Origin: Limosilactobacillus reuteri
GTDB lineage: Bacteria; Bacillota; Bacilli; Lactobacillales; Lactobacillaceae
Length of the DNA: 64,000 bases
NCBI RefSeq assembly: GCF_003072625.1
Contig: NZ_CP027805.1
Span: forward strand, 1,387,501-1,451,500
Reading direction: 5' to 3'
Under the pieces are notes generated by a model that ran no database searches, was not told the DNA's origin, and saw only the letters and a program-made list of their open reading frames with translations. A program made the position numbers and the translations under genes. Shown here piece by piece: positions 1 through 64,000 of this stretch; position 1 is the first letter of the stretch, and each line of letters begins with the position of its first letter.

Positions 1-1038
1 TCTGGGCTGTTCCCCTTTCGACGGTGGATCTTATCACTCATCGTCTGACTCCTGAGTATAAATCGATGGCATTCGGAGTTTATCTGAAGTTGGTAACCCA
101 TGACGGGCCCCTTGTCCAAACAGTAGCTCTACCTCCACGATTCTTTACCTCAAGGCTCCCCCTAAAGAGATTTCGGAGAGAACCAGCTATCTCCAAGTTC
201 GTTTGGAATTTCACCGCTACCCACACCTCATCCCAGCCATTTTCAACTGACACGGGTTCGGTCCTCCAGTGCGCTTTACCGCACCTTCAACCTGGACATG
301 GGTAGGTCACCTGGTTTCGGGTCTACAACTACATACTTCTTACGCCCATTTAAGACTCGCTTTCGCTACGGCTCCGGTTTTCCCACCTTAACCTTGCATG
401 CAATCGTAACTCGCCGGTTCATTCTGCAAGAGGCACGCCGTCACCCATTAACGGGCTCCGACAGCTTGTAGGCACATGGTTTCAGGAACTATTTCACTCC
501 CCTTCCGGGGTGCTTTTCACCTTTCCCTCACGGTACTGGTTCACTATCGGTCACTAGGGAGTATTTAGCCTTGCGAGATGGTCCTCGCGGGTTCCGACGG
601 GGTTTCACGTGTCCCGCCGTACTCAGGATCCTGAACAGAGAGTGTGACGTTTCGTCTACGGGGCTTTCACCCTCTATGGCACAGCTTCCCAACTGTTGCG
701 ACTACGTCGCACTTTGGTAACTCTAATGTTCAGTCCTACAACCCCAACAAGCAAGCTTGTTGGTTTGGGCTCTTCCCTTTTCGCTCGCCGCTACTCAGGG
801 AATCGATATTTCTTTCTCTTCCTGCAGCTACTAAGATGTTTCAGTTCACTGCGTCTACCTCTTGCTAGCTATGTATTCACTAGTCAAGTAATCAGCGACT
901 AAGCTGATTGGGTTGCCCCATTCGGAAATCTCCGGATCAAAGCGTACTTACCGCTCCCCGAAGCATATCGGTGTTAGTCCCGTCCTTCATCGGCTCCTAG
1001 TACCAAGGCATTCACCATGCGCCCTTCATAACTTAACC
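1..1038 (-). rRNA. 23S ribosomal RNA, 5' part (cut by window edge)
   Basis: The complement matches the conserved 5' portion of bacterial 23S rRNA. It begins near 1038 with the usual GGTTAAGTTATGAAGGGCGC start and continues past the left edge. All open reading frames here are chance frames within rRNA. The exact 5' end is estimated from conservation. Confidence 0.97.
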
Positions 1039-1197
1039 TAAACAATCAAAGATTGTCTGATTAATTGAGTTAGCGATTATAATTTGTTAATTAAAACTCA
1101 AATAACGCGGTGTTCTCGGTTTATTGTTTTGTTAATAAAGAAATTAGATAGTATTTAGTTTTCAAAGTACAAACTCTATCAACCTTATGGTTGATAA

Positions 1198-1270
1198 TGG
1201 AGAATAACGGAATCGAACCGATGACCTCCTGCTTGCAAAGCAGGTGCTCTCCCAGCTGAGCTAATTCCCC
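1198..1270 (-). tRNA. tRNA-Ala (anticodon UGC)
   Basis: A 73-nt cloverleaf on the minus strand lies in the 16S-23S spacer. The acceptor stem is GGGGAAT/ATTCTCC with discriminator A. The anticodon loop TTTGCAA gives anticodon TGC, and the T arm contains GGTTCGATTCC. The CCA end is not encoded. The Ile-Ala pair in the spacer is typical of lactobacilli. Confidence 0.96.
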
Positions 1271-1273
1271 ATA

Positions 1274-1348
<75 letters not shown>

Positions 1349-1434
1349 AAATAAGTGTCTTATAGGTTAAAGTTTTAAGAGGTAAACCTCTCAAAACTAA
1401 ACAAAGTTTCTTCGATGTGTAGGTTCCGTTTTAT

Positions 1435-3013
<1,579 letters not shown>

Positions 3014-3105
3014 ATAAAACATATAAGAACTTGAATAGCTCTCAATTATCTTTGTTATTAAGCGAATTGACTTCGCAAATGTTTTGCTTCAAATCACATC
3101 GTGAT

Positions 3106-3158
3106 TGAAGACCCTACACATTTGATTCGTCGAAACTTTGTTCAGTTTTCAAAGGTCT
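3106..3158 (-). other. 16S precursor processing stem (5' arm)
   Basis: The leader upstream of 16S (3106-3158) is complementary to the region just 3' of 16S (1391-1427). On the transcript, ATGTGTAGG pairs with CCTACACAT, and the AACAAAGTTTC block pairs with GAAACTTTGTT. This long stem around 16S is the usual RNase III processing structure. CTTTGAAAACT in the leader resembles the antitermination boxA region. Pairing is read directly from the sequence; function is from established rRNA biology. Confidence 0.7.
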
Positions 3159-3194
3159 ACCTGTTGGCTAATTGAACAGCCAATCAACATATTA

Positions 3195-3224
3195 ATTATA
3201 GCATACATCAAATCGGCTTGTCAA
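3195..3224 (-). promoter_or_regulatory. rrn promoter P2
   Basis: Consensus sigma-A promoter on the minus strand: TTGACA (3224-3219), an 18-nt spacer, then TATAAT (3200-3195). It lies about 180 nt upstream of 16S and points into the operon. Confidence 0.85.
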
Positions 3225-3284
3225 GAAGAAATTTTAATTAATTTTAAATTTCTTTTGATTGATAACTCAATCAGCAACTTTATT

Positions 3285-3313
3285 AATATATCATGTCATC
3301 AAGTCGATGTCAA
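3285..3313 (-). promoter_or_regulatory. rrn promoter P1
   Basis: A second sigma-A promoter upstream of P2: TTGACA (3313-3308), a 17-nt spacer, then TATATT (3290-3285). Tandem P1/P2 promoters are usual for Firmicute rRNA operons. Apart from these two promoters and the leader, the 3014-3426 interval holds nothing else I can identify. Confidence 0.8.
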
Positions 3314-3426
3314 CAATTATTTTTAACTTTTTTTGTCAAACCATCTCAACAGCGCTTAACTGTTTTGACAACGATAATTACTATACATGGGTTTTTATTC
3401 CCCGTCAACTGTTTTTTCTAAAAAAA

Positions 3427-3675
3427 TTAAAAAGTATTCTCAAGGTCATACAAACAGTTAAAAACTTCAATAGCAACTAGGTCAATATCATCAAAGCGAA
3501 AACGTTCATAAGGGCGATATCGAACGAAGATAAATTCTTCCCTACTATGGATATAAGTTACATCACATAATGGAATACCAAATTTTTCAAATGTCCGTTT
3601 CTGCCGATCTCTTGAATCATCGTTTTGCATCGCAATCAAACGTCTAATAATCACTAATAATTCTGATTCTTTCAC
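3427..3675 (-). CDS. DUF1797 family small protein (YkuJ-like)
   Basis: An 82-residue soluble protein of unknown role. It has the pattern of the DUF1797/YkuJ family: an N-terminal helix with an IIRRLIAMQ-type stretch, a central FEKFGIPLCDVTY strand region, and a conserved FDDIDLVAIEVF C-terminus. The start is supported by an upstream AGGAGGA ribosome-binding site (about 3685). It lies downstream of the glycolipid operon, from which a hairpin separates it. No signal peptide or membrane segment is visible. The family has a structural representative but no agreed function, so none is assigned. Confidence 0.75.
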   Translation of the reverse strand: MKESELLVIIRRLIAMQNDDSRDRQKRTFEKFGIPLCDVTYIHSREEFIFVRYRPYERFRFDDIDLVAIEVFNCLYDLENTF

Positions 3676-3700
3676 AATGTTAATCCTCCTTCATACAAAT

Positions 3701-3728
3701 AAAGGATCGTGCTAGCACACAATCCTTT
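3701..3728 (-). terminator. Hairpin after the glycolipid operon
   Basis: The inverted repeat AAAGGAT...ATCCTTT has an inner GTG/CAC pairing around a CTAG loop. It sits between the flippase-like gene and the DUF1797 gene. The U-run is better on the plus strand than on the minus strand, so it may be a weak attenuator for the minus-strand operon. Confidence 0.55.
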
Positions 3729-3731
3729 TTT

Positions 3732-4745
3732 CTATCTTTTTACTTTATCAGGCTTTATAAATACAGCTACAATTCCGGCGAACATTCCGAAGTAATATGT
3801 GAGTAGTCGCCATAAGATCATTGCTAAAACCAATTTTGTATTTGAGTGAATAAAACTTGCAAAGAGAACGGAAAAACTATACTCGGCTCCCCCCGCCCCT
3901 CCTGGAATTGGAAAAAGCGAAATAATCATAAAAATTAACACGTGCAAGCTGAGCACCATCACAAAATTAATGTGGTCAATTCCAAGCGCAAGCATAATAA
4001 AGTATGGGATTGCATAGTAAAAGAATAATTGAAAAATAGTTACTACGCAAACCTTAAGCAGCTTCTTATAATCTTGCTTCATTCGGAGACTCTCTTGGTA
4101 AAAAGTATCCACTTTTTCATTTAGGACAACTTTCATGTGCTCATATCGGTTAGCCTTCATAAAAATAGCAGCTGGTTTGATAACGAGGTTCATTAGTTTT
4201 TTAGTAAAACTATACCAGTACATTACCATCAATAATCCGACAATTACTGCTAGGTGAATTAAAAAGCCAAATATTACTAATAATGAAAGAGCATGGAGTT
4301 TTTCCGTAATAAAATGAAAACCAATTAACAAACTAATCAAGAAGTTAACAACAATCATTGCTTGAAATACAACAAACTTCATTAAAAGAACTGAACTTGC
4401 CAATCCTCCATCAACACCTGATTGAATCATTGCCACTAATTGCGCTGGTTGTCCCCCTGTCGAGAACGGAGTAATTCCATTAAATAGTTGTTCAATTAAT
4501 GGTAATCGTAACGCATCCTTCCAGGTAAAACCATCGTGACGATCATTCATAAATATCTTTACGACAACCGCCTCCAAGCCTAAATATAAACAAATACAGC
4601 CAAGTGCAACGAGCATCCATCCCCAATTAATGGCAGAAACATCCTGTAACAATAGGTGGATGTTTGAGTTACGTAATGAGTAGCCGAGAATTCCAATTCC
4701 AATAATTAGCATTATACTTAATACTAACCAATTTCGTCTGCTCAC
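3732..4745 (-). CDS. Flippase-like integral membrane protein (LPG synthase TM family)
   Basis: A 337-residue polytopic membrane protein with about eight hydrophobic segments. It resembles the membrane half of MprF (PF03706, UPF0104) without the lysyl-transfer domain. Conserved features seen are the GGQPAQL stretch near residue 100 and PIPGGAGGAEY near 275. The GTG start at 4745 shares its G with the TAG stop of LafB (TAGTG), and an AAAGGGGG ribosome-binding site lies within lafB, so translation is coupled. Next to two diacylglycerol glycosyltransferases, a role in moving or sensing glycolipid across the membrane is plausible. That role is inferred from context. Confidence 0.8.
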   Translation of the reverse strand: MSRRNWLVLSIMLIIGIGILGYSLRNSNIHLLLQDVSAINWGWMLVALGCICLYLGLEAVVVKIFMNDRHDGFTWKDALRLPLIEQLFNGITPFSTGGQPAQLVAMIQSGVDGGLASSVLLMKFVVFQAMIVVNFLISLLIGFHFITEKLHALSLLVIFGFLIHLAVIVGLLMVMYWYSFTKKLMNLVIKPAAIFMKANRYEHMKVVLNEKVDTFYQESLRMKQDYKKLLKVCVVTIFQLFFYYAIPYFIMLALGIDHINFVMVLSLHVLIFMIISLFPIPGGAGGAEYSFSVLFASFIHSNTKLVLAMILWRLLTYYFGMFAGIVAVFIKPDKVKR

Positions 4746-5776
4746 TAAGCATCCCCCTTTCGCGCTTGCTCCTGATAAAACTTAGTCCAAACATCTGCCA
4801 AATGTTCTTTTGAGTACTCCTTAGCAGCTCGCTGGGCCTGATTTTGCCAATGTGCCAGTCGTGCAGGATCATTGCGTAATAATGTCAACTTCATTTGCAT
4901 CTCATTGACATCTTTAGCAGGCTCGTAATCCCCTTCAATAATAGAATGATAAAGGTCAAGATCGCGCAACATTACTGGTGTCCCGCAGCTAAAAGCTTCT
5001 AAGACAGACATTGGGAACAGTTCATTATATGAAGGTAAAAGAAATAGGTCAGCAAGATTGTTCAGTTCAGCAATCTTATCCCGCGAAACGATTCCTGTAA
5101 AATGTAAATTAGCTAGTGGATTATCTACTACCTTTTTTAATTCACTATAGCCATCAGTTAAACGACCAAAAGAAAATCCGCCAGCCCAAAAAAACTCAAC
5201 ATCCGGATTTTGGCGAGCAAGACGAATAAAGTCGGGAACCCCTTTTCGTTCTTGAACTTGGCCGCTTCCTAATACCACAAATTTATCGGCAGCAATCCCA
5301 TTTTTTTTTCGGAGAGCAGTCCGCTTAACGGCCGAATATGGATGGAAACGATCATTATCAACAAAGTTAGGAATATAGGCAATCTTTTTTTCAGGAATCC
5401 CGTATGCTACTAACTGCTTGATAAAAGATGGATTTACAACTACTAACTGATCCATGCGTTTATAAAAGGCAATAATATAATGATAAAAAAGCCCGCGAAA
5501 CGGTTGCGGGATTGTAAGACTTCCTTCTAACGTCTCAGGAAGAAAATGCACATAGCCGATCTTTCGACCCCGCTTTTTTGAAAAAGTTGACAAGTAAAAA
5601 AGAGGGTCGATTGTATGATAATGACTGATCTGACTCTTCCCATAACGGTTGATTTCAATTTCAAATTTGTCACTGCATTGGTTGCGCAACAAGTTAATTA
5701 ATTCAAGATAGGCGCTTCCTACTCCTTGTCCCGCAACCTTATCTGCAGATGAAAACATTGTTATTTTAATCATCAT
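4745..5776 (-). CDS. lafB: GT4 glycosyltransferase, second sugar of the glycolipid anchor (LafB-like)
   Basis: A 343-residue GT-B fold transferase of family GT4. The N-terminus carries the glycine-rich KVAGQGVGSAYLEL acceptor loop. The C-terminal half carries the donor-site EX7E motif in NELFPMSVLEAF (about residue 257). By homology with Listeria LafB and enterococcal BgsA it adds a second hexose to glucosyl-diacylglycerol, giving the lipid anchor of lipoteichoic acid. It starts on the overlapping TAATG with lafA and is followed directly by the flippase-like gene. The donor sugar cannot be read from sequence; galactose and glucose both occur in relatives. Confidence 0.8.
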   Translation of the reverse strand: MMIKITMFSSADKVAGQGVGSAYLELINLLRNQCSDKFEIEINRYGKSQISHYHTIDPLFYLSTFSKKRGRKIGYVHFLPETLEGSLTIPQPFRGLFYHYIIAFYKRMDQLVVVNPSFIKQLVAYGIPEKKIAYIPNFVDNDRFHPYSAVKRTALRKKNGIAADKFVVLGSGQVQERKGVPDFIRLARQNPDVEFFWAGGFSFGRLTDGYSELKKVVDNPLANLHFTGIVSRDKIAELNNLADLFLLPSYNELFPMSVLEAFSCGTPVMLRDLDLYHSIIEGDYEPAKDVNEMQMKLTLLRNDPARLAHWQNQAQRAAKEYSKEHLADVWTKFYQEQARKGDA

Positions 5777-6993
5777 TAGCTCCTTGGGCGGTGAAAAAGA
5801 CGATGCGATTTTTCAGCTTGGTTAAGTTCATCATGGACAGCCATATCTCTTTGACAATCCTCGTAGAACTGAACAACCTTTTCAACAAAGACTTCTGCTG
5901 AAATTTCATGTAGCTTTTGTTGCCGTCTCAACCTTGATTCTGAGTTTTTTGGTTGGTTAAGGTAAAACAAGACACCATTAACCAAGTCAGCCCGTTTTTG
6001 AAAACTAATACCAATCGCTGGATCATCAATCAATTGGTCAGTATATTCACTACGCATAACTACGATTGGCAAATCCGAGGCAAGGGCTTCATCATAAGTC
6101 AGTCCTTGTGATTCAGAATCAGAGGCTGAAACAAAAACATCTGCCATCTGGTAATAATGGTAAACTTCATCATTTGAAATCTCACCAGCAAAACTAATAT
6201 TGTCATTAAGCTGCATTTCACGAACTTGACGCTCCAAAGTATGTCTTGCGGGACCATCCCCAACAATCAGCAACTGTGCATCAGGCTTGTGAGCAAGAAT
6301 ATCTGGCATTGCTTCTATTAATGAATGGATATTCTTTTCATATGCTAAACGACTAAGCGAAAGTAAAACTGGGGTCTCTTCACCATAGCCTAGCTTTGCC
6401 CTTAAATTAGCTATTTCTTCTGCTGAATCGCGTTTACTATATACTCGTAAATTAATCCCAGTCGGAATAACACGAATTGGTGACTCTACATGATAACTGG
6501 TTAAAGTATCCAAAACACGGTCACTTGGAGCAATAATCCCAGAAATATTTTTTAAATAAAGATGAGCAAGCCTGGCAACATCATTTGGCTTAAGAATATG
6601 GCCATTCGCAATATAGTGAAGATAATCTTGATACATCGTATGGTAAGTATGGAGACAGGGAATATGCAAATGCTTGGCAACCGTCTTCCCCATAACTCCA
6701 AGCGCAAATTCAGTTTGATTATGAACTATATCTAATTGGAACTTTTTAGCAAGTTTGATAGCCCGAAATACGCCGCGCACCGCAATGCGACGATCAGAAA
6801 ACGAAACAAAGGGAATGCTTGCAAAGCGGTATATCCCATTTTCAACGTCATCATGTTTCGCCTTAGGATCAGTTGTCGTAAAAATATATACATGATGTCC
6901 CTGAACAATCAATTCATCACGAAGCGTCTTAATTGAAGTCGCCACGCCACTCACCTGAGGGAAATATGTATCTGTAAAAATACCAATATTCAA
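5776..6993 (-). CDS. lafA: 1,2-diacylglycerol alpha-glucosyltransferase (LafA-like, GT4)
   Basis: A 405-residue GT4 enzyme expected to transfer glucose from UDP-glucose to diacylglycerol, the first step of glycolipid and lipoteichoic-acid anchor synthesis at the inner membrane face. The N-terminal TDTYFPQVSGVATSI motif is characteristic of this branch. The donor EX7E motif is in SESQGLTYDEA (about residue 295). It has the usual length for the family. It is first in a three-gene operon with lafB and the flippase-like gene, all overlapping by one base. A good promoter lies about 60 nt upstream. Confidence 0.85.
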   Translation of the reverse strand: MNIGIFTDTYFPQVSGVATSIKTLRDELIVQGHHVYIFTTTDPKAKHDDVENGIYRFASIPFVSFSDRRIAVRGVFRAIKLAKKFQLDIVHNQTEFALGVMGKTVAKHLHIPCLHTYHTMYQDYLHYIANGHILKPNDVARLAHLYLKNISGIIAPSDRVLDTLTSYHVESPIRVIPTGINLRVYSKRDSAEEIANLRAKLGYGEETPVLLSLSRLAYEKNIHSLIEAMPDILAHKPDAQLLIVGDGPARHTLERQVREMQLNDNISFAGEISNDEVYHYYQMADVFVSASDSESQGLTYDEALASDLPIVVMRSEYTDQLIDDPAIGISFQKRADLVNGVLFYLNQPKNSESRLRRQQKLHEISAEVFVEKVVQFYEDCQRDMAVHDELNQAEKSHRLFHRPRS

Positions 6994-7049
6994 CCTAACT
7001 GCTCCTTTTTCATCATAAGTTTTCTAGATAATAATTAGTCATAACTGCT

Positions 7050-7078
7050 ATTATACTAAAGCATTCACTGAACCGCAA
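7050..7078 (-). promoter_or_regulatory. Promoter of the lafA-lafB operon
   Basis: Minus strand: TTGCGG (7078-7073), a 17-nt spacer, TATAAT (7055-7050), about 57 nt before the lafA start. The -10 is perfect and the -35 is partial. Confidence 0.6.
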
Positions 7079-7173
7079 AACAGATTTAGGTTATTTTAAA
7101 TCTTCCTTCTAATAGTGACAAGACTCAGAAAGGCTGATTAAAATTTCTTTACAAAATCTTTTAATAATGAGAA

Positions 7174-7221
7174 TAAAAAATAACTCTCTTGACGGTGCGA
7201 ACTATCAAGAAAGTTATTTTC
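7174..7221 (-). terminator. Terminator of ptsHI
   Basis: A long hairpin follows the ptsI stop. On the minus strand AAAATAACTTTCTTGA pairs with a TCAAGAGAGTTATTTTTT arm that ends in a U-run. This is a typical intrinsic terminator. Confidence 0.85.
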
Positions 7222-7226
7222 ATTTA

Positions 7227-8957
7227 TTAAAGTTTTACCTGCGGAACATACTTTTCCACTAATTTTTGGACCGCCGCGGCAGTTTCAGCATGAATTGCCC
7301 GGTGAACTAATGGCTGTAATTTACGCGTATTCAACTGGTTAATTAAAGAGCGAACACGTAAAATCTGACCACTGCTCATCGAAAATTCATCCAGCCCCAT
7401 TGCCATTAAGAGTGGAACCGCATAAGCATTATTAGCCATCTCTCCGCACATGCCAACCCATTTCCCTTCAGCATGAGCAGCTTCGATCACCTGCCGAACC
7501 ATCCGTAAAACTGCCGGATGAAGTTCTTGATACAGGTAAGCTACTTGCTGGTTCCCACGATCAACAGCGAATAGATATTGAATAAGGTCATTACTGCCAA
7601 TGCTAAAAAAGTCAACATACTTCGCAAAATGTTCAGCCATAACCGCAACTGCCGGAATCTCTAACATCATGCCGACTTCAATATTTTTAGCAACTTGAAT
7701 ACCCGCTTGTTCAAGTTTTTCTTTTTCTTCATCAAGAATCGCGCGCGCTGCTTGAAATTCCTCAATCGTTGCAATCATCGGAAACATAATGGCTAACCGT
7801 CCATAAACTGATGCACGAAGGAGGGCCCGCAATTGAGGACGCAATATTTCTGGGCGTGCTAACCCGATCCTAATGGCGCGAAAACCCAGGTAAGGATTAT
7901 CTTCATGAGGGAGAGCAACCATCCCCAGTTTTTTATCCCCACCAATATCAAGCGTTCGGGCGACTACCCGCTGTTCATTCATCGCCGAAACAAATCTTTT
8001 GTAAGCATTAAATTGTTGCTCTTCTGTTGGCAATTCATCCTTACTCATATAGAGAAATTCTGTTCTCAAAAGGCCAATTCCCTCGGCACCATCCTCTTGA
8101 GCATCAATAACGTCAGCAAAGGTTCCGACGTTGGCTCCCACTTCAAATCGCCGTCCATCAGCACTCACGGTTTGCTTATCTTTTAACGCTCCCCACTTTT
8201 GCTGCTCTTGGATAAATTTACCGGCTAACAAGCGGTAATGCTCAACCTCTTCATTCGTTGGATTGACAATCACTTTGCCATGAATCCCATCAACAATCAG
8301 TAAATCGCCATCATGAATGATCGCAGTAGCATCCTTGACACCAACGACAGCGGGCAAGGAAAGGGTCTTACTCATAATTGTAAAGTGAGAAGTGCGTCCA
8401 CCATTAGTTGTAACAACCCCTGCAACATATCGTTTATCAAATTGAGCGGTATCAGTAGGCGTAATATTATTAGCAACAAAGATCGCGCGATGGTCTAAAA
8501 GTCCTGGGTCTGGTAAAGGAACATTCAATAGGTGACTCAAGACTCGTTTGGTCACATCACGCAAGGCGGTTGCCCGCGCATATAAATATTCATTATCGTT
8601 CTTGCGCTCAAAAATACTTAAATAATAATCTTCAACGCGTTTAACAGCCCACTCGGCGGTATCATGATGGCTATTAATACGGTCAATAATCTTCTTTTGT
8701 AAAGTCGGATCGTCTAAAATCGCAATTTGGGTATCAATAATCGTCACTGCCCGTTGACCTAACAGCTCATGGGCACGCTTAGATAAATGCTGAAGTTCGG
8801 CCTTGCTTAACGTAAAAGAATCATGAAGCCGGGCGACCTCATGATTCTCATCAGCTGTATGCTGTTTTTTTATAGATAGATCTGACTCTACTAACAGGTG
8901 TGCCGGAGCAATCGTAATACCACTACTAGCGGCAAGTCCGGTTAGTAGTATAGACAT
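7227..8957 (-). CDS. ptsI: Phosphoenolpyruvate-protein phosphotransferase (PTS enzyme I)
   Basis: A 576-residue cytosolic enzyme that takes phosphate from phosphoenolpyruvate on a histidine and passes it to HPr, starting the sugar phosphotransferase cascade. The active-site histidine lies in GGRTSHFTIMSK (about residue 189), the PEP-binding domain has the RTEFLYM and GSNDLIQY motifs, and the catalytic cysteine is in GMCGEMAN (about 500). Length is normal. The start overlaps the ptsH stop as TAATG, so the two are translated together. A strong terminator follows. Confidence 0.97.
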   Translation of the reverse strand: MSILLTGLAASSGITIAPAHLLVESDLSIKKQHTADENHEVARLHDSFTLSKAELQHLSKRAHELLGQRAVTIIDTQIAILDDPTLQKKIIDRINSHHDTAEWAVKRVEDYYLSIFERKNDNEYLYARATALRDVTKRVLSHLLNVPLPDPGLLDHRAIFVANNITPTDTAQFDKRYVAGVVTTNGGRTSHFTIMSKTLSLPAVVGVKDATAIIHDGDLLIVDGIHGKVIVNPTNEEVEHYRLLAGKFIQEQQKWGALKDKQTVSADGRRFEVGANVGTFADVIDAQEDGAEGIGLLRTEFLYMSKDELPTEEQQFNAYKRFVSAMNEQRVVARTLDIGGDKKLGMVALPHEDNPYLGFRAIRIGLARPEILRPQLRALLRASVYGRLAIMFPMIATIEEFQAARAILDEEKEKLEQAGIQVAKNIEVGMMLEIPAVAVMAEHFAKYVDFFSIGSNDLIQYLFAVDRGNQQVAYLYQELHPAVLRMVRQVIEAAHAEGKWVGMCGEMANNAYAVPLLMAMGLDEFSMSSGQILRVRSLINQLNTRKLQPLVHRAIHAETAAAVQKLVEKYVPQVKL

Positions 8958-9223
8958 TAGTCAGTCAATCCTTCTTTCTTCATAGTTTCAGCAACGGTGT
9001 CCAAAGCTTCTTTTTCATCGTCACCATTGGCAGTAATAGTAACCTTAGCGTTTTGACCAACACCAAGGGACATTACACCCATGATTGACTTCAAGTTTAC
9101 ACTCTTACCTTCGTATGAAAGAGTAATGTCAGATGAAAACTTTGAAGCAGCTTGTACCAAAATAGTAGCTGGACGAGCATGAATACCAGTTTCTGAAGTA
9201 ATTGTAAATTCACGTTTTTCCAT
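8957..9223 (-). CDS. ptsH: Phosphocarrier protein HPr
   Basis: An 88-residue PTS phosphocarrier. His15 in GIHARPAT is the site phosphorylated by enzyme I. Ser46 in NLKSIMGV is the regulatory site for HPr kinase, used with CcpA in carbon catabolite control. The ATG at 9223 is preceded by a GAAGGAGA ribosome-binding site. First gene of the ptsHI operon. Confidence 0.97.
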
Positions 9224-9262
9224 ATTAATCAGTCTCCTTCGAGCAGATATAATTAATTTATT

Positions 9263-9283
9263 ATCAGTAGCTTTACCACTGAT
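9263..9283 (-). promoter_or_regulatory. Leader hairpin upstream of ptsH
   Basis: An 8-bp inverted repeat (ATCAGTGG / CTACTGAT with one G-U pair, 5-nt loop) lies in the 5' untranslated region between the ptsH promoter and start. There is no U-run, so it is not a terminator. Possible roles are mRNA stability or control of translation; none is shown. Confidence 0.4.
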
Positions 9284-9299
9284 ACACCTCGATAATTAC

Positions 9300-9328
9300 A
9301 TTTTAGCAATTGTAAGCGTTAAATACAA
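9300..9328 (-). promoter_or_regulatory. Promoter of ptsHI
   Basis: Minus strand: TTGTAT (9328-9323), a 17-nt spacer, TAAAAT (9305-9300). The spacer contains AACGCTTACA, which fits only one half of a CcpA cre site, so catabolite control here is uncertain. Confidence 0.55.
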
Positions 9329-9344
9329 GGCTACATCTTACGAT

Positions 9345-9530
9345 TTATCGCTCTCTTAATTGATAAATAACTTTACCGCCTCGCTGCGCTTCGCCTTTAA
9401 TTTGCGAACGATACGCATACGAGTGAAAAATTGGTTGAAATTGCTGAAAATTCTCAGGGGTAATTACAAAATGATCAATCTTTTTATTTTGCAAGTCATC
9501 CAACAATTGCTCAAAATTTTCTTCTGCCAT
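9345..9530 (-). CDS. Small conserved-looking hypothetical protein
   Basis: A 61-residue soluble, charged protein that I do not recognise. The reality of the gene is supported by a good ribosome-binding site (GAGGTGA, 7 nt before ATG 9530) and by a TATAAT box on the same strand at 9568-9563. It contains no signal peptide, membrane segment or cysteine pair. It lies between ptsH and clpE, divergent from clpE. The CIRCE-like operator at 9595-9621 lies immediately upstream, so this gene rather than clpE could be the HrcA target. Confidence 0.6.
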   Translation of the reverse strand: MAEENFEQLLDDLQNKKIDHFVITPENFQQFQPIFHSYAYRSQIKGEAQRGGKVIYQLRER

Positions 9531-9594
9531 TCAATCACCTCAACATAAAATTTTATTTTCTTATTATACACGAAATTACTTTCATCTTTCTATT

Positions 9595-9621
9595 TTAGCA
9601 TTCATGGCTAAAGAGTGCTAA
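9595..9621. promoter_or_regulatory. CIRCE-like element (HrcA operator)
   Basis: TTAGCATTC, 9 nt, GAGTGCTAA. The CIRCE consensus is TTAGCACTC-N9-GAGTGCTAA, so only one base differs and the spacer is exact. HrcA is the repressor of groE/dnaK heat-shock operons. The element lies between the divergent small gene (start 9530) and clpE (start 9806). Confidence 0.75.
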
Positions 9622-9710
9622 AATCAAAGTAAGCTGTTTTCGGCATTCCTAAGTAACTTAGCTATGCGGAAAATCGCTCTTTATTTAAGAAAATATTTAA
9701 GTTTTATGGC

Positions 9711-9765
9711 TTGCTTTGCGATAAAAAGTAAGTATAATATTAACCAATGGTCAAGAAAGGTCAAA
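9711..9765 (+). promoter_or_regulatory. clpE promoter with CtsR operator
   Basis: TTGCTT (9711-9716), a 16-nt spacer, TATAAT (9733-9738). It is followed at 9749-9765 by GGTCAAGAAAGGTCAAA, a direct heptad repeat that fits the CtsR operator with one change. The operator covers the expected transcription start, so CtsR would block clpE until heat or protein-folding stress. Confidence 0.85.
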
Positions 9766-9805
9766 ACATTTCTTGGTGAAACTATTTAGGAGGTATTAAA
9801 TTCAG

Positions 9806-12010
9806 ATGCAATGTCAATACTGTCATCAAAATCCAGCCACGATTCATCTTCAAATGAATTTTAATGGGCAACGGATTCAAATAGACCTCTGCCAAAATTG
9901 TTATCAAAAATTACAAAATCTACAAACAGATATGATGAATGGAGGTAACGGAATGAATAATTTCGGTTTTGGAAGCCTCGAAGACTTCATGAACGCAATG
10001 AACAATATGCAAAGCCAAGCTGCTGGTGCTAATGGTCAAAACATGAACGGCCAAGCCCAACGACAAGGTGGCGGCCGGAATGGAAAAGGAATCCTTGGGC
10101 AATATGGGATTAACCTTACTGATCTTGCTCGCCAAGGTAAAATCGACCCAGTCATTGGTCGCGACAACGAAATTAAACGAGTAATTGAAATTTTAAATCG
10201 TCGGACTAAGAATAACCCAGTCTTGATTGGTGAAGCTGGAGTTGGTAAGACCGCCGTTGTCGAAGGCCTAGCTCAAGCAATCGTTAGCGGCCAAGTTCCT
10301 GAAAAGCTTGCTAACAAGGAAATTATCCGACTCGATGTTGTTTCCTTAGTTCAAGGAACAGGAATTCGGGGACAATTTGAAAAACGAATGCAACAATTAA
10401 TGGAAGAAGTTCGTAAGAATAAGAACATCATCCTCTTTATTGACGAAATCCATGAAATCATGGGTGCGGGAAATGCTGAAGGCGGGATGGACGCTGGAAA
10501 TGTTCTTAAGCCAGCTCTTGCCCGTGGTGACTTCCAATTAGTTGGTGCCACTACTCTTAATGAGTACCGGAAGATCGAAAAGGATGCTGCTCTTGCACGG
10601 CGATTCCAACCAGTTGAAGTTGATGAACCATCCGTTGAAGAAACAATTCGTATCTTAAACGGGATCAAAAGTCGTTATCAAGATTACCATCACGTTAAGT
10701 ACACAGATGACGCAATTGTAGCAGCTGCTAAACTTTCTGACCGCTACATTCAAGATCGTTACTTACCTGACAAGGCCATCGACTTACTTGATGAAGCGGG
10801 ATCAAAGAAGAACTTAACCCTTAAAAACGTGGATCCAAACGCAATCGAAAATGAAATCCACACAGCTGAAGCCCACAAGCAACAAGCAGCTGATAACCAA
10901 GACTATGAAAAAGCAGCTTTCTACCGCGATCAAGTTGCTAAGCTTGAAAGGGCAAAGAAGGAAGCTGAAGAAAACCATACTGAAGATTCTGCAACTGTTA
11001 CTGTCAAGGATATGCAGAAAATCGTTGAAGAACGAACGAACATTCCAGTTGGTGACCTGCAAAAGCAAGAAGAAAACCAACTTCGCGACCTTGATAAGAA
11101 GCTTGACGAACATGTGATTGGTCAAACCCAAGCAGTGGACAAGGTTGCTCGTGCCATTCGTCGTAACCGGATTGGTTTGAACAAGTCTGGGCGCCCAATC
11201 GGTAGTTTCCTCTTTGTTGGTCCTACGGGGGTTGGTAAAACTGAAACTGCTAAGCAACTTGCTCTCCAATTATTTGGTTCTAAAGATGCCATGATTCGGT
11301 TCGATATGTCCGAATACATGGACAAGACTTCTACTTCTAAATTAATCGGGGCTGCTCCTGGTTATGTTGGTTATGAAGAAGCTGGTCAGTTGACTGAACA
11401 AGTACGGCGGCACCCTTACAGCTTGATCTTACTTGATGAAGTTGAAAAGGCGCACCCAGATGTTATGCACATGTTCTTACAAATTCTTGATGATGGTCGT
11501 TTAACTGATTCTCAAGGACGCACTGTTAGTTTCAAGGATACAATTATTATCATGACATCTAATGCCGGAACTGGTGATTCAGAAGCAAGTGTTGGTTTTG
11601 GGGCTGAGTCTAACGGCAGTACCCACTCCATCATTGATAAGTTGACAAACTACTTCAAGCCAGAATTCTTAAACCGGTTTGATGACATTGTTCAATTCAA
11701 TGCCCTCTCTAAGGATGACTTGATGAAGATTGTTAGCCTAATGATTGACGATGTTAACAACATGCTTGCTGATAAAAACTTGCACATCGAAGTCACTACC
11801 GATGTTGAAGAAAAATTAGTTGACATGGGCTTTGATCCAAAGATGGGTGCTCGTCCTCTTCGCCGGGTAATCCAAGAACAAATTGAAGACCGGATTGCTG
11901 ATTACGTTCTTGACCACAGTGACGCTCATAAGTTAGTTGCTAAACTTGATAATAATGGGAACATTGTTGTCGAAGAAACTGAAGCAGTACCAACAATTGC
12001 TAAAAAATAA
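9806..12010 (+). CDS. clpE: ATP-dependent Clp protease ATP-binding subunit ClpE
   Basis: A 734-residue AAA+ unfoldase (Hsp100) that feeds damaged proteins to ClpP. The N-terminal zinc finger (C3, C6, C29, C32) followed by a Gly/Asn/Gln-rich linker distinguishes ClpE from ClpC. Two ATPase modules are present: Walker A GEAGVGKT (about 141) with DEIHEIMG, and GPTGVGKT (about 471). Between them is a coiled, UVR-like segment (about 350-385). Ribosome-binding site AGGAGG precedes the ATG. A CtsR site overlaps its promoter and a CIRCE-like site lies 190 nt upstream. A group II intron remnant begins five bases after the stop. Confidence 0.96.
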
Positions 12011-12171
12011 TTGAGTAATCGAGTAGGAGATAATTGATTAGTTCAATTATCGACCTCTCACACCACCGTACGTACGGTTCCGTATACGGCGGTTCGACAA
12101 CTTAATCACATTGAATTGACTGGAGCGTCTTGGACATATTCATAAGTCCGAGTTGTTCCAGTTTTCTATTA

Positions 12172-13023
12172 GGGACTGTCTGAAAACTAAAAATTCAGGT
12201 ATAATCTGAGGAAAAACGAATCGAGGCATTCCGATGACAACACCTAAACGATACGAACTGGAAGATGCTCAGTGGGACCGAATCAAAGGATACTTCCCGC
12301 CATACCGGACTGGCCGTCCATCAAGCCTAGACAACCGTACCGCCCTCAACGCTATCCTCTGGCTCATGCGCAGCGGGGCTCCTTGGCGTGATCTACCTGA
12401 ACGCTATGGCTCTTGGAAAACGGTGTATAGTCGCTTCCGAGCCTGGGTAAGTTCAGGCTTGTTCGAACAGGTTTTTCTCAAATTGATTGACGATCCCGAC
12501 ATGGAAAACTTGAGCTTAGATTCAACGATCGTTCGAGCGCATCAAAAGGCCACTGGGGCAAAAAAACGCCGAATGTATGGTCGAAAATCAAGCTATTGGA
12601 CTAAGTCGAGGTGGCCGAACGACCAAGATTCACGCACTCGTTGACGGATTAGGGAATCCCTTGGTTTTTCGCCTAACAGGTGGTCAAGTACATGATAGCC
12701 AAGTTGCCAGTGAGTTGCTGGAAGGCTTCGATATTTCTCAATCAAATATTATCGCGGATAAAGCCTATGGCACCGCGAAACTTCGCCAGTATATTAAAGA
12801 TAAAGCAGCCGTCTATACCATTCCGCCAAAGGAAAATACCAAAGACAAGTGGACCTGTGATTACCACGTTTATTGTGAGCGCCATTTGATTGAGAACTTC
12901 TTCAATCAGTTGAAGAACTTTCGTAGGATTGCAACGCGTTATGATAAGCTCGCTCATGTTTATCTGGCTACGGTTTACATTGCCTCAATTTGCATCTTAC
13001 TTAAGTAGTTTTCAGACGGACCC
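12172..13023 (+). mobile_element. IS5-family insertion sequence, copy 1 (852 bp)
   Basis: Terminal inverted repeats GGGACTGTCTGAAAAC (left) and its near match GGGTCCGTCTGAAAAC (right, complement). TA is duplicated at 12170-12171 and 13024-13025. It is nearly identical to the copies at 25219 and 56339 but is one base shorter. Inserted in the intron remnant. Confidence 0.9.
12234..13008 (+). pseudogene. IS5-family transposase, frame altered at a poly-A tract
   Basis: Two overlapping frames (12234-12644 and 12577-13008) encode a DDE transposase. The first has the N-terminal half with LDSTIVRAHQ. The second has GLSRGGRTTKIHALVD, the conserved second aspartate region (ADKAYG), and ERHLIENFFNQLKNFR with the catalytic glutamate. 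The sister copies have eight A at the junction, allowing a -1 shift. This copy has seven A (about 12560), so the first frame runs into a third frame and a -1 slip no longer joins the halves. Probably inactive. Confidence 0.8.
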
Positions 13024-13134
13024 TAGTTAGAGAATAGCTCAAGGTCTTACTATGTGCAGTTCGCCAGTAGCCCTTTCGGGTACTAGCGAAGACGGTACTG
13101 TACCCTGTCAAGTTTACACACTAAATAATAAAAA

Positions 13135-13980
13135 TTAATTGGCTTTGCCGTAACGAAATTCCGTTGCAGTAAGGTCATTTCTTTTAGCTGAAATAAATGT
13201 ATTTGTAAAGTATTCAATTCCTTCAGCTACTAGTGTTTGAAGTTCATCAAGTGTTTGTGGCTTAGATGAATGCGCTAGCCAAATTGCTTTAAAGTCGGCC
13301 CACCAGTGCTCGATAACTGCGTTATCTGCTGGTGTGCCAGGAGCTGAATAGCTATGTTGACTATTATTGCTAGTTAAATATTGATTGAACGCCTTAGAAG
13401 TATAAGCAGCTCCGCGATCAGTATGAATAAGTGGGGCTAATACACCTTCTTGTTTCTGAGCTTTCTTGAATACTTGAATTGCTCCCTCACTAGTTTCTGT
13501 TGGGGTAATTAGCCAGCTAATTGGAAATTGACCATATAAATCAAGAACCACATGTAAACGAACTTTATAATTATGAATATTGTAGGCGAGTTCTGTTGTA
13601 TCAGTTACCCAAACCTGATTAGCTGCTTCCTGTTTAAATTGACGATTAAGTATATTTTCAGCTTGATAGGTTTGACGTTCCTTGTCGCGTTTTCTTTTAG
13701 CTTGACGATAGTCAGCTTTAATCCCATGTTCCTTCATAATTCTAATAACTCGTTTTTTGTTGACCAAATATCCAAGACCTGCGTGCTTAATAAGACGAAT
13801 CATTTTCCCATAGCCAATACTTTGCTTATTAGTTTTCTCAATTTCTTTAATCAAATTAAGGATCTCTTGATCCTGGATATCCTTAGTAGTTAATTCTTGT
13901 TTTAGCCACTTATAGTAGGCTTGCCGGCTTACTTTAGCCGCTTTAACTAGTTCTGATACTGTATAACCGTCTTTAATCAT
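13135..13980 (-). CDS. IS3-family transposase OrfB (DDE integrase)
   Basis: A 281-residue rve-type integrase catalytic protein. The DDE residues are visible in VWVTDTTELAY (D near 125), HTDRGAAYTS (D near 190) and ADNAVIEHWWADFK (E near 225). The N-terminal half has the HTH_21-type SIGYGKMIRLI motif. Its ATG overlaps the orfA stop (ATGA), so it may be made by coupled translation rather than by frameshifting. OrfB looks intact but its partner is broken. Confidence 0.85.
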   Translation of the reverse strand: MIKDGYTVSELVKAAKVSRQAYYKWLKQELTTKDIQDQEILNLIKEIEKTNKQSIGYGKMIRLIKHAGLGYLVNKKRVIRIMKEHGIKADYRQAKRKRDKERQTYQAENILNRQFKQEAANQVWVTDTTELAYNIHNYKVRLHVVLDLYGQFPISWLITPTETSEGAIQVFKKAQKQEGVLAPLIHTDRGAAYTSKAFNQYLTSNNSQHSYSAPGTPADNAVIEHWWADFKAIWLAHSSKPQTLDELQTLVAEGIEYFTNTFISAKRNDLTATEFRYGKAN

Positions 13981-14693
13981 TTCTTGAATCGCTTGATATC
14001 GTCCGGTCGATGCACCTCCCGATTGCGTATTTCGACTAATTTTTTTGCGAACGCAATTTGTACCTCGCTTTCTCGTTTCTCAGCTTCTAATTCACGTACT
14101 CGTTTTCTCAACCGTTCGAGCTCATTTGTCGGTTCTTTCTCTTTATTTCTGCCACGATTATCTTTTAGTACTTCCCAATTATGATCATGCAAATATTTAC
14201 GTACCCACGAATAAACCCGCTGATAACTAATATCATACTTACTAGCTGCTTCTTTATAGTTGTTCTGGTGGTTAATCGTCCACTGCACAATCTGCTTTTT
14301 CTCATCAAAGGATACTTTCCGGCCCATTTTCTTAACTCGCTTTCTTGTTGCGTAAGCAACAGTTAGTTTGTCACTATTGTACTGGATAATCCATTGTTTT
14401 AGTTGAGAAATATGGCGTATTTTGTACTTAATTAAAACCTCACGACTAGCCAGTCCGTTAAGCTGATAATCTTTCACCGCGGCAATCTTTGTCTTAAGTG
14501 AATATTTTTAGTTATGTTTAGGACGAATTAATCCTGCCAGTCCTGCTAATAAAAATTGTTTAATCCATTTAGTCATGTTTGCTGTTCTCACTTCGTGATA
14601 GTCAGCGAATACTCCTAATGAGCAATCTGAATCCTGATAATTACTTAGTAATCTTAATTTTTCTGTTGTGGAATAACTAGAAACGAAAAACAC
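13977..14693 (-). pseudogene. IS3-family OrfA, interrupted by a nonsense codon
   Basis: Reading one frame from 14693 to 13977 gives a 238-residue helix-turn-helix protein with a C-terminal leucine-rich coiled coil (NELERLRKRVRELEAEK). A TAA codon at 14508-14510 interrupts it after RPKHN. The frame is otherwise unbroken, so this is a point nonsense mutation and not a frameshift. Downstream translation could restart at a GTG (14477). Confidence 0.75.
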
Positions 14694-14789
14694 CCCCTAG
14701 AATTGGCACTTTTATTATTTAAAGTGTCAACCCTAAAGGGTATTGTACAAAAGATTGCTTTTTAGTATAGGAGACTAAGTTTTTGATTG

Positions 14790-15395
14790 CTAGACATGTG
14801 GATACGGACTACTTACCAATACTGGAAGAGCAACCATTGGAACAATAACAATCGCCAATATCAATTCTGCAAGTCCATTAGTCGCCATTACTGTTTCTAA
14901 AGCAATTAATAAATGATTAACATTTACCCCATAAGTTTGCGCAACTGCTGGAGTACGATAAAATAGATAAATAAAGCCTAATACTAAGCCAGTATTAGTA
15001 AGGGCTCCTACTATTGCAGCACTTACTGCGGCAATATATTTTACTTTGAACAAACGACACATAAGGATAAAAGTATAGCCAGCTAAAATTCCAATCATAA
15101 TGCGAGGGACAACAGAAACAAGCGGGTTAACAAAAACTAAGGGAGCAAGCGGACTACTTGGTGCAACAAATGCTCGCACCCAAGTCAAAAGCCCCCAAAT
15201 ACCACCAATAATCGCGCCATCAACGGGTCCCAACACGATTGCCGCAATAATGACTGTTACATGAAGGGTCGTAATACTAAGCGGCCCTAGCGGAATGTTG
15301 CCAAAAAATGGGACAAAATCTTGTAAGAGAATAATTGCGATAAAGATTGCTAATGTCGTATTGTGCCTAATTTGTTGGTGCCGTGTTTTTGCCAT
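14790..15395 (-). CDS. ECF transporter S component (vitamin-binding membrane subunit)
   Basis: A 201-residue protein with five to six membrane segments. The motif pattern GPLSITTLHVTVIIAAI, then LGPVDGAIIGGIWGLLTWVRA, then NPLVSVVPRI is that of ECF substrate-binding subunits of the PF12822 group, close to what I recall of pantothenate (PanT) members. It would work with the shared EcfT and EcfA1/A2 subunits encoded elsewhere. A strong promoter lies just upstream. The C-terminus ends 40 nt from an IS3 end, so a slight alteration there is possible. The vitamin is not certain. Confidence 0.8.
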   Translation of the reverse strand: MAKTRHQQIRHNTTLAIFIAIILLQDFVPFFGNIPLGPLSITTLHVTVIIAAIVLGPVDGAIIGGIWGLLTWVRAFVAPSSPLAPLVFVNPLVSVVPRIMIGILAGYTFILMCRLFKVKYIAAVSAAIVGALTNTGLVLGFIYLFYRTPAVAQTYGVNVNHLLIALETVMATNGLAELILAIVIVPMVALPVLVSSPYPHV

Positions 15396-15427
15396 TTTTC
15401 TTCTCCTAAATAAATTTGAATAGGCTT

Positions 15428-15456
15428 ATTATAATAAAAAAATCACCTATCTGCAA
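15428..15456 (-). promoter_or_regulatory. Promoter of the ECF S-component gene
   Basis: Minus strand: TTGCAG (15456-15451), a 17-nt spacer, TATAAT (15433-15428), followed by an AGGAGA ribosome-binding site before ATG 15395. The leader is too short for a known vitamin riboswitch. Confidence 0.7.
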
Positions 15457-15479
15457 TTCTCAAGAGAAATAGTATCTGT

Positions 15480-16955
15480 CAAGTTTTCATAGGTAGCCTT
15501 TAAATATACAGTTTTAGTGGGTTAGTGCCTTAAAAAGTTGTCCCATTGGTCTACTTGTGACCGTGTTAATCGGAATTATTCCTTGTACTGCTCCAATTGA
15601 CGGCTTTGTCGGTGCCTTTCTTAGAAACTCTCCAGTTCGAATATGCATTTCCTGTAATAGGCTGGTTTGAGCCACTCGAGGAAGAACTGTTAATTGTTCT
15701 AGGATTGTATTTAAACTAGCTTGCAGTTCACCATTCATTCGGGCTTCAATTAAACCAATCATGGCTTTAGCCCCCTGCTTAGTCCATGACTTGCCCTGTT
15801 TCTTCATCCGGTAAGTAAAAGCCCGGTGAGAACTTTCGACTGAACCAATTAAATGAATATCCTTAAATCCACGCATTTGTGGTGAGAGGATATACCGCCA
15901 ATTTCGCTGTAGATACTTTCTTAAACGCATTAGGTCGTCTGCTTGTTTTTCCGTTAGGTTTTGTGATTCATAAGTATCTAAAATTATTGTTAGCTCTGCT
16001 TGATCATGATGACGAACGGCTTTAATTGCTCGCATGGCTAATTCGTTGTGCCGGCCTAAAGTATGTTCAATTTTCTGTAAACAATGATAGCGGTCGAGAA
16101 AGTATTCACCATGTGCACCTTGAGGAACTAGACTTAATAGCTTAGCTGGTTCGTAACCTGGCCAGCGTCACTGGCCAAAAAGATCGTTTGACCGGCAAGC
16201 TTATAATGGCGGTCTAAATAATCACTTAGTCGTGCTTCAAGCCGTCCTTGGTGCCCAACACTGAGAAAGTCATGCCGATTAATGATTTGATTAGCTACTC
16301 GCTCATAAACCCGATAATGGTGCACAAGAGTCAGCTGACCTGCTTCTTTTTTACCTTTAATCATAAAGGCATCACCCTCAATAGTTAAATTTTTAGGCAT
16401 ATGGCGAGGAGTAGCTTGGTGTTCTTTTGCTTGAGTTTGTTTAGCTACCTGATTTCCTAACTCATGCACGGCGTGCATTACCGAATCGGCAGTAATTCCG
16501 CTGTCAAATACAAGGTTCAAAATGTCGGCAGTATTGCGCATTGTAGTTGTTTGGGCAATCTTAGCCATCATCATTAAGTAGTGTGGCGATAAACGACGAC
16601 GTGGTTTAATTTTTAATTGTTGGTCTAAGTAAAATTCACGTTTCTTTGTCCCTGCCTGATAATACCGTCGTTGAAAAGTCACCGGGCCAAAGATAAAATT
16701 AAGCGTCCGTGGCTGTTTATTGATTACTTGATAGTTCGCTGGAGCTTGGGACTTTAAGCTTCGATCTAAGCTTTCCAAAAAGTTTTGCATGATTACTTGT
16801 CCTAACTCCAATACACCTTTTAAAATAATCTGTTCAGCTTCAAATAAACTGCCTGATTTCACCAAATTCTGCTCGATTTCTGTTAAAATATCCATGAGGA
16901 AAGACCTGCCTTTGCTTAGTATTCGACACACTAAAGGCTACTGGTCTTTTCTTTT
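15480..16955 (-). mobile_element. ISLre2-family insertion sequence (approximate ends)
   Basis: The element is defined by its transposase and by a short inverted repeat centred on TAGCCTTTA near both ends (about 15495 and 16935). The exact ends and any target duplication could not be fixed by eye. Confidence 0.7.
15514..16895 (-). pseudogene. ISLre2-family (UPF0236) transposase, frameshifted
   Basis: The first 245 or so residues are read from 16895, with IEGDAFMIKGKK and ASDAG motifs typical of this family. Near 16157-16163 the expected DAGPGYEP reads DAGQVTNQ because one base is missing, and the frame stops at 16134. The rest continues in another frame to 15514, with YHCLQKIEHTLGRHNELA and a C-terminal SSHRAFTYRMKKQGKSW motif. 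The total would be about 460 residues, normal for the family. Confidence 0.85.
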
Positions 16956-17084
16956 TTTGTAAATAAGTAAATTGGTCTACAAAAAAGATTTCCACGACCA
17001 GATGAATTATTCATCCAACCTATGAAAATCTTACACTAACGAGAAATATGGTCGTTCCTTATCGTGTCAGCCACTAAAAAGCGC

Positions 17085-17090
17085 TATAAT
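17085..17090 (+). promoter_or_regulatory. -10 box of the SH3/MucBP-like gene
   Basis: A perfect TATAAT about 30 nt upstream of the ATG at 17122. The -35 region at 17-nt spacing (TCGTGT) is poor, so only the -10 is called. Confidence 0.45.
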
Positions 17091-17121
17091 AATAGAGAAT
17101 TAAGGTTACGGAGTGTTAATA

Positions 17122-17847
17122 ATGATTGACAAGTTTAAAACTGGAAATCCTATCTGGGTTTACTATAATGATATCGATTCAGGAGCAAACCTTACCGTTC
17201 CGCAATTATTACGCGGATTCATCGGTCAAGGATACCAAATTGAACAAAAGCAATTTCCTAATTACCGATACGTAAAAACTGAAGGTGAAACTAAGGGAAC
17301 ATTTGATATGCGGCAACGAATTGTGCACCTTTTTTATCGGAAACAAAATTGGGGAGAGGTTCAATCGATTGAAATGTATCTCCACCTCGATGCCCCTACA
17401 CAGGTATTTGACACAGTTGGTGGAATGCCAGTCGGTGCCCCCCTTCCTGCTGATATTACAGTTAAGTCTTTTCACCGGGTTGCAACTAAGAATGGTCAGT
17501 TTTGGTATGAAATCGGCGCTGATCAATGGATTAAATACGATCAAATGCACGTTGTTGACAATCCATTCAACCAAGATATCCGGAAAGAAAAATCAAAACT
17601 CATTAATAATTTAACGGTAATTTCCTTGAAGAATGTGCAGGCCAAAGTTGACTATCTCCATAATAAGTCAATCAATGTTTACGATGCGCCTTATGGAAAT
17701 AAAGTGGCAGAGATTCCAAATGGCGAAACAATTACCCTAATTGGAAAATTAAACGATAATGATGAGATTACCTGGTACCAAGTGGGGCGTAAAAAATATA
17801 TTACTAGCAACTACATTCAAATTGAATATCCGGAAGATGATGAATAA
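17122..17847 (+). CDS. MucBP-like plus tandem SH3-like domain protein, no signal peptide
   Basis: A 241-residue protein. Residues 1-80 resemble a MucBP-type beta domain (WVYYNDIDSG..LRGFIGQGYQI). Residues 85-145 and 175-235 look like two SH3-like wall-binding domains (VFDTVGGMPVG..WYEIGADQWIKYDQM and INVYDAPYGNKVAEIPNG..WYQVGRKKYI). ATG 17122 is preferred because the GGAG at 17110-17113 is correctly spaced for it, whereas the GTG at 17113 overlaps that site. No signal peptide, membrane anchor or LPXTG is seen, which is odd for these domains. It has its own promoter and terminator. Domain calls are by pattern and not certain. Confidence 0.65.
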   Translation: MIDKFKTGNPIWVYYNDIDSGANLTVPQLLRGFIGQGYQIEQKQFPNYRYVKTEGETKGTFDMRQRIVHLFYRKQNWGEVQSIEMYLHLDAPTQVFDTVGGMPVGAPLPADITVKSFHRVATKNGQFWYEIGADQWIKYDQMHVVDNPFNQDIRKEKSKLINNLTVISLKNVQAKVDYLHNKSINVYDAPYGNKVAEIPNGETITLIGKLNDNDEITWYQVGRKKYITSNYIQIEYPEDDE

Positions 17848-17893
17848 AAAAGCGAGGCGATTGGTGAACTTCACCTTTCCGCTTCGCTTTTTG
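17846..17893 (+). terminator. Terminator of the SH3/MucBP-like gene
   Basis: AAAAAGCGAGGCG pairs with CGCTTCGCTTTTT across about 20 nt and ends in a U-run directly after the stop. Confidence 0.85.
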
Positions 17894-17932
17894 ATATTCA
17901 TTAATTAATCCCGTCGTAATTGAATTTTATTA

Positions 17933-18900
17933 CGCCGTTTGTAAAATTAAGTTAGAAAAATAGAAAAGCCATTTGTGGTAGACTTTTGAATACCCCTAAA
18001 CAAAAGAAAGGAAACCACAAATGACTTACACCCATCTTACCACAAACGAGCTGACAATCATCGCCCATTCTTTCGTGCAAAAGCTTAAAGCGTACCGAGT
18101 GGCCCAAATGATCAACCGTTGCGCCGAAACCGTACTCAGTTGTCACTGGCTGAACTCACTTATATCAACGACAAAATTGCCCAGGGGTGGACGCCTGATA
18201 CCATTATTGGGCGCGCTGAGCGCCCAATTAGTTGTAACCGGCGAACTCTTTACCGGATGTTTGAACGTGGCCAGTTCGGCTTCGATGTCCGTTCCAGGTA
18301 AGCGGCACCCGAATGGCTATGTCGAGCGCCGCGGGAAGGCTGGCCAATTGGGGCGAAGTATTCACGAGCGTGCCAAGGACTTTCCGCACTATGCCACTGA
18401 ATTTGGGCACCTTGAAGCTGATACCGTCCAAGGCAAAAAGCACCAAGGGGCGGTAATGACCCTGACCGAACGCCAATCGAAGGTCGAAATTGTACTCAAT
18501 GTGCACGAAAAGACGGCTGATGCGATTAACCAACACTTAAGTCAGTGGCTTCGGAAATTCCCGCGGTACTTCTTCAAATCGATTACCTTTGACAACGGAA
18601 AAGAATTCGCCGGCTGGCGCGAGATTGCCAATCAATTTGACCTTCACACTTACTTTGCCGAGGTTGGTGCTCCCAATCAACGAGGGCTGAACGAAAACAA
18701 CAACGGTCTTTTACGCCGGGATGGCTTAACGAAACAGCTAGATTTCCGCAATCTTCCTGATGAATTGGTAACCCAACTGATGAGTAAGCGAAATAACCTG
18801 CCCCGTAAATCACTAGGCTATCGAACTCCATATGAAGTATTCATGTCTTACGTCACTGATGAGCAACTATTTTCTTTCTAACTTAAATTGACATTTCGGG
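17933..18900 (+). mobile_element. IS30-family insertion sequence, old divergent copy
   Basis: The ends resemble those of the two complete IS30 copies (left CGCCGTTTGTAAAATTAAG, right TTAAATTGACATTTCGGG). The body is a different, more GC-rich member with internal deletions. No matching target duplication remains. Confidence 0.8.
18021..18881 (+). pseudogene. IS30-family transposase with internal deletions
   Basis: The N-terminal HTH region (MTYTHLTTNELTII) and the C-terminal integrase core (GHLEADTVQGKKH, SITFDNGKEFAGW, GLNENNNGLLRRD) share a frame. The middle part (TQLSLAELTYINDKIAQGW) lies in another frame. Compared with the intact copy at 20601, roughly 50 residues after QMINR and a few bases near 18296 are lost. 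Not functional. Confidence 0.88.
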
Positions 18901-18905
18901 AATAA

Positions 18906-18934
18906 TAGACTTTCATAAAAAATTGTAATAATAT
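18906..18934 (+). promoter_or_regulatory. Possible prfC promoter
   Basis: TAGACT (18906-18911), a 17-nt spacer, TAATAT (18929-18934), starting six bases after the IS30 end. The match is only moderate. The intervening 18935-18979 holds a purine-rich ribosome-binding site. Confidence 0.4.
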
Positions 18935-18979
18935 AGTAGAGATATTTCACGAGAATAAAATAAGGAAAGGAAAAAATTA

Positions 18980-20557
18980 ATGTCACCAAAAGAACTTGCT
19001 GAAGCAGTTAATAAACGGCGTACGTTTGCCATTATTTCTCACCCGGATGCCGGGAAAACAACGATTACTGAACAACTCTTGCTTTTTGGGGGAGTAGTTC
19101 GTGAAGCCGGGACCGTTAAAGCACGGAAGACCGGTAATTTTGCAAAGTCAGACTGGATGGAGATTGAAAAGAAGCGGGGAATCTCTGTTACCTCATCTGT
19201 TATGCAGTTTGATTTCCAAGGTAAGCGGATCAATATTTTGGATACTCCAGGGCACGAAGACTTCTCTGAAGATACTTATCGGACATTAATGGCGGTGGAC
19301 TCCGCTGTGATGGTTATTGATAGTGCGAAGGGGATCGAGCCGCAGACTAAGAAGTTATTCCAAATTTGTAAGATGCGGGGAATTCCGATCTTTACCTTTA
19401 TGAATAAATTTGACCGGGATGCCCGTGAACCACTCGATCTTTTAAATGAAGTTGAAGACGTATTAGGGATTGAGACTTACCCAATCAACTGGCCAATCGG
19501 TTCTGGTCACCAGTTCAAGGGAATCTATGACCGCTTTAACCATCGTGTTGCCTTGACTCACCCAGCTGATGAAAACAATCCTTACTTACCATTAGATGAA
19601 GACGGTAATGTTAAGGGTGATAACCCATTAGCTGGTGATGGTGAATGGCAAGATGCAATGGACGGCATGGAACTGGTCGAAGTTGCCGGTAATGAACTCG
19701 ATCGAGAAAAGATTGCCAAGGGGGACCAAACACCGGTCTTCTTTGGATCCGCTTTAACTAATTTTGGAGTTCAGACTTTCTTGGAGACTTACTTACAGTT
19801 TGCCCCTGCACCAAGTGACCACAAAACCGAGGACGGTGATGTTGTTAAGCCCCTTGATCCCGAATTTTCTGGTTTTGTCTTTAAGATTCAGGCTAACATG
19901 AATCCTCGCCATCGTGATCGAATTGCCTTTGTCCGGATTTGTTCCGGTGAATTTGATCGGGGGATGGATGTTACATTATCACGGACTAAGAAACCAATGC
20001 GGTTATCAAATGTGACTGAATTTATGGCTGATACCCGTGAAAATGTTGAGACAGCTGTTGCCGGTGATATTATCGGTTTATACGATACCGGAAACTTCCA
20101 AATTGGTGATTCTATTTACAATGGTAAAAAAGATATTCAATTTGAAAAGTTGCCACAATTTACGCCAGAATTATTTGTCCGTGTTTCTGCCAAGAACGTG
20201 ATGAAACAGAAGTCCTTCCACAAGGGAATCAATCAATTAGTTCAAGAAGGGGCCGTCCAGCTTTACCGGAGTTATTCTACTGGTGATTATATTCTCGGTG
20301 CAGTTGGTCAGCTTCAATTTGAAGTGTTCAAATTCCGGATGCAAAATGAATATAATTCTGAAGTTGTGATGGAACCAATGGGAACTAAGACTGCCCGGTG
20401 GATTGATCCAGATCAATTGGATGAAAAGATGTCGTCATCACGGAATATCTTGGTTAAAGACATTCAGGACCAGCCACTGTTCTTATTTGAAAATCAATTT
20501 GCAGAAAACTGGTTTAAGCAAAAGTATCCTGATGTGAAGCTGACGGCGAAGTTATAA
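18980..20557 (+). CDS. prfC: Peptide chain release factor 3
   Basis: A 525-residue translational GTPase that recycles RF1/RF2 from the ribosome after termination. GTP-binding motifs are SHPDAGKTT (G1, about 20-28), DTPGHEDF (G3, about 88) and NKFDRD (G4, about 142), followed by the RF3-specific region. Length is close to that of E. coli RF3. Ribosome-binding site AAGGAAAGGA precedes the ATG. The gene is bracketed by IS30-type ends on both sides yet is intact. Confidence 0.96.
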
Positions 20558-20559
20558 TA

Positions 20560-20577
20560 CCCGAAATGTCAATTTAA
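20560..20577. repeat. Solo IS30 terminal-repeat remnant
   Basis: CCCGAAATGTCAATTTAA is the exact complement of the right end of the divergent IS30 copy (18883-18900). The complete IS30 copy 2, whose own end reads CCTGAAATGTCAATTTAA, begins only five bases later. It lies directly after the prfC stop. Confidence 0.75.
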
Positions 20578-20581
20578 TATT

Positions 20582-21657
20582 CCTGAAATGTCAATTTAAA
20601 TTAGAAAAAAGGTGAAAGTTGTTCTTCTGTGACATGACTCAAGAATACTTCTAATGGTGTACGATAATTAAGAGATTTTCGTGGGATATTGTTGCGACGA
20701 TGCATTAGCTGAGTGACTAGTTCGTCTGGTAAATCGCGAAAATCTAGCTTTTTACTAAGACTATCACGACGCAAGAGGCCGTTATTATTTTCGTTTAGCC
20801 CTCGTTGATTGGGAGCACCGACTTCCGCAAAATAGGTGTGAAGATCATACTTATTGGCTATTTCTCGCCATCCAGCAAATTCTTTCCCGTTATCAAAAGT
20901 AATTGATTTAACAAAGTGACGTGGCAGTTTAGCGAGCCATTGATCAAGCTGGCAATTCACTGCTTCGTCTGTTTTATGATGAATATTAAGGACAATCATT
21001 ACTTTGGATTGTCGCTCTACTAGCGTCATTACCGCTCCGCGGTGAGCTTTACCTTGAACTGTATCAGCTTCAAAGTGCCCAAATTCATGTTGGTAATGCG
21101 GAAAATCACGATATCGTTGATAGATACTGCGTCCTAATTGGCCAGCTTTACCACGACGTTCCACATAGCCATTGGGATGGCGTTTTCCTTTCATCGGTAG
21201 CTGTTTAACGGGAAAGCCATACTGATTGCGGGCAAACATGCGATAAAGGGTGCGTATACTGCAGCTAATTGGGTGTTCATGACGACCAATAATAGTATCA
21301 GGAGTCCAACCCGCCTTGATTTGCGCATGGATATAGTTAACTTCGATAGTTGGCAGTTGGGTCTGCTTCCGACCACAACGACGCTTATGACGCTGATAAG
21401 TCTGAAGATATTGGTCGATGGTTTTACCGTCATTGAGGAAACGATAAACACGATAGATGGTTTCTTGACTACGCTGAAGTAATTTAGCAGCCCGATAAGC
21501 TTTAGTACCTTGATACCAAAAATCAGCTATGAGAGTTAATTCACGTGTGGTAAGATGTTTATAGGTCATTTGTGATTGCCTTTCTTTTGATTAGGGATAT
21601 TCAAAAGTCTATCACAAATGGCTTTTTATTTTTTCTAACTTAATTTTACAAACGACG
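20582..21657 (-). mobile_element. IS30-family insertion sequence, copy 2 (1076 bp)
   Basis: Complete element with an ATT target duplication at 20579-20581 and 21658-21660. The ends are CCTGAAATGTCAATTTAA and, complement of the right, CGTCGTTTGTAAAATTAAG. It sits between prfC and the LCP gene, just upstream of the latter's promoter. Confidence 0.92.
20601..21569 (-). CDS. IS30-family transposase (intact)
   Basis: A 322-residue DDE transposase. It has an N-terminal helix-turn-helix (LTTRELTLIADFWYQGTKAY), an HTH_38-like region, and an rve integrase core with FGHFEADTVQG (D), SITFDNGKEFAGW (D) and GLNENNNGLLRRD (E). The start has an AAAGGAAT-type ribosome-binding site. It differs from the copy at 42845 by only a handful of residues, so both arrived recently. 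Confidence 0.94.
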   Translation of the reverse strand: MTYKHLTTRELTLIADFWYQGTKAYRAAKLLQRSQETIYRVYRFLNDGKTIDQYLQTYQRHKRRCGRKQTQLPTIEVNYIHAQIKAGWTPDTIIGRHEHPISCSIRTLYRMFARNQYGFPVKQLPMKGKRHPNGYVERRGKAGQLGRSIYQRYRDFPHYQHEFGHFEADTVQGKAHRGAVMTLVERQSKVMIVLNIHHKTDEAVNCQLDQWLAKLPRHFVKSITFDNGKEFAGWREIANKYDLHTYFAEVGAPNQRGLNENNNGLLRRDSLSKKLDFRDLPDELVTQLMHRRNNIPRKSLNYRTPLEVFLSHVTEEQLSPFF

Positions 21658-21697
21658 ATTAAAAAAGTTACAGAAAGTTTAAAGTATTGAGATATAT

Positions 21698-21727
21698 TTG
21701 AACTTAGGATTAATTTTCTGCTATATT
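21698..21727 (+). promoter_or_regulatory. Promoter of the LCP gene
   Basis: TTGAAC (21698-21703), an 18-nt spacer, TATATT (21722-21727), about 40 nt before ATG 21767. IS30 copy 2 ends 40 nt upstream of the -35. Confidence 0.6.
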
Positions 21728-21766
21728 AATAAAGTTAGAACTTATTTTTATTGAGGTACTTAGTAT

Positions 21767-23221
21767 ATGGATAATAACAATAACAACGAATCGCGGGAAC
21801 ATTACCGTAAACGGATGGAAGAACGTATCCAACGTGACGTTAATGAACGCAAGCGTCGAGAACGCGAGGAAGCACATAATAAGCGGGAGAACCGTTTGCG
21901 ACGAGAAGAAGAACAATCGTCACCCGATTATCAACCGCCCAAAAAGCATCACTACCGAACACCGAATTGGGTGCGCGCTTTAATTGGGTTATTAATTTGT
22001 CTAGTAGTGGCTGGCGGATTTTATGAATATCATAAAGTGCACTCAGTTGCCAAAGGAGTGTTTGGCGCTGGTGATGGAAAAATTAGTAAAAAGTTACAAA
22101 AAGGTGAACCTGTTTCCGTTCTGGCCATGGGAACAGATGTCGGGGCTCTCAACCGTGGTAACAAGGGTGGCAATACCGACTCTTTGGAACTATTTACTAT
22201 TAATCCGAAAAAGAAAACAATCACCATGACTAGTATTCCTCGTGATATCCTAGTACGGGTTGAGACTAGTGATGGCCCTGATTACGTTAAAATCAACGCT
22301 GCTTATTCAATCAATGGACCAAAGCAAACTGTAAAGCAAGTATCAGAATTACTTGATGTTCCAATTGATTACTATGCAGTTATTAACATGGGAGTTCTCG
22401 AAAAAGTTGTTAATTCCGTTGGCGGGGTCGAGGTTGATAACCCATTTGCCTTTGACTACGAAGGCCACCACTTCAAGAAAGGTAAACAACACCTTAATGG
22501 CGCAAATGCGTTGAAGTATTCCCGAATGCGGTATGATGATCCAAATAATGATTACGGTCGTCAAAAACGGCAACAACAAATTCTAAAGAGTGTTATTAAT
22601 AAGTTCAAGGCTTCAGGCTCAATTAGTTCAGCTAACAAGATTTTAGATGCTGTTGGGGATGGGGTTAAAACCAATATTCCAATTGATGATATTGCGACCT
22701 TGTATGGTAACTACCACGGCGCAATGAACAATGTTAAGACTTACCATTTCCAAGGACAAAACGCAACGATCGAAGGAGTCTCCTTCCAGATTGCTAGTCC
22801 TAAAGAAATTAACCGGGTATCAAAACTGGTACGAGCCCAACTTGGCTTAAAAGCTAAGAATGTTGTTAACCACGAAACGAAGATGTATAAGTCACAACCA
22901 CACTACAATGGTTACAATGAGACTGACTTTGTCCTTCCTGGTGGCGCCAGTTACAATGATCCTGGTAGTGGTAACGGAAGTGATGAAGTTATTGGTAGCT
23001 CTCGTTCATCCCGACGGAGTACAAATGAGACTGAATCATCTTCAACATACACAGCGGGTAATAATGAAAGCTATAGTGAATCTCGAGCAATTCCGGCAAC
23101 TGGAAATCAAACACCGACTGCTCCTATCCAACATCATTATTCTACCCCTCAATACCACACTTATAATGGTTACCATCCAACATATGGTAATCATTATGGA
23201 TATACACATCGGTATCATTAA
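21767..23221 (+). CDS. LytR-CpsA-Psr (LCP) family cell-wall glycopolymer ligase
   Basis: A 484-residue membrane-anchored enzyme of the family that transfers teichoic acids or capsule polymers from undecaprenyl phosphate to peptidoglycan. Residues 1-65 are cytosolic and highly charged, a single membrane helix spans about 66-86, and the LCP domain follows with NTDSLELFTINP, SIPRDILV and the R-rich KYSRMRYDDPNNDYGRQKR motif. The C-terminal 110 residues are a Ser/Gly-rich then His/Tyr-rich low-complexity tail. It is a plausible ligase for the polysaccharide made further right. It was formerly often annotated as a transcription regulator. Confidence 0.9.
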   Translation: MDNNNNNESREHYRKRMEERIQRDVNERKRREREEAHNKRENRLRREEEQSSPDYQPPKKHHYRTPNWVRALIGLLICLVVAGGFYEYHKVHSVAKGVFGAGDGKISKKLQKGEPVSVLAMGTDVGALNRGNKGGNTDSLELFTINPKKKTITMTSIPRDILVRVETSDGPDYVKINAAYSINGPKQTVKQVSELLDVPIDYYAVINMGVLEKVVNSVGGVEVDNPFAFDYEGHHFKKGKQHLNGANALKYSRMRYDDPNNDYGRQKRQQQILKSVINKFKASGSISSANKILDAVGDGVKTNIPIDDIATLYGNYHGAMNNVKTYHFQGQNATIEGVSFQIASPKEINRVSKLVRAQLGLKAKNVVNHETKMYKSQPHYNGYNETDFVLPGGASYNDPGSGNGSDEVIGSSRSSRRSTNETESSSTYTAGNNESYSESRAIPATGNQTPTAPIQHHYSTPQYHTYNGYHPTYGNHYGYTHRYH

Positions 23222-23251
23222 TAGTAACAACTATTAGTTCTCTTACCACTA

Positions 23252-25161
23252 ATCGAGTAGGAGATAATTGATTAGTTCGATTATCGACCTCTCACACCAC
23301 CGTACGTACGGTTCCGTATACGGCGGTTCCACAACTTAATCACATTGAATTGACTGGAGCGTCTTGGACATATTCATAAGTCCGAGTTGTTCCAGTTTTC
23401 TATTAGTTAGAGAATAGCTCAAGGTCTTACTATGTGCAGTTCGCCAGTAGCCCTTTCGGGTACTAGCGAAGACATATGCATCATGCTGGGACAGCCCCAA
23501 CTTCTGTAAGTTAGTTACCTTAGTTTTAAACTTTTTCCATTGCTTCCAAATATACTGCCTTATTCGAACCCTCAACCACTTGTCAAGGCGTTGAATAAAG
23601 TTAGTTAGTTTCCCAATTGAGTAGTACTGAAGCCACCCACGCATTTTTCGATGAATTTCTTCAAACATTCTTGTCAGAGATATTCCACGATTACGTTTAG
23701 TTAATAACTTCAGTGCTTTCTTTACTCGTTGTTGCGATTGTTTAGCTGGACGGGCGTAGGCCCCATTGTGGTCTACACCCAACGAAAAGCCAAGAAACTT
23801 CAACCGTAGCGGGCTACCGACTTTGGTTTTATCTGGGTTCACTTTAACTTTCAAGCGCTTTTCTAGAAACTGGGTAATGCTTCGCATTACTCGTTCTCCG
23901 GCTCGTTGACTTTTAACATAGATGTTACAATCATCCGCATAGCGCACAAAGTGGTGACCACGTCTAGTCAACTCTTTGTCCAACTCATTTAGATAGATGT
24001 TCGCCAGTAGTGGTGACAATGGACCTCCTTGTGGGGTTCCTTTTTCACTCTTAGCGAAAAGCCCATGGTCTAAGACTCCGCTAGTTAGAAACTTACGAAT
24101 GAGTCTTAGTGTCCATGGGTCATCAATATATTGTTGGAGATACTTAATCATCAAGTCATGATTAACGTTATCAAAATAGGCTTTTAGGTCTAAGTCGACA
24201 ACTCTTCGATAACCTTGATTATAAAGATCTACTACTTTTGAAATAGCGTCATGGGCCCCACGTTGGGGACGGAAGCCAAAGCTATTATCAGAGAAAACAC
24301 GCTCAAAGATAGGCGTAAGAATTTGGGCTACAGCTTGTTGAACCATTCGGTCCACCACCGTTGGTATTCCAAGTCTTCTTACTCCACCATTAGGCTTCGG
24401 AATTTCTCCCCGTTTGACTGGAGCTGGTTTATACTTGCCCTCACGCAAACTAGCGATCAGTTCCGTCTTATTTTCTCTGAGATATGGCAGAAGGTCATTG
24501 ACTGTCATATCGTCAACGCCTGCTGCTCCTTTATTTCTCTTAACTCGCAAATAAGCCTGATTAAGGTTATTGCGATCCAAGACCAGGTCTTGGATAGTGA
24601 CACTCATACCTTTACCTTCACCATAACCGGTACTACGCGCCCTTGTGTACTTTCGGTTTTCCAAACCTATCCTCGACAAGCGGTCGGCTTGTTGTTCTGT
24701 TTTCTGCGATTGTCGCACCTGATTACACCTCCGATATAAGTTACAAGTTATTGTCGTTCAGTCCTTCATCTGATTATTCAAACTACTATGACCTCGGCTG
24801 ACTTCTGGCTTACTCAACACTGCATCACTGCACCGCTTGTTTCTGTGGAAATTAAACTTATTCCTCTTGTCGGAAACGTGTAGGCCAGATCTCCCCGGGT
24901 AAGAATATTAGCTTTCGTACCATGTCATCGTTAGCTTTACTGAGACCAACTTCGAGTAGTATTGGACTTCAACTTGTCTAGCAGCCTTATCCAGTTAATT
25001 TCAGCCTTATAGCTACTTCTTGTTCATCGATGCAGTACTTTGCCTTAGACTTCCTTCAGATTCCACCTCACGGTGGACACCCTTGTCCTCAGCTCATGGT
25101 TCCGACTACTACGGCCCATAGCGGACTTTCACCACCTAGCTAATACCCATGCCGGGCGCAC
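23252..25161 (-). mobile_element. Group II intron, complete (about 1.9 kb), probably class C
   Basis: On the minus strand the 5' end is GTGCGCCCGG (consensus GUGYG) at 25161. The 3' end is near 23252, after a domain V-like hairpin (GCCGTATACGG...CCGTACGTACGG) and a domain VI stem (AATTATCTCCTACTCGAT). Domains I-III fill 24719-25161. The 5' exon is a strong hairpin with a T-run, which fits class C insertion preference. The encoded maturase lacks an endonuclease domain. Confidence 0.88.
23336..24718 (-). CDS. ltrA: Group II intron reverse transcriptase/maturase
   Basis: A 460-residue protein that helps the intron splice and copies it into DNA. RT motifs seen are GIPTVVDRMVQQA, FSDNSFGFRPQRGAHDAI, the active-site YADD (about residue 260) and GTPQGGPLSPLLANI. 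A maturase domain X follows. No C-terminal HNH endonuclease is present. The GTG start at 24718 is chosen because of the GGAGG site eight bases upstream. It looks intact. Confidence 0.94.
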   Translation of the reverse strand: MRQSQKTEQQADRLSRIGLENRKYTRARSTGYGEGKGMSVTIQDLVLDRNNLNQAYLRVKRNKGAAGVDDMTVNDLLPYLRENKTELIASLREGKYKPAPVKRGEIPKPNGGVRRLGIPTVVDRMVQQAVAQILTPIFERVFSDNSFGFRPQRGAHDAISKVVDLYNQGYRRVVDLDLKAYFDNVNHDLMIKYLQQYIDDPWTLRLIRKFLTSGVLDHGLFAKSEKGTPQGGPLSPLLANIYLNELDKELTRRGHHFVRYADDCNIYVKSQRAGERVMRSITQFLEKRLKVKVNPDKTKVGSPLRLKFLGFSLGVDHNGAYARPAKQSQQRVKKALKLLTKRNRGISLTRMFEEIHRKMRGWLQYYSIGKLTNFIQRLDKWLRVRIRQYIWKQWKKFKTKVTNLQKLGLSQHDAYVFASTRKGYWRTAHSKTLSYSLTNRKLEQLGLMNMSKTLQSIQCD

Positions 25162-25164
25162 TAC

Positions 25165-25206
25165 AAAACCGGATGATGGATCAAAAAAGGTCCATCATCC
25201 GGTTTT
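25165..25206. terminator. Perfect 16-bp hairpin, 5' exon of the intron
   Basis: AAAACCGGATGATGGA, a 10-nt loop, then its exact complement ending in TTTT. It is nearly the same as the hairpin at 54663-54707 that precedes the IS1182 transposase remnant, and the flanking bases also agree. It is therefore probably the end of a lost IS1182 copy. It can terminate in both directions. Confidence 0.8.
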
Positions 25207-25218
25207 AATTTTTGACTA

Positions 25219-26071
25219 GGGACTGTCTGAAAACTAAAAATTCAGGTATAATCTGAGGAAAAACGAATCGAGGCATTCCGATGACAACACCTAAACGATA
25301 CGAACTGGAAGATGCTCAGTGGGACCGAATCAAAGGATACTTCCCGCCATACCGGACTGGCCGTCCATCAAGCCTAGACAACCGTACCGCCCTCAACGCT
25401 ATCCTCTGGCTCATGCGCAGCGGGGCTCCTTGGCGTGATCTACCTGAACGCTATGGCTCTTGGAAAACGGTGTATAGTCGCTTCCGAGCCTGGGTAAGTT
25501 CAAACTTGTTCGAACAGGTTTTTCTCAAATTGATTGACGATCCCGACATGGAAAACTTGAGCTTAGATTCAACGATCGTTCGAGCGCATCAAAAGGCCAC
25601 TGGGGCAAAAAAAACGCCGAATGTATGGTCGAAAATCAAGCTATTGGACTAAGTCGAGGTGGCCGAACGACCAAGATTCACGCACTCGTTGACGGATTAG
25701 GGAATCCCTTGGGTTTTCGCCTAACAGGTGGTCAAGTACATGATAGCCAAGTTGCCAGTGAGTTGCTGGAAGGCTTCGATATTTCTCAATCAAATATTAT
25801 CGCGGATAAAGCCTATGGCACCGCGAAACTTCGCCAGTATATTAAAGATAAAGCAGCCGTCTATACCATTCCGCCAAAGGAAAATACCAAAGACAAGTGG
25901 ACCTGTGATTACCACGTTTATTGTGAGTGCCATTTGATTGAGAACTTCTTCAATCAGTTGAAGAACTTTCGTAGGATTGCAACGCGTTATGATAAGCTCG
26001 CTCATGTTTATCTGGCTACGGTTTACATTGCCTCAATTTGCATCTTACTTAAGTAGTTTTCAGACGGACCC
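25219..26071 (+). mobile_element. IS5-family insertion sequence, copy 2 (853 bp)
   Basis: Same ends as copy 1, TA duplicated at 25217-25218 and 26072-26073. It is inserted in an IS1182-like end: joining the flanks (TTTTTGACTA with AGAATTTTTAGCC) gives a sequence similar to 54705-54742. Confidence 0.92.
25281..26056 (+). CDS. IS5-family transposase, read through a -1 frameshift
   Basis: Two frames, 25281-25652 and 25625-26056. Eight A precede the junction (about 25607-25614), giving codons AAA AAA preceded by A, a standard slippery heptamer. A -1 slip leads into AAC GCC GAA TGT ATG and joins the frames to a product of about 257 residues. DDE motifs are as in copy 1, with a substitution of Arg by Cys before HLIENFF. 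This copy is probably expressible. Confidence 0.85.
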
Positions 26072-26089
26072 TAAGAATTTTTAGCCTTT

Positions 26090-27646
26090 TTATTTAACGT
26101 AAATATCTATTACTTGAGTAGATCTCTTTGGTACAAAAGTAATCACTGTTTCACCATTTGCTGAAGGTTTCACCTTTATCCCTGAGACTGAGTGATTTTC
26201 TCCATAATTTAATACAGGTAATATTATCTTATTTACTTTCCCCTTCTTTAGTCCATTAAATCTATATTGTATTGAATTATATTTTGGTACAATATTTTTC
26301 TCTGACAATTGAATGTTTTTTCCGTTTACATTAGCAACATGTTTATGAATATTTAATCTAGAACGAAATACTTTCGATTTATTCATCCCATTTAAAGCAC
26401 CGGATGGCATATAATCAGTGTAAACAGCATTGGTAGCAATCTTTCTATATAACGAAATATTATCGATTTTTTGAACTGATTGGGAATTATAAATATATTG
26501 ATGCATATACGTAAAACTAATCATACAAGTAATAAGCCAAACCATACTAATAATCCAATTTGTTTTCGTACTACATAATTTTGCAAAAACTAATGAAAAA
26601 CAAAGAGTAGCTAATCCTAAAAAACGCCATGAGAACTGAATAACATTCATGGGAGTATTCTGAAAAACAAACCATGGAAATATATTAGTTGATAAAACAA
26701 CAAAGAATATTCCAAGACATTCAAGATTTATTAAGTTTTGATTTTTTGACTTAAAAACTAATATTCCAAAAACACTTACAATAGTAACTACTAATCCTAA
26801 GTTAACATCCAAGAGGTTATTAGGACTAGCATTATTTAATGAATTAAGTAATAAATTGCTTGGGCTTAATGCTTCATTAATTAGAACATCTGGAACAATC
26901 GGAATAATTACTGACGTTCTACTTCTTGCTCTAAGCATCGTAACTAATAATGGCAAACAGAATACGGCTGTAATCCCAATACTTATTAATAATCGTTTAA
27001 TTACAAGCAGAGTAATTTTAGTATACTCCAACACAAATAAGCATAATAAAAAGAATGTAAATAGCACAACAGATAAGATGTGGGTATAGCAAACTAATAT
27101 CATTCCTAATGGTAACCATAGCCATTGATATGAGGAGGTAAATAATTTCTTATATCCGACAAAAATCAACGGTAATAATATTAGTGCAATATACTCTGCT
27201 ATATCTCCACGCATGCTTATTTGGAGCAATAAATACCCACTGTTATTGTAAATAATACTAAACAAAAAAGCCGTTTTATTAGACTTAATTAAACTTCTTA
27301 CTGAAAAATAAGAAATAAATAGTGAGGCAAACGTTAATATAAAACAGCCTAAATTATACGCAATAATTGGATTGAAAATAAATCTTAAAATAGCAAATAA
27401 ATACAAAAATAAATAAGGGTAAAATCTATTAATTGCCAATCCTATACTTGAAAATGTATAAGTTCCAGTAGAAGAAAAAACGTGCCCTGTTTGTATACTC
27501 CTATATAATTCTTCAATTCTATTTAAGTGAAATTGGGTATCCCAACCTAATGGAATTACTTTTGCTTTAAAGAGATAGACATACAATAGTAGTGCGTTAA
27601 TAACAAGTAGTATTGGATATCCATATTTTTTATAAATTTTAATCAT
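26090..27646 (-). CDS. Large membrane protein, PTPS-related / YfhO-like family
   Basis: A 518-residue protein with about eleven membrane segments and a C-terminal extracytoplasmic beta-rich tail (from about 400). The first extracytoplasmic loop has GWDTQFHLNRIEEL, an acidic motif like that of GT-C sugar transferases. Family resemblance is to the 6-pyruvoyl-tetrahydropterin-synthase-related membrane proteins (PF10131), whose role is thought to be in surface glycan transfer. It overlaps the AI-2E-family gene by eight bases (ATGATTAA), so the two are coupled. It is paralogous to the gene interrupted by IS256 at 37084-40177. Substrate unknown. Confidence 0.75.
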   Translation of the reverse strand: MIKIYKKYGYPILLVINALLLYVYLFKAKVIPLGWDTQFHLNRIEELYRSIQTGHVFSSTGTYTFSSIGLAINRFYPYLFLYLFAILRFIFNPIIAYNLGCFILTFASLFISYFSVRSLIKSNKTAFLFSIIYNNSGYLLLQISMRGDIAEYIALILLPLIFVGYKKLFTSSYQWLWLPLGMILVCYTHILSVVLFTFFLLCLFVLEYTKITLLVIKRLLISIGITAVFCLPLLVTMLRARSRTSVIIPIVPDVLINEALSPSNLLLNSLNNASPNNLLDVNLGLVVTIVSVFGILVFKSKNQNLINLECLGIFFVVLSTNIFPWFVFQNTPMNVIQFSWRFLGLATLCFSLVFAKLCSTKTNWIISMVWLITCMISFTYMHQYIYNSQSVQKIDNISLYRKIATNAVYTDYMPSGALNGMNKSKVFRSRLNIHKHVANVNGKNIQLSEKNIVPKYNSIQYRFNGLKKGKVNKIILPVLNYGENHSVSGIKVKPSANGETVITFVPKRSTQVIDIYVK

Positions 27647-28757
27647 TAGTTTCTTCCTTTATAGGATGTTCAATTCGATAAATATCAAAGAAGTATTCAC
27701 AAACAGTCTTGATAACGGCATAGAATGGAATGCATAAGATCATTCCTCCGATTCCAGCAATATGGCCCGCAGCAAGTAATAAAATAATGATTGTTAATGG
27801 GTGAATCTGAAGCGTTTTCCCGATGATATTAGGATAAACAATATTTCCATCAACTTGTTGAACAACGATCACCACCACAATTACCCAAATAATCTTATTT
27901 GGTGTCATCGTTAAAGCAACAAATAATGCTGGTGCAATCCCAATATAAGGTCCAATATATGGAATGATATTAGTTAAACCAGCAACAATTCCGAGAACAA
28001 TTGCCAGCGGCTGGCCAATAATAACGTAACCAATTGAGGTAAATACACCGACAAATAAACATTCAATCATTTGTCCAGAAATATAGGAAGATAGAGTTGA
28101 ATTCATTTTGCCAAGCAGGTCATTCACTTCTTTAGCATGGTGGGGAGAAAGCCATTTTTGAATACTTGGAATAAGTTTAGAACCATCCTTAAGCATATAA
28201 AATAGCATTACCGGAACAGTAATTGTTACCACTGTCACATTTGTCAGCATACCAATGATATCCCCGACCCGTGTTGATAGGCCTTGCAAAACCTTTTGCG
28301 CATATCCCGCTAGTTGGTGATCAAATTGCCGGTAATATGCATTTAAATCCACGTTTCGCAAGAATGAATGCTCAATTGTATCATTAATAAGGTGTTGAAT
28401 TCCCGTGACTGTCTGCGGCATATTACGTACTAATGTTGAAATTTCCTTTACAACTGGTGGAATTAACATGGCAATTCCGCCAACAACAATTACGATCAAT
28501 AAAAGTACGATTAATAAGCTAGCAATCCCACGATTCATATGAAAACGCCCAATTTTGATCTTCATAAAAAGCTTTAAGACTGGGTTTAGCATATAATATA
28601 GGAATCCCGAGATAATCAATGGAACAAAAACTACTGAGATAAATGTTAAAAACGGCTGAAAAATAAACTGAATTTTTGTGCACATCCAGATTAACGTCGC
28701 CACTGTTAGTAATAGCAACGGCCAAAATAGCCAATGATAAAATTTTTGCTTAGACAT
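27639..28757 (-). CDS. AI-2E family transporter (UPF0118)
   Basis: A 372-residue protein with about eight membrane segments and a central soluble loop. The C-terminal pattern GLTNIIPYIGPYIG and VYPNIIGKTLQIHPL is typical of the AI-2E exporter-like (PF01594) family. Members move diverse small molecules or ions, and the autoinducer role is shown for few. ATG 28757 follows an AAGGAGGAATT ribosome-binding site. It is first of a two-gene operon with the PTPS-related protein. Confidence 0.88.
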   Translation of the reverse strand: MSKQKFYHWLFWPLLLLTVATLIWMCTKIQFIFQPFLTFISVVFVPLIISGFLYYMLNPVLKLFMKIKIGRFHMNRGIASLLIVLLLIVIVVGGIAMLIPPVVKEISTLVRNMPQTVTGIQHLINDTIEHSFLRNVDLNAYYRQFDHQLAGYAQKVLQGLSTRVGDIIGMLTNVTVVTITVPVMLFYMLKDGSKLIPSIQKWLSPHHAKEVNDLLGKMNSTLSSYISGQMIECLFVGVFTSIGYVIIGQPLAIVLGIVAGLTNIIPYIGPYIGIAPALFVALTMTPNKIIWVIVVVIVVQQVDGNIVYPNIIGKTLQIHPLTIIILLLAAGHIAGIGGMILCIPFYAVIKTVCEYFFDIYRIEHPIKEETND

Positions 28758-28771
28758 AATTCCTCCTTAAT

Positions 28772-28808
28772 AAAAAAGACTGTGATATTTATTGTCATAG
28801 CCTTTTTA
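28772..28808 (-). terminator. Terminator of the repeat-protein gene
   Basis: On the minus strand AAAAAGGCTATGACA pairs imperfectly with TATCACAGTCTTTTTT and ends in a U-run. It lies between the stop at 28817 and the next operon. Confidence 0.7.
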
Positions 28809-28816
28809 TTTATTGA

Positions 28817-30706
28817 TTATTTAATTGTTTCAATCCGAACTCCGTCATCATTGAACACATAAGTTACGCCATTAATAACATGACGTCCCGTATAAGCAAC
28901 ACCATCTGCACCGAAGTAGTAACTCTTCTTAGCGCCATCATCATTAAACCAACGATTTGTTAACATATTACCATTCGCATCAAATCGGTAAAGACGACCG
29001 CGGTCATTCAAGAATTGATTTTGATACCGAATTCCATCAGCTCCAAAATATTGGTTATTACGCCATTGGTTAGTAACCTTTAGGAAGGTTATTGGGTCAA
29101 AATAGTAATAACTTCCATACCATTCTTGTAATCCTGATAGTACTTGACCATTATCGCCAATCAAGTACCAGTCACCCCACTGTGATTGAACATAGTTTCG
29201 CTTATTAGCTAGCAAGTGAGTTGCAGGATCAAAGTAATAGTAGGCACCATTCCATGATTGAACGCCGGATAAAGCTGCCCCATCATTGCCTAAGAGAACT
29301 CCACGACCATCTTTTTCTGTTTGAACATAAGTATTCTTTTCACGTAAATAAGTTACTGGGCTGGCATAGTAAGTGTTGCCATTATAATCATAAAGGCCAG
29401 TTACAATCTTACCATCTTTACCAAACATGTACCAGTCGCCCCATTGCGATTGAACATAATTATTATCTATACGTAAATGCGTCTGTGGATCGAAGTAATA
29501 GTAAGTACCGTTCCATTGCTGAACACCAGAAAGGGCTGCACCGTCATTTCCTAAAAGAACTCCACGACCATCTTTTTCTGTTTGAACATAAGTATTCTTT
29601 TCACGCAAATAAGTTGCTGGGTTGACATAGTAAGTATTGCCGTTGTAGTTGTAAAGACCAGTTACAATCCGACCATCATTACCGAACATGTACCAGTCGC
29701 CCCATTGCGATTGAGCATAACTGTTGTCCACCCGTAAATAGGTTGCTGGGTCAAAGTAATAATAAGTGCCAGCCCATTGTTGGACACCAGAGAGTACTTG
29801 ACCATTATCGCCAATCAAATACCAGTCGCCCCATTGCGATTGAACATAGTTTCGCTTATTAGCTAGCAAGTGAGTTGCAGGATCAAAGTAATAGTAAGTA
29901 CCGTTCCATTGCTGAACACCAGAAAGGGCTGCACCGTCATTTCCTAAAAGAACTCCACGACCATCTTTTTCTGTTTGGATATAAGTATTCTTTTCACGTA
30001 AATATGTTGATGGGTTAGCATAGTAAGTATTACCTTTATAGTTATACAGTCCACTTACAACTCGACCACCATTGCCAAACATATACCAATCGCCCCATTG
30101 TGATTGACGGTAGTCATTATCTACACGGAGGTAGGTCGTTGGATCAAAGTAGTAATAAGTACCAGCCCACGGTTGAACACCAGATTGAGCAATCCCATCC
30201 TTTACAAAGTACCAATTCGTATTTCCTTGAACATTTGTATCTGGAATTGTAGGTAATTGAACATATTGTGTTCCCTTTAAATCTTGATCAGTTTTACCAT
30301 TGTATACCCACTGGTTATCAGCATTTTTTTGCCAATCAGTTGTTTGTTGGCCTTTATTCTGCTCGTCGTTACCTGTAGATCCATTATCATTGCCAGCGTT
30401 TTCTTTTTGATTTTGTCCATTTTGAGGCTGATTCGTTTTACCAGAATTATTTGGCTGAGGGACATTATTTTTTACATCCCCAGTACTACTAGTTTTTCCT
30501 TGATCAGAAGCAGGCTGACTAGTATCAGTTGTACCCTTCTCTTGATTTACTTGGGCTTGAGGAGTTGAATCACCAGTAGTTAATGTATCCGCATTAACAG
30601 TAGTATTACCAGCTACTAAACCTAATGTTGCGGCAAATGTTACTACTGCCGCAATACACCATTGCTTGCCACTTTTGTAAAGTTTAAAGTGTTTCTTTAA
30701 CATCAT
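28817..30706 (-). CDS. KxYKxGKxW signal-peptide protein with aromatic wall-binding repeats, no enzyme domain
   Basis: A 629-residue secreted protein. The signal has KLYKSGKQW (residues 8-16) then a hydrophobic core to about 40. Residues 45-130 are a Gln/Asn/Thr/Gly-rich linker. From about 150 come around ten repeats of 33-45 residues built on WxGTYYYFDPxTxLRxxNxY and QSQWGDWYxFGxDGRIxSG. A variant form (NTYYxxPxTYLREKNTY) alternates with it. The end has shorter choline-binding-like repeats (YYFGADGVAYTG). The repeats look like glucan- or wall-binding modules of lactobacillary glucansucrases and hydrolases. No catalytic domain is found, so it may be a matrix or adhesion protein. Intact. Confidence 0.85.
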   Translation of the reverse strand: MMLKKHFKLYKSGKQWCIAAVVTFAATLGLVAGNTTVNADTLTTGDSTPQAQVNQEKGTTDTSQPASDQGKTSSTGDVKNNVPQPNNSGKTNQPQNGQNQKENAGNDNGSTGNDEQNKGQQTTDWQKNADNQWVYNGKTDQDLKGTQYVQLPTIPDTNVQGNTNWYFVKDGIAQSGVQPWAGTYYYFDPTTYLRVDNDYRQSQWGDWYMFGNGGRVVSGLYNYKGNTYYANPSTYLREKNTYIQTEKDGRGVLLGNDGAALSGVQQWNGTYYYFDPATHLLANKRNYVQSQWGDWYLIGDNGQVLSGVQQWAGTYYYFDPATYLRVDNSYAQSQWGDWYMFGNDGRIVTGLYNYNGNTYYVNPATYLREKNTYVQTEKDGRGVLLGNDGAALSGVQQWNGTYYYFDPQTHLRIDNNYVQSQWGDWYMFGKDGKIVTGLYDYNGNTYYASPVTYLREKNTYVQTEKDGRGVLLGNDGAALSGVQSWNGAYYYFDPATHLLANKRNYVQSQWGDWYLIGDNGQVLSGLQEWYGSYYYFDPITFLKVTNQWRNNQYFGADGIRYQNQFLNDRGRLYRFDANGNMLTNRWFNDDGAKKSYYFGADGVAYTGRHVINGVTYVFNDDGVRIETIK

Positions 30707-31775
30707 TACTATTACTCCTTCATTAATTAATTTACACGTAAATCATATCACGATTAATAATAGAAGGATATTAAAAAAGAAGCCAAGCTGATATTTAGCT
30801 TAACTTCTCAAGACATATTCTCCAACCATGCAAATAATAGTTACCAAAATTTGGTAATTTACCATAATAACCATTAATTTTCTACCTGATTAAATTTTCC
30901 AGTTCTTATCAACTGACATTAATCGTTCATTAACAACCTCAGTAATATCGTTTAATGATATGTTTGAGTGATGATCAACGCCGATGTTAGCCCATAGATC
31001 ATCATTGTGAGTATATGCATCATTTCCAATGCTATCAAACCAGTCTTTAAATAAAGAATTAATATTTTTTGAACTGAGGACATTGGAACTTAACTCTTTA
31101 TAGCGATTAATGATTTCTTGTTTATGATGAGCATAGAAGTTTAATAGGAGTTTATTATCATTTTCACGTAAAGTATCTTCAAAATTCTTAGTAATATCTT
31201 GCTTTGAATTATCCCAGTTAGTATCCCAAGTAGTATCTAAATCATATGGGATAATCGTCCATTTGCCATTATCCTTAGATACATACATAATATTCTTTCT
31301 TAATCCATCTGAATTATTAATAGCAAACGAAAAGGCTAGGTAGTCAATTGCAGCCGGTACATCAAAATATTTTTCTTCTAAGAATTGATAAGTTTGTTCA
31401 TCTGCATTAGCTAATTCGTATAATTTATTAAAATGATCTGCAACTTGCTGATTAACCTTTGCCGATGACGTATTGCTAAATACAGTATCTCTTAAATCAT
31501 CTACCGTTGCCATTGTATTAAAAGCTGTACATGGAGCATGATAATTTGCACTTAAAGCAATATTATTTGTCTTTTTGTCATTAAGATTATACAGTTTATC
31601 TTCGTGATACGTTTCCAAAACATATAATCCTTGGTCTAAGCCGTTAATACCAAATTCGACTGGAATTCCATTTACTTGACCATAGTTTGGCATCTTATTT
31701 ACAATACTATCCTTTAAACCTGGTCGGGATTTTGTTACTTCTGCAAATAAGCGCGAATTAACAATATTTAAACTC

Positions 31776-33095
31776 TGGTCCCCTGTCAATAAAATAGACA
31801 ATTTAAAATAGAGACTTTTTTGTCCTATGCCACGACTAAATTTTGAATTTGAGTTTGATACTCATCTTCAAGTTGCTTTGGTGATTTGAATCCACAATGA
31901 CTGTGAATTCTAACTGTGTTGTAAAACGTTTCAATGTACTGAAAAACTAGTCGTTTAGCTTCGGAGTATGAATGGATTTTAAACCGATTTATCCATTCAC
32001 GCTTAATCAAGGCATGAAACGACTCAATGCAGGCATTATCCCAAGGATAAGCTTTCTTTGAATAGCTTAATGTCATGTTAGCTGTAACTTGATTGTAAGC
32101 TTCAGACGTAAACTGACTACCACGATCACTGTGCATGATTAATGGCTTGCTAATATGGCGACTGTGCTTAGTCTTTTCAATAAGTGGGATGACATTCGAT
32201 ACCTCCAAGGTTTCAGATAAGTCCCAACCAATGATCCGTCGGGAGTACAAGTCCATAATACTGGTTAAATAAACGAATCCGTCATGAACTGGAATATAAG
32301 TGGTGTCAATGCACCAAACGGCGTTTGGTCGCAATGGATTGAACTGCTCGTCTAAAATATTTATTAGCTGTTTATCAAACTTAGAATTGCGAGTGGTAGT
32401 CGTCCAAGGGGTTAGGTAAACGGCGTGAATGCCAAGGTCACGCATATACTTACCAACAGTTCGTTCAGCGATCTTATATCCTTTTGAGCGAAGTTCTTGG
32501 GTGATTTTGCCGGCACCGTAAATACAAAGGCTTTTGAGCCAAATTGCTTTAATTTCACCTTGAATAAACTTCTTCCGAAGCTTTCGCGGTGATTGGTGAT
32601 TATGACGCTTTTCTCGTTGATAGTAACCACTTCTTGAGATTCCAACATAATCACACATACCATTGATGGAAGGGTGGGATTCCAAAGCGTGCTGAACGTC
32701 CATTTCTTGGTATACCTTTTCGGTAGTTACTTGCTCAGAATCCCGATTGATTTTTTTAATACTTCGATCGCTCCTTCAGCGTCACGAAGTTGACGCTTTA
32801 GTCGTGCAATCTCCTTGTCCTTATCGCTGGCAAAATTACCAGAGCCACGGCCAAACTCCCCAGTCTCAGTAAACAGCTTAATCCATTTATGTAATGTACT
32901 AGCCCCAATACCTAGATTCTTACTTATTTCATTCATGGTCATGTGATCCTTGTTATCTAAGTAATACTGAACGGCCTGTTCCTTAAATTCCTTGTCATAA
33001 CTGTGCTTCGTCATTATTTGATCCTCCAATTTACTTCCTTAATTATACTAAATCAGAGTCTCTATTTAACTTGTATACTTTTTATTCTAGGCCCA
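31776..33095 (-). mobile_element. IS3-family insertion sequence, copy A (1320 bp)
   Basis: Ends TGGTCC/TGGGCC (inward) followed by a longer shared repeat with TTAAATAGAGACT. CTC is duplicated at 31773-31775 and 33096-33098. It is virtually identical to copy B at 34657, in opposite orientation 1.5 kb away. Confidence 0.94.
31825..33014 (-). CDS. IS3-family transposase OrfAB (copy A)
   Basis: OrfA (33014-32727, start ATG after GGAGG; the TTG at 33029 overlaps that site and is rejected) has a helix-turn-helix and coiled coil. OrfB (to 31825) has HTH_21 and the DDE core: VWCIDTTYIP, MHSDRGSQFTS, DNACIESFHALIKREW. A -1 slip at A AAA AAA near the end of orfA leads into INRDSEQVTTEK and fuses both to about 390 residues, the active form in this family. 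Confidence 0.92.
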
Positions 33096-34656
33096 CTCAT
33101 CGTTGGGTCAGTAAAGCACCCCTTTAAGTTAAATGAGTTGGTCTTATAACCAGTACCCGGTAATTCAATTTTGTATTTTTCAATTAATTCTTGATCCTTA
33201 AATAATTTTATCCGATATCCTTTTTTAGGCCATGCAAGGCTGCTATTTCCTTGCCACTTAATTGTTGCCCAAGCATCTAGTTGACTACCATCAGTTTGAG
33301 TAAGCTTAAATTTAACTACTTTTTTATTATCTTTTGTAATTCCAGATAAATCGCCATCAACGGAAAGAGAAGCCAAATTAGGAAACTTTTTCGAATCAAA
33401 AATATTTGTAAGCTGTCCTTGTTCGTCCGTCTTATGGAGCACACTATCAACTAAATAAGTAGCATTTTTATAGTTAAAGCCATCAATCCTAGCACCAGTA
33501 TAACCATAGTATTCTCCATCCGCCCAGGCATTCGTTACTTTCAGATAAGTCCGCGGATCAAAATAGTAAGTCTTACCATACCAATTCCATACACCAGAAA
33601 CAATTCGCCCATCGGGCCCAAACATATACCAGTCGCCCCACTGGGATTGACGATAGTCATTATCCACACGAAGATAGGTCACTGGATCAAAGTAGTAATA
33701 AGTTCCTGCCCACTGCTGAACACCTGACTGAATTCGTCCATCATTGCCAAAGAGATACCAATCTCCCCATTGAGATTGACGATAGTCGTTATCCACACGA
33801 AGGTAGGTCACTGGATCAAAATAATAATATGATCCAGCCCATTGGTAAACTTTGGTAACAATTCGCCCATCGGGCCCAAACATATACCAGTCGCCCCACT
33901 GGGATTGACGATAATCATTATCTACTCTGAGATAAGTATTAGGGTCAAAATAGTAATAGGTCCCTGCCCACTGCTGAACACCTGACTGAACTCGTCCATC
34001 ATTGCCAAAGAGGTACCAATCCCCCCATTGAGATTGTCGGTAGTCGTTATCCACACGAAGGTAGGTCACTGGATCAAAATAATAATATGATCCAGCCCAT
34101 TGCTGAACGCCAGATTGAGCAATACCGTTATCAAGTAAGTACCAATTATTATCACTCTGAACATTTGTTGCTGGGATACTTGGTAAATTAATATACTGTC
34201 GTCCAGTCAGTGAATGCCCCTCTTGATAGTAAACTAATTGTCCCTGTTCATTTTTTAACCAACCATTTTGAACTGATGATTGAGACAATTGACTAGCTTG
34301 TGGAGTCACATTTTGTACATCATCATTTTTCTTAATACTAACTGAAATATTTTCATTATTATTAGTTACAGTAGAATCTGGTTTAGTATCTGTATTTGAC
34401 ACTGATGCCTGGACTATTGATGTCGCTGGCTCTGCAGCAGCTTCAATCCCATTACTTGCAAATACTAACCCACTAATTGTGCTGACAGTAACAATCATAA
34501 TTGTTACCCATCGCTTACCACTTTTACACATTTTGAAGTGTTGCTTTAACATTTAAATAAACCTCTCCCAATAATATAAGTTCCCATTCTATCATACTAA
34601 AAATATAAAAAAGAAACTAGATCACATAATAGATTGCACATAAATTACCAACTGAG

Positions 34657-35975
34657 TGGGCCTAGAATAAAAAGTATACAAGTTAAATAGAGACTCTGAT
34701 TTAGTATAATTAAGGAAGTAAATTGGAGGATCAAATAATGACGAAGCACAGTTATGACAAGGAATTTAAGGAACAGGCCGTTCAGTATTACTTAGATAAC
34801 AAGGATCACATGACCATGAATGAAATAAGTAAGAATCTAGGTATTGGGGCTAGTACATTACATAAATGGATTAAGCTGTTTACTGAGACTGGGGAGTTTG
34901 GCCGTGGCTCTGGTAATTTTGCCAGCGATAAGGACAAGGAGATTGCACGACTAAAGCGTCAACTTCGTGACGCTGAAGGAGCGATCGAAGTATTAAAAAA
35001 ATCAATCGGGATTCTGAGCAAGTAACTACCGAAAAGGTATACCAAGAAATGGACGTTCAGCACGCTTTGGAATCCCACCCTTCCATCAATGGTATGTGTG
35101 ATTATGTTGGAATCTCAAGAAGTGGTTACTATCAACGAGAAAAGCGTCATAATCACCAATCACCGCGAAAGCTTCGGAAGAAGTTTATTCAAGGTGAAAT
35201 TAAAGCAATTTGGCTCAAAAGCCTTTGTATTTACGGTGCCGGCAAAATCACCCAAGAACTTCGCTCAAAAGGATATAAGATCGCTGAACGAACTGTTGGT
35301 AAGTATATGCGTGACCTTGGCATTCACGCCGTTTACCTAACCCCTTGGACGACTACCACTCGCAATTCTAAGTTTGATAAACAGCTAATAAATATTTTAG
35401 ACGAGCAGTTCAATCCATTGCGACCAAACGCCGTTTGGTGCATTGACACCACTTATATTCCAGTTCATGACGGATTCGTTTATTTAACCAGTATTATGGA
35501 CTTGTACTCCCGACGGATCATTGGTTGGGACTTATCTGAAACCTTGGAGGTATCGAATGTCATCCCACTTATTGAAAAGACTAAGCACAGTCGCCATATT
35601 AGCAAGCCATTAATCATGCACAGTGATCGTGGTAGTCAGTTTACGTCTGAAGCTTACAATCAAGTTACAGCTAACATGACATTAAGCTATTCAAAGAAAG
35701 CTTATCCTTGGGATAATGCCTGCATTGAGTCGTTTCATGCCTTGATTAAGCGTGAATGGATAAATCGGTTTAAAATCCATTCATACTCCGAAGCTAAACG
35801 ACTAGTTTTTCAGTACATTGAAACGTTTTACAACACAGTTAGAATTCACAGTCATTGTGGATTCAAATCACCAAAGCAACTTGAAGATGAGTATCAAACT
35901 CAAATTCAAAATTTAGTCGTGGCATAGGACAAAAAAGTCTCTATTTAAATTGTCTATTTTATTGACAGGGGACCA
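34657..35975 (+). mobile_element. IS3-family insertion sequence, copy B (1319 bp)
   Basis: GAG is duplicated at 34654-34656 and 35976-35978. It is inserted in the space upstream of the CotH-type gene. Same ends and proteins as copy A. An inversion or deletion between the two copies is possible. Confidence 0.94.
34738..35927 (+). CDS. IS3-family transposase OrfAB (copy B)
   Basis: OrfA 34738-35025 and OrfB 35049-35927 are identical in protein sequence to copy A. The A AAA AAA slippery site is at about 34996-35003, and the -1 frame is open from there into OrfB. Both orfs are intact, so this copy should be active. Confidence 0.92.
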
Positions 35976-36023
35976 GAGTTACCTAAGAAATAATTATCAA
36001 GTTTGCACACCATTTTTCGTATA

Positions 36024-37100
36024 TTAAGGCATAATATTACGAACAAATGGGATTTTTCTAATCAAAAAGGTAATTATTCCACTAATAAAGTAGACAAAAA
36101 TTGGATAAAGTAAAATCTTAAAAATTAGTGGTACTTGCAATAACAACGGTTGCATCGGATTGAGCAGATAATTAATGACGAAGGGATGAACTAAATAAAT
36201 TCCAAACGTTAATCCAGCTAATGTCGGTAAATATGAGCTAAGATGCCAGCCAATGATATAAGGTTCAGCATTCTTCAAAGCTAAAAACAAAGCACACATA
36301 CAAATAAAAGCAGGTAAATTACCAATATCAGCAAAATTCTTCACAATTTCTCCAGGATAAGTTAGCCGTTGGAGATGAGGAATAAAAATTGTGAAAATAA
36401 TTGTCATTACTATTTCCAGTGCCAACATTATTGTTGCTAGAATATATATCAATTTCCGTATTCTTGGCTTTATAGAAATATTTACTATGTACCAGCCAGC
36501 TAAGAAATACTGTAAATAAGCTCCCACGAGTGGAATTGACGGATTAAACATATTAGATGTGCCTAAAATTAGATCTACGATGGGGAGAATTGTATTATAA
36601 ATTAAGGCAATAATAATCATATACCTAACAAGCCTTGCATTTCCTTTTTCAGTAATAATCGACATAAAAGGAACACAGAGATAAAATCCAATAATATTAT
36701 AAAAAAACCAATAAGGACCAACAATATTACCAGAAATAAAGCCCTTTAAGAAATTCAAACCATTAATACTACCTAATTGGTTATTATGAAGAAAAATAAA
36801 ACCTAAAATACTCCATAATAGAAATGGAATTACTACCTTATGAACTCGTTTCTTCACAAATGTTTTAGTACTATATCGCTCACGATAAGTTAAAACATTA
36901 GCTCCAGACTGCATGAAAAAGATGGGAACTCCAAAGGAAAATAGAATTCCAATTAGAATAAAAAGCACCGGATAAAAGCTAAAGTGATCTGTTTTAATTC
37001 CAAAAGAATCCGGGTTAGCTACTGTATGTAAAACAACCACTGCAAAGGATGAGATAATGGTATTTAAATACATAAAATAATATCTATTTTTCTTCTGCAT
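36024..37100 (-). CDS. Acyltransferase family 3 membrane protein (O-acetyltransferase-like)
   Basis: A 358-residue protein with about ten membrane segments, family PF01757. Visible features are the early VVVLHTV (histidine expected in the active site), FFMQSGANVLTYRER and a FVKKRVHKVVIPFLLWS stretch. These enzymes move acyl groups, often acetyl, onto surface polysaccharides or peptidoglycan. It overlaps the end of the PTPS-related gene by 17 bases and is last in a three-gene operon. It resembles the acyltransferase at 62496 (shared MxSGAMLxNYRER-like motif). The acceptor is unknown. Confidence 0.85.
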   Translation of the reverse strand: MQKKNRYYFMYLNTIISSFAVVVLHTVANPDSFGIKTDHFSFYPVLFILIGILFSFGVPIFFMQSGANVLTYRERYSTKTFVKKRVHKVVIPFLLWSILGFIFLHNNQLGSINGLNFLKGFISGNIVGPYWFFYNIIGFYLCVPFMSIITEKGNARLVRYMIIIALIYNTILPIVDLILGTSNMFNPSIPLVGAYLQYFLAGWYIVNISIKPRIRKLIYILATIMLALEIVMTIIFTIFIPHLQRLTYPGEIVKNFADIGNLPAFICMCALFLALKNAEPYIIGWHLSSYLPTLAGLTFGIYLVHPFVINYLLNPMQPLLLQVPLIFKILLYPIFVYFISGIITFLIRKIPFVRNIMP

Positions 37101-38136
37101 TCTTTTTTCTCCTCATACCAGTAATTAAAATAATTATCCATGCACAAATTGTTATAACAATACATAAATAATACCCCATGCCAGGATCAAACCCAACTTC
37201 AACTCTTATTTTTCTTGATTTAAGTATACTATGTGGAATTAAAACTGTACCTCTGCTACTAATTTTATAATCTATCTTTTCACCATTAACTTTTACATAT
37301 GTATTGTGGTAAGCAACACATGGTAAATTCAAAGTTTCTGGACTAGGCAAAGTAATTTTATAAATAATAGTGTTCGGTAAATATTTTATGTTTACATTTG
37401 TAATCTTTTTATCATTTGCATAGATAATTCCTTTAATAATACTATCGCAGTTTTGTTTCTTTGCTATTGAACTTTGAGGATAGTAGTCTGTTTCACCCCA
37501 CTGAATTAGGCAATTAAATTGATCGTTATAGTTATCTTTATTTAATATACTGGCCGGAAGGGTACTATTCTTTATTTTCTGAAATTGTGTAGGTGTTGCA
37601 TCTTCCACTTTAGTATACATTTCTTTTACTGGAACCCAATAACTGAATAACGTAATAATAATAGTAGTAGTAATAGCAAAACTTTTTGTTAAATTTAATT
37701 TTCTCATAAAAAATATAAAACAAGGCTTTGCGAATATAATTGCAAAAAAGAAAGCAGAAAATTCGAGGTATCTATAAGGTATCTGAATAGTGCCCAAAAT
37801 ACTGTGTTCAAATAAATACCAAGGAAAAGAAGATGAAGCAAGAATTAAAAATAATAGGCCTAAGAGGTAAATAGATACATATATTTTTGAATTACCCTCA
37901 ATCTTTCCAAGAAAAATCCACCCAAATAAACAAGTAATTATCAAAAATAGACCTATACTATTTGCATTGATAACGCTATCAACAGAACTACCAATAATCA
38001 ATGTAAGAGGTTGAATCAGGTTTAACATTATTCCTAATTTAGTTGAAGTAATTCCCTTACCGATATAGTCAAATATAAAAAGGTAGCAAATAGGTAAACA
38101 AAAAATGATAGTTAACAAAATACTTTTGAATATATT

Positions 38137-39494
38137 GGGAGTGTAAAATATTTTGTGTAAATTGATACCTTGAGGGTATTGAAAAAGGGAAAGCCTTCCC
38201 CGTATGATTGAAATCGCTAAAAACCAATCAGAATACGGAGGCTTTCCCCATGAACCAGTTTAACAAAGATATTATCGCAGCGCTATCTTCAGACAAAGAT
38301 ATTACCCTGAATGAAGTCTTACGTTGTCAAATTGAAGTGGCCGCTAATCAGTTCCTTCAAAATGAACTGACTGCGGTGCTAGGCTACGAACCACATACCC
38401 GGATCGACCGATCAAAAGGCGACGTGAACTACCGGAACGGGGCGTACACCCGCACGATCGACACTGAGTACGGTGAAATTAATCTGACGATCCCACGGGA
38501 CCGGTTAAACAAGTTTCAAAACGCCCTCTTCCCTCCTTACGTGCGTCGGACTGATGGACTGGAGGAAATGGTCATCAAGATGTACTCCAAGGGCGTCACA
38601 ACTCGTGAAATCGCTGATATGGTTGAGAGAATGTACGGCCACTACTACTCACCAACCACGGTTTCAAACATCACTAAGCGGACGGAACACCTGGTTGAAG
38701 AGTTCCACGAGCGCAAATTCAAGTACTCACAGTACGTCTGTGTGTTCCTCGATGCTACTTACATTCCGTTACGCCGTGGTACCGTTGAACGAGAAGCCGT
38801 TAACGTAGCGATCGGAATTCGAAGTGACGGCGGTAAGGAAGTTCTTGACTACAGTATCGCACCGACCGAGAACGGAGCCGCTTGGTCTGAACTACTCCAG
38901 GGATTACGCGCACGGGGGATTAAAGATATTCAGTTGTTCATCGCCGATGGTTTAGTTGGACTTCAATCTGCGATTGAGGCTAACTACCCGCAGGCGAAGT
39001 TTCAACGGTGCTGGGTCCACGCAGAGCGCAACCTTTTAGGGTACGTTCGCAAAAACGATCGCAGGGAGATTATCACCGACTTTAAGGCTATTCGGCAAGC
39101 AGAGAACCTACAAGACGCCAAAGAACGATTGGCGGCTTTCAGTGCTAAGTGGGAGTCCAGTTATAAGCGTCGAATCAAGAATCTAGTCCAAATGGAGGAT
39201 CTATTCACGTTCTTCAGTTTTCCAACTGCGATCCGTCAGACCATCTACTCGACGAACCTAATTGAGTCGTTCAATAAGAGCCTGAAGAAGATGGTCCGAC
39301 GTAAAGAGCAGTTCCCAAACGAAGGGGCCCTCGATCGCTTTATCATGACGCAAGTGATGGAGTACAACGATAAATTTGAGAATCGAGCACATCGGGGATT
39401 CAAGGACTGTCACGACACGCTTGATTCGATGTTTTAGAATTGCCAATTCATGCGGGCGAAGTTTCCTTTTTTACACAACATTCTTGACACTCTC
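38137..39494 (+). mobile_element. IS256-family insertion sequence (1358 bp)
   Basis: Inverted ends GGGAGTGT and GAGAGTGT, with further matching GTGTAAA blocks. An exact 8-base duplication AATATATT is at 38129-38136 and 39495-39502, the expected length for IS256. Confidence 0.95.
38250..39437 (+). CDS. IS256-family transposase
   Basis: A 395-residue mutator-type DDE transposase. The core has CVFLDATYIPLRR (first Asp), LFIADGLVGLQSAI (second Asp), the FQRCWVHAERNLL C/H motif, and STNLIESFNKSLKK with the catalytic Glu. ATG 38250 is preferred over 38208 because GGAGG lies eight bases upstream. Intact. Confidence 0.95.
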   Translation: MNQFNKDIIAALSSDKDITLNEVLRCQIEVAANQFLQNELTAVLGYEPHTRIDRSKGDVNYRNGAYTRTIDTEYGEINLTIPRDRLNKFQNALFPPYVRRTDGLEEMVIKMYSKGVTTREIADMVERMYGHYYSPTTVSNITKRTEHLVEEFHERKFKYSQYVCVFLDATYIPLRRGTVEREAVNVAIGIRSDGGKEVLDYSIAPTENGAAWSELLQGLRARGIKDIQLFIADGLVGLQSAIEANYPQAKFQRCWVHAERNLLGYVRKNDRREIITDFKAIRQAENLQDAKERLAAFSAKWESSYKRRIKNLVQMEDLFTFFSFPTAIRQTIYSTNLIESFNKSLKKMVRRKEQFPNEGALDRFIMTQVMEYNDKFENRAHRGFKDCHDTLDSMF

Positions 39495-40169
39495 AATATA
39501 TTTTTCCATTGGGAAATAACATTATTTATATTTCCTGTAAAAGAATAGATTACTAGTACTAATGCAAATACTTCTAACGTAATTATGACACTTACTAAGT
39601 GAGAATAAATTAGCAATGTCATTCCTATGCTAAGAAGCATAACAGAATTATTATTTCCTTGTTGATCAAAAAACATTTTGTAAAAACCATAAAATACTAA
39701 TGGTAAGAATGCTGACGCAATATATTCCCCAAATACAGAAAAACTAAGGTATAGCCTGTAAGTATTAAAAACATAAACAACAGCAAATATAAATGACATT
39801 AAGCTATTTTTAGAAAACGCCTTCATACAATAAAAAGCAATAGTTAAAGAGAGGTAAGTCATCAAAGCTTGCCAAATATAAAATGAAGTAATTGGGTTAA
39901 AGATAAATCTTAATAGTGCCCATGGATACAAGAAAAAATATGGATAGAATAAAAAGGATCCAGAACCAGTATGTTGAAAAGTATTAGTGGCTATAAAATC
40001 TATCAAAGTCCCGTGTCTGAGATTAAGATATATTTGTTCTACACGAGATGCATGAAATAGCCAATCAATATCTGCAACTAATTTACCAGTATGAGTAAAT
40101 GGAAGTTCAATTGTTAGTGAGATTAAAATAAATGATAATATATAAGGAATATCTTTATTTTTAACGGAA

Positions 40170-41216
40170 TTATGCATTTTTCTCTCCTAAACTTATTATT
40201 TTAAAAATTAATGAGCGAAATACATCTAATAAAATTGCTCCTAAGTACCAAATACTTGCAGTGAATATCAATTCAATTATCATTCGAAGTGGGGATAGCT
40301 TTTGTAAAAAAAGATAATTATTGGTAATTAAAAAAGCAAAAACAAGTGGATTTGTTTGCAGTAAATAAGCGCTAAACGAGTGAACACCTAAAAAAGTCAC
40401 AATATTTGATATCAATTTATTTTGTACTTTAACCTGCAGAAGTAAGAGAAAAACAAGTATTGACAATGTTGTTACTAAAGAAAAATTATATTGAAATTCT
40501 GACATTGCTAATCCATTACCATCTAAATATAATTTATGATTATGTAAGTAGTAAGATATTCCAACTAATAGACCCCAATTAATAATTATTAAAAGCATTA
40601 AGAATCCTTTTTTCTTAAGCAGTTGTGGTAAACCAAATTTTCTAAAATATGCCCCATAAATATATAGAATAATTAGCCAAAGGCCACAATATCCCATTTC
40701 CAGATTAAACATGTCATTTTGAGGGTTAATAGTTAACACACTTGTTAATATAAAAAGCCCTGTTAATAAGTACTGATAAGGTTTCTTTTCCAAGTTATGT
40801 AAACCTTTATTTATAATTGGCATTAAAACAAACAGAATCACATAACCATTCCAATACCAGTATGCCTTAAAATATGTTGGAAAAAGATTATGGAAGATAT
40901 TATCAGTTGTAAGCTGATTTCTTCTATATAGTCCAAAATATAATAAAATAAACCAAGAAAAAAATAATACTTGAAACCATAATTCAATAAAACGCCTCAT
41001 CCGATGATGTGAATATAAACCAACATAACCTGAAACTAATGCAAAAAGATTTACCGATATAACAGTCAATTCAACTATTACACGTCCTAAAAAAAGATTC
41101 ATATTATTAGATGGCTGAACAGTCATCCAACTACCATTAAGTAATAAGTGATAATTCATTATCATAAACATAGCAATGACTCTAATAAGGTCAATCCCAA
41201 AAATTCTCTGTTTCAT
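40170..41216 (-). CDS. Acyltransferase family 3 membrane protein
   Basis: A 348-residue protein with about ten membrane segments (PF01757). It starts MKQRIFGIDLIRVIAMFMI, followed by MNYHLLL with the likely active-site histidine (about residue 25). ATG 41216 is chosen because AAGGAGAG lies just before it, while 41261 has none. Its stop overlaps the start of the PTPS-related gene (ATGCATAA). First gene of the acyltransferase / membrane protein / acyltransferase operon; the terminator of the C39 gene lies directly upstream. The acceptor is unknown. Confidence 0.85.
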   Translation of the reverse strand: MKQRIFGIDLIRVIAMFMIMNYHLLLNGSWMTVQPSNNMNLFLGRVIVELTVISVNLFALVSGYVGLYSHHRMRRFIELWFQVLFFSWFILLYFGLYRRNQLTTDNIFHNLFPTYFKAYWYWNGYVILFVLMPIINKGLHNLEKKPYQYLLTGLFILTSVLTINPQNDMFNLEMGYCGLWLIILYIYGAYFRKFGLPQLLKKKGFLMLLIIINWGLLVGISYYLHNHKLYLDGNGLAMSEFQYNFSLVTTLSILVFLLLLQVKVQNKLISNIVTFLGVHSFSAYLLQTNPLVFAFLITNNYLFLQKLSPLRMIIELIFTASIWYLGAILLDVFRSLIFKIISLGEKNA

Positions 41217-41231
41217 TTTATTCTCTCCTTG

Positions 41232-41273
41232 AAAAAAGGACCGTGATTTTACTACTATCACAGTCCTTTTTTT
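41232..41273 (-). terminator. Terminator of the C39-type gene
   Basis: AAAAAAGGAC(C/T)GTGAT pairs with ATCACAGTCCTTTTTT across an 11-nt loop, with U-runs on both strands. It overlaps the last stop codon of the C39 gene by two bases. Confidence 0.9.
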
Positions 41274-42825
41274 AATAAATAGTTATTGCTTGACCACCAT
41301 ACTCATTAGCTAATTGGCCCCAAGTAATCCATGCGTTCCAACCGCGGTCATAAGCAGTATGTCCTTCACTATTCGCACTCCAGCCACCATTGCCATAGCA
41401 AGGATCATAAACATGGAACATTCCGTTATTGCGATTATATCCTAAAAGGATTTTACAATGGTTTCGTACTCCCCCAGCATCGTATGGAGAGTAGCCATAG
41501 TAAAGAACTGGATGCCCATTTAAAATACTATTGGCAATTTGACTAATGGTTGCACCAGAGGAATCAGAGACACCATCATACCAACGTTGTCCGTAAGCAG
41601 CTAAGGCGTTAGGCTGAATTACTCGACTAAAGCCAGCACCATTATATGGATTACCAATCTGACCGCCATTACCTCCTTGGGGAATTCCGGCAATCACATT
41701 TCCAACTCCTGGCCAAATATTATGAGTACTTAGTAACATAGTTAAAGCAGCTCCTGCGCATCCCCAACCAGCCCATACTGGTGTAAACTGTGAGAAATAA
41801 TGAACCGTATGAGCGACTCCATTATTGTCAGCCCAGTAAGTATCCCAATTATTCCAATACCCATTACCATTAAAGTAAGTATTAGTTAATTTTAGAAAAG
41901 TTGTCGGATCAAAGAAGTAGAGTGAACCATACTAACTACAGAAGCCCGAAATGATACGTCCATCGCTACCAAACATATACCAGTCACCCCATTGGGATTG
42001 ACGATAATCATTATTTACTCGTAAATAGGTAGTTGGATCAAAATAATAGTAGGTTCCGGCCCATTGGTATACTTGTGATGCAATACGTCCATCGCTACCA
42101 AACATATACCAGTCACCCCATTGAGATTGACGATAATCATTATCTACTCGCAGATAAGTAATTGGGTCAAAGTAATAATAAGTTCCAGCCCACTGATATA
42201 CCCGTGAAGCAATACTACCGTCACCACTAAACATGTACCAGTCACCCCATTGGGACTTAACATAATTATTAGTAACCTTTAGATGGGTAACTGAGTCAAA
42301 GTAATAATAAGTTCCAGCCCACTGCTGAACACCGGATTGGGCTACTCCATTATCAACTAAATACCAGTTATTGCCAGTACCATTAATTGTTGGCAAGTAA
42401 GAATAAGTACGACCTTCAGCTGGACGTCCATTAACATAGTAAACCCATTGATTATCTTCGTTTTTCCAACCATTTTTTACTGTAGATGATTGTACAGCAA
42501 CCGGTGTTGGTAAAGATTGATCTGAAGTTAATAGTTGTTGTGCATTACTTTTTATATCAGCCTTTTCTGACTGAATTTTCATAGTGGAAATATTTTGAGT
42601 CTGTGCAGAATCATAAGTCGTAATAACATTATCGTTAGTAACTGTATTAACTCTACCATTAGTAGTTAAATTATTAGCTGCTTGAACTGTATGATTTGTA
42701 TCAGTTGTGTCAGTTGCGTCAGCAGTAGTCGCGTTGTCAGCATTAGCCGTAGAAGCTACCCCCATAGCCATCAAAGCAGCAATTGTGATCGCCATTAAAC
42801 ACCACTTTTTTCCCGCCTTATATAA

Positions 42826-43901
42826 CCTGAAATGTCAATTTAAATTAGAAAAAAGGTGAAAGTTGTTCTTCTGTGACATGACTCAAGAATACTTCTAATG
42901 GTGTACGATAATTAAGAGATTTTCGTGGGATATTGTTGCGACGATGCATTAGCTGAGTGACTAGTTCGTCTGGTAAATCGCGAAAATCTAGCTTTTTACT
43001 AAGACCATCACGACGCAAGAGGCCGTTATTATTTTCGTTTAGCCCTCGTTGATTGGGAGCACCGACTTCCGCAAAATAGGTGTGAAGATCATACTTATTG
43101 GCTATTTCTCGCCATCCAGCAAATTCTTTCCCGTTATCAAAAGTAATTGATTTAACAAAGTGACGTGGCAGTTTAGCGAGCCATTGATCAAGCTGGCAAT
43201 TCACTGCTTCGTCTGTTTTATGATGAATATTAAGGACAATCATTACTTTGGATTGTCGCTCTACTAGCGTCATTACCGCTCCGCGGTGAGCTTTACCTTG
43301 AACTGTATCAGCTTCAAAGTGCCCAAATTCATGTTGGTAATGCGGAAAATCACGATATCGTTGATAGATACTGCGTCCTAATTGGCCAGCTTTACCACGA
43401 CGTTCCACATAGCCATTGGGATGGCGTTTCCCTTTCATCGGTAGCAGTTTAACGGAAAATCCATACTGATTGCGGGCAAACATGCGATAAAGGGTGCGCA
43501 TACTGCAGCTAATTGGGTGTTCATGACGACCAATAATAGTATCAGGAGTACAACCTGCCTTGATTTGCGCATGGATATAGTTAACTTCGATAGTTGGCAG
43601 TTGGGTCTGCTTCCGACCACAACGACGCTTATGTCGCTGATAAGTCTGAAGATATTGGTCGATGGTTTTACCGCCGTTGAGGAAACGATAAACACGATAG
43701 ATGGTTTCTTGACTACGCTGAAGTAATTTAGCAGCCCGATAAGCTTTAGTACCTTGATACCAAAAATCAGCTATGAGAGTTAATTCACGTGTGGTAAGAT
43801 GTTTATAGGTCATTTGTGATTGTCTTTCTTTTGATTAGGGATATTCAAAAGTCTATCACAAATGGCTTTTTATTTTTTCTAACTTAATTTTACAAACGAC
43901 G
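42826..43901 (-). mobile_element. IS30-family insertion sequence, copy 3 (1076 bp)
   Basis: TAA is duplicated at 42823-42825 and 43902-43904. Same length and ends as copy 2. Rejoining the flanks restores the KxYKxGKxW motif of the host gene. Confidence 0.95.
42845..43813 (-). CDS. IS30-family transposase
   Basis: A 322-residue protein, near-identical to 20601-21569, with the same HTH and DDE motifs. Changes include Trp to Cys in AGCTPDTIIG, a normally well kept position in the second DNA-binding region, which could lower activity. Confidence 0.93.
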   Translation of the reverse strand: MTYKHLTTRELTLIADFWYQGTKAYRAAKLLQRSQETIYRVYRFLNGGKTIDQYLQTYQRHKRRCGRKQTQLPTIEVNYIHAQIKAGCTPDTIIGRHEHPISCSMRTLYRMFARNQYGFSVKLLPMKGKRHPNGYVERRGKAGQLGRSIYQRYRDFPHYQHEFGHFEADTVQGKAHRGAVMTLVERQSKVMIVLNIHHKTDEAVNCQLDQWLAKLPRHFVKSITFDNGKEFAGWREIANKYDLHTYFAEVGAPNQRGLNENNNGLLRRDGLSKKLDFRDLPDELVTQLMHRRNNIPRKSLNYRTPLEVFLSHVTEEQLSPFF

Positions 43902-44000
43902 TAATTTAAAGTGCTTATAATTATCCATAGTAAATTTTTATTCCTCCCATAAACAACTTTAATCCACTAAATATATTACTCCTATGTCCTTAAAAAATCA

Positions 44001-44948
44001 TTATTTATTTTTTAACCATTGATGTACGTCTTGCAACCTAAATTCAAATTCCCGACGCTCTTTTCTTTGAATTGCATCCAATATTAGACCACTATAGAAG
44101 GAAATAATTGCAGCAACTACACAAAAGCCACATACAACCAATGTTGGCATATTTGCCACTTTGCCAGTTAAATGGTATGGAACCCAGACATGAGGGATAA
44201 AAAATGCAGCAGCAATAATAGTTAAAATCATGGCAAGTAACCCATAAAATTTAAAAGGCTTATAATTCCTATAAAGTGTAAAAATTAACCAAAGAACCTT
44301 AAATCCATCCGAAAAAGTATTCAATTTAGATTCACTACCAGCTGGTCGGTCACGATATTCAATAACATGATTAATCATTGCCATATTATTAACAATTGCA
44401 AAAATACTCATTTCAGTCTCTATTTCAAACCCTTTCGATAGTACGGGATAAGTCTTAACAAATTCAGCACTAAAAGCCCGGTAGCCTGTCATTATGTCAC
44501 GAATATCATTTTTGAAAAAGAAATTAATACTACCACGAACTAATTTATTACCAATTCCATGAAACGGTCGCTTATTTTCCTCAAAATAACTGGAACTAAG
44601 TCGATCTCCAATTACCATGTCATACTTTTTATTTAAAACATAACTTGCCATCTTAGGAATTTCTTCTGCTGGATAAGTATCATCTCCATCGATCATAATG
44701 TAACATTCTGCATCAATTTCCCGAAACATCCGTCGAATGACATTGCCTTTCCCTTGCATATATTCGTGACGAACTACCGCTCCAGCTTCCTTAGCCAATT
44801 TAACTGTATTGTCAGTAGAATTGTTATCGTAGACATACACAGTTGAATTTGGAATATTAGCAATTGCTAACTTACAATCTAACACAACTTTTTTAATCGT
44901 TTTTTCTTCGTTATAGCACGGAATTAGAATAGCAATTTTATCGGTCAT
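44001..44948 (-). CDS. GT2 glycosyltransferase, polyprenyl-phosphate sugar synthase type
   Basis: A 315-residue GT-A enzyme with IAILIPCYNEEKTI at the N-terminus, YDNNSTDNT, and the DxD metal site in IDGDDTYPAEE (about residue 92). Two C-terminal membrane helices (about 230-290) are present. This layout is that of DPM1/GtrB-type enzymes, which make a polyprenyl-phosphate sugar donor for membrane GT-C transferases. It starts three bases from the stop of the DUF6020 gene, a likely GT-C partner. The sugar is not known. Confidence 0.85.
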   Translation of the reverse strand: MTDKIAILIPCYNEEKTIKKVVLDCKLAIANIPNSTVYVYDNNSTDNTVKLAKEAGAVVRHEYMQGKGNVIRRMFREIDAECYIMIDGDDTYPAEEIPKMASYVLNKKYDMVIGDRLSSSYFEENKRPFHGIGNKLVRGSINFFFKNDIRDIMTGYRAFSAEFVKTYPVLSKGFEIETEMSIFAIVNNMAMINHVIEYRDRPAGSESKLNTFSDGFKVLWLIFTLYRNYKPFKFYGLLAMILTIIAAAFFIPHVWVPYHLTGKVANMPTLVVCGFCVVAAIISFYSGLILDAIQRKERREFEFRLQDVHQWLKNK

Positions 44949-44950
44949 TG

Positions 44951-46813
44951 TTATTTCTCCTTTCTTGTTTGAAATGAGTTATATCGCCTTTGCCATAAAT
45001 ACGTAATTACAATTGGTAAAGCCGCCAAGGCACCAATCGTATATCTTGTATAACCATTAATTGATGTTACCGTAAACAGCATACACATAATTATTAAGGG
45101 CAAGAGGAACATTATCCCCCGCCAGTCCTTCCATATTATTAACATAAATAATAATATTAAGGCTAACCATACTAACGTAGCTGGGTTAACAATAATTGCT
45201 AAAGGTGGAAACATAGCTATCATCATTAGTATCTGACGAGATACATCCCGAACATTGTTGCTAAACAAAGGATAATATTTCTTAAACCATGATGGATGCA
45301 GGAAATTTGGCATTGGTGGATAATAATTAAGAAACAAACCTGCGTCATACAAAATAAATGGATTTAGGTACCGTGAATTTGCTTCTAAATAAACTCTGAA
45401 ATATTGACAAGGATGTTTTAGCCCAGTAATTAGCCATAGTTTTAAGTAGTTAATTGTTGCCTTTTTTTCCTTACTAGTAGTATTTAGTGTCTTCTTTCCA
45501 TTCACTACATCACTAATCAAATCCGCACTATTCAAAAATGTATCTGATGGATATAATGATTTTAAGGAATCACCATTATTTATATCGTATTTATTTTTTA
45601 TTTCAGATATATTAGTAATTTCATTAATCGTCTTTAACTCAGTTTTATTAAAATATTTAGGATCAGTTATATATACATAACTTAACTGTCTTATTGGAAT
45701 AGTTAATGCTTCTGAAGGTGAACTCTTGATTACATTTTCCTTATTCAAGAAGGCATTCCATCCCATATGGACGCCAAGTATTATTCCAAAAGAACAAAGA
45801 ATAAATATTAACTTTTGTTTCTCCATTAGGGTCATAGCTATCAATATCCCGGTAGTTATGACAACAATCAAAAATGCATCATTTCTAAAAAGACCAGCTA
45901 ACGTTGATGAGATAATATATGAAATGATATCTATATATTTCCAGTTTTTATCTTTAATATTTTCATACAACTTTGTAAAGCTTAAATAGAACCAAGCGGA
46001 GAAAGCATAATAAAGTGTACTCTTATCAATCGTTACTGCGTATGAGCTAAAAATAGGCGAAGCGAATAATAAGAATGAAATAATTCCTCCGATTTTTCCA
46101 ATTTTTGTCCATACGTATTTAATAACAAAAGTATAGATAAGACTACTTACAATAAATTGAAAAATAACAACTGTAAAAACACCGAAATTAACTCCAAATA
46201 ATGATCTCCCCAGATTAAAAAGCAAACCGAATATAACAGTAGTGAACCAAGGGTGATGATTAGTTGGGCTATAAGTAAAATTTAACTGATTAAGATGAGT
46301 TCTATCAAATTCACAAAACTGTTTTAAACCATCCCAAGAAATTTGACCTGGTAATAGCCATACTATTGAAATGAACCAAATCAATGCTAATAAAAGCCAA
46401 ATATAAAGGGTCTTTGGTACCACTACTTTTTCCTTTGGTATTACTATTCCAAAAAACTTTCTAATATAAGTAAAAGAAACTGTAAACATAATCATCCAAC
46501 TAATCCAAGAAAATGTTGTTAAAAACAAATTCACCCCATCAGTAAGATAAAGCTTTACATTACTTACAACAAAAGTAGCGCAGTATAAGGAAGAAAAAAT
46601 AAAACCAATTATCCAATCATATTTTAAAATATACTGTATTTTTCCCTTTTGCATTCCAACATAAAGCATTACAGCCCATAAAGTAAAAAGAATGGAGTAA
46701 TATATATTACTATTAAAACGTGGGACATTAAAATCACCTGGATAGGTAATATTAATGCCAACTAAAGCAAATGCTAATATTACTAACCAATATCGAATCT
46801 TAATCTTATCCAT
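44951..46813 (-). CDS. DUF6020-like GT-C membrane protein
   Basis: A 620-residue protein with about thirteen membrane segments. The first large extracytoplasmic loop has WDGLKQFCEFDR and YSPTNHHPWFTTVIFG, which recall the catalytic loop of GT-C protein or glycan glycosyltransferases. A long extracytoplasmic loop (about 375-480) follows. ATG 46813 is preferred over 46855 because AGGAG is directly upstream. Coupled with a polyprenyl-phosphate sugar synthase, it would use that donor to decorate a surface polymer outside the cell. Family call from pattern. Confidence 0.75.
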   Translation of the reverse strand: MDKIKIRYWLVILAFALVGINITYPGDFNVPRFNSNIYYSILFTLWAVMLYVGMQKGKIQYILKYDWIIGFIFSSLYCATFVVSNVKLYLTDGVNLFLTTFSWISWMIMFTVSFTYIRKFFGIVIPKEKVVVPKTLYIWLLLALIWFISIVWLLPGQISWDGLKQFCEFDRTHLNQLNFTYSPTNHHPWFTTVIFGLLFNLGRSLFGVNFGVFTVVIFQFIVSSLIYTFVIKYVWTKIGKIGGIISFLLFASPIFSSYAVTIDKSTLYYAFSAWFYLSFTKLYENIKDKNWKYIDIISYIISSTLAGLFRNDAFLIVVITTGILIAMTLMEKQKLIFILCSFGIILGVHMGWNAFLNKENVIKSSPSEALTIPIRQLSYVYITDPKYFNKTELKTINEITNISEIKNKYDINNGDSLKSLYPSDTFLNSADLISDVVNGKKTLNTTSKEKKATINYLKLWLITGLKHPCQYFRVYLEANSRYLNPFILYDAGLFLNYYPPMPNFLHPSWFKKYYPLFSNNVRDVSRQILMMIAMFPPLAIIVNPATLVWLALILLFMLIIWKDWRGIMFLLPLIIMCMLFTVTSINGYTRYTIGALAALPIVITYLWQRRYNSFQTRKEK

Positions 46814-46831
46814 TTTTGTTCTCCTAATAAA

Positions 46832-46866
46832 AATAAGCCGGTTGCAAATTTGCATACCGACTTATT
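46832..46866 (-). terminator. Terminator of the lipoprotein gene
   Basis: On the minus strand AATAAGTCGGTATGCA pairs with TGCAACCGGCTTATT with minor mismatches, followed by TTTATT. It lies between the lipoprotein and DUF6020 genes. Confidence 0.75.
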
Positions 46867-46903
46867 ATAACCTATTTAACCTATACAAGCACTATCTTAT
46901 TTA

Positions 46904-47497
46904 TTAATTTCCAGTTACTGAATTAGCTGTTACATGATAAGTATGACCATTCCCTGAAATTGTCCAATCATTAGTACCATTTTGAGTAGCTGTATAACCA
47001 TCTACCGAATCAATTGATGGTAGATCATCAGTTGATTGTCCTGCCTCACCACGATTGTTTAATTGATTACCAATATGTTCCTTAACAATGTTACGCGCAT
47101 CTGTAGCAGTCATTGTTGCTTGTTGAGAGCTAGTATTATTTTGCTTTACGCTAGATTTAGTTGAACCATCATTAGTACTTGAAGTGGTAGAAGAAACAGA
47201 GTAATTTTGATGAAATTTAGTACTTGATGAACTTGTAGTATCTAAAGATGTACCTTTTGTGGAAGAGACGCTATTATTTTGAGATGTTCCCTCATTTTTA
47301 CTGTTGTTTTCCTTATCTGAGGTATCTTTTTTAGCAGTTACTTTATCTTTATTTGAATGATTCTTTTTAGTTACTTTACTAGAAGTAGTGGCTTCATTTT
47401 TAGTAGAACTTTCGGAAGCGCTATTACTACCACACGCAGCCAATGTTAGCATTAGTGAACCAGCAGCTAAAGTTGTGAATAGTTTTTTTAATTTCAT
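46904..47497 (-). CDS. Ser/Thr-rich lipoprotein of unknown function
   Basis: A 197-residue protein with a clear lipobox LAACGS (Cys at about residue 22) after a hydrophobic signal. Residues 25-125 are a Ser/Thr/Lys/Asn-rich, probably disordered or glycosylated stalk. The C-terminal 70 residues form a small domain (TATDARNIVKEHIGNQL... GHTYHVTANSVTGN) of PepSY-like appearance. It sits between the glycan genes and the NlpC/P60 gene, on the same strand, with its own terminator. Function not recognised. Confidence 0.8.
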   Translation of the reverse strand: MKLKKLFTTLAAGSLMLTLAACGSNSASESSTKNEATTSSKVTKKNHSNKDKVTAKKDTSDKENNSKNEGTSQNNSVSSTKGTSLDTTSSSSTKFHQNYSVSSTTSSTNDGSTKSSVKQNNTSSQQATMTATDARNIVKEHIGNQLNNRGEAGQSTDDLPSIDSVDGYTATQNGTNDWTISGNGHTYHVTANSVTGN

Positions 47498-47579
47498 TTA
47501 ACTTCTCCTCATTTTCTATCTTATCGTTATTATAACAAAGATTACTATTAATTACAGTTAAGATTAAGTAAAAACAGAA

Positions 47580-48830
47580 TTACATAGTAATGTAGAAGCT
47601 TGGTGTGAAGTATTTAGAATAACCAATTTTTACAACGTCACCTGGTTCTGGAGCGTGAACATAAGTACCATCACCGAGAGAAATTGCCACGTGATAAGGT
47701 GCATTATCACTACCGAAGAATAATAATGAGCCTTTAGGTGCATTTATGACATCATGTTCGTGAGTCCCAAGTGTAGCTTGTTGATAGGTAGTTCGGTAAG
47801 AAGGACCTAAGCCATAAGCCCATTGAACAAGTCCTGAACAGTCAAAACCAGCTGGTGTATTTCCACCCCAAACGTAAGGTACACCCCGTTGTGATAAAGC
47901 CTTGTCAACTTTTGCATCTACATTTGAAACTGCTTTAGCAACCCCATCATTATCTAAATGATATTTAGTACCATTTACTGTTACGTCTGTATTAACCACT
48001 TTCGTAAAGGTTACAGGATCAAAATAATATGTTTGTCCTTTCCAGGTTTGTAGCCCACTTAAAATCCGGCCATCGTTACCGAAAAGGTACCATGAACCCC
48101 ATTGAGATTGACGATAATCATTATCTACTCGAAGATAAGTGGTTGGGTCAAAGTAGTAATAAGTCCCAGCCCACTTTTGAACTCCAGTTTGGATCCGGCC
48201 ATCGTTACCGAAAAGGTACCATGAACCCCATTGAGATTGAACATAGTTATTATCTACTCGTTGATAATTATTATTAGCATCAAAATCGTAATAAGTCCCA
48301 GCCCACTTTTGAACTCCCGACTGTACAATTCCATTGTCTACTAAGTACCAACTATGCCCTTCTCCATTGATTGTTGGGAGATAGGAGTAATTTCGACCAG
48401 AAGTGACTTGACCATTATTGTAGTAAGTCCAGTTATTATTTTCATTTACCCATCCATTCTTTACTTCTGCTGCTTGAGGTTGAACAGCAGTACTAGCAAC
48501 GGGAGCTGCTAAGTTTTCTTCTACTGCTTTTGTTTCTGAAGAAACTGTATTTTGGGAAATATCTGAAGTAACATCATTTTGAGATGTTTCTGTATTAATA
48601 GTTGTTGCTTCACTGGCAATCATTGAAGCAGCATTTGCGCTAGTCGCTGAGATAGTAGAAGGATCTGCAGAATTACCAGCCACTTGGGTAGTTTGTACAG
48701 GAGATGTTGTAGTGTTAATCTCATCAGCATTTGCAGTAGTAGCTAATCCAATAACACTAGCAACAGCCGCAATTGTCATAACACACCATTTTTTCCATCT
48801 TTGTATAACTTGTAATGTTTCTTAGTATCC
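47580..48830 (-). pseudogene. KxYKxGKxW / repeat protein with NlpC/P60 domain, frameshifted in signal
   Basis: The signal is read from ATG 48830 as KHYKLYKDGK, then shifts because the poly-A tract (48787-48792 on the plus strand) has six bases where seven are needed for GKKW. The body from 48779 is open for 399 residues: a Ser/Thr linker, three aromatic repeats, then an NlpC/P60 endopeptidase domain with FDCSGLVQWAYG (Cys), YHVAISLGDG (His) and YVHAPEPG. Such enzymes cut stem peptides of peptidoglycan. Without the shift the gene would be whole; slippage, phase variation or a sequencing error are all possible. Confidence 0.82.
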
Positions 48831-49041
48831 ATATAGCTGAGATAATCCCTTCTTTAAAACCGTTCTTAACATTTCTTTAATAATTATTCAACGATTATTA
48901 AGATACCAGTTATCGATTAGTAGAACAATAGAATATAAAAATATGTTAAGAAACGATAATCTTTGACACTTTCATGTAATAGTTTTGTTACATTTCGTTT
49001 CATTTAGTTCGTTAACTAAGTAATTTTTTACTTCTACAAAA

Positions 49042-49083
49042 AAAGCGTTTAATTAATAAAAGTATTTATTAATTAAACGCTTT
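49042..49083 (-). terminator. Terminator of the amidase gene, perfect 19-bp stem
   Basis: AAAGCGTTTAATTAATAAA, a 4-nt loop and its exact complement, followed on the minus strand by seven T. The remaining intergenic space 48831-49041 shows nothing I can assign beyond the expected promoter region of the gene at 48830. Confidence 0.92.
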
Positions 49084-49091
49084 AAAACTAA

Positions 49092-50565
49092 CTATGCGCG
49101 AGCTTGATTTTTTAGGCGGTAAACATATTGATATGGATAATCAGCAAGATTTCTATACCAATTATAATTAACTTCTTGAATGGCTGTTCCTCGTTCACCT
49201 TCTGTTAAGTAACAAGTTGAAATAACTGTTGGATTATCCCCGGAACCTGTTGCCACCATTGTATGTCCATTACCACCAAGACTAGCGGCTTTCTTTCCCC
49301 AAATAATCACATCACCATATTGAAGAGAAGTCTCCCCTTTACCCTCATAAGCTAAATAATAACCGTTATTAAGTAGGTAACCATGAAGTGTTTCAGTACT
49401 GTAAATAATTTGCGGAGCAGATGCACCAGCTGTACGGAGCGCCATCGTCATGGAACCAGAACAGTCGGCAGTTCCATCAGCACCTGTTCGTGAACCATAC
49501 ATTGAGTATGTAATTTTTCCTTCACGTTGTAAGAACCAGTTAATTACGCGAGTTGAAAATCCACCATTGACCAAACGTCCGTCAGCACCAAAATATAGTC
49601 CTTCGCGCCATTCATTATTAACACGAAGATAAGTTACGGGATCGAAATAATAGACTGAACCAGCCCAACGGTGTGCACCGGTTTGAATACGACCATCTGA
49701 TCCAAATAAGTACCAGTCCCCCCATTGCGATTGACGATAATCATTGTCTACTCGTAGATAGGTATTAGGATCGAAATAGTAATATGTGCCAGCCCACTTC
49801 TGTACTTGTGTTGCAATTCGGCCGTCATTACCGAATAAGTACCAGTCCCCCCATTGTGATTGGACATAATTATTGTCTACTCGAAGGTAGGTATTAGGAT
49901 CGAAATAGTAATATGTGCCAGCCCACTTTTGTACTTGTGTTGCAATTCGGCCGTCATTACCAAAAAGATACCAGTCCCCCCCATTGTGATTGGACATAAT
50001 TATTGTCTACTCGAAGGTAGGTATTTGGGTCAAAGTCATAATATGTATCTGCCCATTTTTGAACACCAGATAACACAACCCCATTATCTGTTAAATACCA
50101 GTTATTACCCGTTCCTGTACCATTAGCTGTGATAGTAGGTAAATAGGAATATACTCGACCCGTGGTTGTTTTACCATTTTGATCATAGAATGTCCATCCT
50201 TGAGTCTCTTTTTGCCACCCTGTCTTAGTAGCTTCACCTTGCGGATGAACTGGATTATCACTTGTTGTATCTGATACAGTTGTTTCACTCTTTGACGCAT
50301 CAATATTTTCTTTATTATCGGCTGTTATTAAATTAGTATTTGAATCCGATTGTACAGATAAAGATTTTTCGGTTGTTGATTGAGCTGAAGTTTCTTCTTG
50401 TTGTGTATTCGCTTGTACTTGTGTTGTGTCAATTGACGAATTTACAACATTTGTATCAGCACTAACAATTCCCGTTAATCCTAATGTTATTCCCATTGTT
50501 GCAATGGCCATAACACACCAATTTTTTCCCGATTTATATAGCTTAAAATGTTTTTTTATATTCAC
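49092..50565 (-). pseudogene. KxYKxGKxW / repeat protein with phage-type amidase domain, frameshifted
   Basis: The start at 50565 gives KLYKSGKNW, a Ser/Thr/Gln linker and the first repeats. At 49976-49982 a run of seven C (plus strand) replaces the six found in the equivalent repeats, turning QWGDWYLF into QWGGLVSFW and a stop. The rest, from 49997, has three more repeats and a C-terminal domain like phage peptidoglycan amidohydrolases (Amidase_5, PF05382) with YSMYGSRTG, ADCSGSMTMAL (Cys), and GHTMVATG (His). Joined length is about 490 residues. Slippage or sequencing error at the homopolymer is the only defect. Confidence 0.85.
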
Positions 50566-50718
50566 TTTTATTTATACTCCTCTTTAAATTGAACAAATAA
50601 GTTCTAATTTAATATTTTAGCAGGTAATTTACTATAATCAACGTGATTATAATAAATTGTCAAGGGCGGTTTTAAATTGTCATTTTATAGCGGTTTAAAA
50701 ATGTATGATTTGGGCGGT

Positions 50719-51456
50719 TTAAGAATTGACCGATGCCAAGCGATATGACTTTCCTTTGATCTTAATTACGTGTGAGTGATATACAAGGCGATCTAAAATT
50801 GCCTCTGCGGTTGCCGTGCTATGGAGGACGGCTCCCCAACTTGATAATGGTACATTGGTCGTTATGATCGTTGATTTACGTTCATAGCGACCATTTATTA
50901 GTTGAAATAATAGTTTTGCTTCTTCCGCCGATATTGGTAAATAGCCTAATTCATCAATGATTAACAGGTCATACCTTTCGTATCGACGCATTACGCGCTC
51001 TAAGTGTTGCTTTCCCTGCGCTGCTTTCAATCTAAGAATTAGTTCATGGCAATTAATAAATAGTGTTCGTACGTCTTGTCGGCACGCTTCGATGCCAAGG
51101 CCAATTGATAAATGTGTTTTACCCACGCCAGGGCTGCCAATAAAAACGATGTTCTCTTGATTATCCAGAAATGACATCGTCGCAAACTCAGCTATTTGTT
51201 GTTGATTAATTGAAGGTTGGAACTGATAATCAAAATCACTGAGCAGCTTAATAATTGGAAATCTTGCACGTTTGATTCTTCTCTTTAAGCTTTTTTGCTG
51301 CTGATAGGCAATCTCCTTATCGGTTAGTTCCAACAGGGCTTCACTAAAGCTGATCTGGTTATCGTTAACTTGTTGACGATAATCCGCAATTGATGCAGCC
51401 ATATTATCTAAATTTAACTTCGTTAAATTATCGACTAATTTTTGATATTGATTCAT
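50719..51456 (-). CDS. istB: IS21-family helper ATPase IstB
   Basis: A 245-residue AAA+ ATPase related to DnaC. Walker A is GSPGVGKTHLS (about residue 105), Walker B is LLIIDELGYL, and a sensor motif TNVPLSSWG follows. ATG 51456 is chosen as it follows GGAGAATAG and lies one base from the istA stop. IstB selects the target and stimulates IstA. Confidence 0.94.
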   Translation of the reverse strand: MNQYQKLVDNLTKLNLDNMAASIADYRQQVNDNQISFSEALLELTDKEIAYQQQKSLKRRIKRARFPIIKLLSDFDYQFQPSINQQQIAEFATMSFLDNQENIVFIGSPGVGKTHLSIGLGIEACRQDVRTLFINCHELILRLKAAQGKQHLERVMRRYERYDLLIIDELGYLPISAEEAKLLFQLINGRYERKSTIITTNVPLSSWGAVLHSTATAEAILDRLVYHSHVIKIKGKSYRLASVNS

Positions 51457-51457
51457 T

Positions 51458-52678
51458 CTATTCTCCAATCTGATCGTAAATACTGAGATTATTAAGCATA
51501 TACTGGTTAATTTCTTCATCCGTTTTATCTGCCATCAAATCACTTTTAAGAATGGCGTGTTTATCATGCAGATCGTAATTAAACTGCTTATTGGTTAAAT
51601 CATGCTTCTGAATTTCAACACCTTGATAGAAAATATGAATAGTTTTATCATCAGGAGTTAGTTTAATTTCAACTTCTTTTCCGATATAATTAGGGGAAAC
51701 AGAGTATTGATGGTTTTGAAATCTAATCATTGAATCTCGAGATACTTTTCTAGTTTGGTCGCTGTGGAAATATCTTACGAGATCATGGTTAAGAGACCGG
51801 AAATGCTCTTTTTCTTTTGTCCATAATTCAACTGGCTTCTGATTATTACTTTGCGATTTCTCATGATTAAGCCGTTTGGCTAGTCGATCAACGATATCAT
51901 TCAAATCATTGATGGTGCTAAATTCTCCATCATATGGTTTTAATCGTCCCATTGTTCTTGCCAAAGCTTCAACACAACCTTTAGTTTGCGGCCTAAATGG
52001 TCGGCAAGCGATTGGATGAAATCCGGCGTCATGACTAAATGATAGGAATCGTTCATTAAATCGATGATGATGAAAGTCACTTAATTTATGGTCAACGACA
52101 GTTGACATATTATCAAACCAGATTTCTTTAGGAATTCCACCAGTAGCCTTAAGGGCCTCAAATAAACATTTGAATAAAGTATCTTGCTTCTGATCCAGGG
52201 TTAATTTTAAGAACTTAAATTTTGAATAGGGCAGGACGTACAAAAAAATACTGAAAGTATGTGGAACCCCATTTTGGTCAGTCATTGTAACCTGTTCTTT
52301 CCAATCAACTTGAGCACTTAGTCCCATCGTATGTTCAACTCTAATCGTGGCTTTCTTAGTTTGTGCTTTGCGAAAATGGCGACAATAATCTTTAACGATG
52401 GTGTATTTACCTGTAAAACCTTTTTCAACGATAAAATCATAAATTGCTCTAGCAGAACACCCTGCGGTGTATTTATCTTTAATGATGTCTTGAAATCCAT
52501 CTAACTTACTACGACGCTTTCGTTGATTTCTAACTATTGTTTCACTATTTTGAGCTCGTAAATATGCAGTTTTTACTGTTCGTGGATCAACACCGTATTG
52601 TCGTGCAATAGCGGAATAATTTGGTTTTATTTTCTCTACCACAAAATATCTCATCCTTTCGTAAACGTCTTTTCGCAT
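51458..52678 (-). CDS. istA: IS21-family transposase IstA
   Basis: A transposase of about 406 residues with an N-terminal helix-turn-helix (NYSAIARQYGVDPRTVKTAY) and an rve DDE core: GLSAQVDWKE (D), IWFDNMSTVVD (D), KGCVEALARTMG (E). A GAGGAA site precedes the ATG at 52678; ATG 52684 is also possible. Intact and adjacent to istB. Confidence 0.93.
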   Translation of the reverse strand: MRKDVYERMRYFVVEKIKPNYSAIARQYGVDPRTVKTAYLRAQNSETIVRNQRKRRSKLDGFQDIIKDKYTAGCSARAIYDFIVEKGFTGKYTIVKDYCRHFRKAQTKKATIRVEHTMGLSAQVDWKEQVTMTDQNGVPHTFSIFLYVLPYSKFKFLKLTLDQKQDTLFKCLFEALKATGGIPKEIWFDNMSTVVDHKLSDFHHHRFNERFLSFSHDAGFHPIACRPFRPQTKGCVEALARTMGRLKPYDGEFSTINDLNDIVDRLAKRLNHEKSQSNNQKPVELWTKEKEHFRSLNHDLVRYFHSDQTRKVSRDSMIRFQNHQYSVSPNYIGKEVEIKLTPDDKTIHIFYQGVEIQKHDLTNKQFNYDLHDKHAILKSDLMADKTDEEINQYMLNNLSIYDQIGE

Positions 52679-52857
52679 ACTCATCACTTCCTCAAAAGAT
52701 TGATAAAGTGAGTATACAAAAAATGTAGGAAAACCGACAATTTTAAACCGCCGATTTCCTACATTTTACTTCCGACCTTTACAAAATAAAAAGAGGCTGG
52801 GAATTAACTATTAATTCTTGGTTCTCTAACAGTAAAATCCGGACTATGATTTTTGAG

Positions 52858-54293
52858 GGTATACACTTTCTGGTATGGATAGAGATTCCATGCCAGATTT
52901 TTTATACAAAAAAGAGGACATTTGCTGTCCCCTCGTTATACAATCAATTCACCACAAAAATCATGAAAGAAGGTTAAACAAATGTCCCATAATGATTCTA
53001 TCCTAAATATTCTTGGAATTAAAGATAAAAATATTAAAATTATTTCTGTTGAAGAAGCTGAACACAACAATGATTCTGTTAAAGAGTATATAACGCTAAT
53101 AACAGCTACTCTTTCTTATCCGATTAATCGTTGTCGTAACTGTGGTTTTCCCACAGTTAATAAGGATGGCTTTCGCAAAACTCATGTACGACTGGCAAGT
53201 TTAAACGGGAGAAGATATGAACTAGAGCTTCGTAAACAACGCTATAAATGTAAATCATGCCATACTACTTTTGGTGCTATTACTAATTTAACCAAAGAAA
53301 ATCAAACCTTATCCAGTGATCTCAAAAATCAAATCATGCTTTTAGCTCGTAAAGGACTATCTGGTCAGCTTATTGCTGAAATGTGTCACTGTTCTCCTAG
53401 CAGCGTTCGTCGAACAATTTTAGAGCGCATGGAACCACACTATCGTGTGGCTAAGTTGCCTAAGCATCTATGTTTTGACGAGTTTCGTTCAACTAAGTCT
53501 GTGATGTCCTTTATCTGTTGTGACGCTGAAACCCACCAAATTGTCACAAAGTTACAGGATCGTCTATCACCTACCATTATTGATTATTTTGAAAGTCGTT
53601 ATTCAAAAGCCGAACGCGAATGCGTTCAATCAGTTGTAATTGATTTAAATGCTCAATATCAAAGCTTTATCTATCGCCTTTTCCCTAATGCCAATATCAT
53701 TATTGATCGCTTCCACCTTGTACAATTAGCTGGTCGCGCTTTGGACAATTGTCGTATCTCTATCCTAAAACAACTCGATAAACAGAGCCGAGAATATAAA
53801 ATTATGAAGTCACATTGGAAGCTATTCCATAAAAAAGCTGAAGATCTTCACCCTGAAGAAGTAGTTTTTCTTCGCGGCGTTAAACAATATATGACTCGCC
53901 AAAATGCTGTTGATCTCATTACTAGTAAATTTTCCAAGTTCGCTGAAGTCTACCAAACTTACCAAGATATCACGAAGGCCCTAAACGAGCGTAATAGTGA
54001 ATTACTGGAGTCAACCATCTTAGACTACCAAAAAACCAATACAGAAATGGATACCGCTATTCAAACCCTTCGTCAGAACAGAAAATATGTCTTAAATAAC
54101 GCTAAATTTGAATACTCTAATGGTCCTTTAGAAGGCATCAATCGCAAAATCAAAACCCTAAAACGAACTTGTTATGGTTTTGCCAATCAAAAATTTTTCT
54201 TTTTAAGAATTGATTGTATTTTTTCATAAAAAAATACCCCCTACATTTTCGTAGGAAGTATTTTTAGTCAACCATACCAGTTGACAGATATCC
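52858..54293 (+). mobile_element. ISL3-family insertion sequence (approximate ends)
   Basis: Imperfect inverted ends, GGTATACACTTTCTGGTATGG on the left and the complement of GGATATCTGTCAACTGGTATGG on the right. The CTGGTATGG word is also present just outside the right end, so the exact border and target duplication are uncertain. Confidence 0.7.
52982..54229 (+). CDS. ISL3-family transposase
   Basis: A 415-residue DDE transposase. An N-terminal zinc finger (CRNCGFP...CKSCHTTFG, about 50-95) and a helix-turn-helix (SGQLIAEMCHCSPSSVRR) are followed by the core with CFDEFRSTKS, QSVVIDLNAQY, IIDRFHLVQLAGRA and the late NGPLEGINRKIKTLKRT with the catalytic Glu. Ribosome-binding site AGAAGG precedes ATG 52982. 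Intact. Confidence 0.93.
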   Translation: MSHNDSILNILGIKDKNIKIISVEEAEHNNDSVKEYITLITATLSYPINRCRNCGFPTVNKDGFRKTHVRLASLNGRRYELELRKQRYKCKSCHTTFGAITNLTKENQTLSSDLKNQIMLLARKGLSGQLIAEMCHCSPSSVRRTILERMEPHYRVAKLPKHLCFDEFRSTKSVMSFICCDAETHQIVTKLQDRLSPTIIDYFESRYSKAERECVQSVVIDLNAQYQSFIYRLFPNANIIIDRFHLVQLAGRALDNCRISILKQLDKQSREYKIMKSHWKLFHKKAEDLHPEEVVFLRGVKQYMTRQNAVDLITSKFSKFAEVYQTYQDITKALNERNSELLESTILDYQKTNTEMDTAIQTLRQNRKYVLNNAKFEYSNGPLEGINRKIKTLKRTCYGFANQKFFFLRIDCIFS

Positions 54294-54594
54294 TGGTATG
54301 GTAGCTATAAGTATAATCATGGACTAACCAACGCATTGGCAGGTTCTCATCCAACATCATTTCAATCTTTCTTCCAGAATAAGTTTGACGTGAGTAGGCA
54401 AGCAAGAGAATCTTAAGCATAATTGCTGGATGCGATGAAGGGCGGCCAGTAGCCGCTCTCGAATCTTCTAATAGCACATCTTGTGGAATCGAGTCGACAA
54501 AATCACTAATTAATCGTGCAACATGATTCTGTGGTAAATCATAGTTATAGTTTAGTACGAATTCGGTTTGCCCTATGGTATAATTTTGATACAT
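54268..54594 (-). pseudogene. IS1182-family transposase, N-terminal fragment
   Basis: A 108-residue remnant beginning MYQNYTIGQTEFVLN, with RLISDFVDSIP and RPSSHPAIMLKILLLAYS, typical of the first 100 residues of IS1182 transposases (normally over 400). The last residues come from the ISL3 end. Confidence 0.85.
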
Positions 54595-54662
54595 GGAAAT
54601 CGCTCCCTTTGGTTGTTTTTAGGGGTAATTACATCATATCAGGAACGATTTCCTGTGTACAT

Positions 54663-54707
54663 AAAAACCGGATGATGAATTGTTCAAAAATTCATCATCC
54701 GGTTTTT
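54663..54707. terminator. Hairpin upstream of the IS1182 transposase
   Basis: AAAAACCGGATGATGAA, an 11-nt loop, then its exact complement ending in five T. It may stop outside transcripts entering the transposase gene. It is nearly the same as the hairpin at 25165. Confidence 0.8.
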
Positions 54708-54743
54708 ATTTTGGACTAGGAGTTTTTTCCCAGCCTCTTTTTA

Positions 54744-56267
54744 TTACAGTACCTCTCTATCCCATGCATCCAAGTTATATGTCCTAATGACATTATTCAA
54801 ATTGGAAGCATATTTCGGATCAGTTGCGTAACCATCATCGTGAAGATATTGAGTTACAACTGCATAGTCCTTTTTCCATAAAAGATTCCTATAACGACTA
54901 TTTGTAGCTAGGAAGCGACCATGATCGACTACACTCTCGTAATTGCTAGGATACTTTCGAAAAGCATCATTAATATAATAGTAACCACCAGCTCCATACT
55001 CTGCTGTCCGCATCGTAATAGATTGACCATTATAACTACCTTTAATTCCAAACAAATTATGGCCTTGCGTAGCCAATGCTGATTGTCCCCATGCACTTTC
55101 CAAAATTGCTTGAGCCGCAGTAACAGATGGTAATACACCATATTGACGCCATCCGTCTAGAGCAGCATCATGTATACTCAAAAGGAAGGTTGCATTTTTA
55201 TTCACACCAGAAATAATCCCTGTGCTATCAGCATACAGACTTATTCCACCTACCGTAATATTCTTATTTGTTACCTTTAAATAGGTTACAGGATCAAAAT
55301 AATAGTAGTTTCCTGCCCACTTTTGTAAACCTGAAAGGATACGACCATCATTGCCAAATAAGTACCAATCGCCCCATTGTGATTGACGATAATCATTGTC
55401 TACCCGGAGATATGTAGTGGGGTCAAAGTAATAATAAGTACCTGCCCATTTTTGAACACCAGACTGAATCTTTCCGTCATTGCCAAATAAGTACCAATCG
55501 CCCCATTGTGATTGACGATAATCATTGTCTACCCGGAGATATGTAATAGGATCAAAGTAGTAATAAGTACCTGCCCACTTCTGAACTTTAGTTTGAATCG
55601 TACCATCATTACCAAACAGGTACCAGTCACCCCATTGTGACTTAACATAATTATTATCTACTCGAAGATAGGTATTTGAGTCAAAATCGTAGTATGTATT
55701 AGCCCACTTTTGAACTCCACTTAAAACAACACCATTTTCTGTTAAATACCAATTATTACCATTCCCTGTACCATTGGCTGTAATTGTGGGTAAATAAGAA
55801 TAAGCACGACCAGTATTTGTTACACCATTATTATAATAAGTCCAACCCTGTTCTTCTTTTACCCAACCATTTTTTACGTTAGATGTTGCTTGTGGGATTA
55901 CTGCAACTAAACTAGTATCAAGTGAATTTTTGTTTTGACTTTGCTCAACTTGACTCGTTACTAAAGTGTTATTTACCGATTGATCATTTTGACTAAGTGT
56001 AGTTTGTTGACTTGAATTATTATCCCCAATAATCTCATTTGCTGACTGATTATTATTTGAAAGAGTAACGCTACTTTCATTAGCGTTACTACTTACTGTG
56101 TCAGCACTTGTTTGAGCACTAACTTCATCGCTTGAAGCAGTAGTACTTGATGCGTCATCTGCATTGGCTACTCCCGTTAAGCCAAGTGTTACTGCTACTG
56201 TAGCAAGTGCCATAACACACCATTTCTTACCGCTTTTATATAGTTTAAAGTGTTTGCTTGTTTCCAT
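54744..56267 (-). CDS. KxYKxGKxW / repeat protein with GH73 glucosaminidase domain
   Basis: A 507-residue secreted hydrolase, intact. The signal has KLYKSGKKW (residues 7-15) and a hydrophobic core ending near 37. A Ser/Asn/Gln/Thr linker (38-135) and five aromatic repeats (about 140-340) follow, then a GH73 N-acetylglucosaminidase domain (about 350-505) with the catalytic Glu in AAQAILESAWGQSA, NLFGIKG, and HDDGYATDPKYASNL. It would cut peptidoglycan glycan strands, with the repeats holding it at the wall. RBS GGAAAGGAT upstream is weak but well spaced. It is the only repeat protein of the set with both an enzyme domain and an unbroken frame. Confidence 0.92.
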   Translation of the reverse strand: METSKHFKLYKSGKKWCVMALATVAVTLGLTGVANADDASSTTASSDEVSAQTSADTVSSNANESSVTLSNNNQSANEIIGDNNSSQQTTLSQNDQSVNNTLVTSQVEQSQNKNSLDTSLVAVIPQATSNVKNGWVKEEQGWTYYNNGVTNTGRAYSYLPTITANGTGNGNNWYLTENGVVLSGVQKWANTYYDFDSNTYLRVDNNYVKSQWGDWYLFGNDGTIQTKVQKWAGTYYYFDPITYLRVDNDYRQSQWGDWYLFGNDGKIQSGVQKWAGTYYYFDPTTYLRVDNDYRQSQWGDWYLFGNDGRILSGLQKWAGNYYYFDPVTYLKVTNKNITVGGISLYADSTGIISGVNKNATFLLSIHDAALDGWRQYGVLPSVTAAQAILESAWGQSALATQGHNLFGIKGSYNGQSITMRTAEYGAGGYYYINDAFRKYPSNYESVVDHGRFLATNSRYRNLLWKKDYAVVTQYLHDDGYATDPKYASNLNNVIRTYNLDAWDREVL

Positions 56268-56338
56268 ATAATAGAGAAATCCTTTCCGTACATTGTTTTT
56301 ATTAGTTAAAATTTAATTATAAATTGATACACAAACTA

Positions 56339-57191
56339 GGGTCCGTCTGAAAACTACTTAAGTAAGATGCAAATTGAGGCAATGTAAACCGTAGCCAGAT
56401 AAACATGAGCGAGCTTATCATAACGCGTTGCAATCCTACGAAAGTTCTTCAACTGATTGAAGAAGTTCTCAATCAAATGGCGCTCACAATAAACGTGGTA
56501 ATCACAGGTCCACTTGTCTTTGGTATTTTCCTTTGGCGGAATGGTATAGACGGCTGCTTTATCTTTAATATACTGGCGAAGTTTCGCGGTGCCATAGGCT
56601 TTATCCGCGATAATATTTGATTGAGAAATATCGAAGCCTTCCAGCAACTCACTGGCAACTTGGCTATCATGTACTTGACCACCTGTTAGGCGAAAAACCA
56701 AGGGATTCCCTAATCCGTCAACGAGTGCGTGAATCTTGGTCGTTCGGCCACCTCGACTTAGTCCAATAGCTTGATTTTCGACCATACATTCGGCGTTTTT
56801 TTTGCCCCAGTGGCCTTTTGATGCGCTCGAACGATCGTTGAATCTAAGCTCAAGTTTTCCATGTCGGGATCGTCAATCAATTTGAGAAAAACCTGTTCGA
56901 ACAAGCCTGAACTTACCCAGGCTCGGAAGCGACTATACACCGTTTTCCAAGAGCCATAGCGTTCAGGTAGATCACGCCAAGGAGCCCCGCTGCGCATGAG
57001 CCAGAGGATAGCGTTGAGGGCGGTACGGTTGTCTAGGCTTGATGGACGGCCAGTCCGGTATGGCGGGAAGTATCCTTTGATTCGGTCCCACTGAGCATCT
57101 TCCAGTTCGTATCGTTTAGGTGTTGTCATCGGAATGCCTCGATTCGTTTTTCCTCAGATTATACCTGAATTTTTAGTTTTCAGACAGTCTC
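56339..57191 (-). mobile_element. IS5-family insertion sequence, copy 3 (853 bp)
   Basis: TA is duplicated at 56337-56338 and 57192-57193. The left-hand end is GGGTCCGTCTGAAAAC; the other end has one base changed (GAGACTGTCTG instead of GGGACTGTCTG). Confidence 0.92.
56354..57129 (-). CDS. IS5-family transposase, read through a -1 frameshift (copy 3)
   Basis: Frames 57129-56758 and 56785-56354, with eight A at the junction as in copy 2, so a -1 slip gives the full product of about 257 residues. It keeps Arg in the ERHLIENFF motif, unlike copy 2. Confidence 0.85.
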
Positions 57192-57346
57192 TAGTATACA
57201 ACAATATTTTATATAAAATTAATCTCTTACATAATGTAAAGAACTTGATAAATTCAAACTATCTTTGTAACATTTTCGTAATACGAATAAGCTAAAATCG
57301 TATAGTAAAGTAAATAATAATACTCAATATAGGAGTCTTACCCAAT

Positions 57347-58324
57347 ATGAATAATCCAGTAATTTCAGTTATTACCCCTACATACAACTCTGCAGAATAC
57401 ATTAATAGATTTATTGACAATTTTAATAAGGCTAATCAAAAGGGAATTGCAGAACTTATCCTAGTTGATGATGGATCAAGGGATAATACTATTACTCTTA
57501 TAAAACAACGAATTAGCCTCAACGATCAAATTAAATTATTAACTCAAGACCATCAATTTCAATCTGCCGCTCGTAACCTGGGAATGAAATATGCGTCAGG
57601 TGACTATTACTTATTCTTAGATGCAGATGATACATTTGACCCTGAATTTTTTAATATTCTTCTTAATAATTCTGAAAATAATGACCTAGTAATTTGTGGA
57701 ATTAATCGAGTACTCCAAGATAATACCCTTGTTTTGAATAAATCAGTATTAGAAGGCTATCAATCTAAGAATAAAATTGCCAAGCGTTTTCTTCTTGACC
57801 GTGATCAAATGGATTCTGGACTCTGGAATAAGCTCTTTAAGGCTAATATAATTAAAGAAAACAATCTTTCATTTACAAACAAAAATTTTGTAGAAGATAT
57901 TTTATTTGTTTTTAAATATCTAATGACGATAAATCCATCTAAAATCAAATTTATTCATAAGCCTCTTTATGTTTACTATCAAAATAGTGGAACTACTACT
58001 ACCACATATTATCCTGAACTAGACTCTCTAGCTAAGTCTTACATTGATCAAGTAAGAAAATGTCTTATTAAGAACCATATTAAAAACGAAAATTTATTAA
58101 CAATCAATACTGCTATTCGCACAGAAATTTATGTTATTCATCGGCATATTTTAGGTGACAACAAATGGAATGCGCTAAAACAAAAAGCATTCGTAAAAAG
58201 TCTTAAAACACAATTTACGAATACTCAATTTCTGCCATTTAAATATAAAGTTGGTCTTTTAACTATGCAATATTTACCAGCCACCTATATTAAAATTTAT
58301 CAATTATATAAGCGTGTTCACTAA
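57347..58324 (+). CDS. GT2 family glycosyltransferase
   Basis: A 325-residue GT-A transferase: SVITPTYNSAEYI at the N-terminus, LVDDGSRDNT (about 40), QSAARNLGMKYASGD, and the DxD metal site in FLDADDTFDPEF (about 92). A C-terminal helical region without clear membrane helices is typical of capsule or teichoic acid transferases. It is the only plus-strand gene of this cluster and is convergent with the Gtf3-like array. The 57194-57346 space upstream has an AGGAGTC ribosome-binding site and a TATAGT box near 57300 but no firm -35. Substrate unknown. Confidence 0.88.
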   Translation: MNNPVISVITPTYNSAEYINRFIDNFNKANQKGIAELILVDDGSRDNTITLIKQRISLNDQIKLLTQDHQFQSAARNLGMKYASGDYYLFLDADDTFDPEFFNILLNNSENNDLVICGINRVLQDNTLVLNKSVLEGYQSKNKIAKRFLLDRDQMDSGLWNKLFKANIIKENNLSFTNKNFVEDILFVFKYLMTINPSKIKFIHKPLYVYYQNSGTTTTTYYPELDSLAKSYIDQVRKCLIKNHIKNENLLTINTAIRTEIYVIHRHILGDNKWNALKQKAFVKSLKTQFTNTQFLPFKYKVGLLTMQYLPATYIKIYQLYKRVH

Positions 58325-58332
58325 TCTTAATA

Positions 58333-59379
58333 TCAAATTAATTTATTTACGGCGGTCGTTACATAATAACCTGACCGCATTTTTTTTGCTATTTTTTCAA
58401 CATTATCATGCATCTGATGATATTCTTCTTCCGTAATCGAATTAAGCTTTTCATCTAAATCGTTCAGATTACTAATTGTAATTCCCACTCCGTTTTCTTT
58501 TACAAAATCTGCCAAAGCAGCTTGATCCCAAATAATTACTGGCAGACCAGAACTTAAATATAGTGACGTCTTGTGTGGATTGTTGTAACGTAAATATTTT
58601 CCGAAAGTACCATTACAAGTATCAGCACTTGTTCCATGCCAAACTAATCCAAAGTTTTGTGTTAAATGTTTTGGCAACTCTTCTGGTGTATACTGACCCT
58701 TATATTCAATACTATCATTATATTTTTCAGCGGGATTAGGGCCAAAAACAGTTAGCTTGCTCTTTTGGTGATACTCATCTAAAAATTTTGCATCAATTAA
58801 ATTACCAGCATAACATAATGTTTTACTGTAACTTGTATACTTCTGCAAAGGTTGAGGATTATCATAATCAAAAATTCCTAAATCAATCAAAGGTACATTT
58901 ACTCCATTTTCCTTTAACCAAGTATTCATCTTCTGATTATGTCCAATAATCCCATCCGCTAAATTGAATGATTCAATTTCGGCGGCTCCTTTTTCTGGTT
59001 TTTCGGCATAAAGTCGAATAGCCTCAACATCGTGAATTATAAAATATAATTTTGCATTACTATGTTTTCTCACACTATCATGAATTAATTTTACAATTTT
59101 ATTAGAGTATAGTGGGTATTGGATAATAATATTATCAATATTCTTATGTTCCTTAAAAAATCGAGGTAAGGAAATATATGCCATTTTAAACTTATTCCAA
59201 CGCCCGGTAATTTGATCCCATATACTATAATGCCACCAAAATTCAGGTTTCCATCCATAATCAAGCCAAAATTCCTTAAATCCAAGTTTTTTTAAGAATC
59301 TTATATTATCCATATTCGCTTTAGGTCCACCTACATTACCTGATGGATCTTTTAGTGAGATTATATAATTATTACTCAT
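58333..59379 (-). CDS. Gtf3-like glycosyltransferase, paralogue 4
   Basis: About 348 residues, GT-B fold, of the Gtf3 / beta-1,6-galactofuranosyltransferase type. The N-terminus has YIISLKDPSGNVGGPKAN and the C-terminus has a sugar-nucleotide region with LCYAGNL, FGLVWHGTS and LSSGLPVIIWDQAAL. MSNNY (59379) is preferred over 59391 because the paralogues all start a few residues before the YIIS motif and a GGTGA site precedes it. The C-terminal 219 residues are the same as in paralogue 3. Last of a four-gene overlapping operon. Confidence 0.83.
   Translation of the reverse strand: MSNNYIISLKDPSGNVGGPKANMDNIRFLKKLGFKEFWLDYGWKPEFWWHYSIWDQITGRWNKFKMAYISLPRFFKEHKNIDNIIIQYPLYSNKIVKLIHDSVRKHSNAKLYFIIHDVEAIRLYAEKPEKGAAEIESFNLADGIIGHNQKMNTWLKENGVNVPLIDLGIFDYDNPQPLQKYTSYSKTLCYAGNLIDAKFLDEYHQKSKLTVFGPNPAEKYNDSIEYKGQYTPEELPKHLTQNFGLVWHGTSADTCNGTFGKYLRYNNPHKTSLYLSSGLPVIIWDQAALADFVKENGVGITISNLNDLDEKLNSITEEEYHQMHDNVEKIAKKMRSGYYVTTAVNKLI
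58344..59000. repeat. 657-bp duplicated block, copy 1
   Basis: Matches 59401-60057 with only two base differences that I could find (near 58632 and 58748). It covers the C-terminal two thirds of the transferase gene. The flanking N-terminal halves are clearly diverged. Confidence 0.93.
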
Positions 59380-59383
59380 CTTT

Positions 59384-60427
59384 TCACCCATTAATTAACT
59401 TATTTACGGCGGTCGTTACATAATAACCTGACCGCATTTTTTTTGCTATTTTTTCAACATTATCATGCATCTGATGATATTCTTCTTCCGTAATCGAATT
59501 AAGCTTTTCATCTAAATCGTTCAGATTACTAATTGTAATTCCCACTCCGTTTTCTTTTACAAAATCTGCCAAAGCAGCTTGATCCCAAATAATTACTGGC
59601 AGACCAGAACTTAAATATAGTGACGTCTTGTGTGGATTGTTGTAACGTAAATATTTTCCGAAAGTACCATTACAAGTATCAGCACTTGTTCCGTGCCAAA
59701 CTAATCCAAAGTTTTGTGTTAAATGTTTTGGCAACTCTTCTGGTGTATACTGACCCTTATATTCAATACTATCATTATATTTTTCAGCGGGATTAGGGCC
59801 AAAAACGGTTAGCTTGCTCTTTTGGTGATACTCATCTAAAAATTTTGCATCAATTAAATTACCAGCATAACATAATGTTTTACTGTAACTTGTATACTTC
59901 TGCAAAGGTTGAGGATTATCATAATCAAAAATTCCTAAATCAATCAAAGGTACATTTACTCCATTTTCCTTTAACCAAGTATTCATCTTCTGATTATGTC
60001 CAATAATCCCATCCGCTAAATTGAATGATTCAATTTCGGCGGCTCCTTTTTCTGGTTCATTAATATATAGACGAATTGACTCTACATCATGAATAATAAT
60101 GTAGAGTTTTGCTTTTGTGTATTTTCTCATACATTCAACAATTCGTTTCATTGTATAAGCAGAGTATAAGGGATATTGCAAAATTAAATATTCCATATCT
60201 GAGTGTTGTTTAAAAAAACGAGGCAGCGTTAAATAAGCCATTTTAAACTTATTTACTCGAGATTTAATTGCATTTTTAATTCCGTGATTATTCCAAAAAT
60301 TCCAGCCATAGTCTAACCAATAATTACTAAAGCCTAACTTTTCTAAATTATGAATATTATCCATATTTGCTTTAGGACCACCAACATTCTTTGCTGGATC
60401 ACGTAATGAAATAATATATCGTTTCAT
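59384..60427 (-). CDS. Gtf3-like glycosyltransferase, paralogue 3
   Basis: A 347-residue enzyme starting MKRYIISLRDPAKNVGG, with GIIGHNQKMNTWLKENG in the middle and LSSGLPVIIW near 290. ATG 60427 overlaps the stop of paralogue 2 by one base (TAATG). Gtf3 of streptococci adds glucose to GlcNAc on serine-rich adhesins, while other relatives add galactofuranose to polysaccharide. No adhesin gene is seen here, so a role in the polysaccharide is more likely. The substrate cannot be told. Confidence 0.85.
   Translation of the reverse strand: MKRYIISLRDPAKNVGGPKANMDNIHNLEKLGFSNYWLDYGWNFWNNHGIKNAIKSRVNKFKMAYLTLPRFFKQHSDMEYLILQYPLYSAYTMKRIVECMRKYTKAKLYIIIHDVESIRLYINEPEKGAAEIESFNLADGIIGHNQKMNTWLKENGVNVPLIDLGIFDYDNPQPLQKYTSYSKTLCYAGNLIDAKFLDEYHQKSKLTVFGPNPAEKYNDSIEYKGQYTPEELPKHLTQNFGLVWHGTSADTCNGTFGKYLRYNNPHKTSLYLSSGLPVIIWDQAALADFVKENGVGITISNLNDLDEKLNSITEEEYHQMHDNVEKIAKKMRSGYYVTTAVNKLING
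59401..60057. repeat. 657-bp duplicated block, copy 2
   Basis: Partner of 58344-59000, offset by 1057 bp, in direct orientation. The match ends abruptly at about the codon for residue 128 of each protein. Confidence 0.93.
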
Positions 60428-61455
60428 TATTGTTCCTCCACTGGTATAAGTTGTTTTACTGCTTTTTTTACATAAAAACCATTCCGCATTTTTTCTGCAA
60501 CATTTCTTACATTTTGATGTATCTTTTGGTATTGATCATTAGTTAAGTCATCTAGTAATGAGTCTAGCTCATCAAGACTATCTATTGTCAATCCTAATTG
60601 ATTTTTTTCAACAAACTCAGCAAGAGCTGCTTTTTTCCATATAATTACTGGAATTCCTGAACTCAAGTACAGTGAAGTTTTATGAGGATTATTATATCTC
60701 ATATATTCACCAAAAACTCCATTACATCCTTTAATGCTTGTACCATCCCATACAAGTCCAAAATTAGCTGTTAAATGTACTGGCAAATCCTCAGGTGTAT
60801 ATTGTCCCTCATACTCTACATTATTAGGATATTGTTTTGCAGGATTAGGACCAAATATTTCTAATTTATGCTGTAGATTGACCTTTTGTAAAAATTCAGC
60901 CTTCTTTAGGTTTCCGGCATAGCAAATAGTTCCTTTATATTCTCGAGTCTCAATTAATTTAGCAGGGTTATCATAATCAAAAATATCTAAACTAATAAGT
61001 TTAGTCATAACGCCATGCTCCTTTAACCATGTATTCATTTTTTGATTATGGCCGACAATTCCATCCGCTTTATTTAAAAAAGAAAGTTCAGCTTTATAAT
61101 ATTGTGGTTGATTAATAAATAATCGAATTGATTCAACATCATGAATAATAAAGTATATCTTAGCATCAGTATATTTACGAATACTATTTACTACTTGTTC
61201 CATTAAATAGGTGGAATATAAGGGGTATTGTAAAATAATATTATTAATATTCGAATGTTGTTTAAAAAAAGTTGGAATTGTATAATGTGCTAACCATAAT
61301 TTTTGCAATCGTGATTTAAAACCAGTATTAGTTGCAAATTTCAACCAGTAGTTTTTAAAACCTAATTCTTTTAAAAACTTAATATTATCATTATTTGCTT
61401 TAGGCCCTGCCACATTTTTAGCAGAATCCTTTAAAGAAATCACATAATTTACCAT
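60427..61455 (-). CDS. Gtf3-like glycosyltransferase, paralogue 2
   Basis: A 342-residue GT-B transferase starting MVNYVISLKDSAKNVAGPKA. Shared landmarks are YFIIHDVESIRL, GIVGHNQKMNTWLKEHG, ICYAGNLKKAEF, FGLVWDGTS and LSSGIPVIIWKKAAL. ATG 61455 overlaps the stop of paralogue 1 (TAATG). It is moderately similar to paralogues 3 and 4 over the full length, so it probably differs in acceptor or donor. Confidence 0.87.
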   Translation of the reverse strand: MVNYVISLKDSAKNVAGPKANNDNIKFLKELGFKNYWLKFATNTGFKSRLQKLWLAHYTIPTFFKQHSNINNIILQYPLYSTYLMEQVVNSIRKYTDAKIYFIIHDVESIRLFINQPQYYKAELSFLNKADGIVGHNQKMNTWLKEHGVMTKLISLDIFDYDNPAKLIETREYKGTICYAGNLKKAEFLQKVNLQHKLEIFGPNPAKQYPNNVEYEGQYTPEDLPVHLTANFGLVWDGTSIKGCNGVFGEYMRYNNPHKTSLYLSSGIPVIIWKKAALAEFVEKNQLGLTIDSLDELDSLLDDLTNDQYQKIHQNVRNVAEKMRNGFYVKKAVKQLIPVEEQ

Positions 61456-62468
61456 TATTTTTCACCTTTGTTGATTATTCGCAGTATTTTAGTCATTGCA
61501 TTTTTAATATAGATGCCCTGTCTTAGTCCAGAACTAATTTTATCTACATTATATTTCATTTTTTGATAATCATTTTTTGATAATCTATCTAGTACATTAT
61601 CTAAATTATTAAGATTATCAATTACAATTCCTAATTTATTTTGCTCTATGAAATCAGCTAAGGCAGCTTTCTTCCATATGATTACTGGTAACCCACTACT
61701 TAAATATAAGGATACCTTATGCGGATCATTATATTGCATATATTCTCCATAAGGACCTGTACATGAAGTTACATCTGGACCATCCCAAACTAAGCCAAAG
61801 TTTTGTGTCAGTCTTTTTGGTAATTCATTTGGTGAGAATATGCCTTTATAAAAAAGATTATGATGATAGGATTCAGCAGGATTGCTACCAAATAAAACCA
61901 TTTTATGATCTAATTTTAATTGATTTAAAAAACTTGATTTTGCAAGATTACCAGCAAAACAAATAGAACCTTCATACGGAGTAGATAAATTAATTGGCTG
62001 AGGGTTATCATAATCAAAGATTTCAAGATTAACAATTGGTACCGTTATGCCCTGTTGTCGAAGCCATTTTGTCATCGATGCATTGTGAGAAATAATACCA
62101 TCACAATTTTTAAGTTGGTTAAGTTCCTCTTGATTTTCTTTTTCACGTCCATCTTCATGATTTAAGCGTAAACATTCAATATCATGAATTAAAATAATTA
62201 GTTTATTCGAACTCTTTCTAATAGAATCTAACATTTTCCTCCGCAAAAACGGTTTCCCAGATGGAAATTGAAAAACAATAGTACTATTTTTAATGTTTTT
62301 TATCTCTTGCGGAAATTTTAAATAGGTAAATAATATTTTATTTATTTTTCCACTAGGAGTATCAATTATTTTTGCCCCTTCGTTTTGAAGAAAGAATTCC
62401 ACATCCTGTTTAGCTTTACTTCCTCCATGATTTGCAGAATCATGCCATGAAATCACATAATTTGTCAT
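61455..62468 (-). CDS. Gtf3-like glycosyltransferase, paralogue 1
   Basis: A 337-residue GT-B transferase, the most divergent of the four (MTNYVISWHDSANHGGSKAK start). It keeps IILIHDIECLRL, GIISHNASMTKWLRQQG, ICFAGNLAKSSF, FGLVWDGPD and LSSGLPVIIWKKAAL. AGAGGAT precedes the ATG. First of the array; the acyltransferase gene lies 27 bases upstream on the same strand, so flippase, acyltransferase and the four transferases probably form one operon. Confidence 0.86.
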   Translation of the reverse strand: MTNYVISWHDSANHGGSKAKQDVEFFLQNEGAKIIDTPSGKINKILFTYLKFPQEIKNIKNSTIVFQFPSGKPFLRRKMLDSIRKSSNKLIILIHDIECLRLNHEDGREKENQEELNQLKNCDGIISHNASMTKWLRQQGITVPIVNLEIFDYDNPQPINLSTPYEGSICFAGNLAKSSFLNQLKLDHKMVLFGSNPAESYHHNLFYKGIFSPNELPKRLTQNFGLVWDGPDVTSCTGPYGEYMQYNDPHKVSLYLSSGLPVIIWKKAALADFIEQNKLGIVIDNLNNLDNVLDRLSKNDYQKMKYNVDKISSGLRQGIYIKNAMTKILRIINKGEK

Positions 62469-62495
62469 TATATATCCTCTCAGTCTTAAAATATT

Positions 62496-63566
62496 TTAAG
62501 GTAATATGTATTTCATAAATGAAATTCTCTTTAAACTCAAAATTATTGGTACTAAAATTATATAAATTAAAATCGGTAAAACGAAAATATGAACTGGATT
62601 TTTTAAGACTTGCATATAGGAATCAAAATGAGCTGCTGATCGACTAAAAAATAACCAATCAAAACCAGCAATAAAAAGAGGATGTAAAATATAAATTCCC
62701 AGACTAGTCGAAGCCAGTTTTTCCATTAAAATTGTAACATGTTCATTGTTCTTATATCTATCCGCACATCGTTTTATAATGAGATAAATTGCAACAGCAT
62801 AAGGAAAATCACTAATATTTTGAAGTAAATTATAGTTGTTGATAGTTAAATCATTAACAATATCCAGGATAAAAGTAAACATTCCAAAAATAATCATTCC
62901 GTTTTCTACTTTTCTTGAAAAATAATCTTCCTTTATCAAATAACCAAATATAAAATATTGAATCCACGACGAGGCTAGTAAAGGTTGAGTAAGCATACTT
63001 TTCATTAAATTTAAGTGAAGTGTATGATCAATGTAAGAATAAACATCGGCACTAATAAATGCAATAACTGCAACATAACAAAGAATATCTTTATGCTTTT
63101 TAGCCAAAATGGCGAATACAGGAGTGGCAACATACAATTGAATTATTATATAAAAAAACCAGAAAAGACTATTAATTTTATTATCAACAAAAGCTTCAGT
63201 AAAATCACGTAATCCAAAAGTAGTATGGTGAAATATACCCGGAAAAGCATATTGGTAATAACCATAAATATAATAAAAGATACTCCAAATAAGAAATGGA
63301 AGAGCTACTCGTAGTAAACGTCTCTTAAAAAAATGTGAAGTATTTTGGCGTTCCCGATAATTCAGCAACATCGCACCAGAATTCATAAAAAATATCCCTA
63401 CAGCAGGAAGAAAAATTGTTTGGATAACGTTACCAATAATAGTGATCGTTTGAGTTGAAACACCAACATGTGCAATCTGAGCCGTATGCTGCACCAAAAC
63501 ACCAAAAATAGCAATGCAATTTAGTAAATCAATATAAAACAACCTGCTGTTTTTCTTTTTTGTCAT
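62496..63566 (-). CDS. Acyltransferase family 3 membrane protein
   Basis: A 356-residue protein with about ten membrane segments (PF01757). It has LLNCIAIFGVLVQHTAQ with the likely active histidine (about residue 22), FFMNSGAMLLNYRER and LGIYILHPLFI near the end. It is similar to 36024-37100. It lies between a flippase and four glycosyltransferases, so acylation of the repeating unit of a surface polysaccharide is the likely role. Confidence 0.87.
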   Translation of the reverse strand: MTKKKNSRLFYIDLLNCIAIFGVLVQHTAQIAHVGVSTQTITIIGNVIQTIFLPAVGIFFMNSGAMLLNYRERQNTSHFFKRRLLRVALPFLIWSIFYYIYGYYQYAFPGIFHHTTFGLRDFTEAFVDNKINSLFWFFYIIIQLYVATPVFAILAKKHKDILCYVAVIAFISADVYSYIDHTLHLNLMKSMLTQPLLASSWIQYFIFGYLIKEDYFSRKVENGMIIFGMFTFILDIVNDLTINNYNLLQNISDFPYAVAIYLIIKRCADRYKNNEHVTILMEKLASTSLGIYILHPLFIAGFDWLFFSRSAAHFDSYMQVLKNPVHIFVLPILIYIILVPIILSLKRISFMKYILP

Positions 63567-63578
63567 ATTAATTCCTCT

Positions 63579-64000
63579 TCAATTATTTATTTTTCTTATT
63601 AAGACTCTAGCCTGATCTATTACAGGAGCCTTTACTATAAATAACGCAACTAAATATATTACTATTCCCATCAAAATTTGAACAGTCAAATTTACGATAT
63701 TCATTGTCATCATTTGATTAAAACGATAGACTACTGCACACATAACAATTCCACAAAAGAAGTAGCGCCAAGTTGCAGCAAAAAGTTTTCTTCTCTTAAT
63801 CGTATTTCGAATAAAGAAAAGTTGCATTGCAGTAACTGCAAACTCTGAAATAACAGTTGCCATTGCTGCACCATTTGCTGCAAAAAAGTGAATTAAAAAT
63901 AAGTTTGCAATTATATTTAATACAGCCCCTACTGTAACGGATGTAGTATATTCTTTAACGCGATTAACAGGCATCAAATACTGATTTCCAGTTACCGTAC
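63579..64000 (-). CDS. Wzx-type polysaccharide flippase, C-terminal part (cut by window edge)
   Basis: The last 140 or so residues of a polytopic protein, open to the right edge. GNQYLMPVNRVKEYTTS followed by VGAVLNIIANLFLIHFFAANGAA (only part quoted) is the typical motif of oligosaccharide-unit flippases of the MATE/PST superfamily. It would move the lipid-linked repeat unit to the outer membrane face. The rest of the gene and the cluster lie beyond the window. Confidence 0.85.
   Translation of the reverse strand, partial: TVTGNQYLMPVNRVKEYTTSVTVGAVLNIIANLFLIHFFAANGAAMATVISEFAVTAMQLFFIRNTIKRRKLFAATWRYFFCGIVMCAVVYRFNQMMTMNIVNLTVQILMGIVIYLVALFIVKAPVIDQARVLIRKINN

What the first reader, a model, noticed from the sequence alone, without database searches (positions are those of the whole stretch)
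28817..56267. A family of secreted proteins with one binding module and six different ends, embedded in a glycan cluster
Six genes in 28 kb share a KxYKxGKxW-type signal, a Ser/Thr/Asn linker and the same aromatic repeat (WAGTYYYFDP..TYLRVDN..QSQWGDWY.FG.DGRI). They end in nothing, CotH kinase, C39 peptidase, NlpC/P60, phage-type amidase or GH73. Between them are acyltransferases, PTPS-related and DUF6020 membrane proteins and a GT2. Seen: the shared module and neighbourhood. Inferred: the module recognises the surface polymer made by the same locus, giving a matched binder/polymer system with interchangeable effectors.
Basis: partly seen in the sequence, partly recalled or inferred. Interest (0 to 1): 0.75.

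Follow-up and report, generated by a model that had tools for sequence, protein, structure and literature searches.

The report
Species-specific surface address tags on enzymes
In this lactic acid bacterium a set of secreted proteins shares one probable sugar-polymer-binding tag, and related species put other tags on the same kinds of enzymes in step with their surface-polysaccharide genes, which suggests that each species addresses its wall enzymes to its own coat; binding itself has not been tested.

Summary
In detail: six genes carry the same 43-aa aromatic repeat, and all 29 matches in the 2.04 Mb genome lie in this locus. Four of the six are broken. The repeat is close to choline-/glucan-binding solenoid repeats. 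In 32 of 39 genus genomes a tagged protein lies on the fetched stretch that holds wzz of a polysaccharide cluster. Type needs 18 changes on the rpoB tree and tracks Wzx, sugT, Wzy-like and Wzz genes after correction for rpoB; a sister-pair test was not significant. Types A and B each go with their own O-acyltransferase family: 7 of 7 A genomes against 1 of 32 others, 7 of 8 B against 0 of 31, in the loci fetched. Endolysins in prophage-like regions of two type-A genomes carry module A. Best reading: an address tag for the cell's own decorated surface polymer. Binding is inferred; glucan or another wall ligand are the main rivals.

The parts
28817..30706 (-). P1: intact secreted module-A protein without a catalytic domain (629 aa, 9 module matches)
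33062..34552 (-). 5' part of the CotH-type module-A gene: signal, module A, start of the CotH region; broken by an IS element
31825..33029 (-). two ORFs of an IS3-type element inserted in the CotH-type gene (element ends not determined)
30890..31801 (-). 3' part of the CotH-type gene (PF08757)
   Evidence: unbroken relative of 689 aa in L123
41932..42795 (-). 5' part of the C39-type module-A gene; start apparently lost next to the IS30-like transposase, in-frame stop within the module
41272..41739 (-). 3' part: Peptidase_C39_2 domain
   Evidence: unbroken relative in L121
42845..43813 (-). IS30-like transposase (named by eye; Pfam rve 32.1 bits, just under its cut-off) upstream of the C39-type gene
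47580..48779 (-). NlpC/P60 module-A gene; frameshifted within the signal-peptide coding
49957..50565 (-). 5' part of the Amidase_5 module-A gene: signal and first module unit, before the frameshift
49092..49997 (-). 3' part: module A and Amidase_5 domain
54744..56267 (-). Intact module-A GH73 glucosaminidase (507 aa)
26090..27646 (-). Membrane protein of PTPS-related type (weak Pfam hit)
27639..28757 (-). AI-2E family transporter, neighbour of module genes in other species too
36024..37100 (-). Acyltransferase_3
40170..41261 (-). Acyltransferase-3-like membrane protein; a 77% relative lies beside an unbroken C39 module gene in L121
44001..44948 (-). GT2 glycosyltransferase, paired with DUF6020
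44951..46855 (-). DUF6020 membrane protein
46904..47497 (-). Small lipoprotein-like gene next to the NlpC gene, as in several other species
58333..62468 (-). Four tandem genes like beta-1,6-galactofuranosyltransferases (NCBIfam hit below cut-off for the one scanned)
62496..63566 (-). AcA: O-acyltransferase (PF01757) of the family found in all 7 type-A genomes examined; candidate determinant of the ligand; here 6.2 kb from the nearest module gene

Best explanation
The repeat is an address tag. Proteins leave the cell by a KxYKxGKxW signal, and the aromatic solenoid repeat then holds them on the cell's own surface by binding the heteropolysaccharide that this locus makes or decorates. The enzymes behind the tag (peptidoglycan hydrolases here; also M23 peptidases, GH53 galactanase and GH70 glucanotransferases in relatives) thereby act at the wall that carries that polymer. 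The polymer differs between species, so each species uses one tag type for nearly all such proteins and changes tag when the polymer changes. For type A the most likely distinguishing feature is an O-acyl group added by AcA (62496-63566). Shown: the shared module, its restriction to this locus in this genome, near-exclusive use of one type per genome, co-variation with glycan genes and acyltransferases. Inferred: binding, the identity of the ligand, the acyl group.
For: All 29 matches are in this locus. 1906 of 1966 counted modules are in the genome's commonest type; 4 of 50 genomes have two types at 5 or more copies against 12.0 expected, 0 of 10,000 shuffles as low; without the three genomes whose candidates were only partly scored the share is 1604 of 1664. 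Type needs 18 changes on rpoB against 11 on YveQ for 37 genomes, 14 against 10 on Wzx for 31. G000 and G004 share 99.5% rpoB protein, 94% Glf and 90% sugT but 36% YveQ, and use A and B. AcA: 7 of 7 A genomes and 1 of 32 others; AcB: 7 of 8 B and 0 of 31; independent pairs 6 of 6, and 7 of 8 with the eighth uninformative, all in the expected direction, sign test p 0.031 and 0.016. AcA relatives lie directly beside A-module GH73 genes in L. urinaemulieris and in another genus, Fructilactobacillus florum. In the near-identical locus pair with different tags (G003 B, G027 D; Wzx 97%), G003 has an AcB relative (28%) and none is seen in the G027 stretch; their sugT is 41% alike. GH70 enzymes carry the host's commonest type in 10 of 11 cases, all matches examined; GH73 in 14 of 14, from loci partly fetched by type. 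Endolysins in prophage-like regions of type-A genomes G034 and G049, and lysins of phages LR1/LR2, carry module A. Silent sites between paralogous repeats of different genes are randomised (0.501 same codon, 0.557 expected), so the protein is held by selection, not recent copying.
Against: No binding data. Divergence of single glycan genes between sister pairs does not separate same-tag from different-tag pairs (YveQ: 7 against 9 pairs, p 0.18); type E goes with very different polymerases. Glf does not track tag type (p 0.099). Physical linkage of tag genes, AcA and wzx could produce part of the co-variation. AcA and AcB were looked for only in fetched loci, not genome-wide; for G032 AcA lies on a contig apart from wzz that I had fetched for its module genes; AcB reaches 7 of 8 only with distant members (28-30%), 5 of 8 otherwise. 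In the window AcA is 6.2 kb from the nearest module gene. Loigolactobacillus, Furfurilactobacillus and Leuconostoc loci with A-type repeats show no AcA in the stretch held. G014 has an AcA relative with type C. Four genomes mix two types (G004, G016, G025, G046), and NlpC proteins agree with the genome's type in only 12 of 16. Deleting gtfW, a GH70, reduces adhesion to dextran beads (PMC5366311, passages), which fits glucan binding.
Confidence: 0.55

Rival explanations
1. The module is an alpha-glucan-binding domain like domain V of GH70 enzymes; the proteins stick to a glucan coat or matrix.
For: The same module is fused to GH70 in G013, G034 and G049 and in Fructilactobacillus sanfranciscensis; a unit scoring 93.5 bits to the module profile is in a solved dextransucrase chain, 7dt1_A; TIGR04035 glucan-binding repeat gives weak hits; gtfW deletion lowers dextran-bead adhesion (PMC5366311, passages).
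Against: 6 of the 10 strong module-A genomes, the window's own among them, have no GH70 match (one of them, G024, is 82% complete). GH70 enzymes in other species carry C or E modules, E being an FNIII-type fold according to PMC11299179 (passages). The module also sits on GH53 galactanase and on endolysins. The gtfW test removed the catalytic domain too.
Confidence: 0.2
2. Concerted evolution: repeats within a genome are alike because of duplication and recombination, and track the glycan locus only through linkage.
For: Most AcA and AcB genes lie close to tag genes (11 of 15 genomes within 320 bases); repeats recombine easily; closely related species differ in whole blocks; repeats within one gene are a little more alike at silent sites (0.595) than between genes.
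Against: Silent sites between genes are at or beyond the level expected from codon usage (0.501 against 0.557). Types A-D look like choline-binding repeats and type E is FNIII-type, yet they seldom share a genome; conversion cannot turn one into the other. In G041 at least 113 matches are type C, in at least six separate loci. sugT, far from the tags, tracks type, while Glf, nearer, does not.
Confidence: 0.15
3. The module binds another wall component (peptidoglycan, teichoic acid or its decoration) that only happens to vary with the polysaccharide locus.
For: Nearest solved folds include choline-binding modules of LytB, CbpF, CbpJ (low-confidence model); DUF6020/GT2/PTPS-type genes could decorate teichoic acids (inference from family knowledge).
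Against: Co-variation is strongest with Wzx, sugT, the Wzy-like gene and acyltransferases of this locus. DUF6020 is in only 9 of 50 genomes.
Confidence: 0.2

Closest known systems
Choline-binding proteins of pneumococcus and their phage lysins
   Same: One solenoid wall-binding repeat shared by several wall enzymes and non-catalytic proteins, and by phage lysins (the sharing in pneumococcus is recalled; solved LytA, LytB, CbpF and CbpJ modules came up). Choline_bind_3 over cut-off in P1, NlpC and Amidase_5 proteins.
   Different: There choline is the ligand (recalled). Here at least five tag types replace one another between species and follow polysaccharide genes; choline-incorporation genes were not searched.
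Glucan-binding domain (domain V) of GH70 enzymes
   Same: Same repeat unit; GH70 enzymes in three genus genomes carry module A; 7dt1_A.
   Different: Here the module is mainly on peptidoglycan hydrolases and occurs in genomes without a GH70 match; GH70 enzymes of the genus carry the host's own tag type in 10 of 11 cases.
SLH domain with pyruvylated secondary wall polymer (CsaB) (recalled, no call)
   Same: A binding module matched to a polymer decoration whose enzyme gene co-occurs with it.
   Different: There one module and one modification are widespread; here alternative modules pair with alternative acyltransferases or glycosyltransferases, and the chemistry is not known.
RDV / FNIII repeats of Lactobacillus GH70 enzymes (PMC11299179, passages)
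   Same: Type E here contains the RDV motif and is on GH70 of G021, G030 and G031.
   Different: Here also on GH73, GH53, M23 and NlpC proteins, as an alternative to solenoid tags, in 24 of 50 genomes.

Membership tests
KxYKxGKxW signal proteins (PF19258 / TIGR03715) | N-terminal signal over curated cut-off | tested here: met
   4 of 6 genes over cut-off; NlpC and C39 signal regions are broken
Choline-binding repeat proteins (PF19127) | Repeat score over Pfam cut-off of 27 bits | tested here: inconclusive
   Over in P1 (43.8), Amidase_5 part (39.2), NlpC (27.2); under in CotH (19); none in C39 and GH73
Choline-binding repeat proteins (PF19127) | Binds choline on teichoic acid | not testable with these tools
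   needs a binding assay; choline-incorporation genes not searched
Glucan-binding repeat proteins (TIGR04035) | Score over NCBIfam cut-off of 147.7 bits | tested here: not met
   best 76.1 bits, P1
Beta-solenoid binding modules | Fold match to solved choline-/glucan-binding modules | tested here: inconclusive
   102 PDB matches at E<=0.001; the 50 shown are mainly choline-binding, GH70 and CROP modules, but model pLDDT is 44 overall and about 56-73 in the repeats; sequence match of a unit to 7dt1_A
Matched binder/polymer system | Binder type co-varies with polymer genes beyond phylogeny | tested here: met
   partial Mantel and acyltransferase independent pairs; sister-pair test on single glycan genes not significant
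Matched binder/polymer system | Direct binding to that polymer | not testable with these tools
   needs purified module and walls

The most novel reading that the evidence does not exclude
A genus-wide address code: Limosilactobacillus species choose one of at least five interchangeable wall-binding modules, of two folds, put it on nearly all secreted wall enzymes, and change it as a set when the surface polysaccharide changes, chiefly its O-acyl decoration or certain glycosyltransferases; phages of type-A hosts carry the same tag on their lysins.
Probability: 0.4. Interest if true: 0.82.

Novelty: new variant of a known kind. Interest (0 to 1): 0.72.

Why it matters
If true, one can predict from sequence which binding module reads which surface polymer in gut lactobacilli, use modules as typing or display reagents, and ask how a cell replaces the tag on many scattered enzymes when its coat changes. 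It also makes the ligand question for GH70 'glucan-binding' repeats directly testable, because related enzymes come with different tags.

Tried and rejected
GH70 product as the only ligand: rejected as sole explanation because 6 of 10 strong module-A genomes have no GH70 match. DUF6020 as partner gene: not supported. Presence of galactofuranosyltransferase-like (33 of 50) or Wzz-like genes (40 of 50) as such: too common to separate. Sister-pair test on YveQ, Wzx, Wzz, sugT, Glf and RecX: none significant. Same-genome agreement of pairs in separate loci, 199 of 222: not used as proof, because several far loci were fetched from type-specific hit lists. P1 structure model too poor (pLDDT 34). The Pfam PF01473 search matched neither the genome nor its controls. 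Types D and E were not tried against the phage collection. Papers: among the papers listed by ten searches, judged by title and start of abstract, none describes the co-variation; several searches had more hits than were listed, so this is no statement about all print.

Change after checking: confidence in the best explanation was lowered from 0.60 to 0.55 and the glucan rival raised from 0.18 to 0.20, because partly scored genomes, the 12 of 16 NlpC figure and the GH70 fusion in Fructilactobacillus sanfranciscensis had not been weighed.
Full report
WHAT IS IN THE WINDOW. The window is 1387501-1451500 of a single 2,044,184-base contig. Six genes on the minus strand between 28817 and 56267 carry the repeat WAGTYYYFDPxTYLRVDNxYxQSQWGDWYxFGxDGRI. 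All 29 profile matches in the genome lie between window positions 29039 and 55706, so the module is confined to this locus here.

STATE OF THE GENES. Only P1 and the GH73 gene are intact. The CotH-type gene is split by an IS3-type element; its two halves align one after the other with one 689-aa protein in L123. The C39-type gene appears to lack its start beside an IS30-like transposase and has an in-frame stop in the module; an unbroken relative exists in L121. The NlpC and Amidase_5 genes are frameshifted, the latter at a run of G. Transposase genes of IS3, IS21, Mutator, ISL3 and IS4/5 type, an IS30-like one, and a group II intron maturase lie in or beside the locus (some IS names by eye). 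So in this genome the set is decaying, although relatives keep it.

WHAT THE MODULE IS. Pfam places it weakly to moderately in the choline-binding repeats; the NCBIfam glucan-binding repeat is hit only below its cut-off. A profile of the module finds a dextransucrase chain, 7dt1_A (6.8e-34), then pneumococcal autolysins (about 6e-7) in the PDB. A model of the GH73 protein, poor overall and fair only in the module, resembles choline-binding, GH70 and CROP solenoids.

CONSERVED NEIGHBOURHOOD. In six other type-A genomes (G009, G013, G016, G032, G034, G049) module-bearing hydrolases lie in or next to a cluster with some or all of flippase (Wzx), Glf, Wzz, glycosyltransferases and acyltransferase (in G032 the parts are on separate contigs). 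The own genome has the cluster just beyond the window: RecX, DUF4422, GT2, sugar transferase, YveQ (Wzy-like, by position and membrane spans), Wzz, Glf, Wzx. Pfam and NCBIfam confirm Wzz, the sugar transferase and UDP-galactopyranose mutase; the YveQ-like protein has no family hit. In 32 of 39 genomes whose wzz gene I fetched, a tagged protein of some type lies on the same stretch, the window and its right-hand continuation counted as one for G000.

ONE TAG TYPE PER GENOME. Looking at the wzz locus of other species showed similar hydrolases with other repeats. Five types were defined: A (window), B (21-aa FYNNWGHTYYFGxGGVRLDDG), C, D, and E (RDV repeats). Genome-wide searches of all 50 genus genomes held gave A in 13 of 50 (10 strong; 3 with a single weak match, dropped before the counts), B in 11, C in 7, D in 5, E in 24; thresholds were 1e-3 for A and 1e-8 for the others. 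In G023 and G041 (types C and D) and G021 (type E) only part of the candidates was scored, so their counts are lower bounds. 47 of 50 genomes have a type, 38 of them only one; 1906 of 1966 modules (96.9%) are of the genome's commonest type, 1604 of 1664 without the three partly scored genomes. Four genomes have two types with five or more copies, against 12.0 expected (none of 10,000 shuffles as low). GH73, GH70 and GH53 are each found with A, B, C and E; M23 with B, C, D and E. Agreement with the genome's commonest type: GH70 10 of 11 (every GH70 match; the exception is G016, a mixed genome; the two G007 proteins run off their contigs), GH73 14 of 14, GH53 7 of 8, M23 14 of 15, NlpC 12 of 16. 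For all but GH70 many loci came from type-specific hit lists, which favours agreement.

TAG TYPE AND GLYCAN GENES. On an rpoB DNA tree the type needs at least 18 changes. On 26 genomes with RecX, sugT, YveQ, Wzz and rpoB it needs 14 changes on rpoB DNA (13 on rpoB protein), 8 on YveQ, 9 on Wzz, 11 on sugT and 11 on RecX. Correcting for rpoB distance, same type goes with similar Wzx (-0.36), sugT (-0.32), YveQ (-0.31), Wzz (-0.25) and DUF4422 (-0.22), all p 0.0004 or less, weakly with RecX (-0.08, p 0.034) and not with Glf (-0.05, p 0.099). The sister-pair test, the most conservative, was not significant for any gene: of nine different-type pairs eight have YveQ of 50% or less, but so do four of seven same-type pairs, three of them type E and one type D. 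I therefore do not claim that the polymerase alone sets the tag.

ACYLTRANSFERASES. Clustering the non-module genes of the wzz loci of 39 genomes and testing 39 clusters (at 45% identity) or 32 (at 35%) against five types gave one outstanding result: an acyltransferase family (AcA, which includes window 62496-63566) in 7 of 7 type-A genomes and 1 of 32 others, p 5.2e-7 at 35%; 6 of 7 and 1 of 32, p 1.5e-5 at 45%. In G009 it is in two fragments; in G032 it lies on a module-bearing contig, not on the wzz contig. A second acyltransferase family (AcB) is in 5 of 8 type-B genomes and 0 of 31 others, and in 7 of 8 and 0 of 31 when distant members (28-30%) are included. Phylogenetically independent pairs: 6 of 6 (p 0.031) for A; 7 of 8 with the eighth uninformative (p 0.016) for B, using the wider set. 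A GT2 family goes with type E in 7 of 13 and 0 of 26; its independent-pair test is not significant (median p 0.0625). Some E loci hold genes that look like dTDP-rhamnose synthesis (reading by eye). 11 of the 15 genomes with AcA or AcB have it within 320 bases of a module gene; in the window it is 6.2 kb away. Records of other organisms repeat the pattern for A: L. urinaemulieris, whose contig matches none of the ten type-A genomes by length, and Fructilactobacillus florum; Weissella loci have a distant relative (30-32%); Loigolactobacillus, Furfurilactobacillus, Leuconostoc and F. sanfranciscensis loci show none in the stretch held.

SELECTION ON THE REPEATS. For 15 repeat units of the window, at residues identical between repeats of different genes the codon is the same in 0.501 of cases, against 0.557 expected from codon usage of neighbouring genes; within genes it is 0.595. 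The repeats are old and kept alike at the protein level.

PHAGES. Prophage-like regions of G034 and G049 carry an endolysin with module A (endolysin families in PHROGs for three proteins; holin and tail families beside one of the two in G034). Phages LR1 and LR2, host L. reuteri ATCC PTA 6475, carry a related repeat (47.8% identity) on the gene annotated lysin, next to holin in LR1; the tag type of that host was not tested. A type-B query found no phage; a type-C query found 25 records, 21 of them Streptococcus phages; D and E were not tried. Lysins carry wall-binding domains, so this supports wall binding.

LITERATURE. PMC11299179 (passages read) reports that a C-terminal solenoid of DsrP binds the cell wall, apparently not through choline, without blocking dextran binding, and that RDV repeats form FNIII-type domains. 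PMC5366311 (passages) reports that a gtfW deletion in L. reuteri reduces adhesion to dextran beads. That G034 is L. reuteri DSM 20016 is from recall of its genome size and not from a call. PMC10610939 (passages) shows that lactobacilli lysin binding domains of other families bind some L. reuteri strains and not others.

JUDGEMENT. The system works like the pneumococcal choline-binding proteins but with alternative tags that follow surface-polymer genes, which is why I call it a new variant of a known kind. Binding, ligand and the role of acylation are inferences.

Noticed in passing
window 58333-60427: Two neighbouring galactofuranosyltransferase-like genes share an almost identical C-terminal part but differ at the N-terminus, which suggests recent recombination (reading).
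   Followed up: no
L060, L061, L064: Prophage endolysins with module A and a signal-like N-terminus without KxYKxGKxW.
   Followed up: partly
L121, L123: Contigs filed under a Candidatus Avigastranaerophilus MAG carry Limosilactobacillus-type module genes, including unbroken C39 and CotH relatives; probably mis-binned.
   Followed up: partly
window 46904-47497; L083 16843-17712; L090 10885-11367: A small lipoprotein-like gene lies in or beside module loci of types A, C and D; its role is unknown.
   Followed up: no
L066 339-4610, L081 3-4454, L072 180-4601: GH53 galactanases carry the host's module type in 7 of 8 cases, as if a plant-galactan enzyme were held on the cell surface.
   Followed up: partly
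window 44001-46855: GT2 next to DUF6020 looks like a polyprenyl-phosphate-sugar pair for extracellular glycosylation (inference).
   Followed up: no
window 1197-1349: tRNA-Ala and tRNA-Ile side by side.
   Followed up: no
G025, G046 (whole genomes): Two draft genomes mix tag types; mixed binning or real coexistence was not resolved.
   Followed up: no
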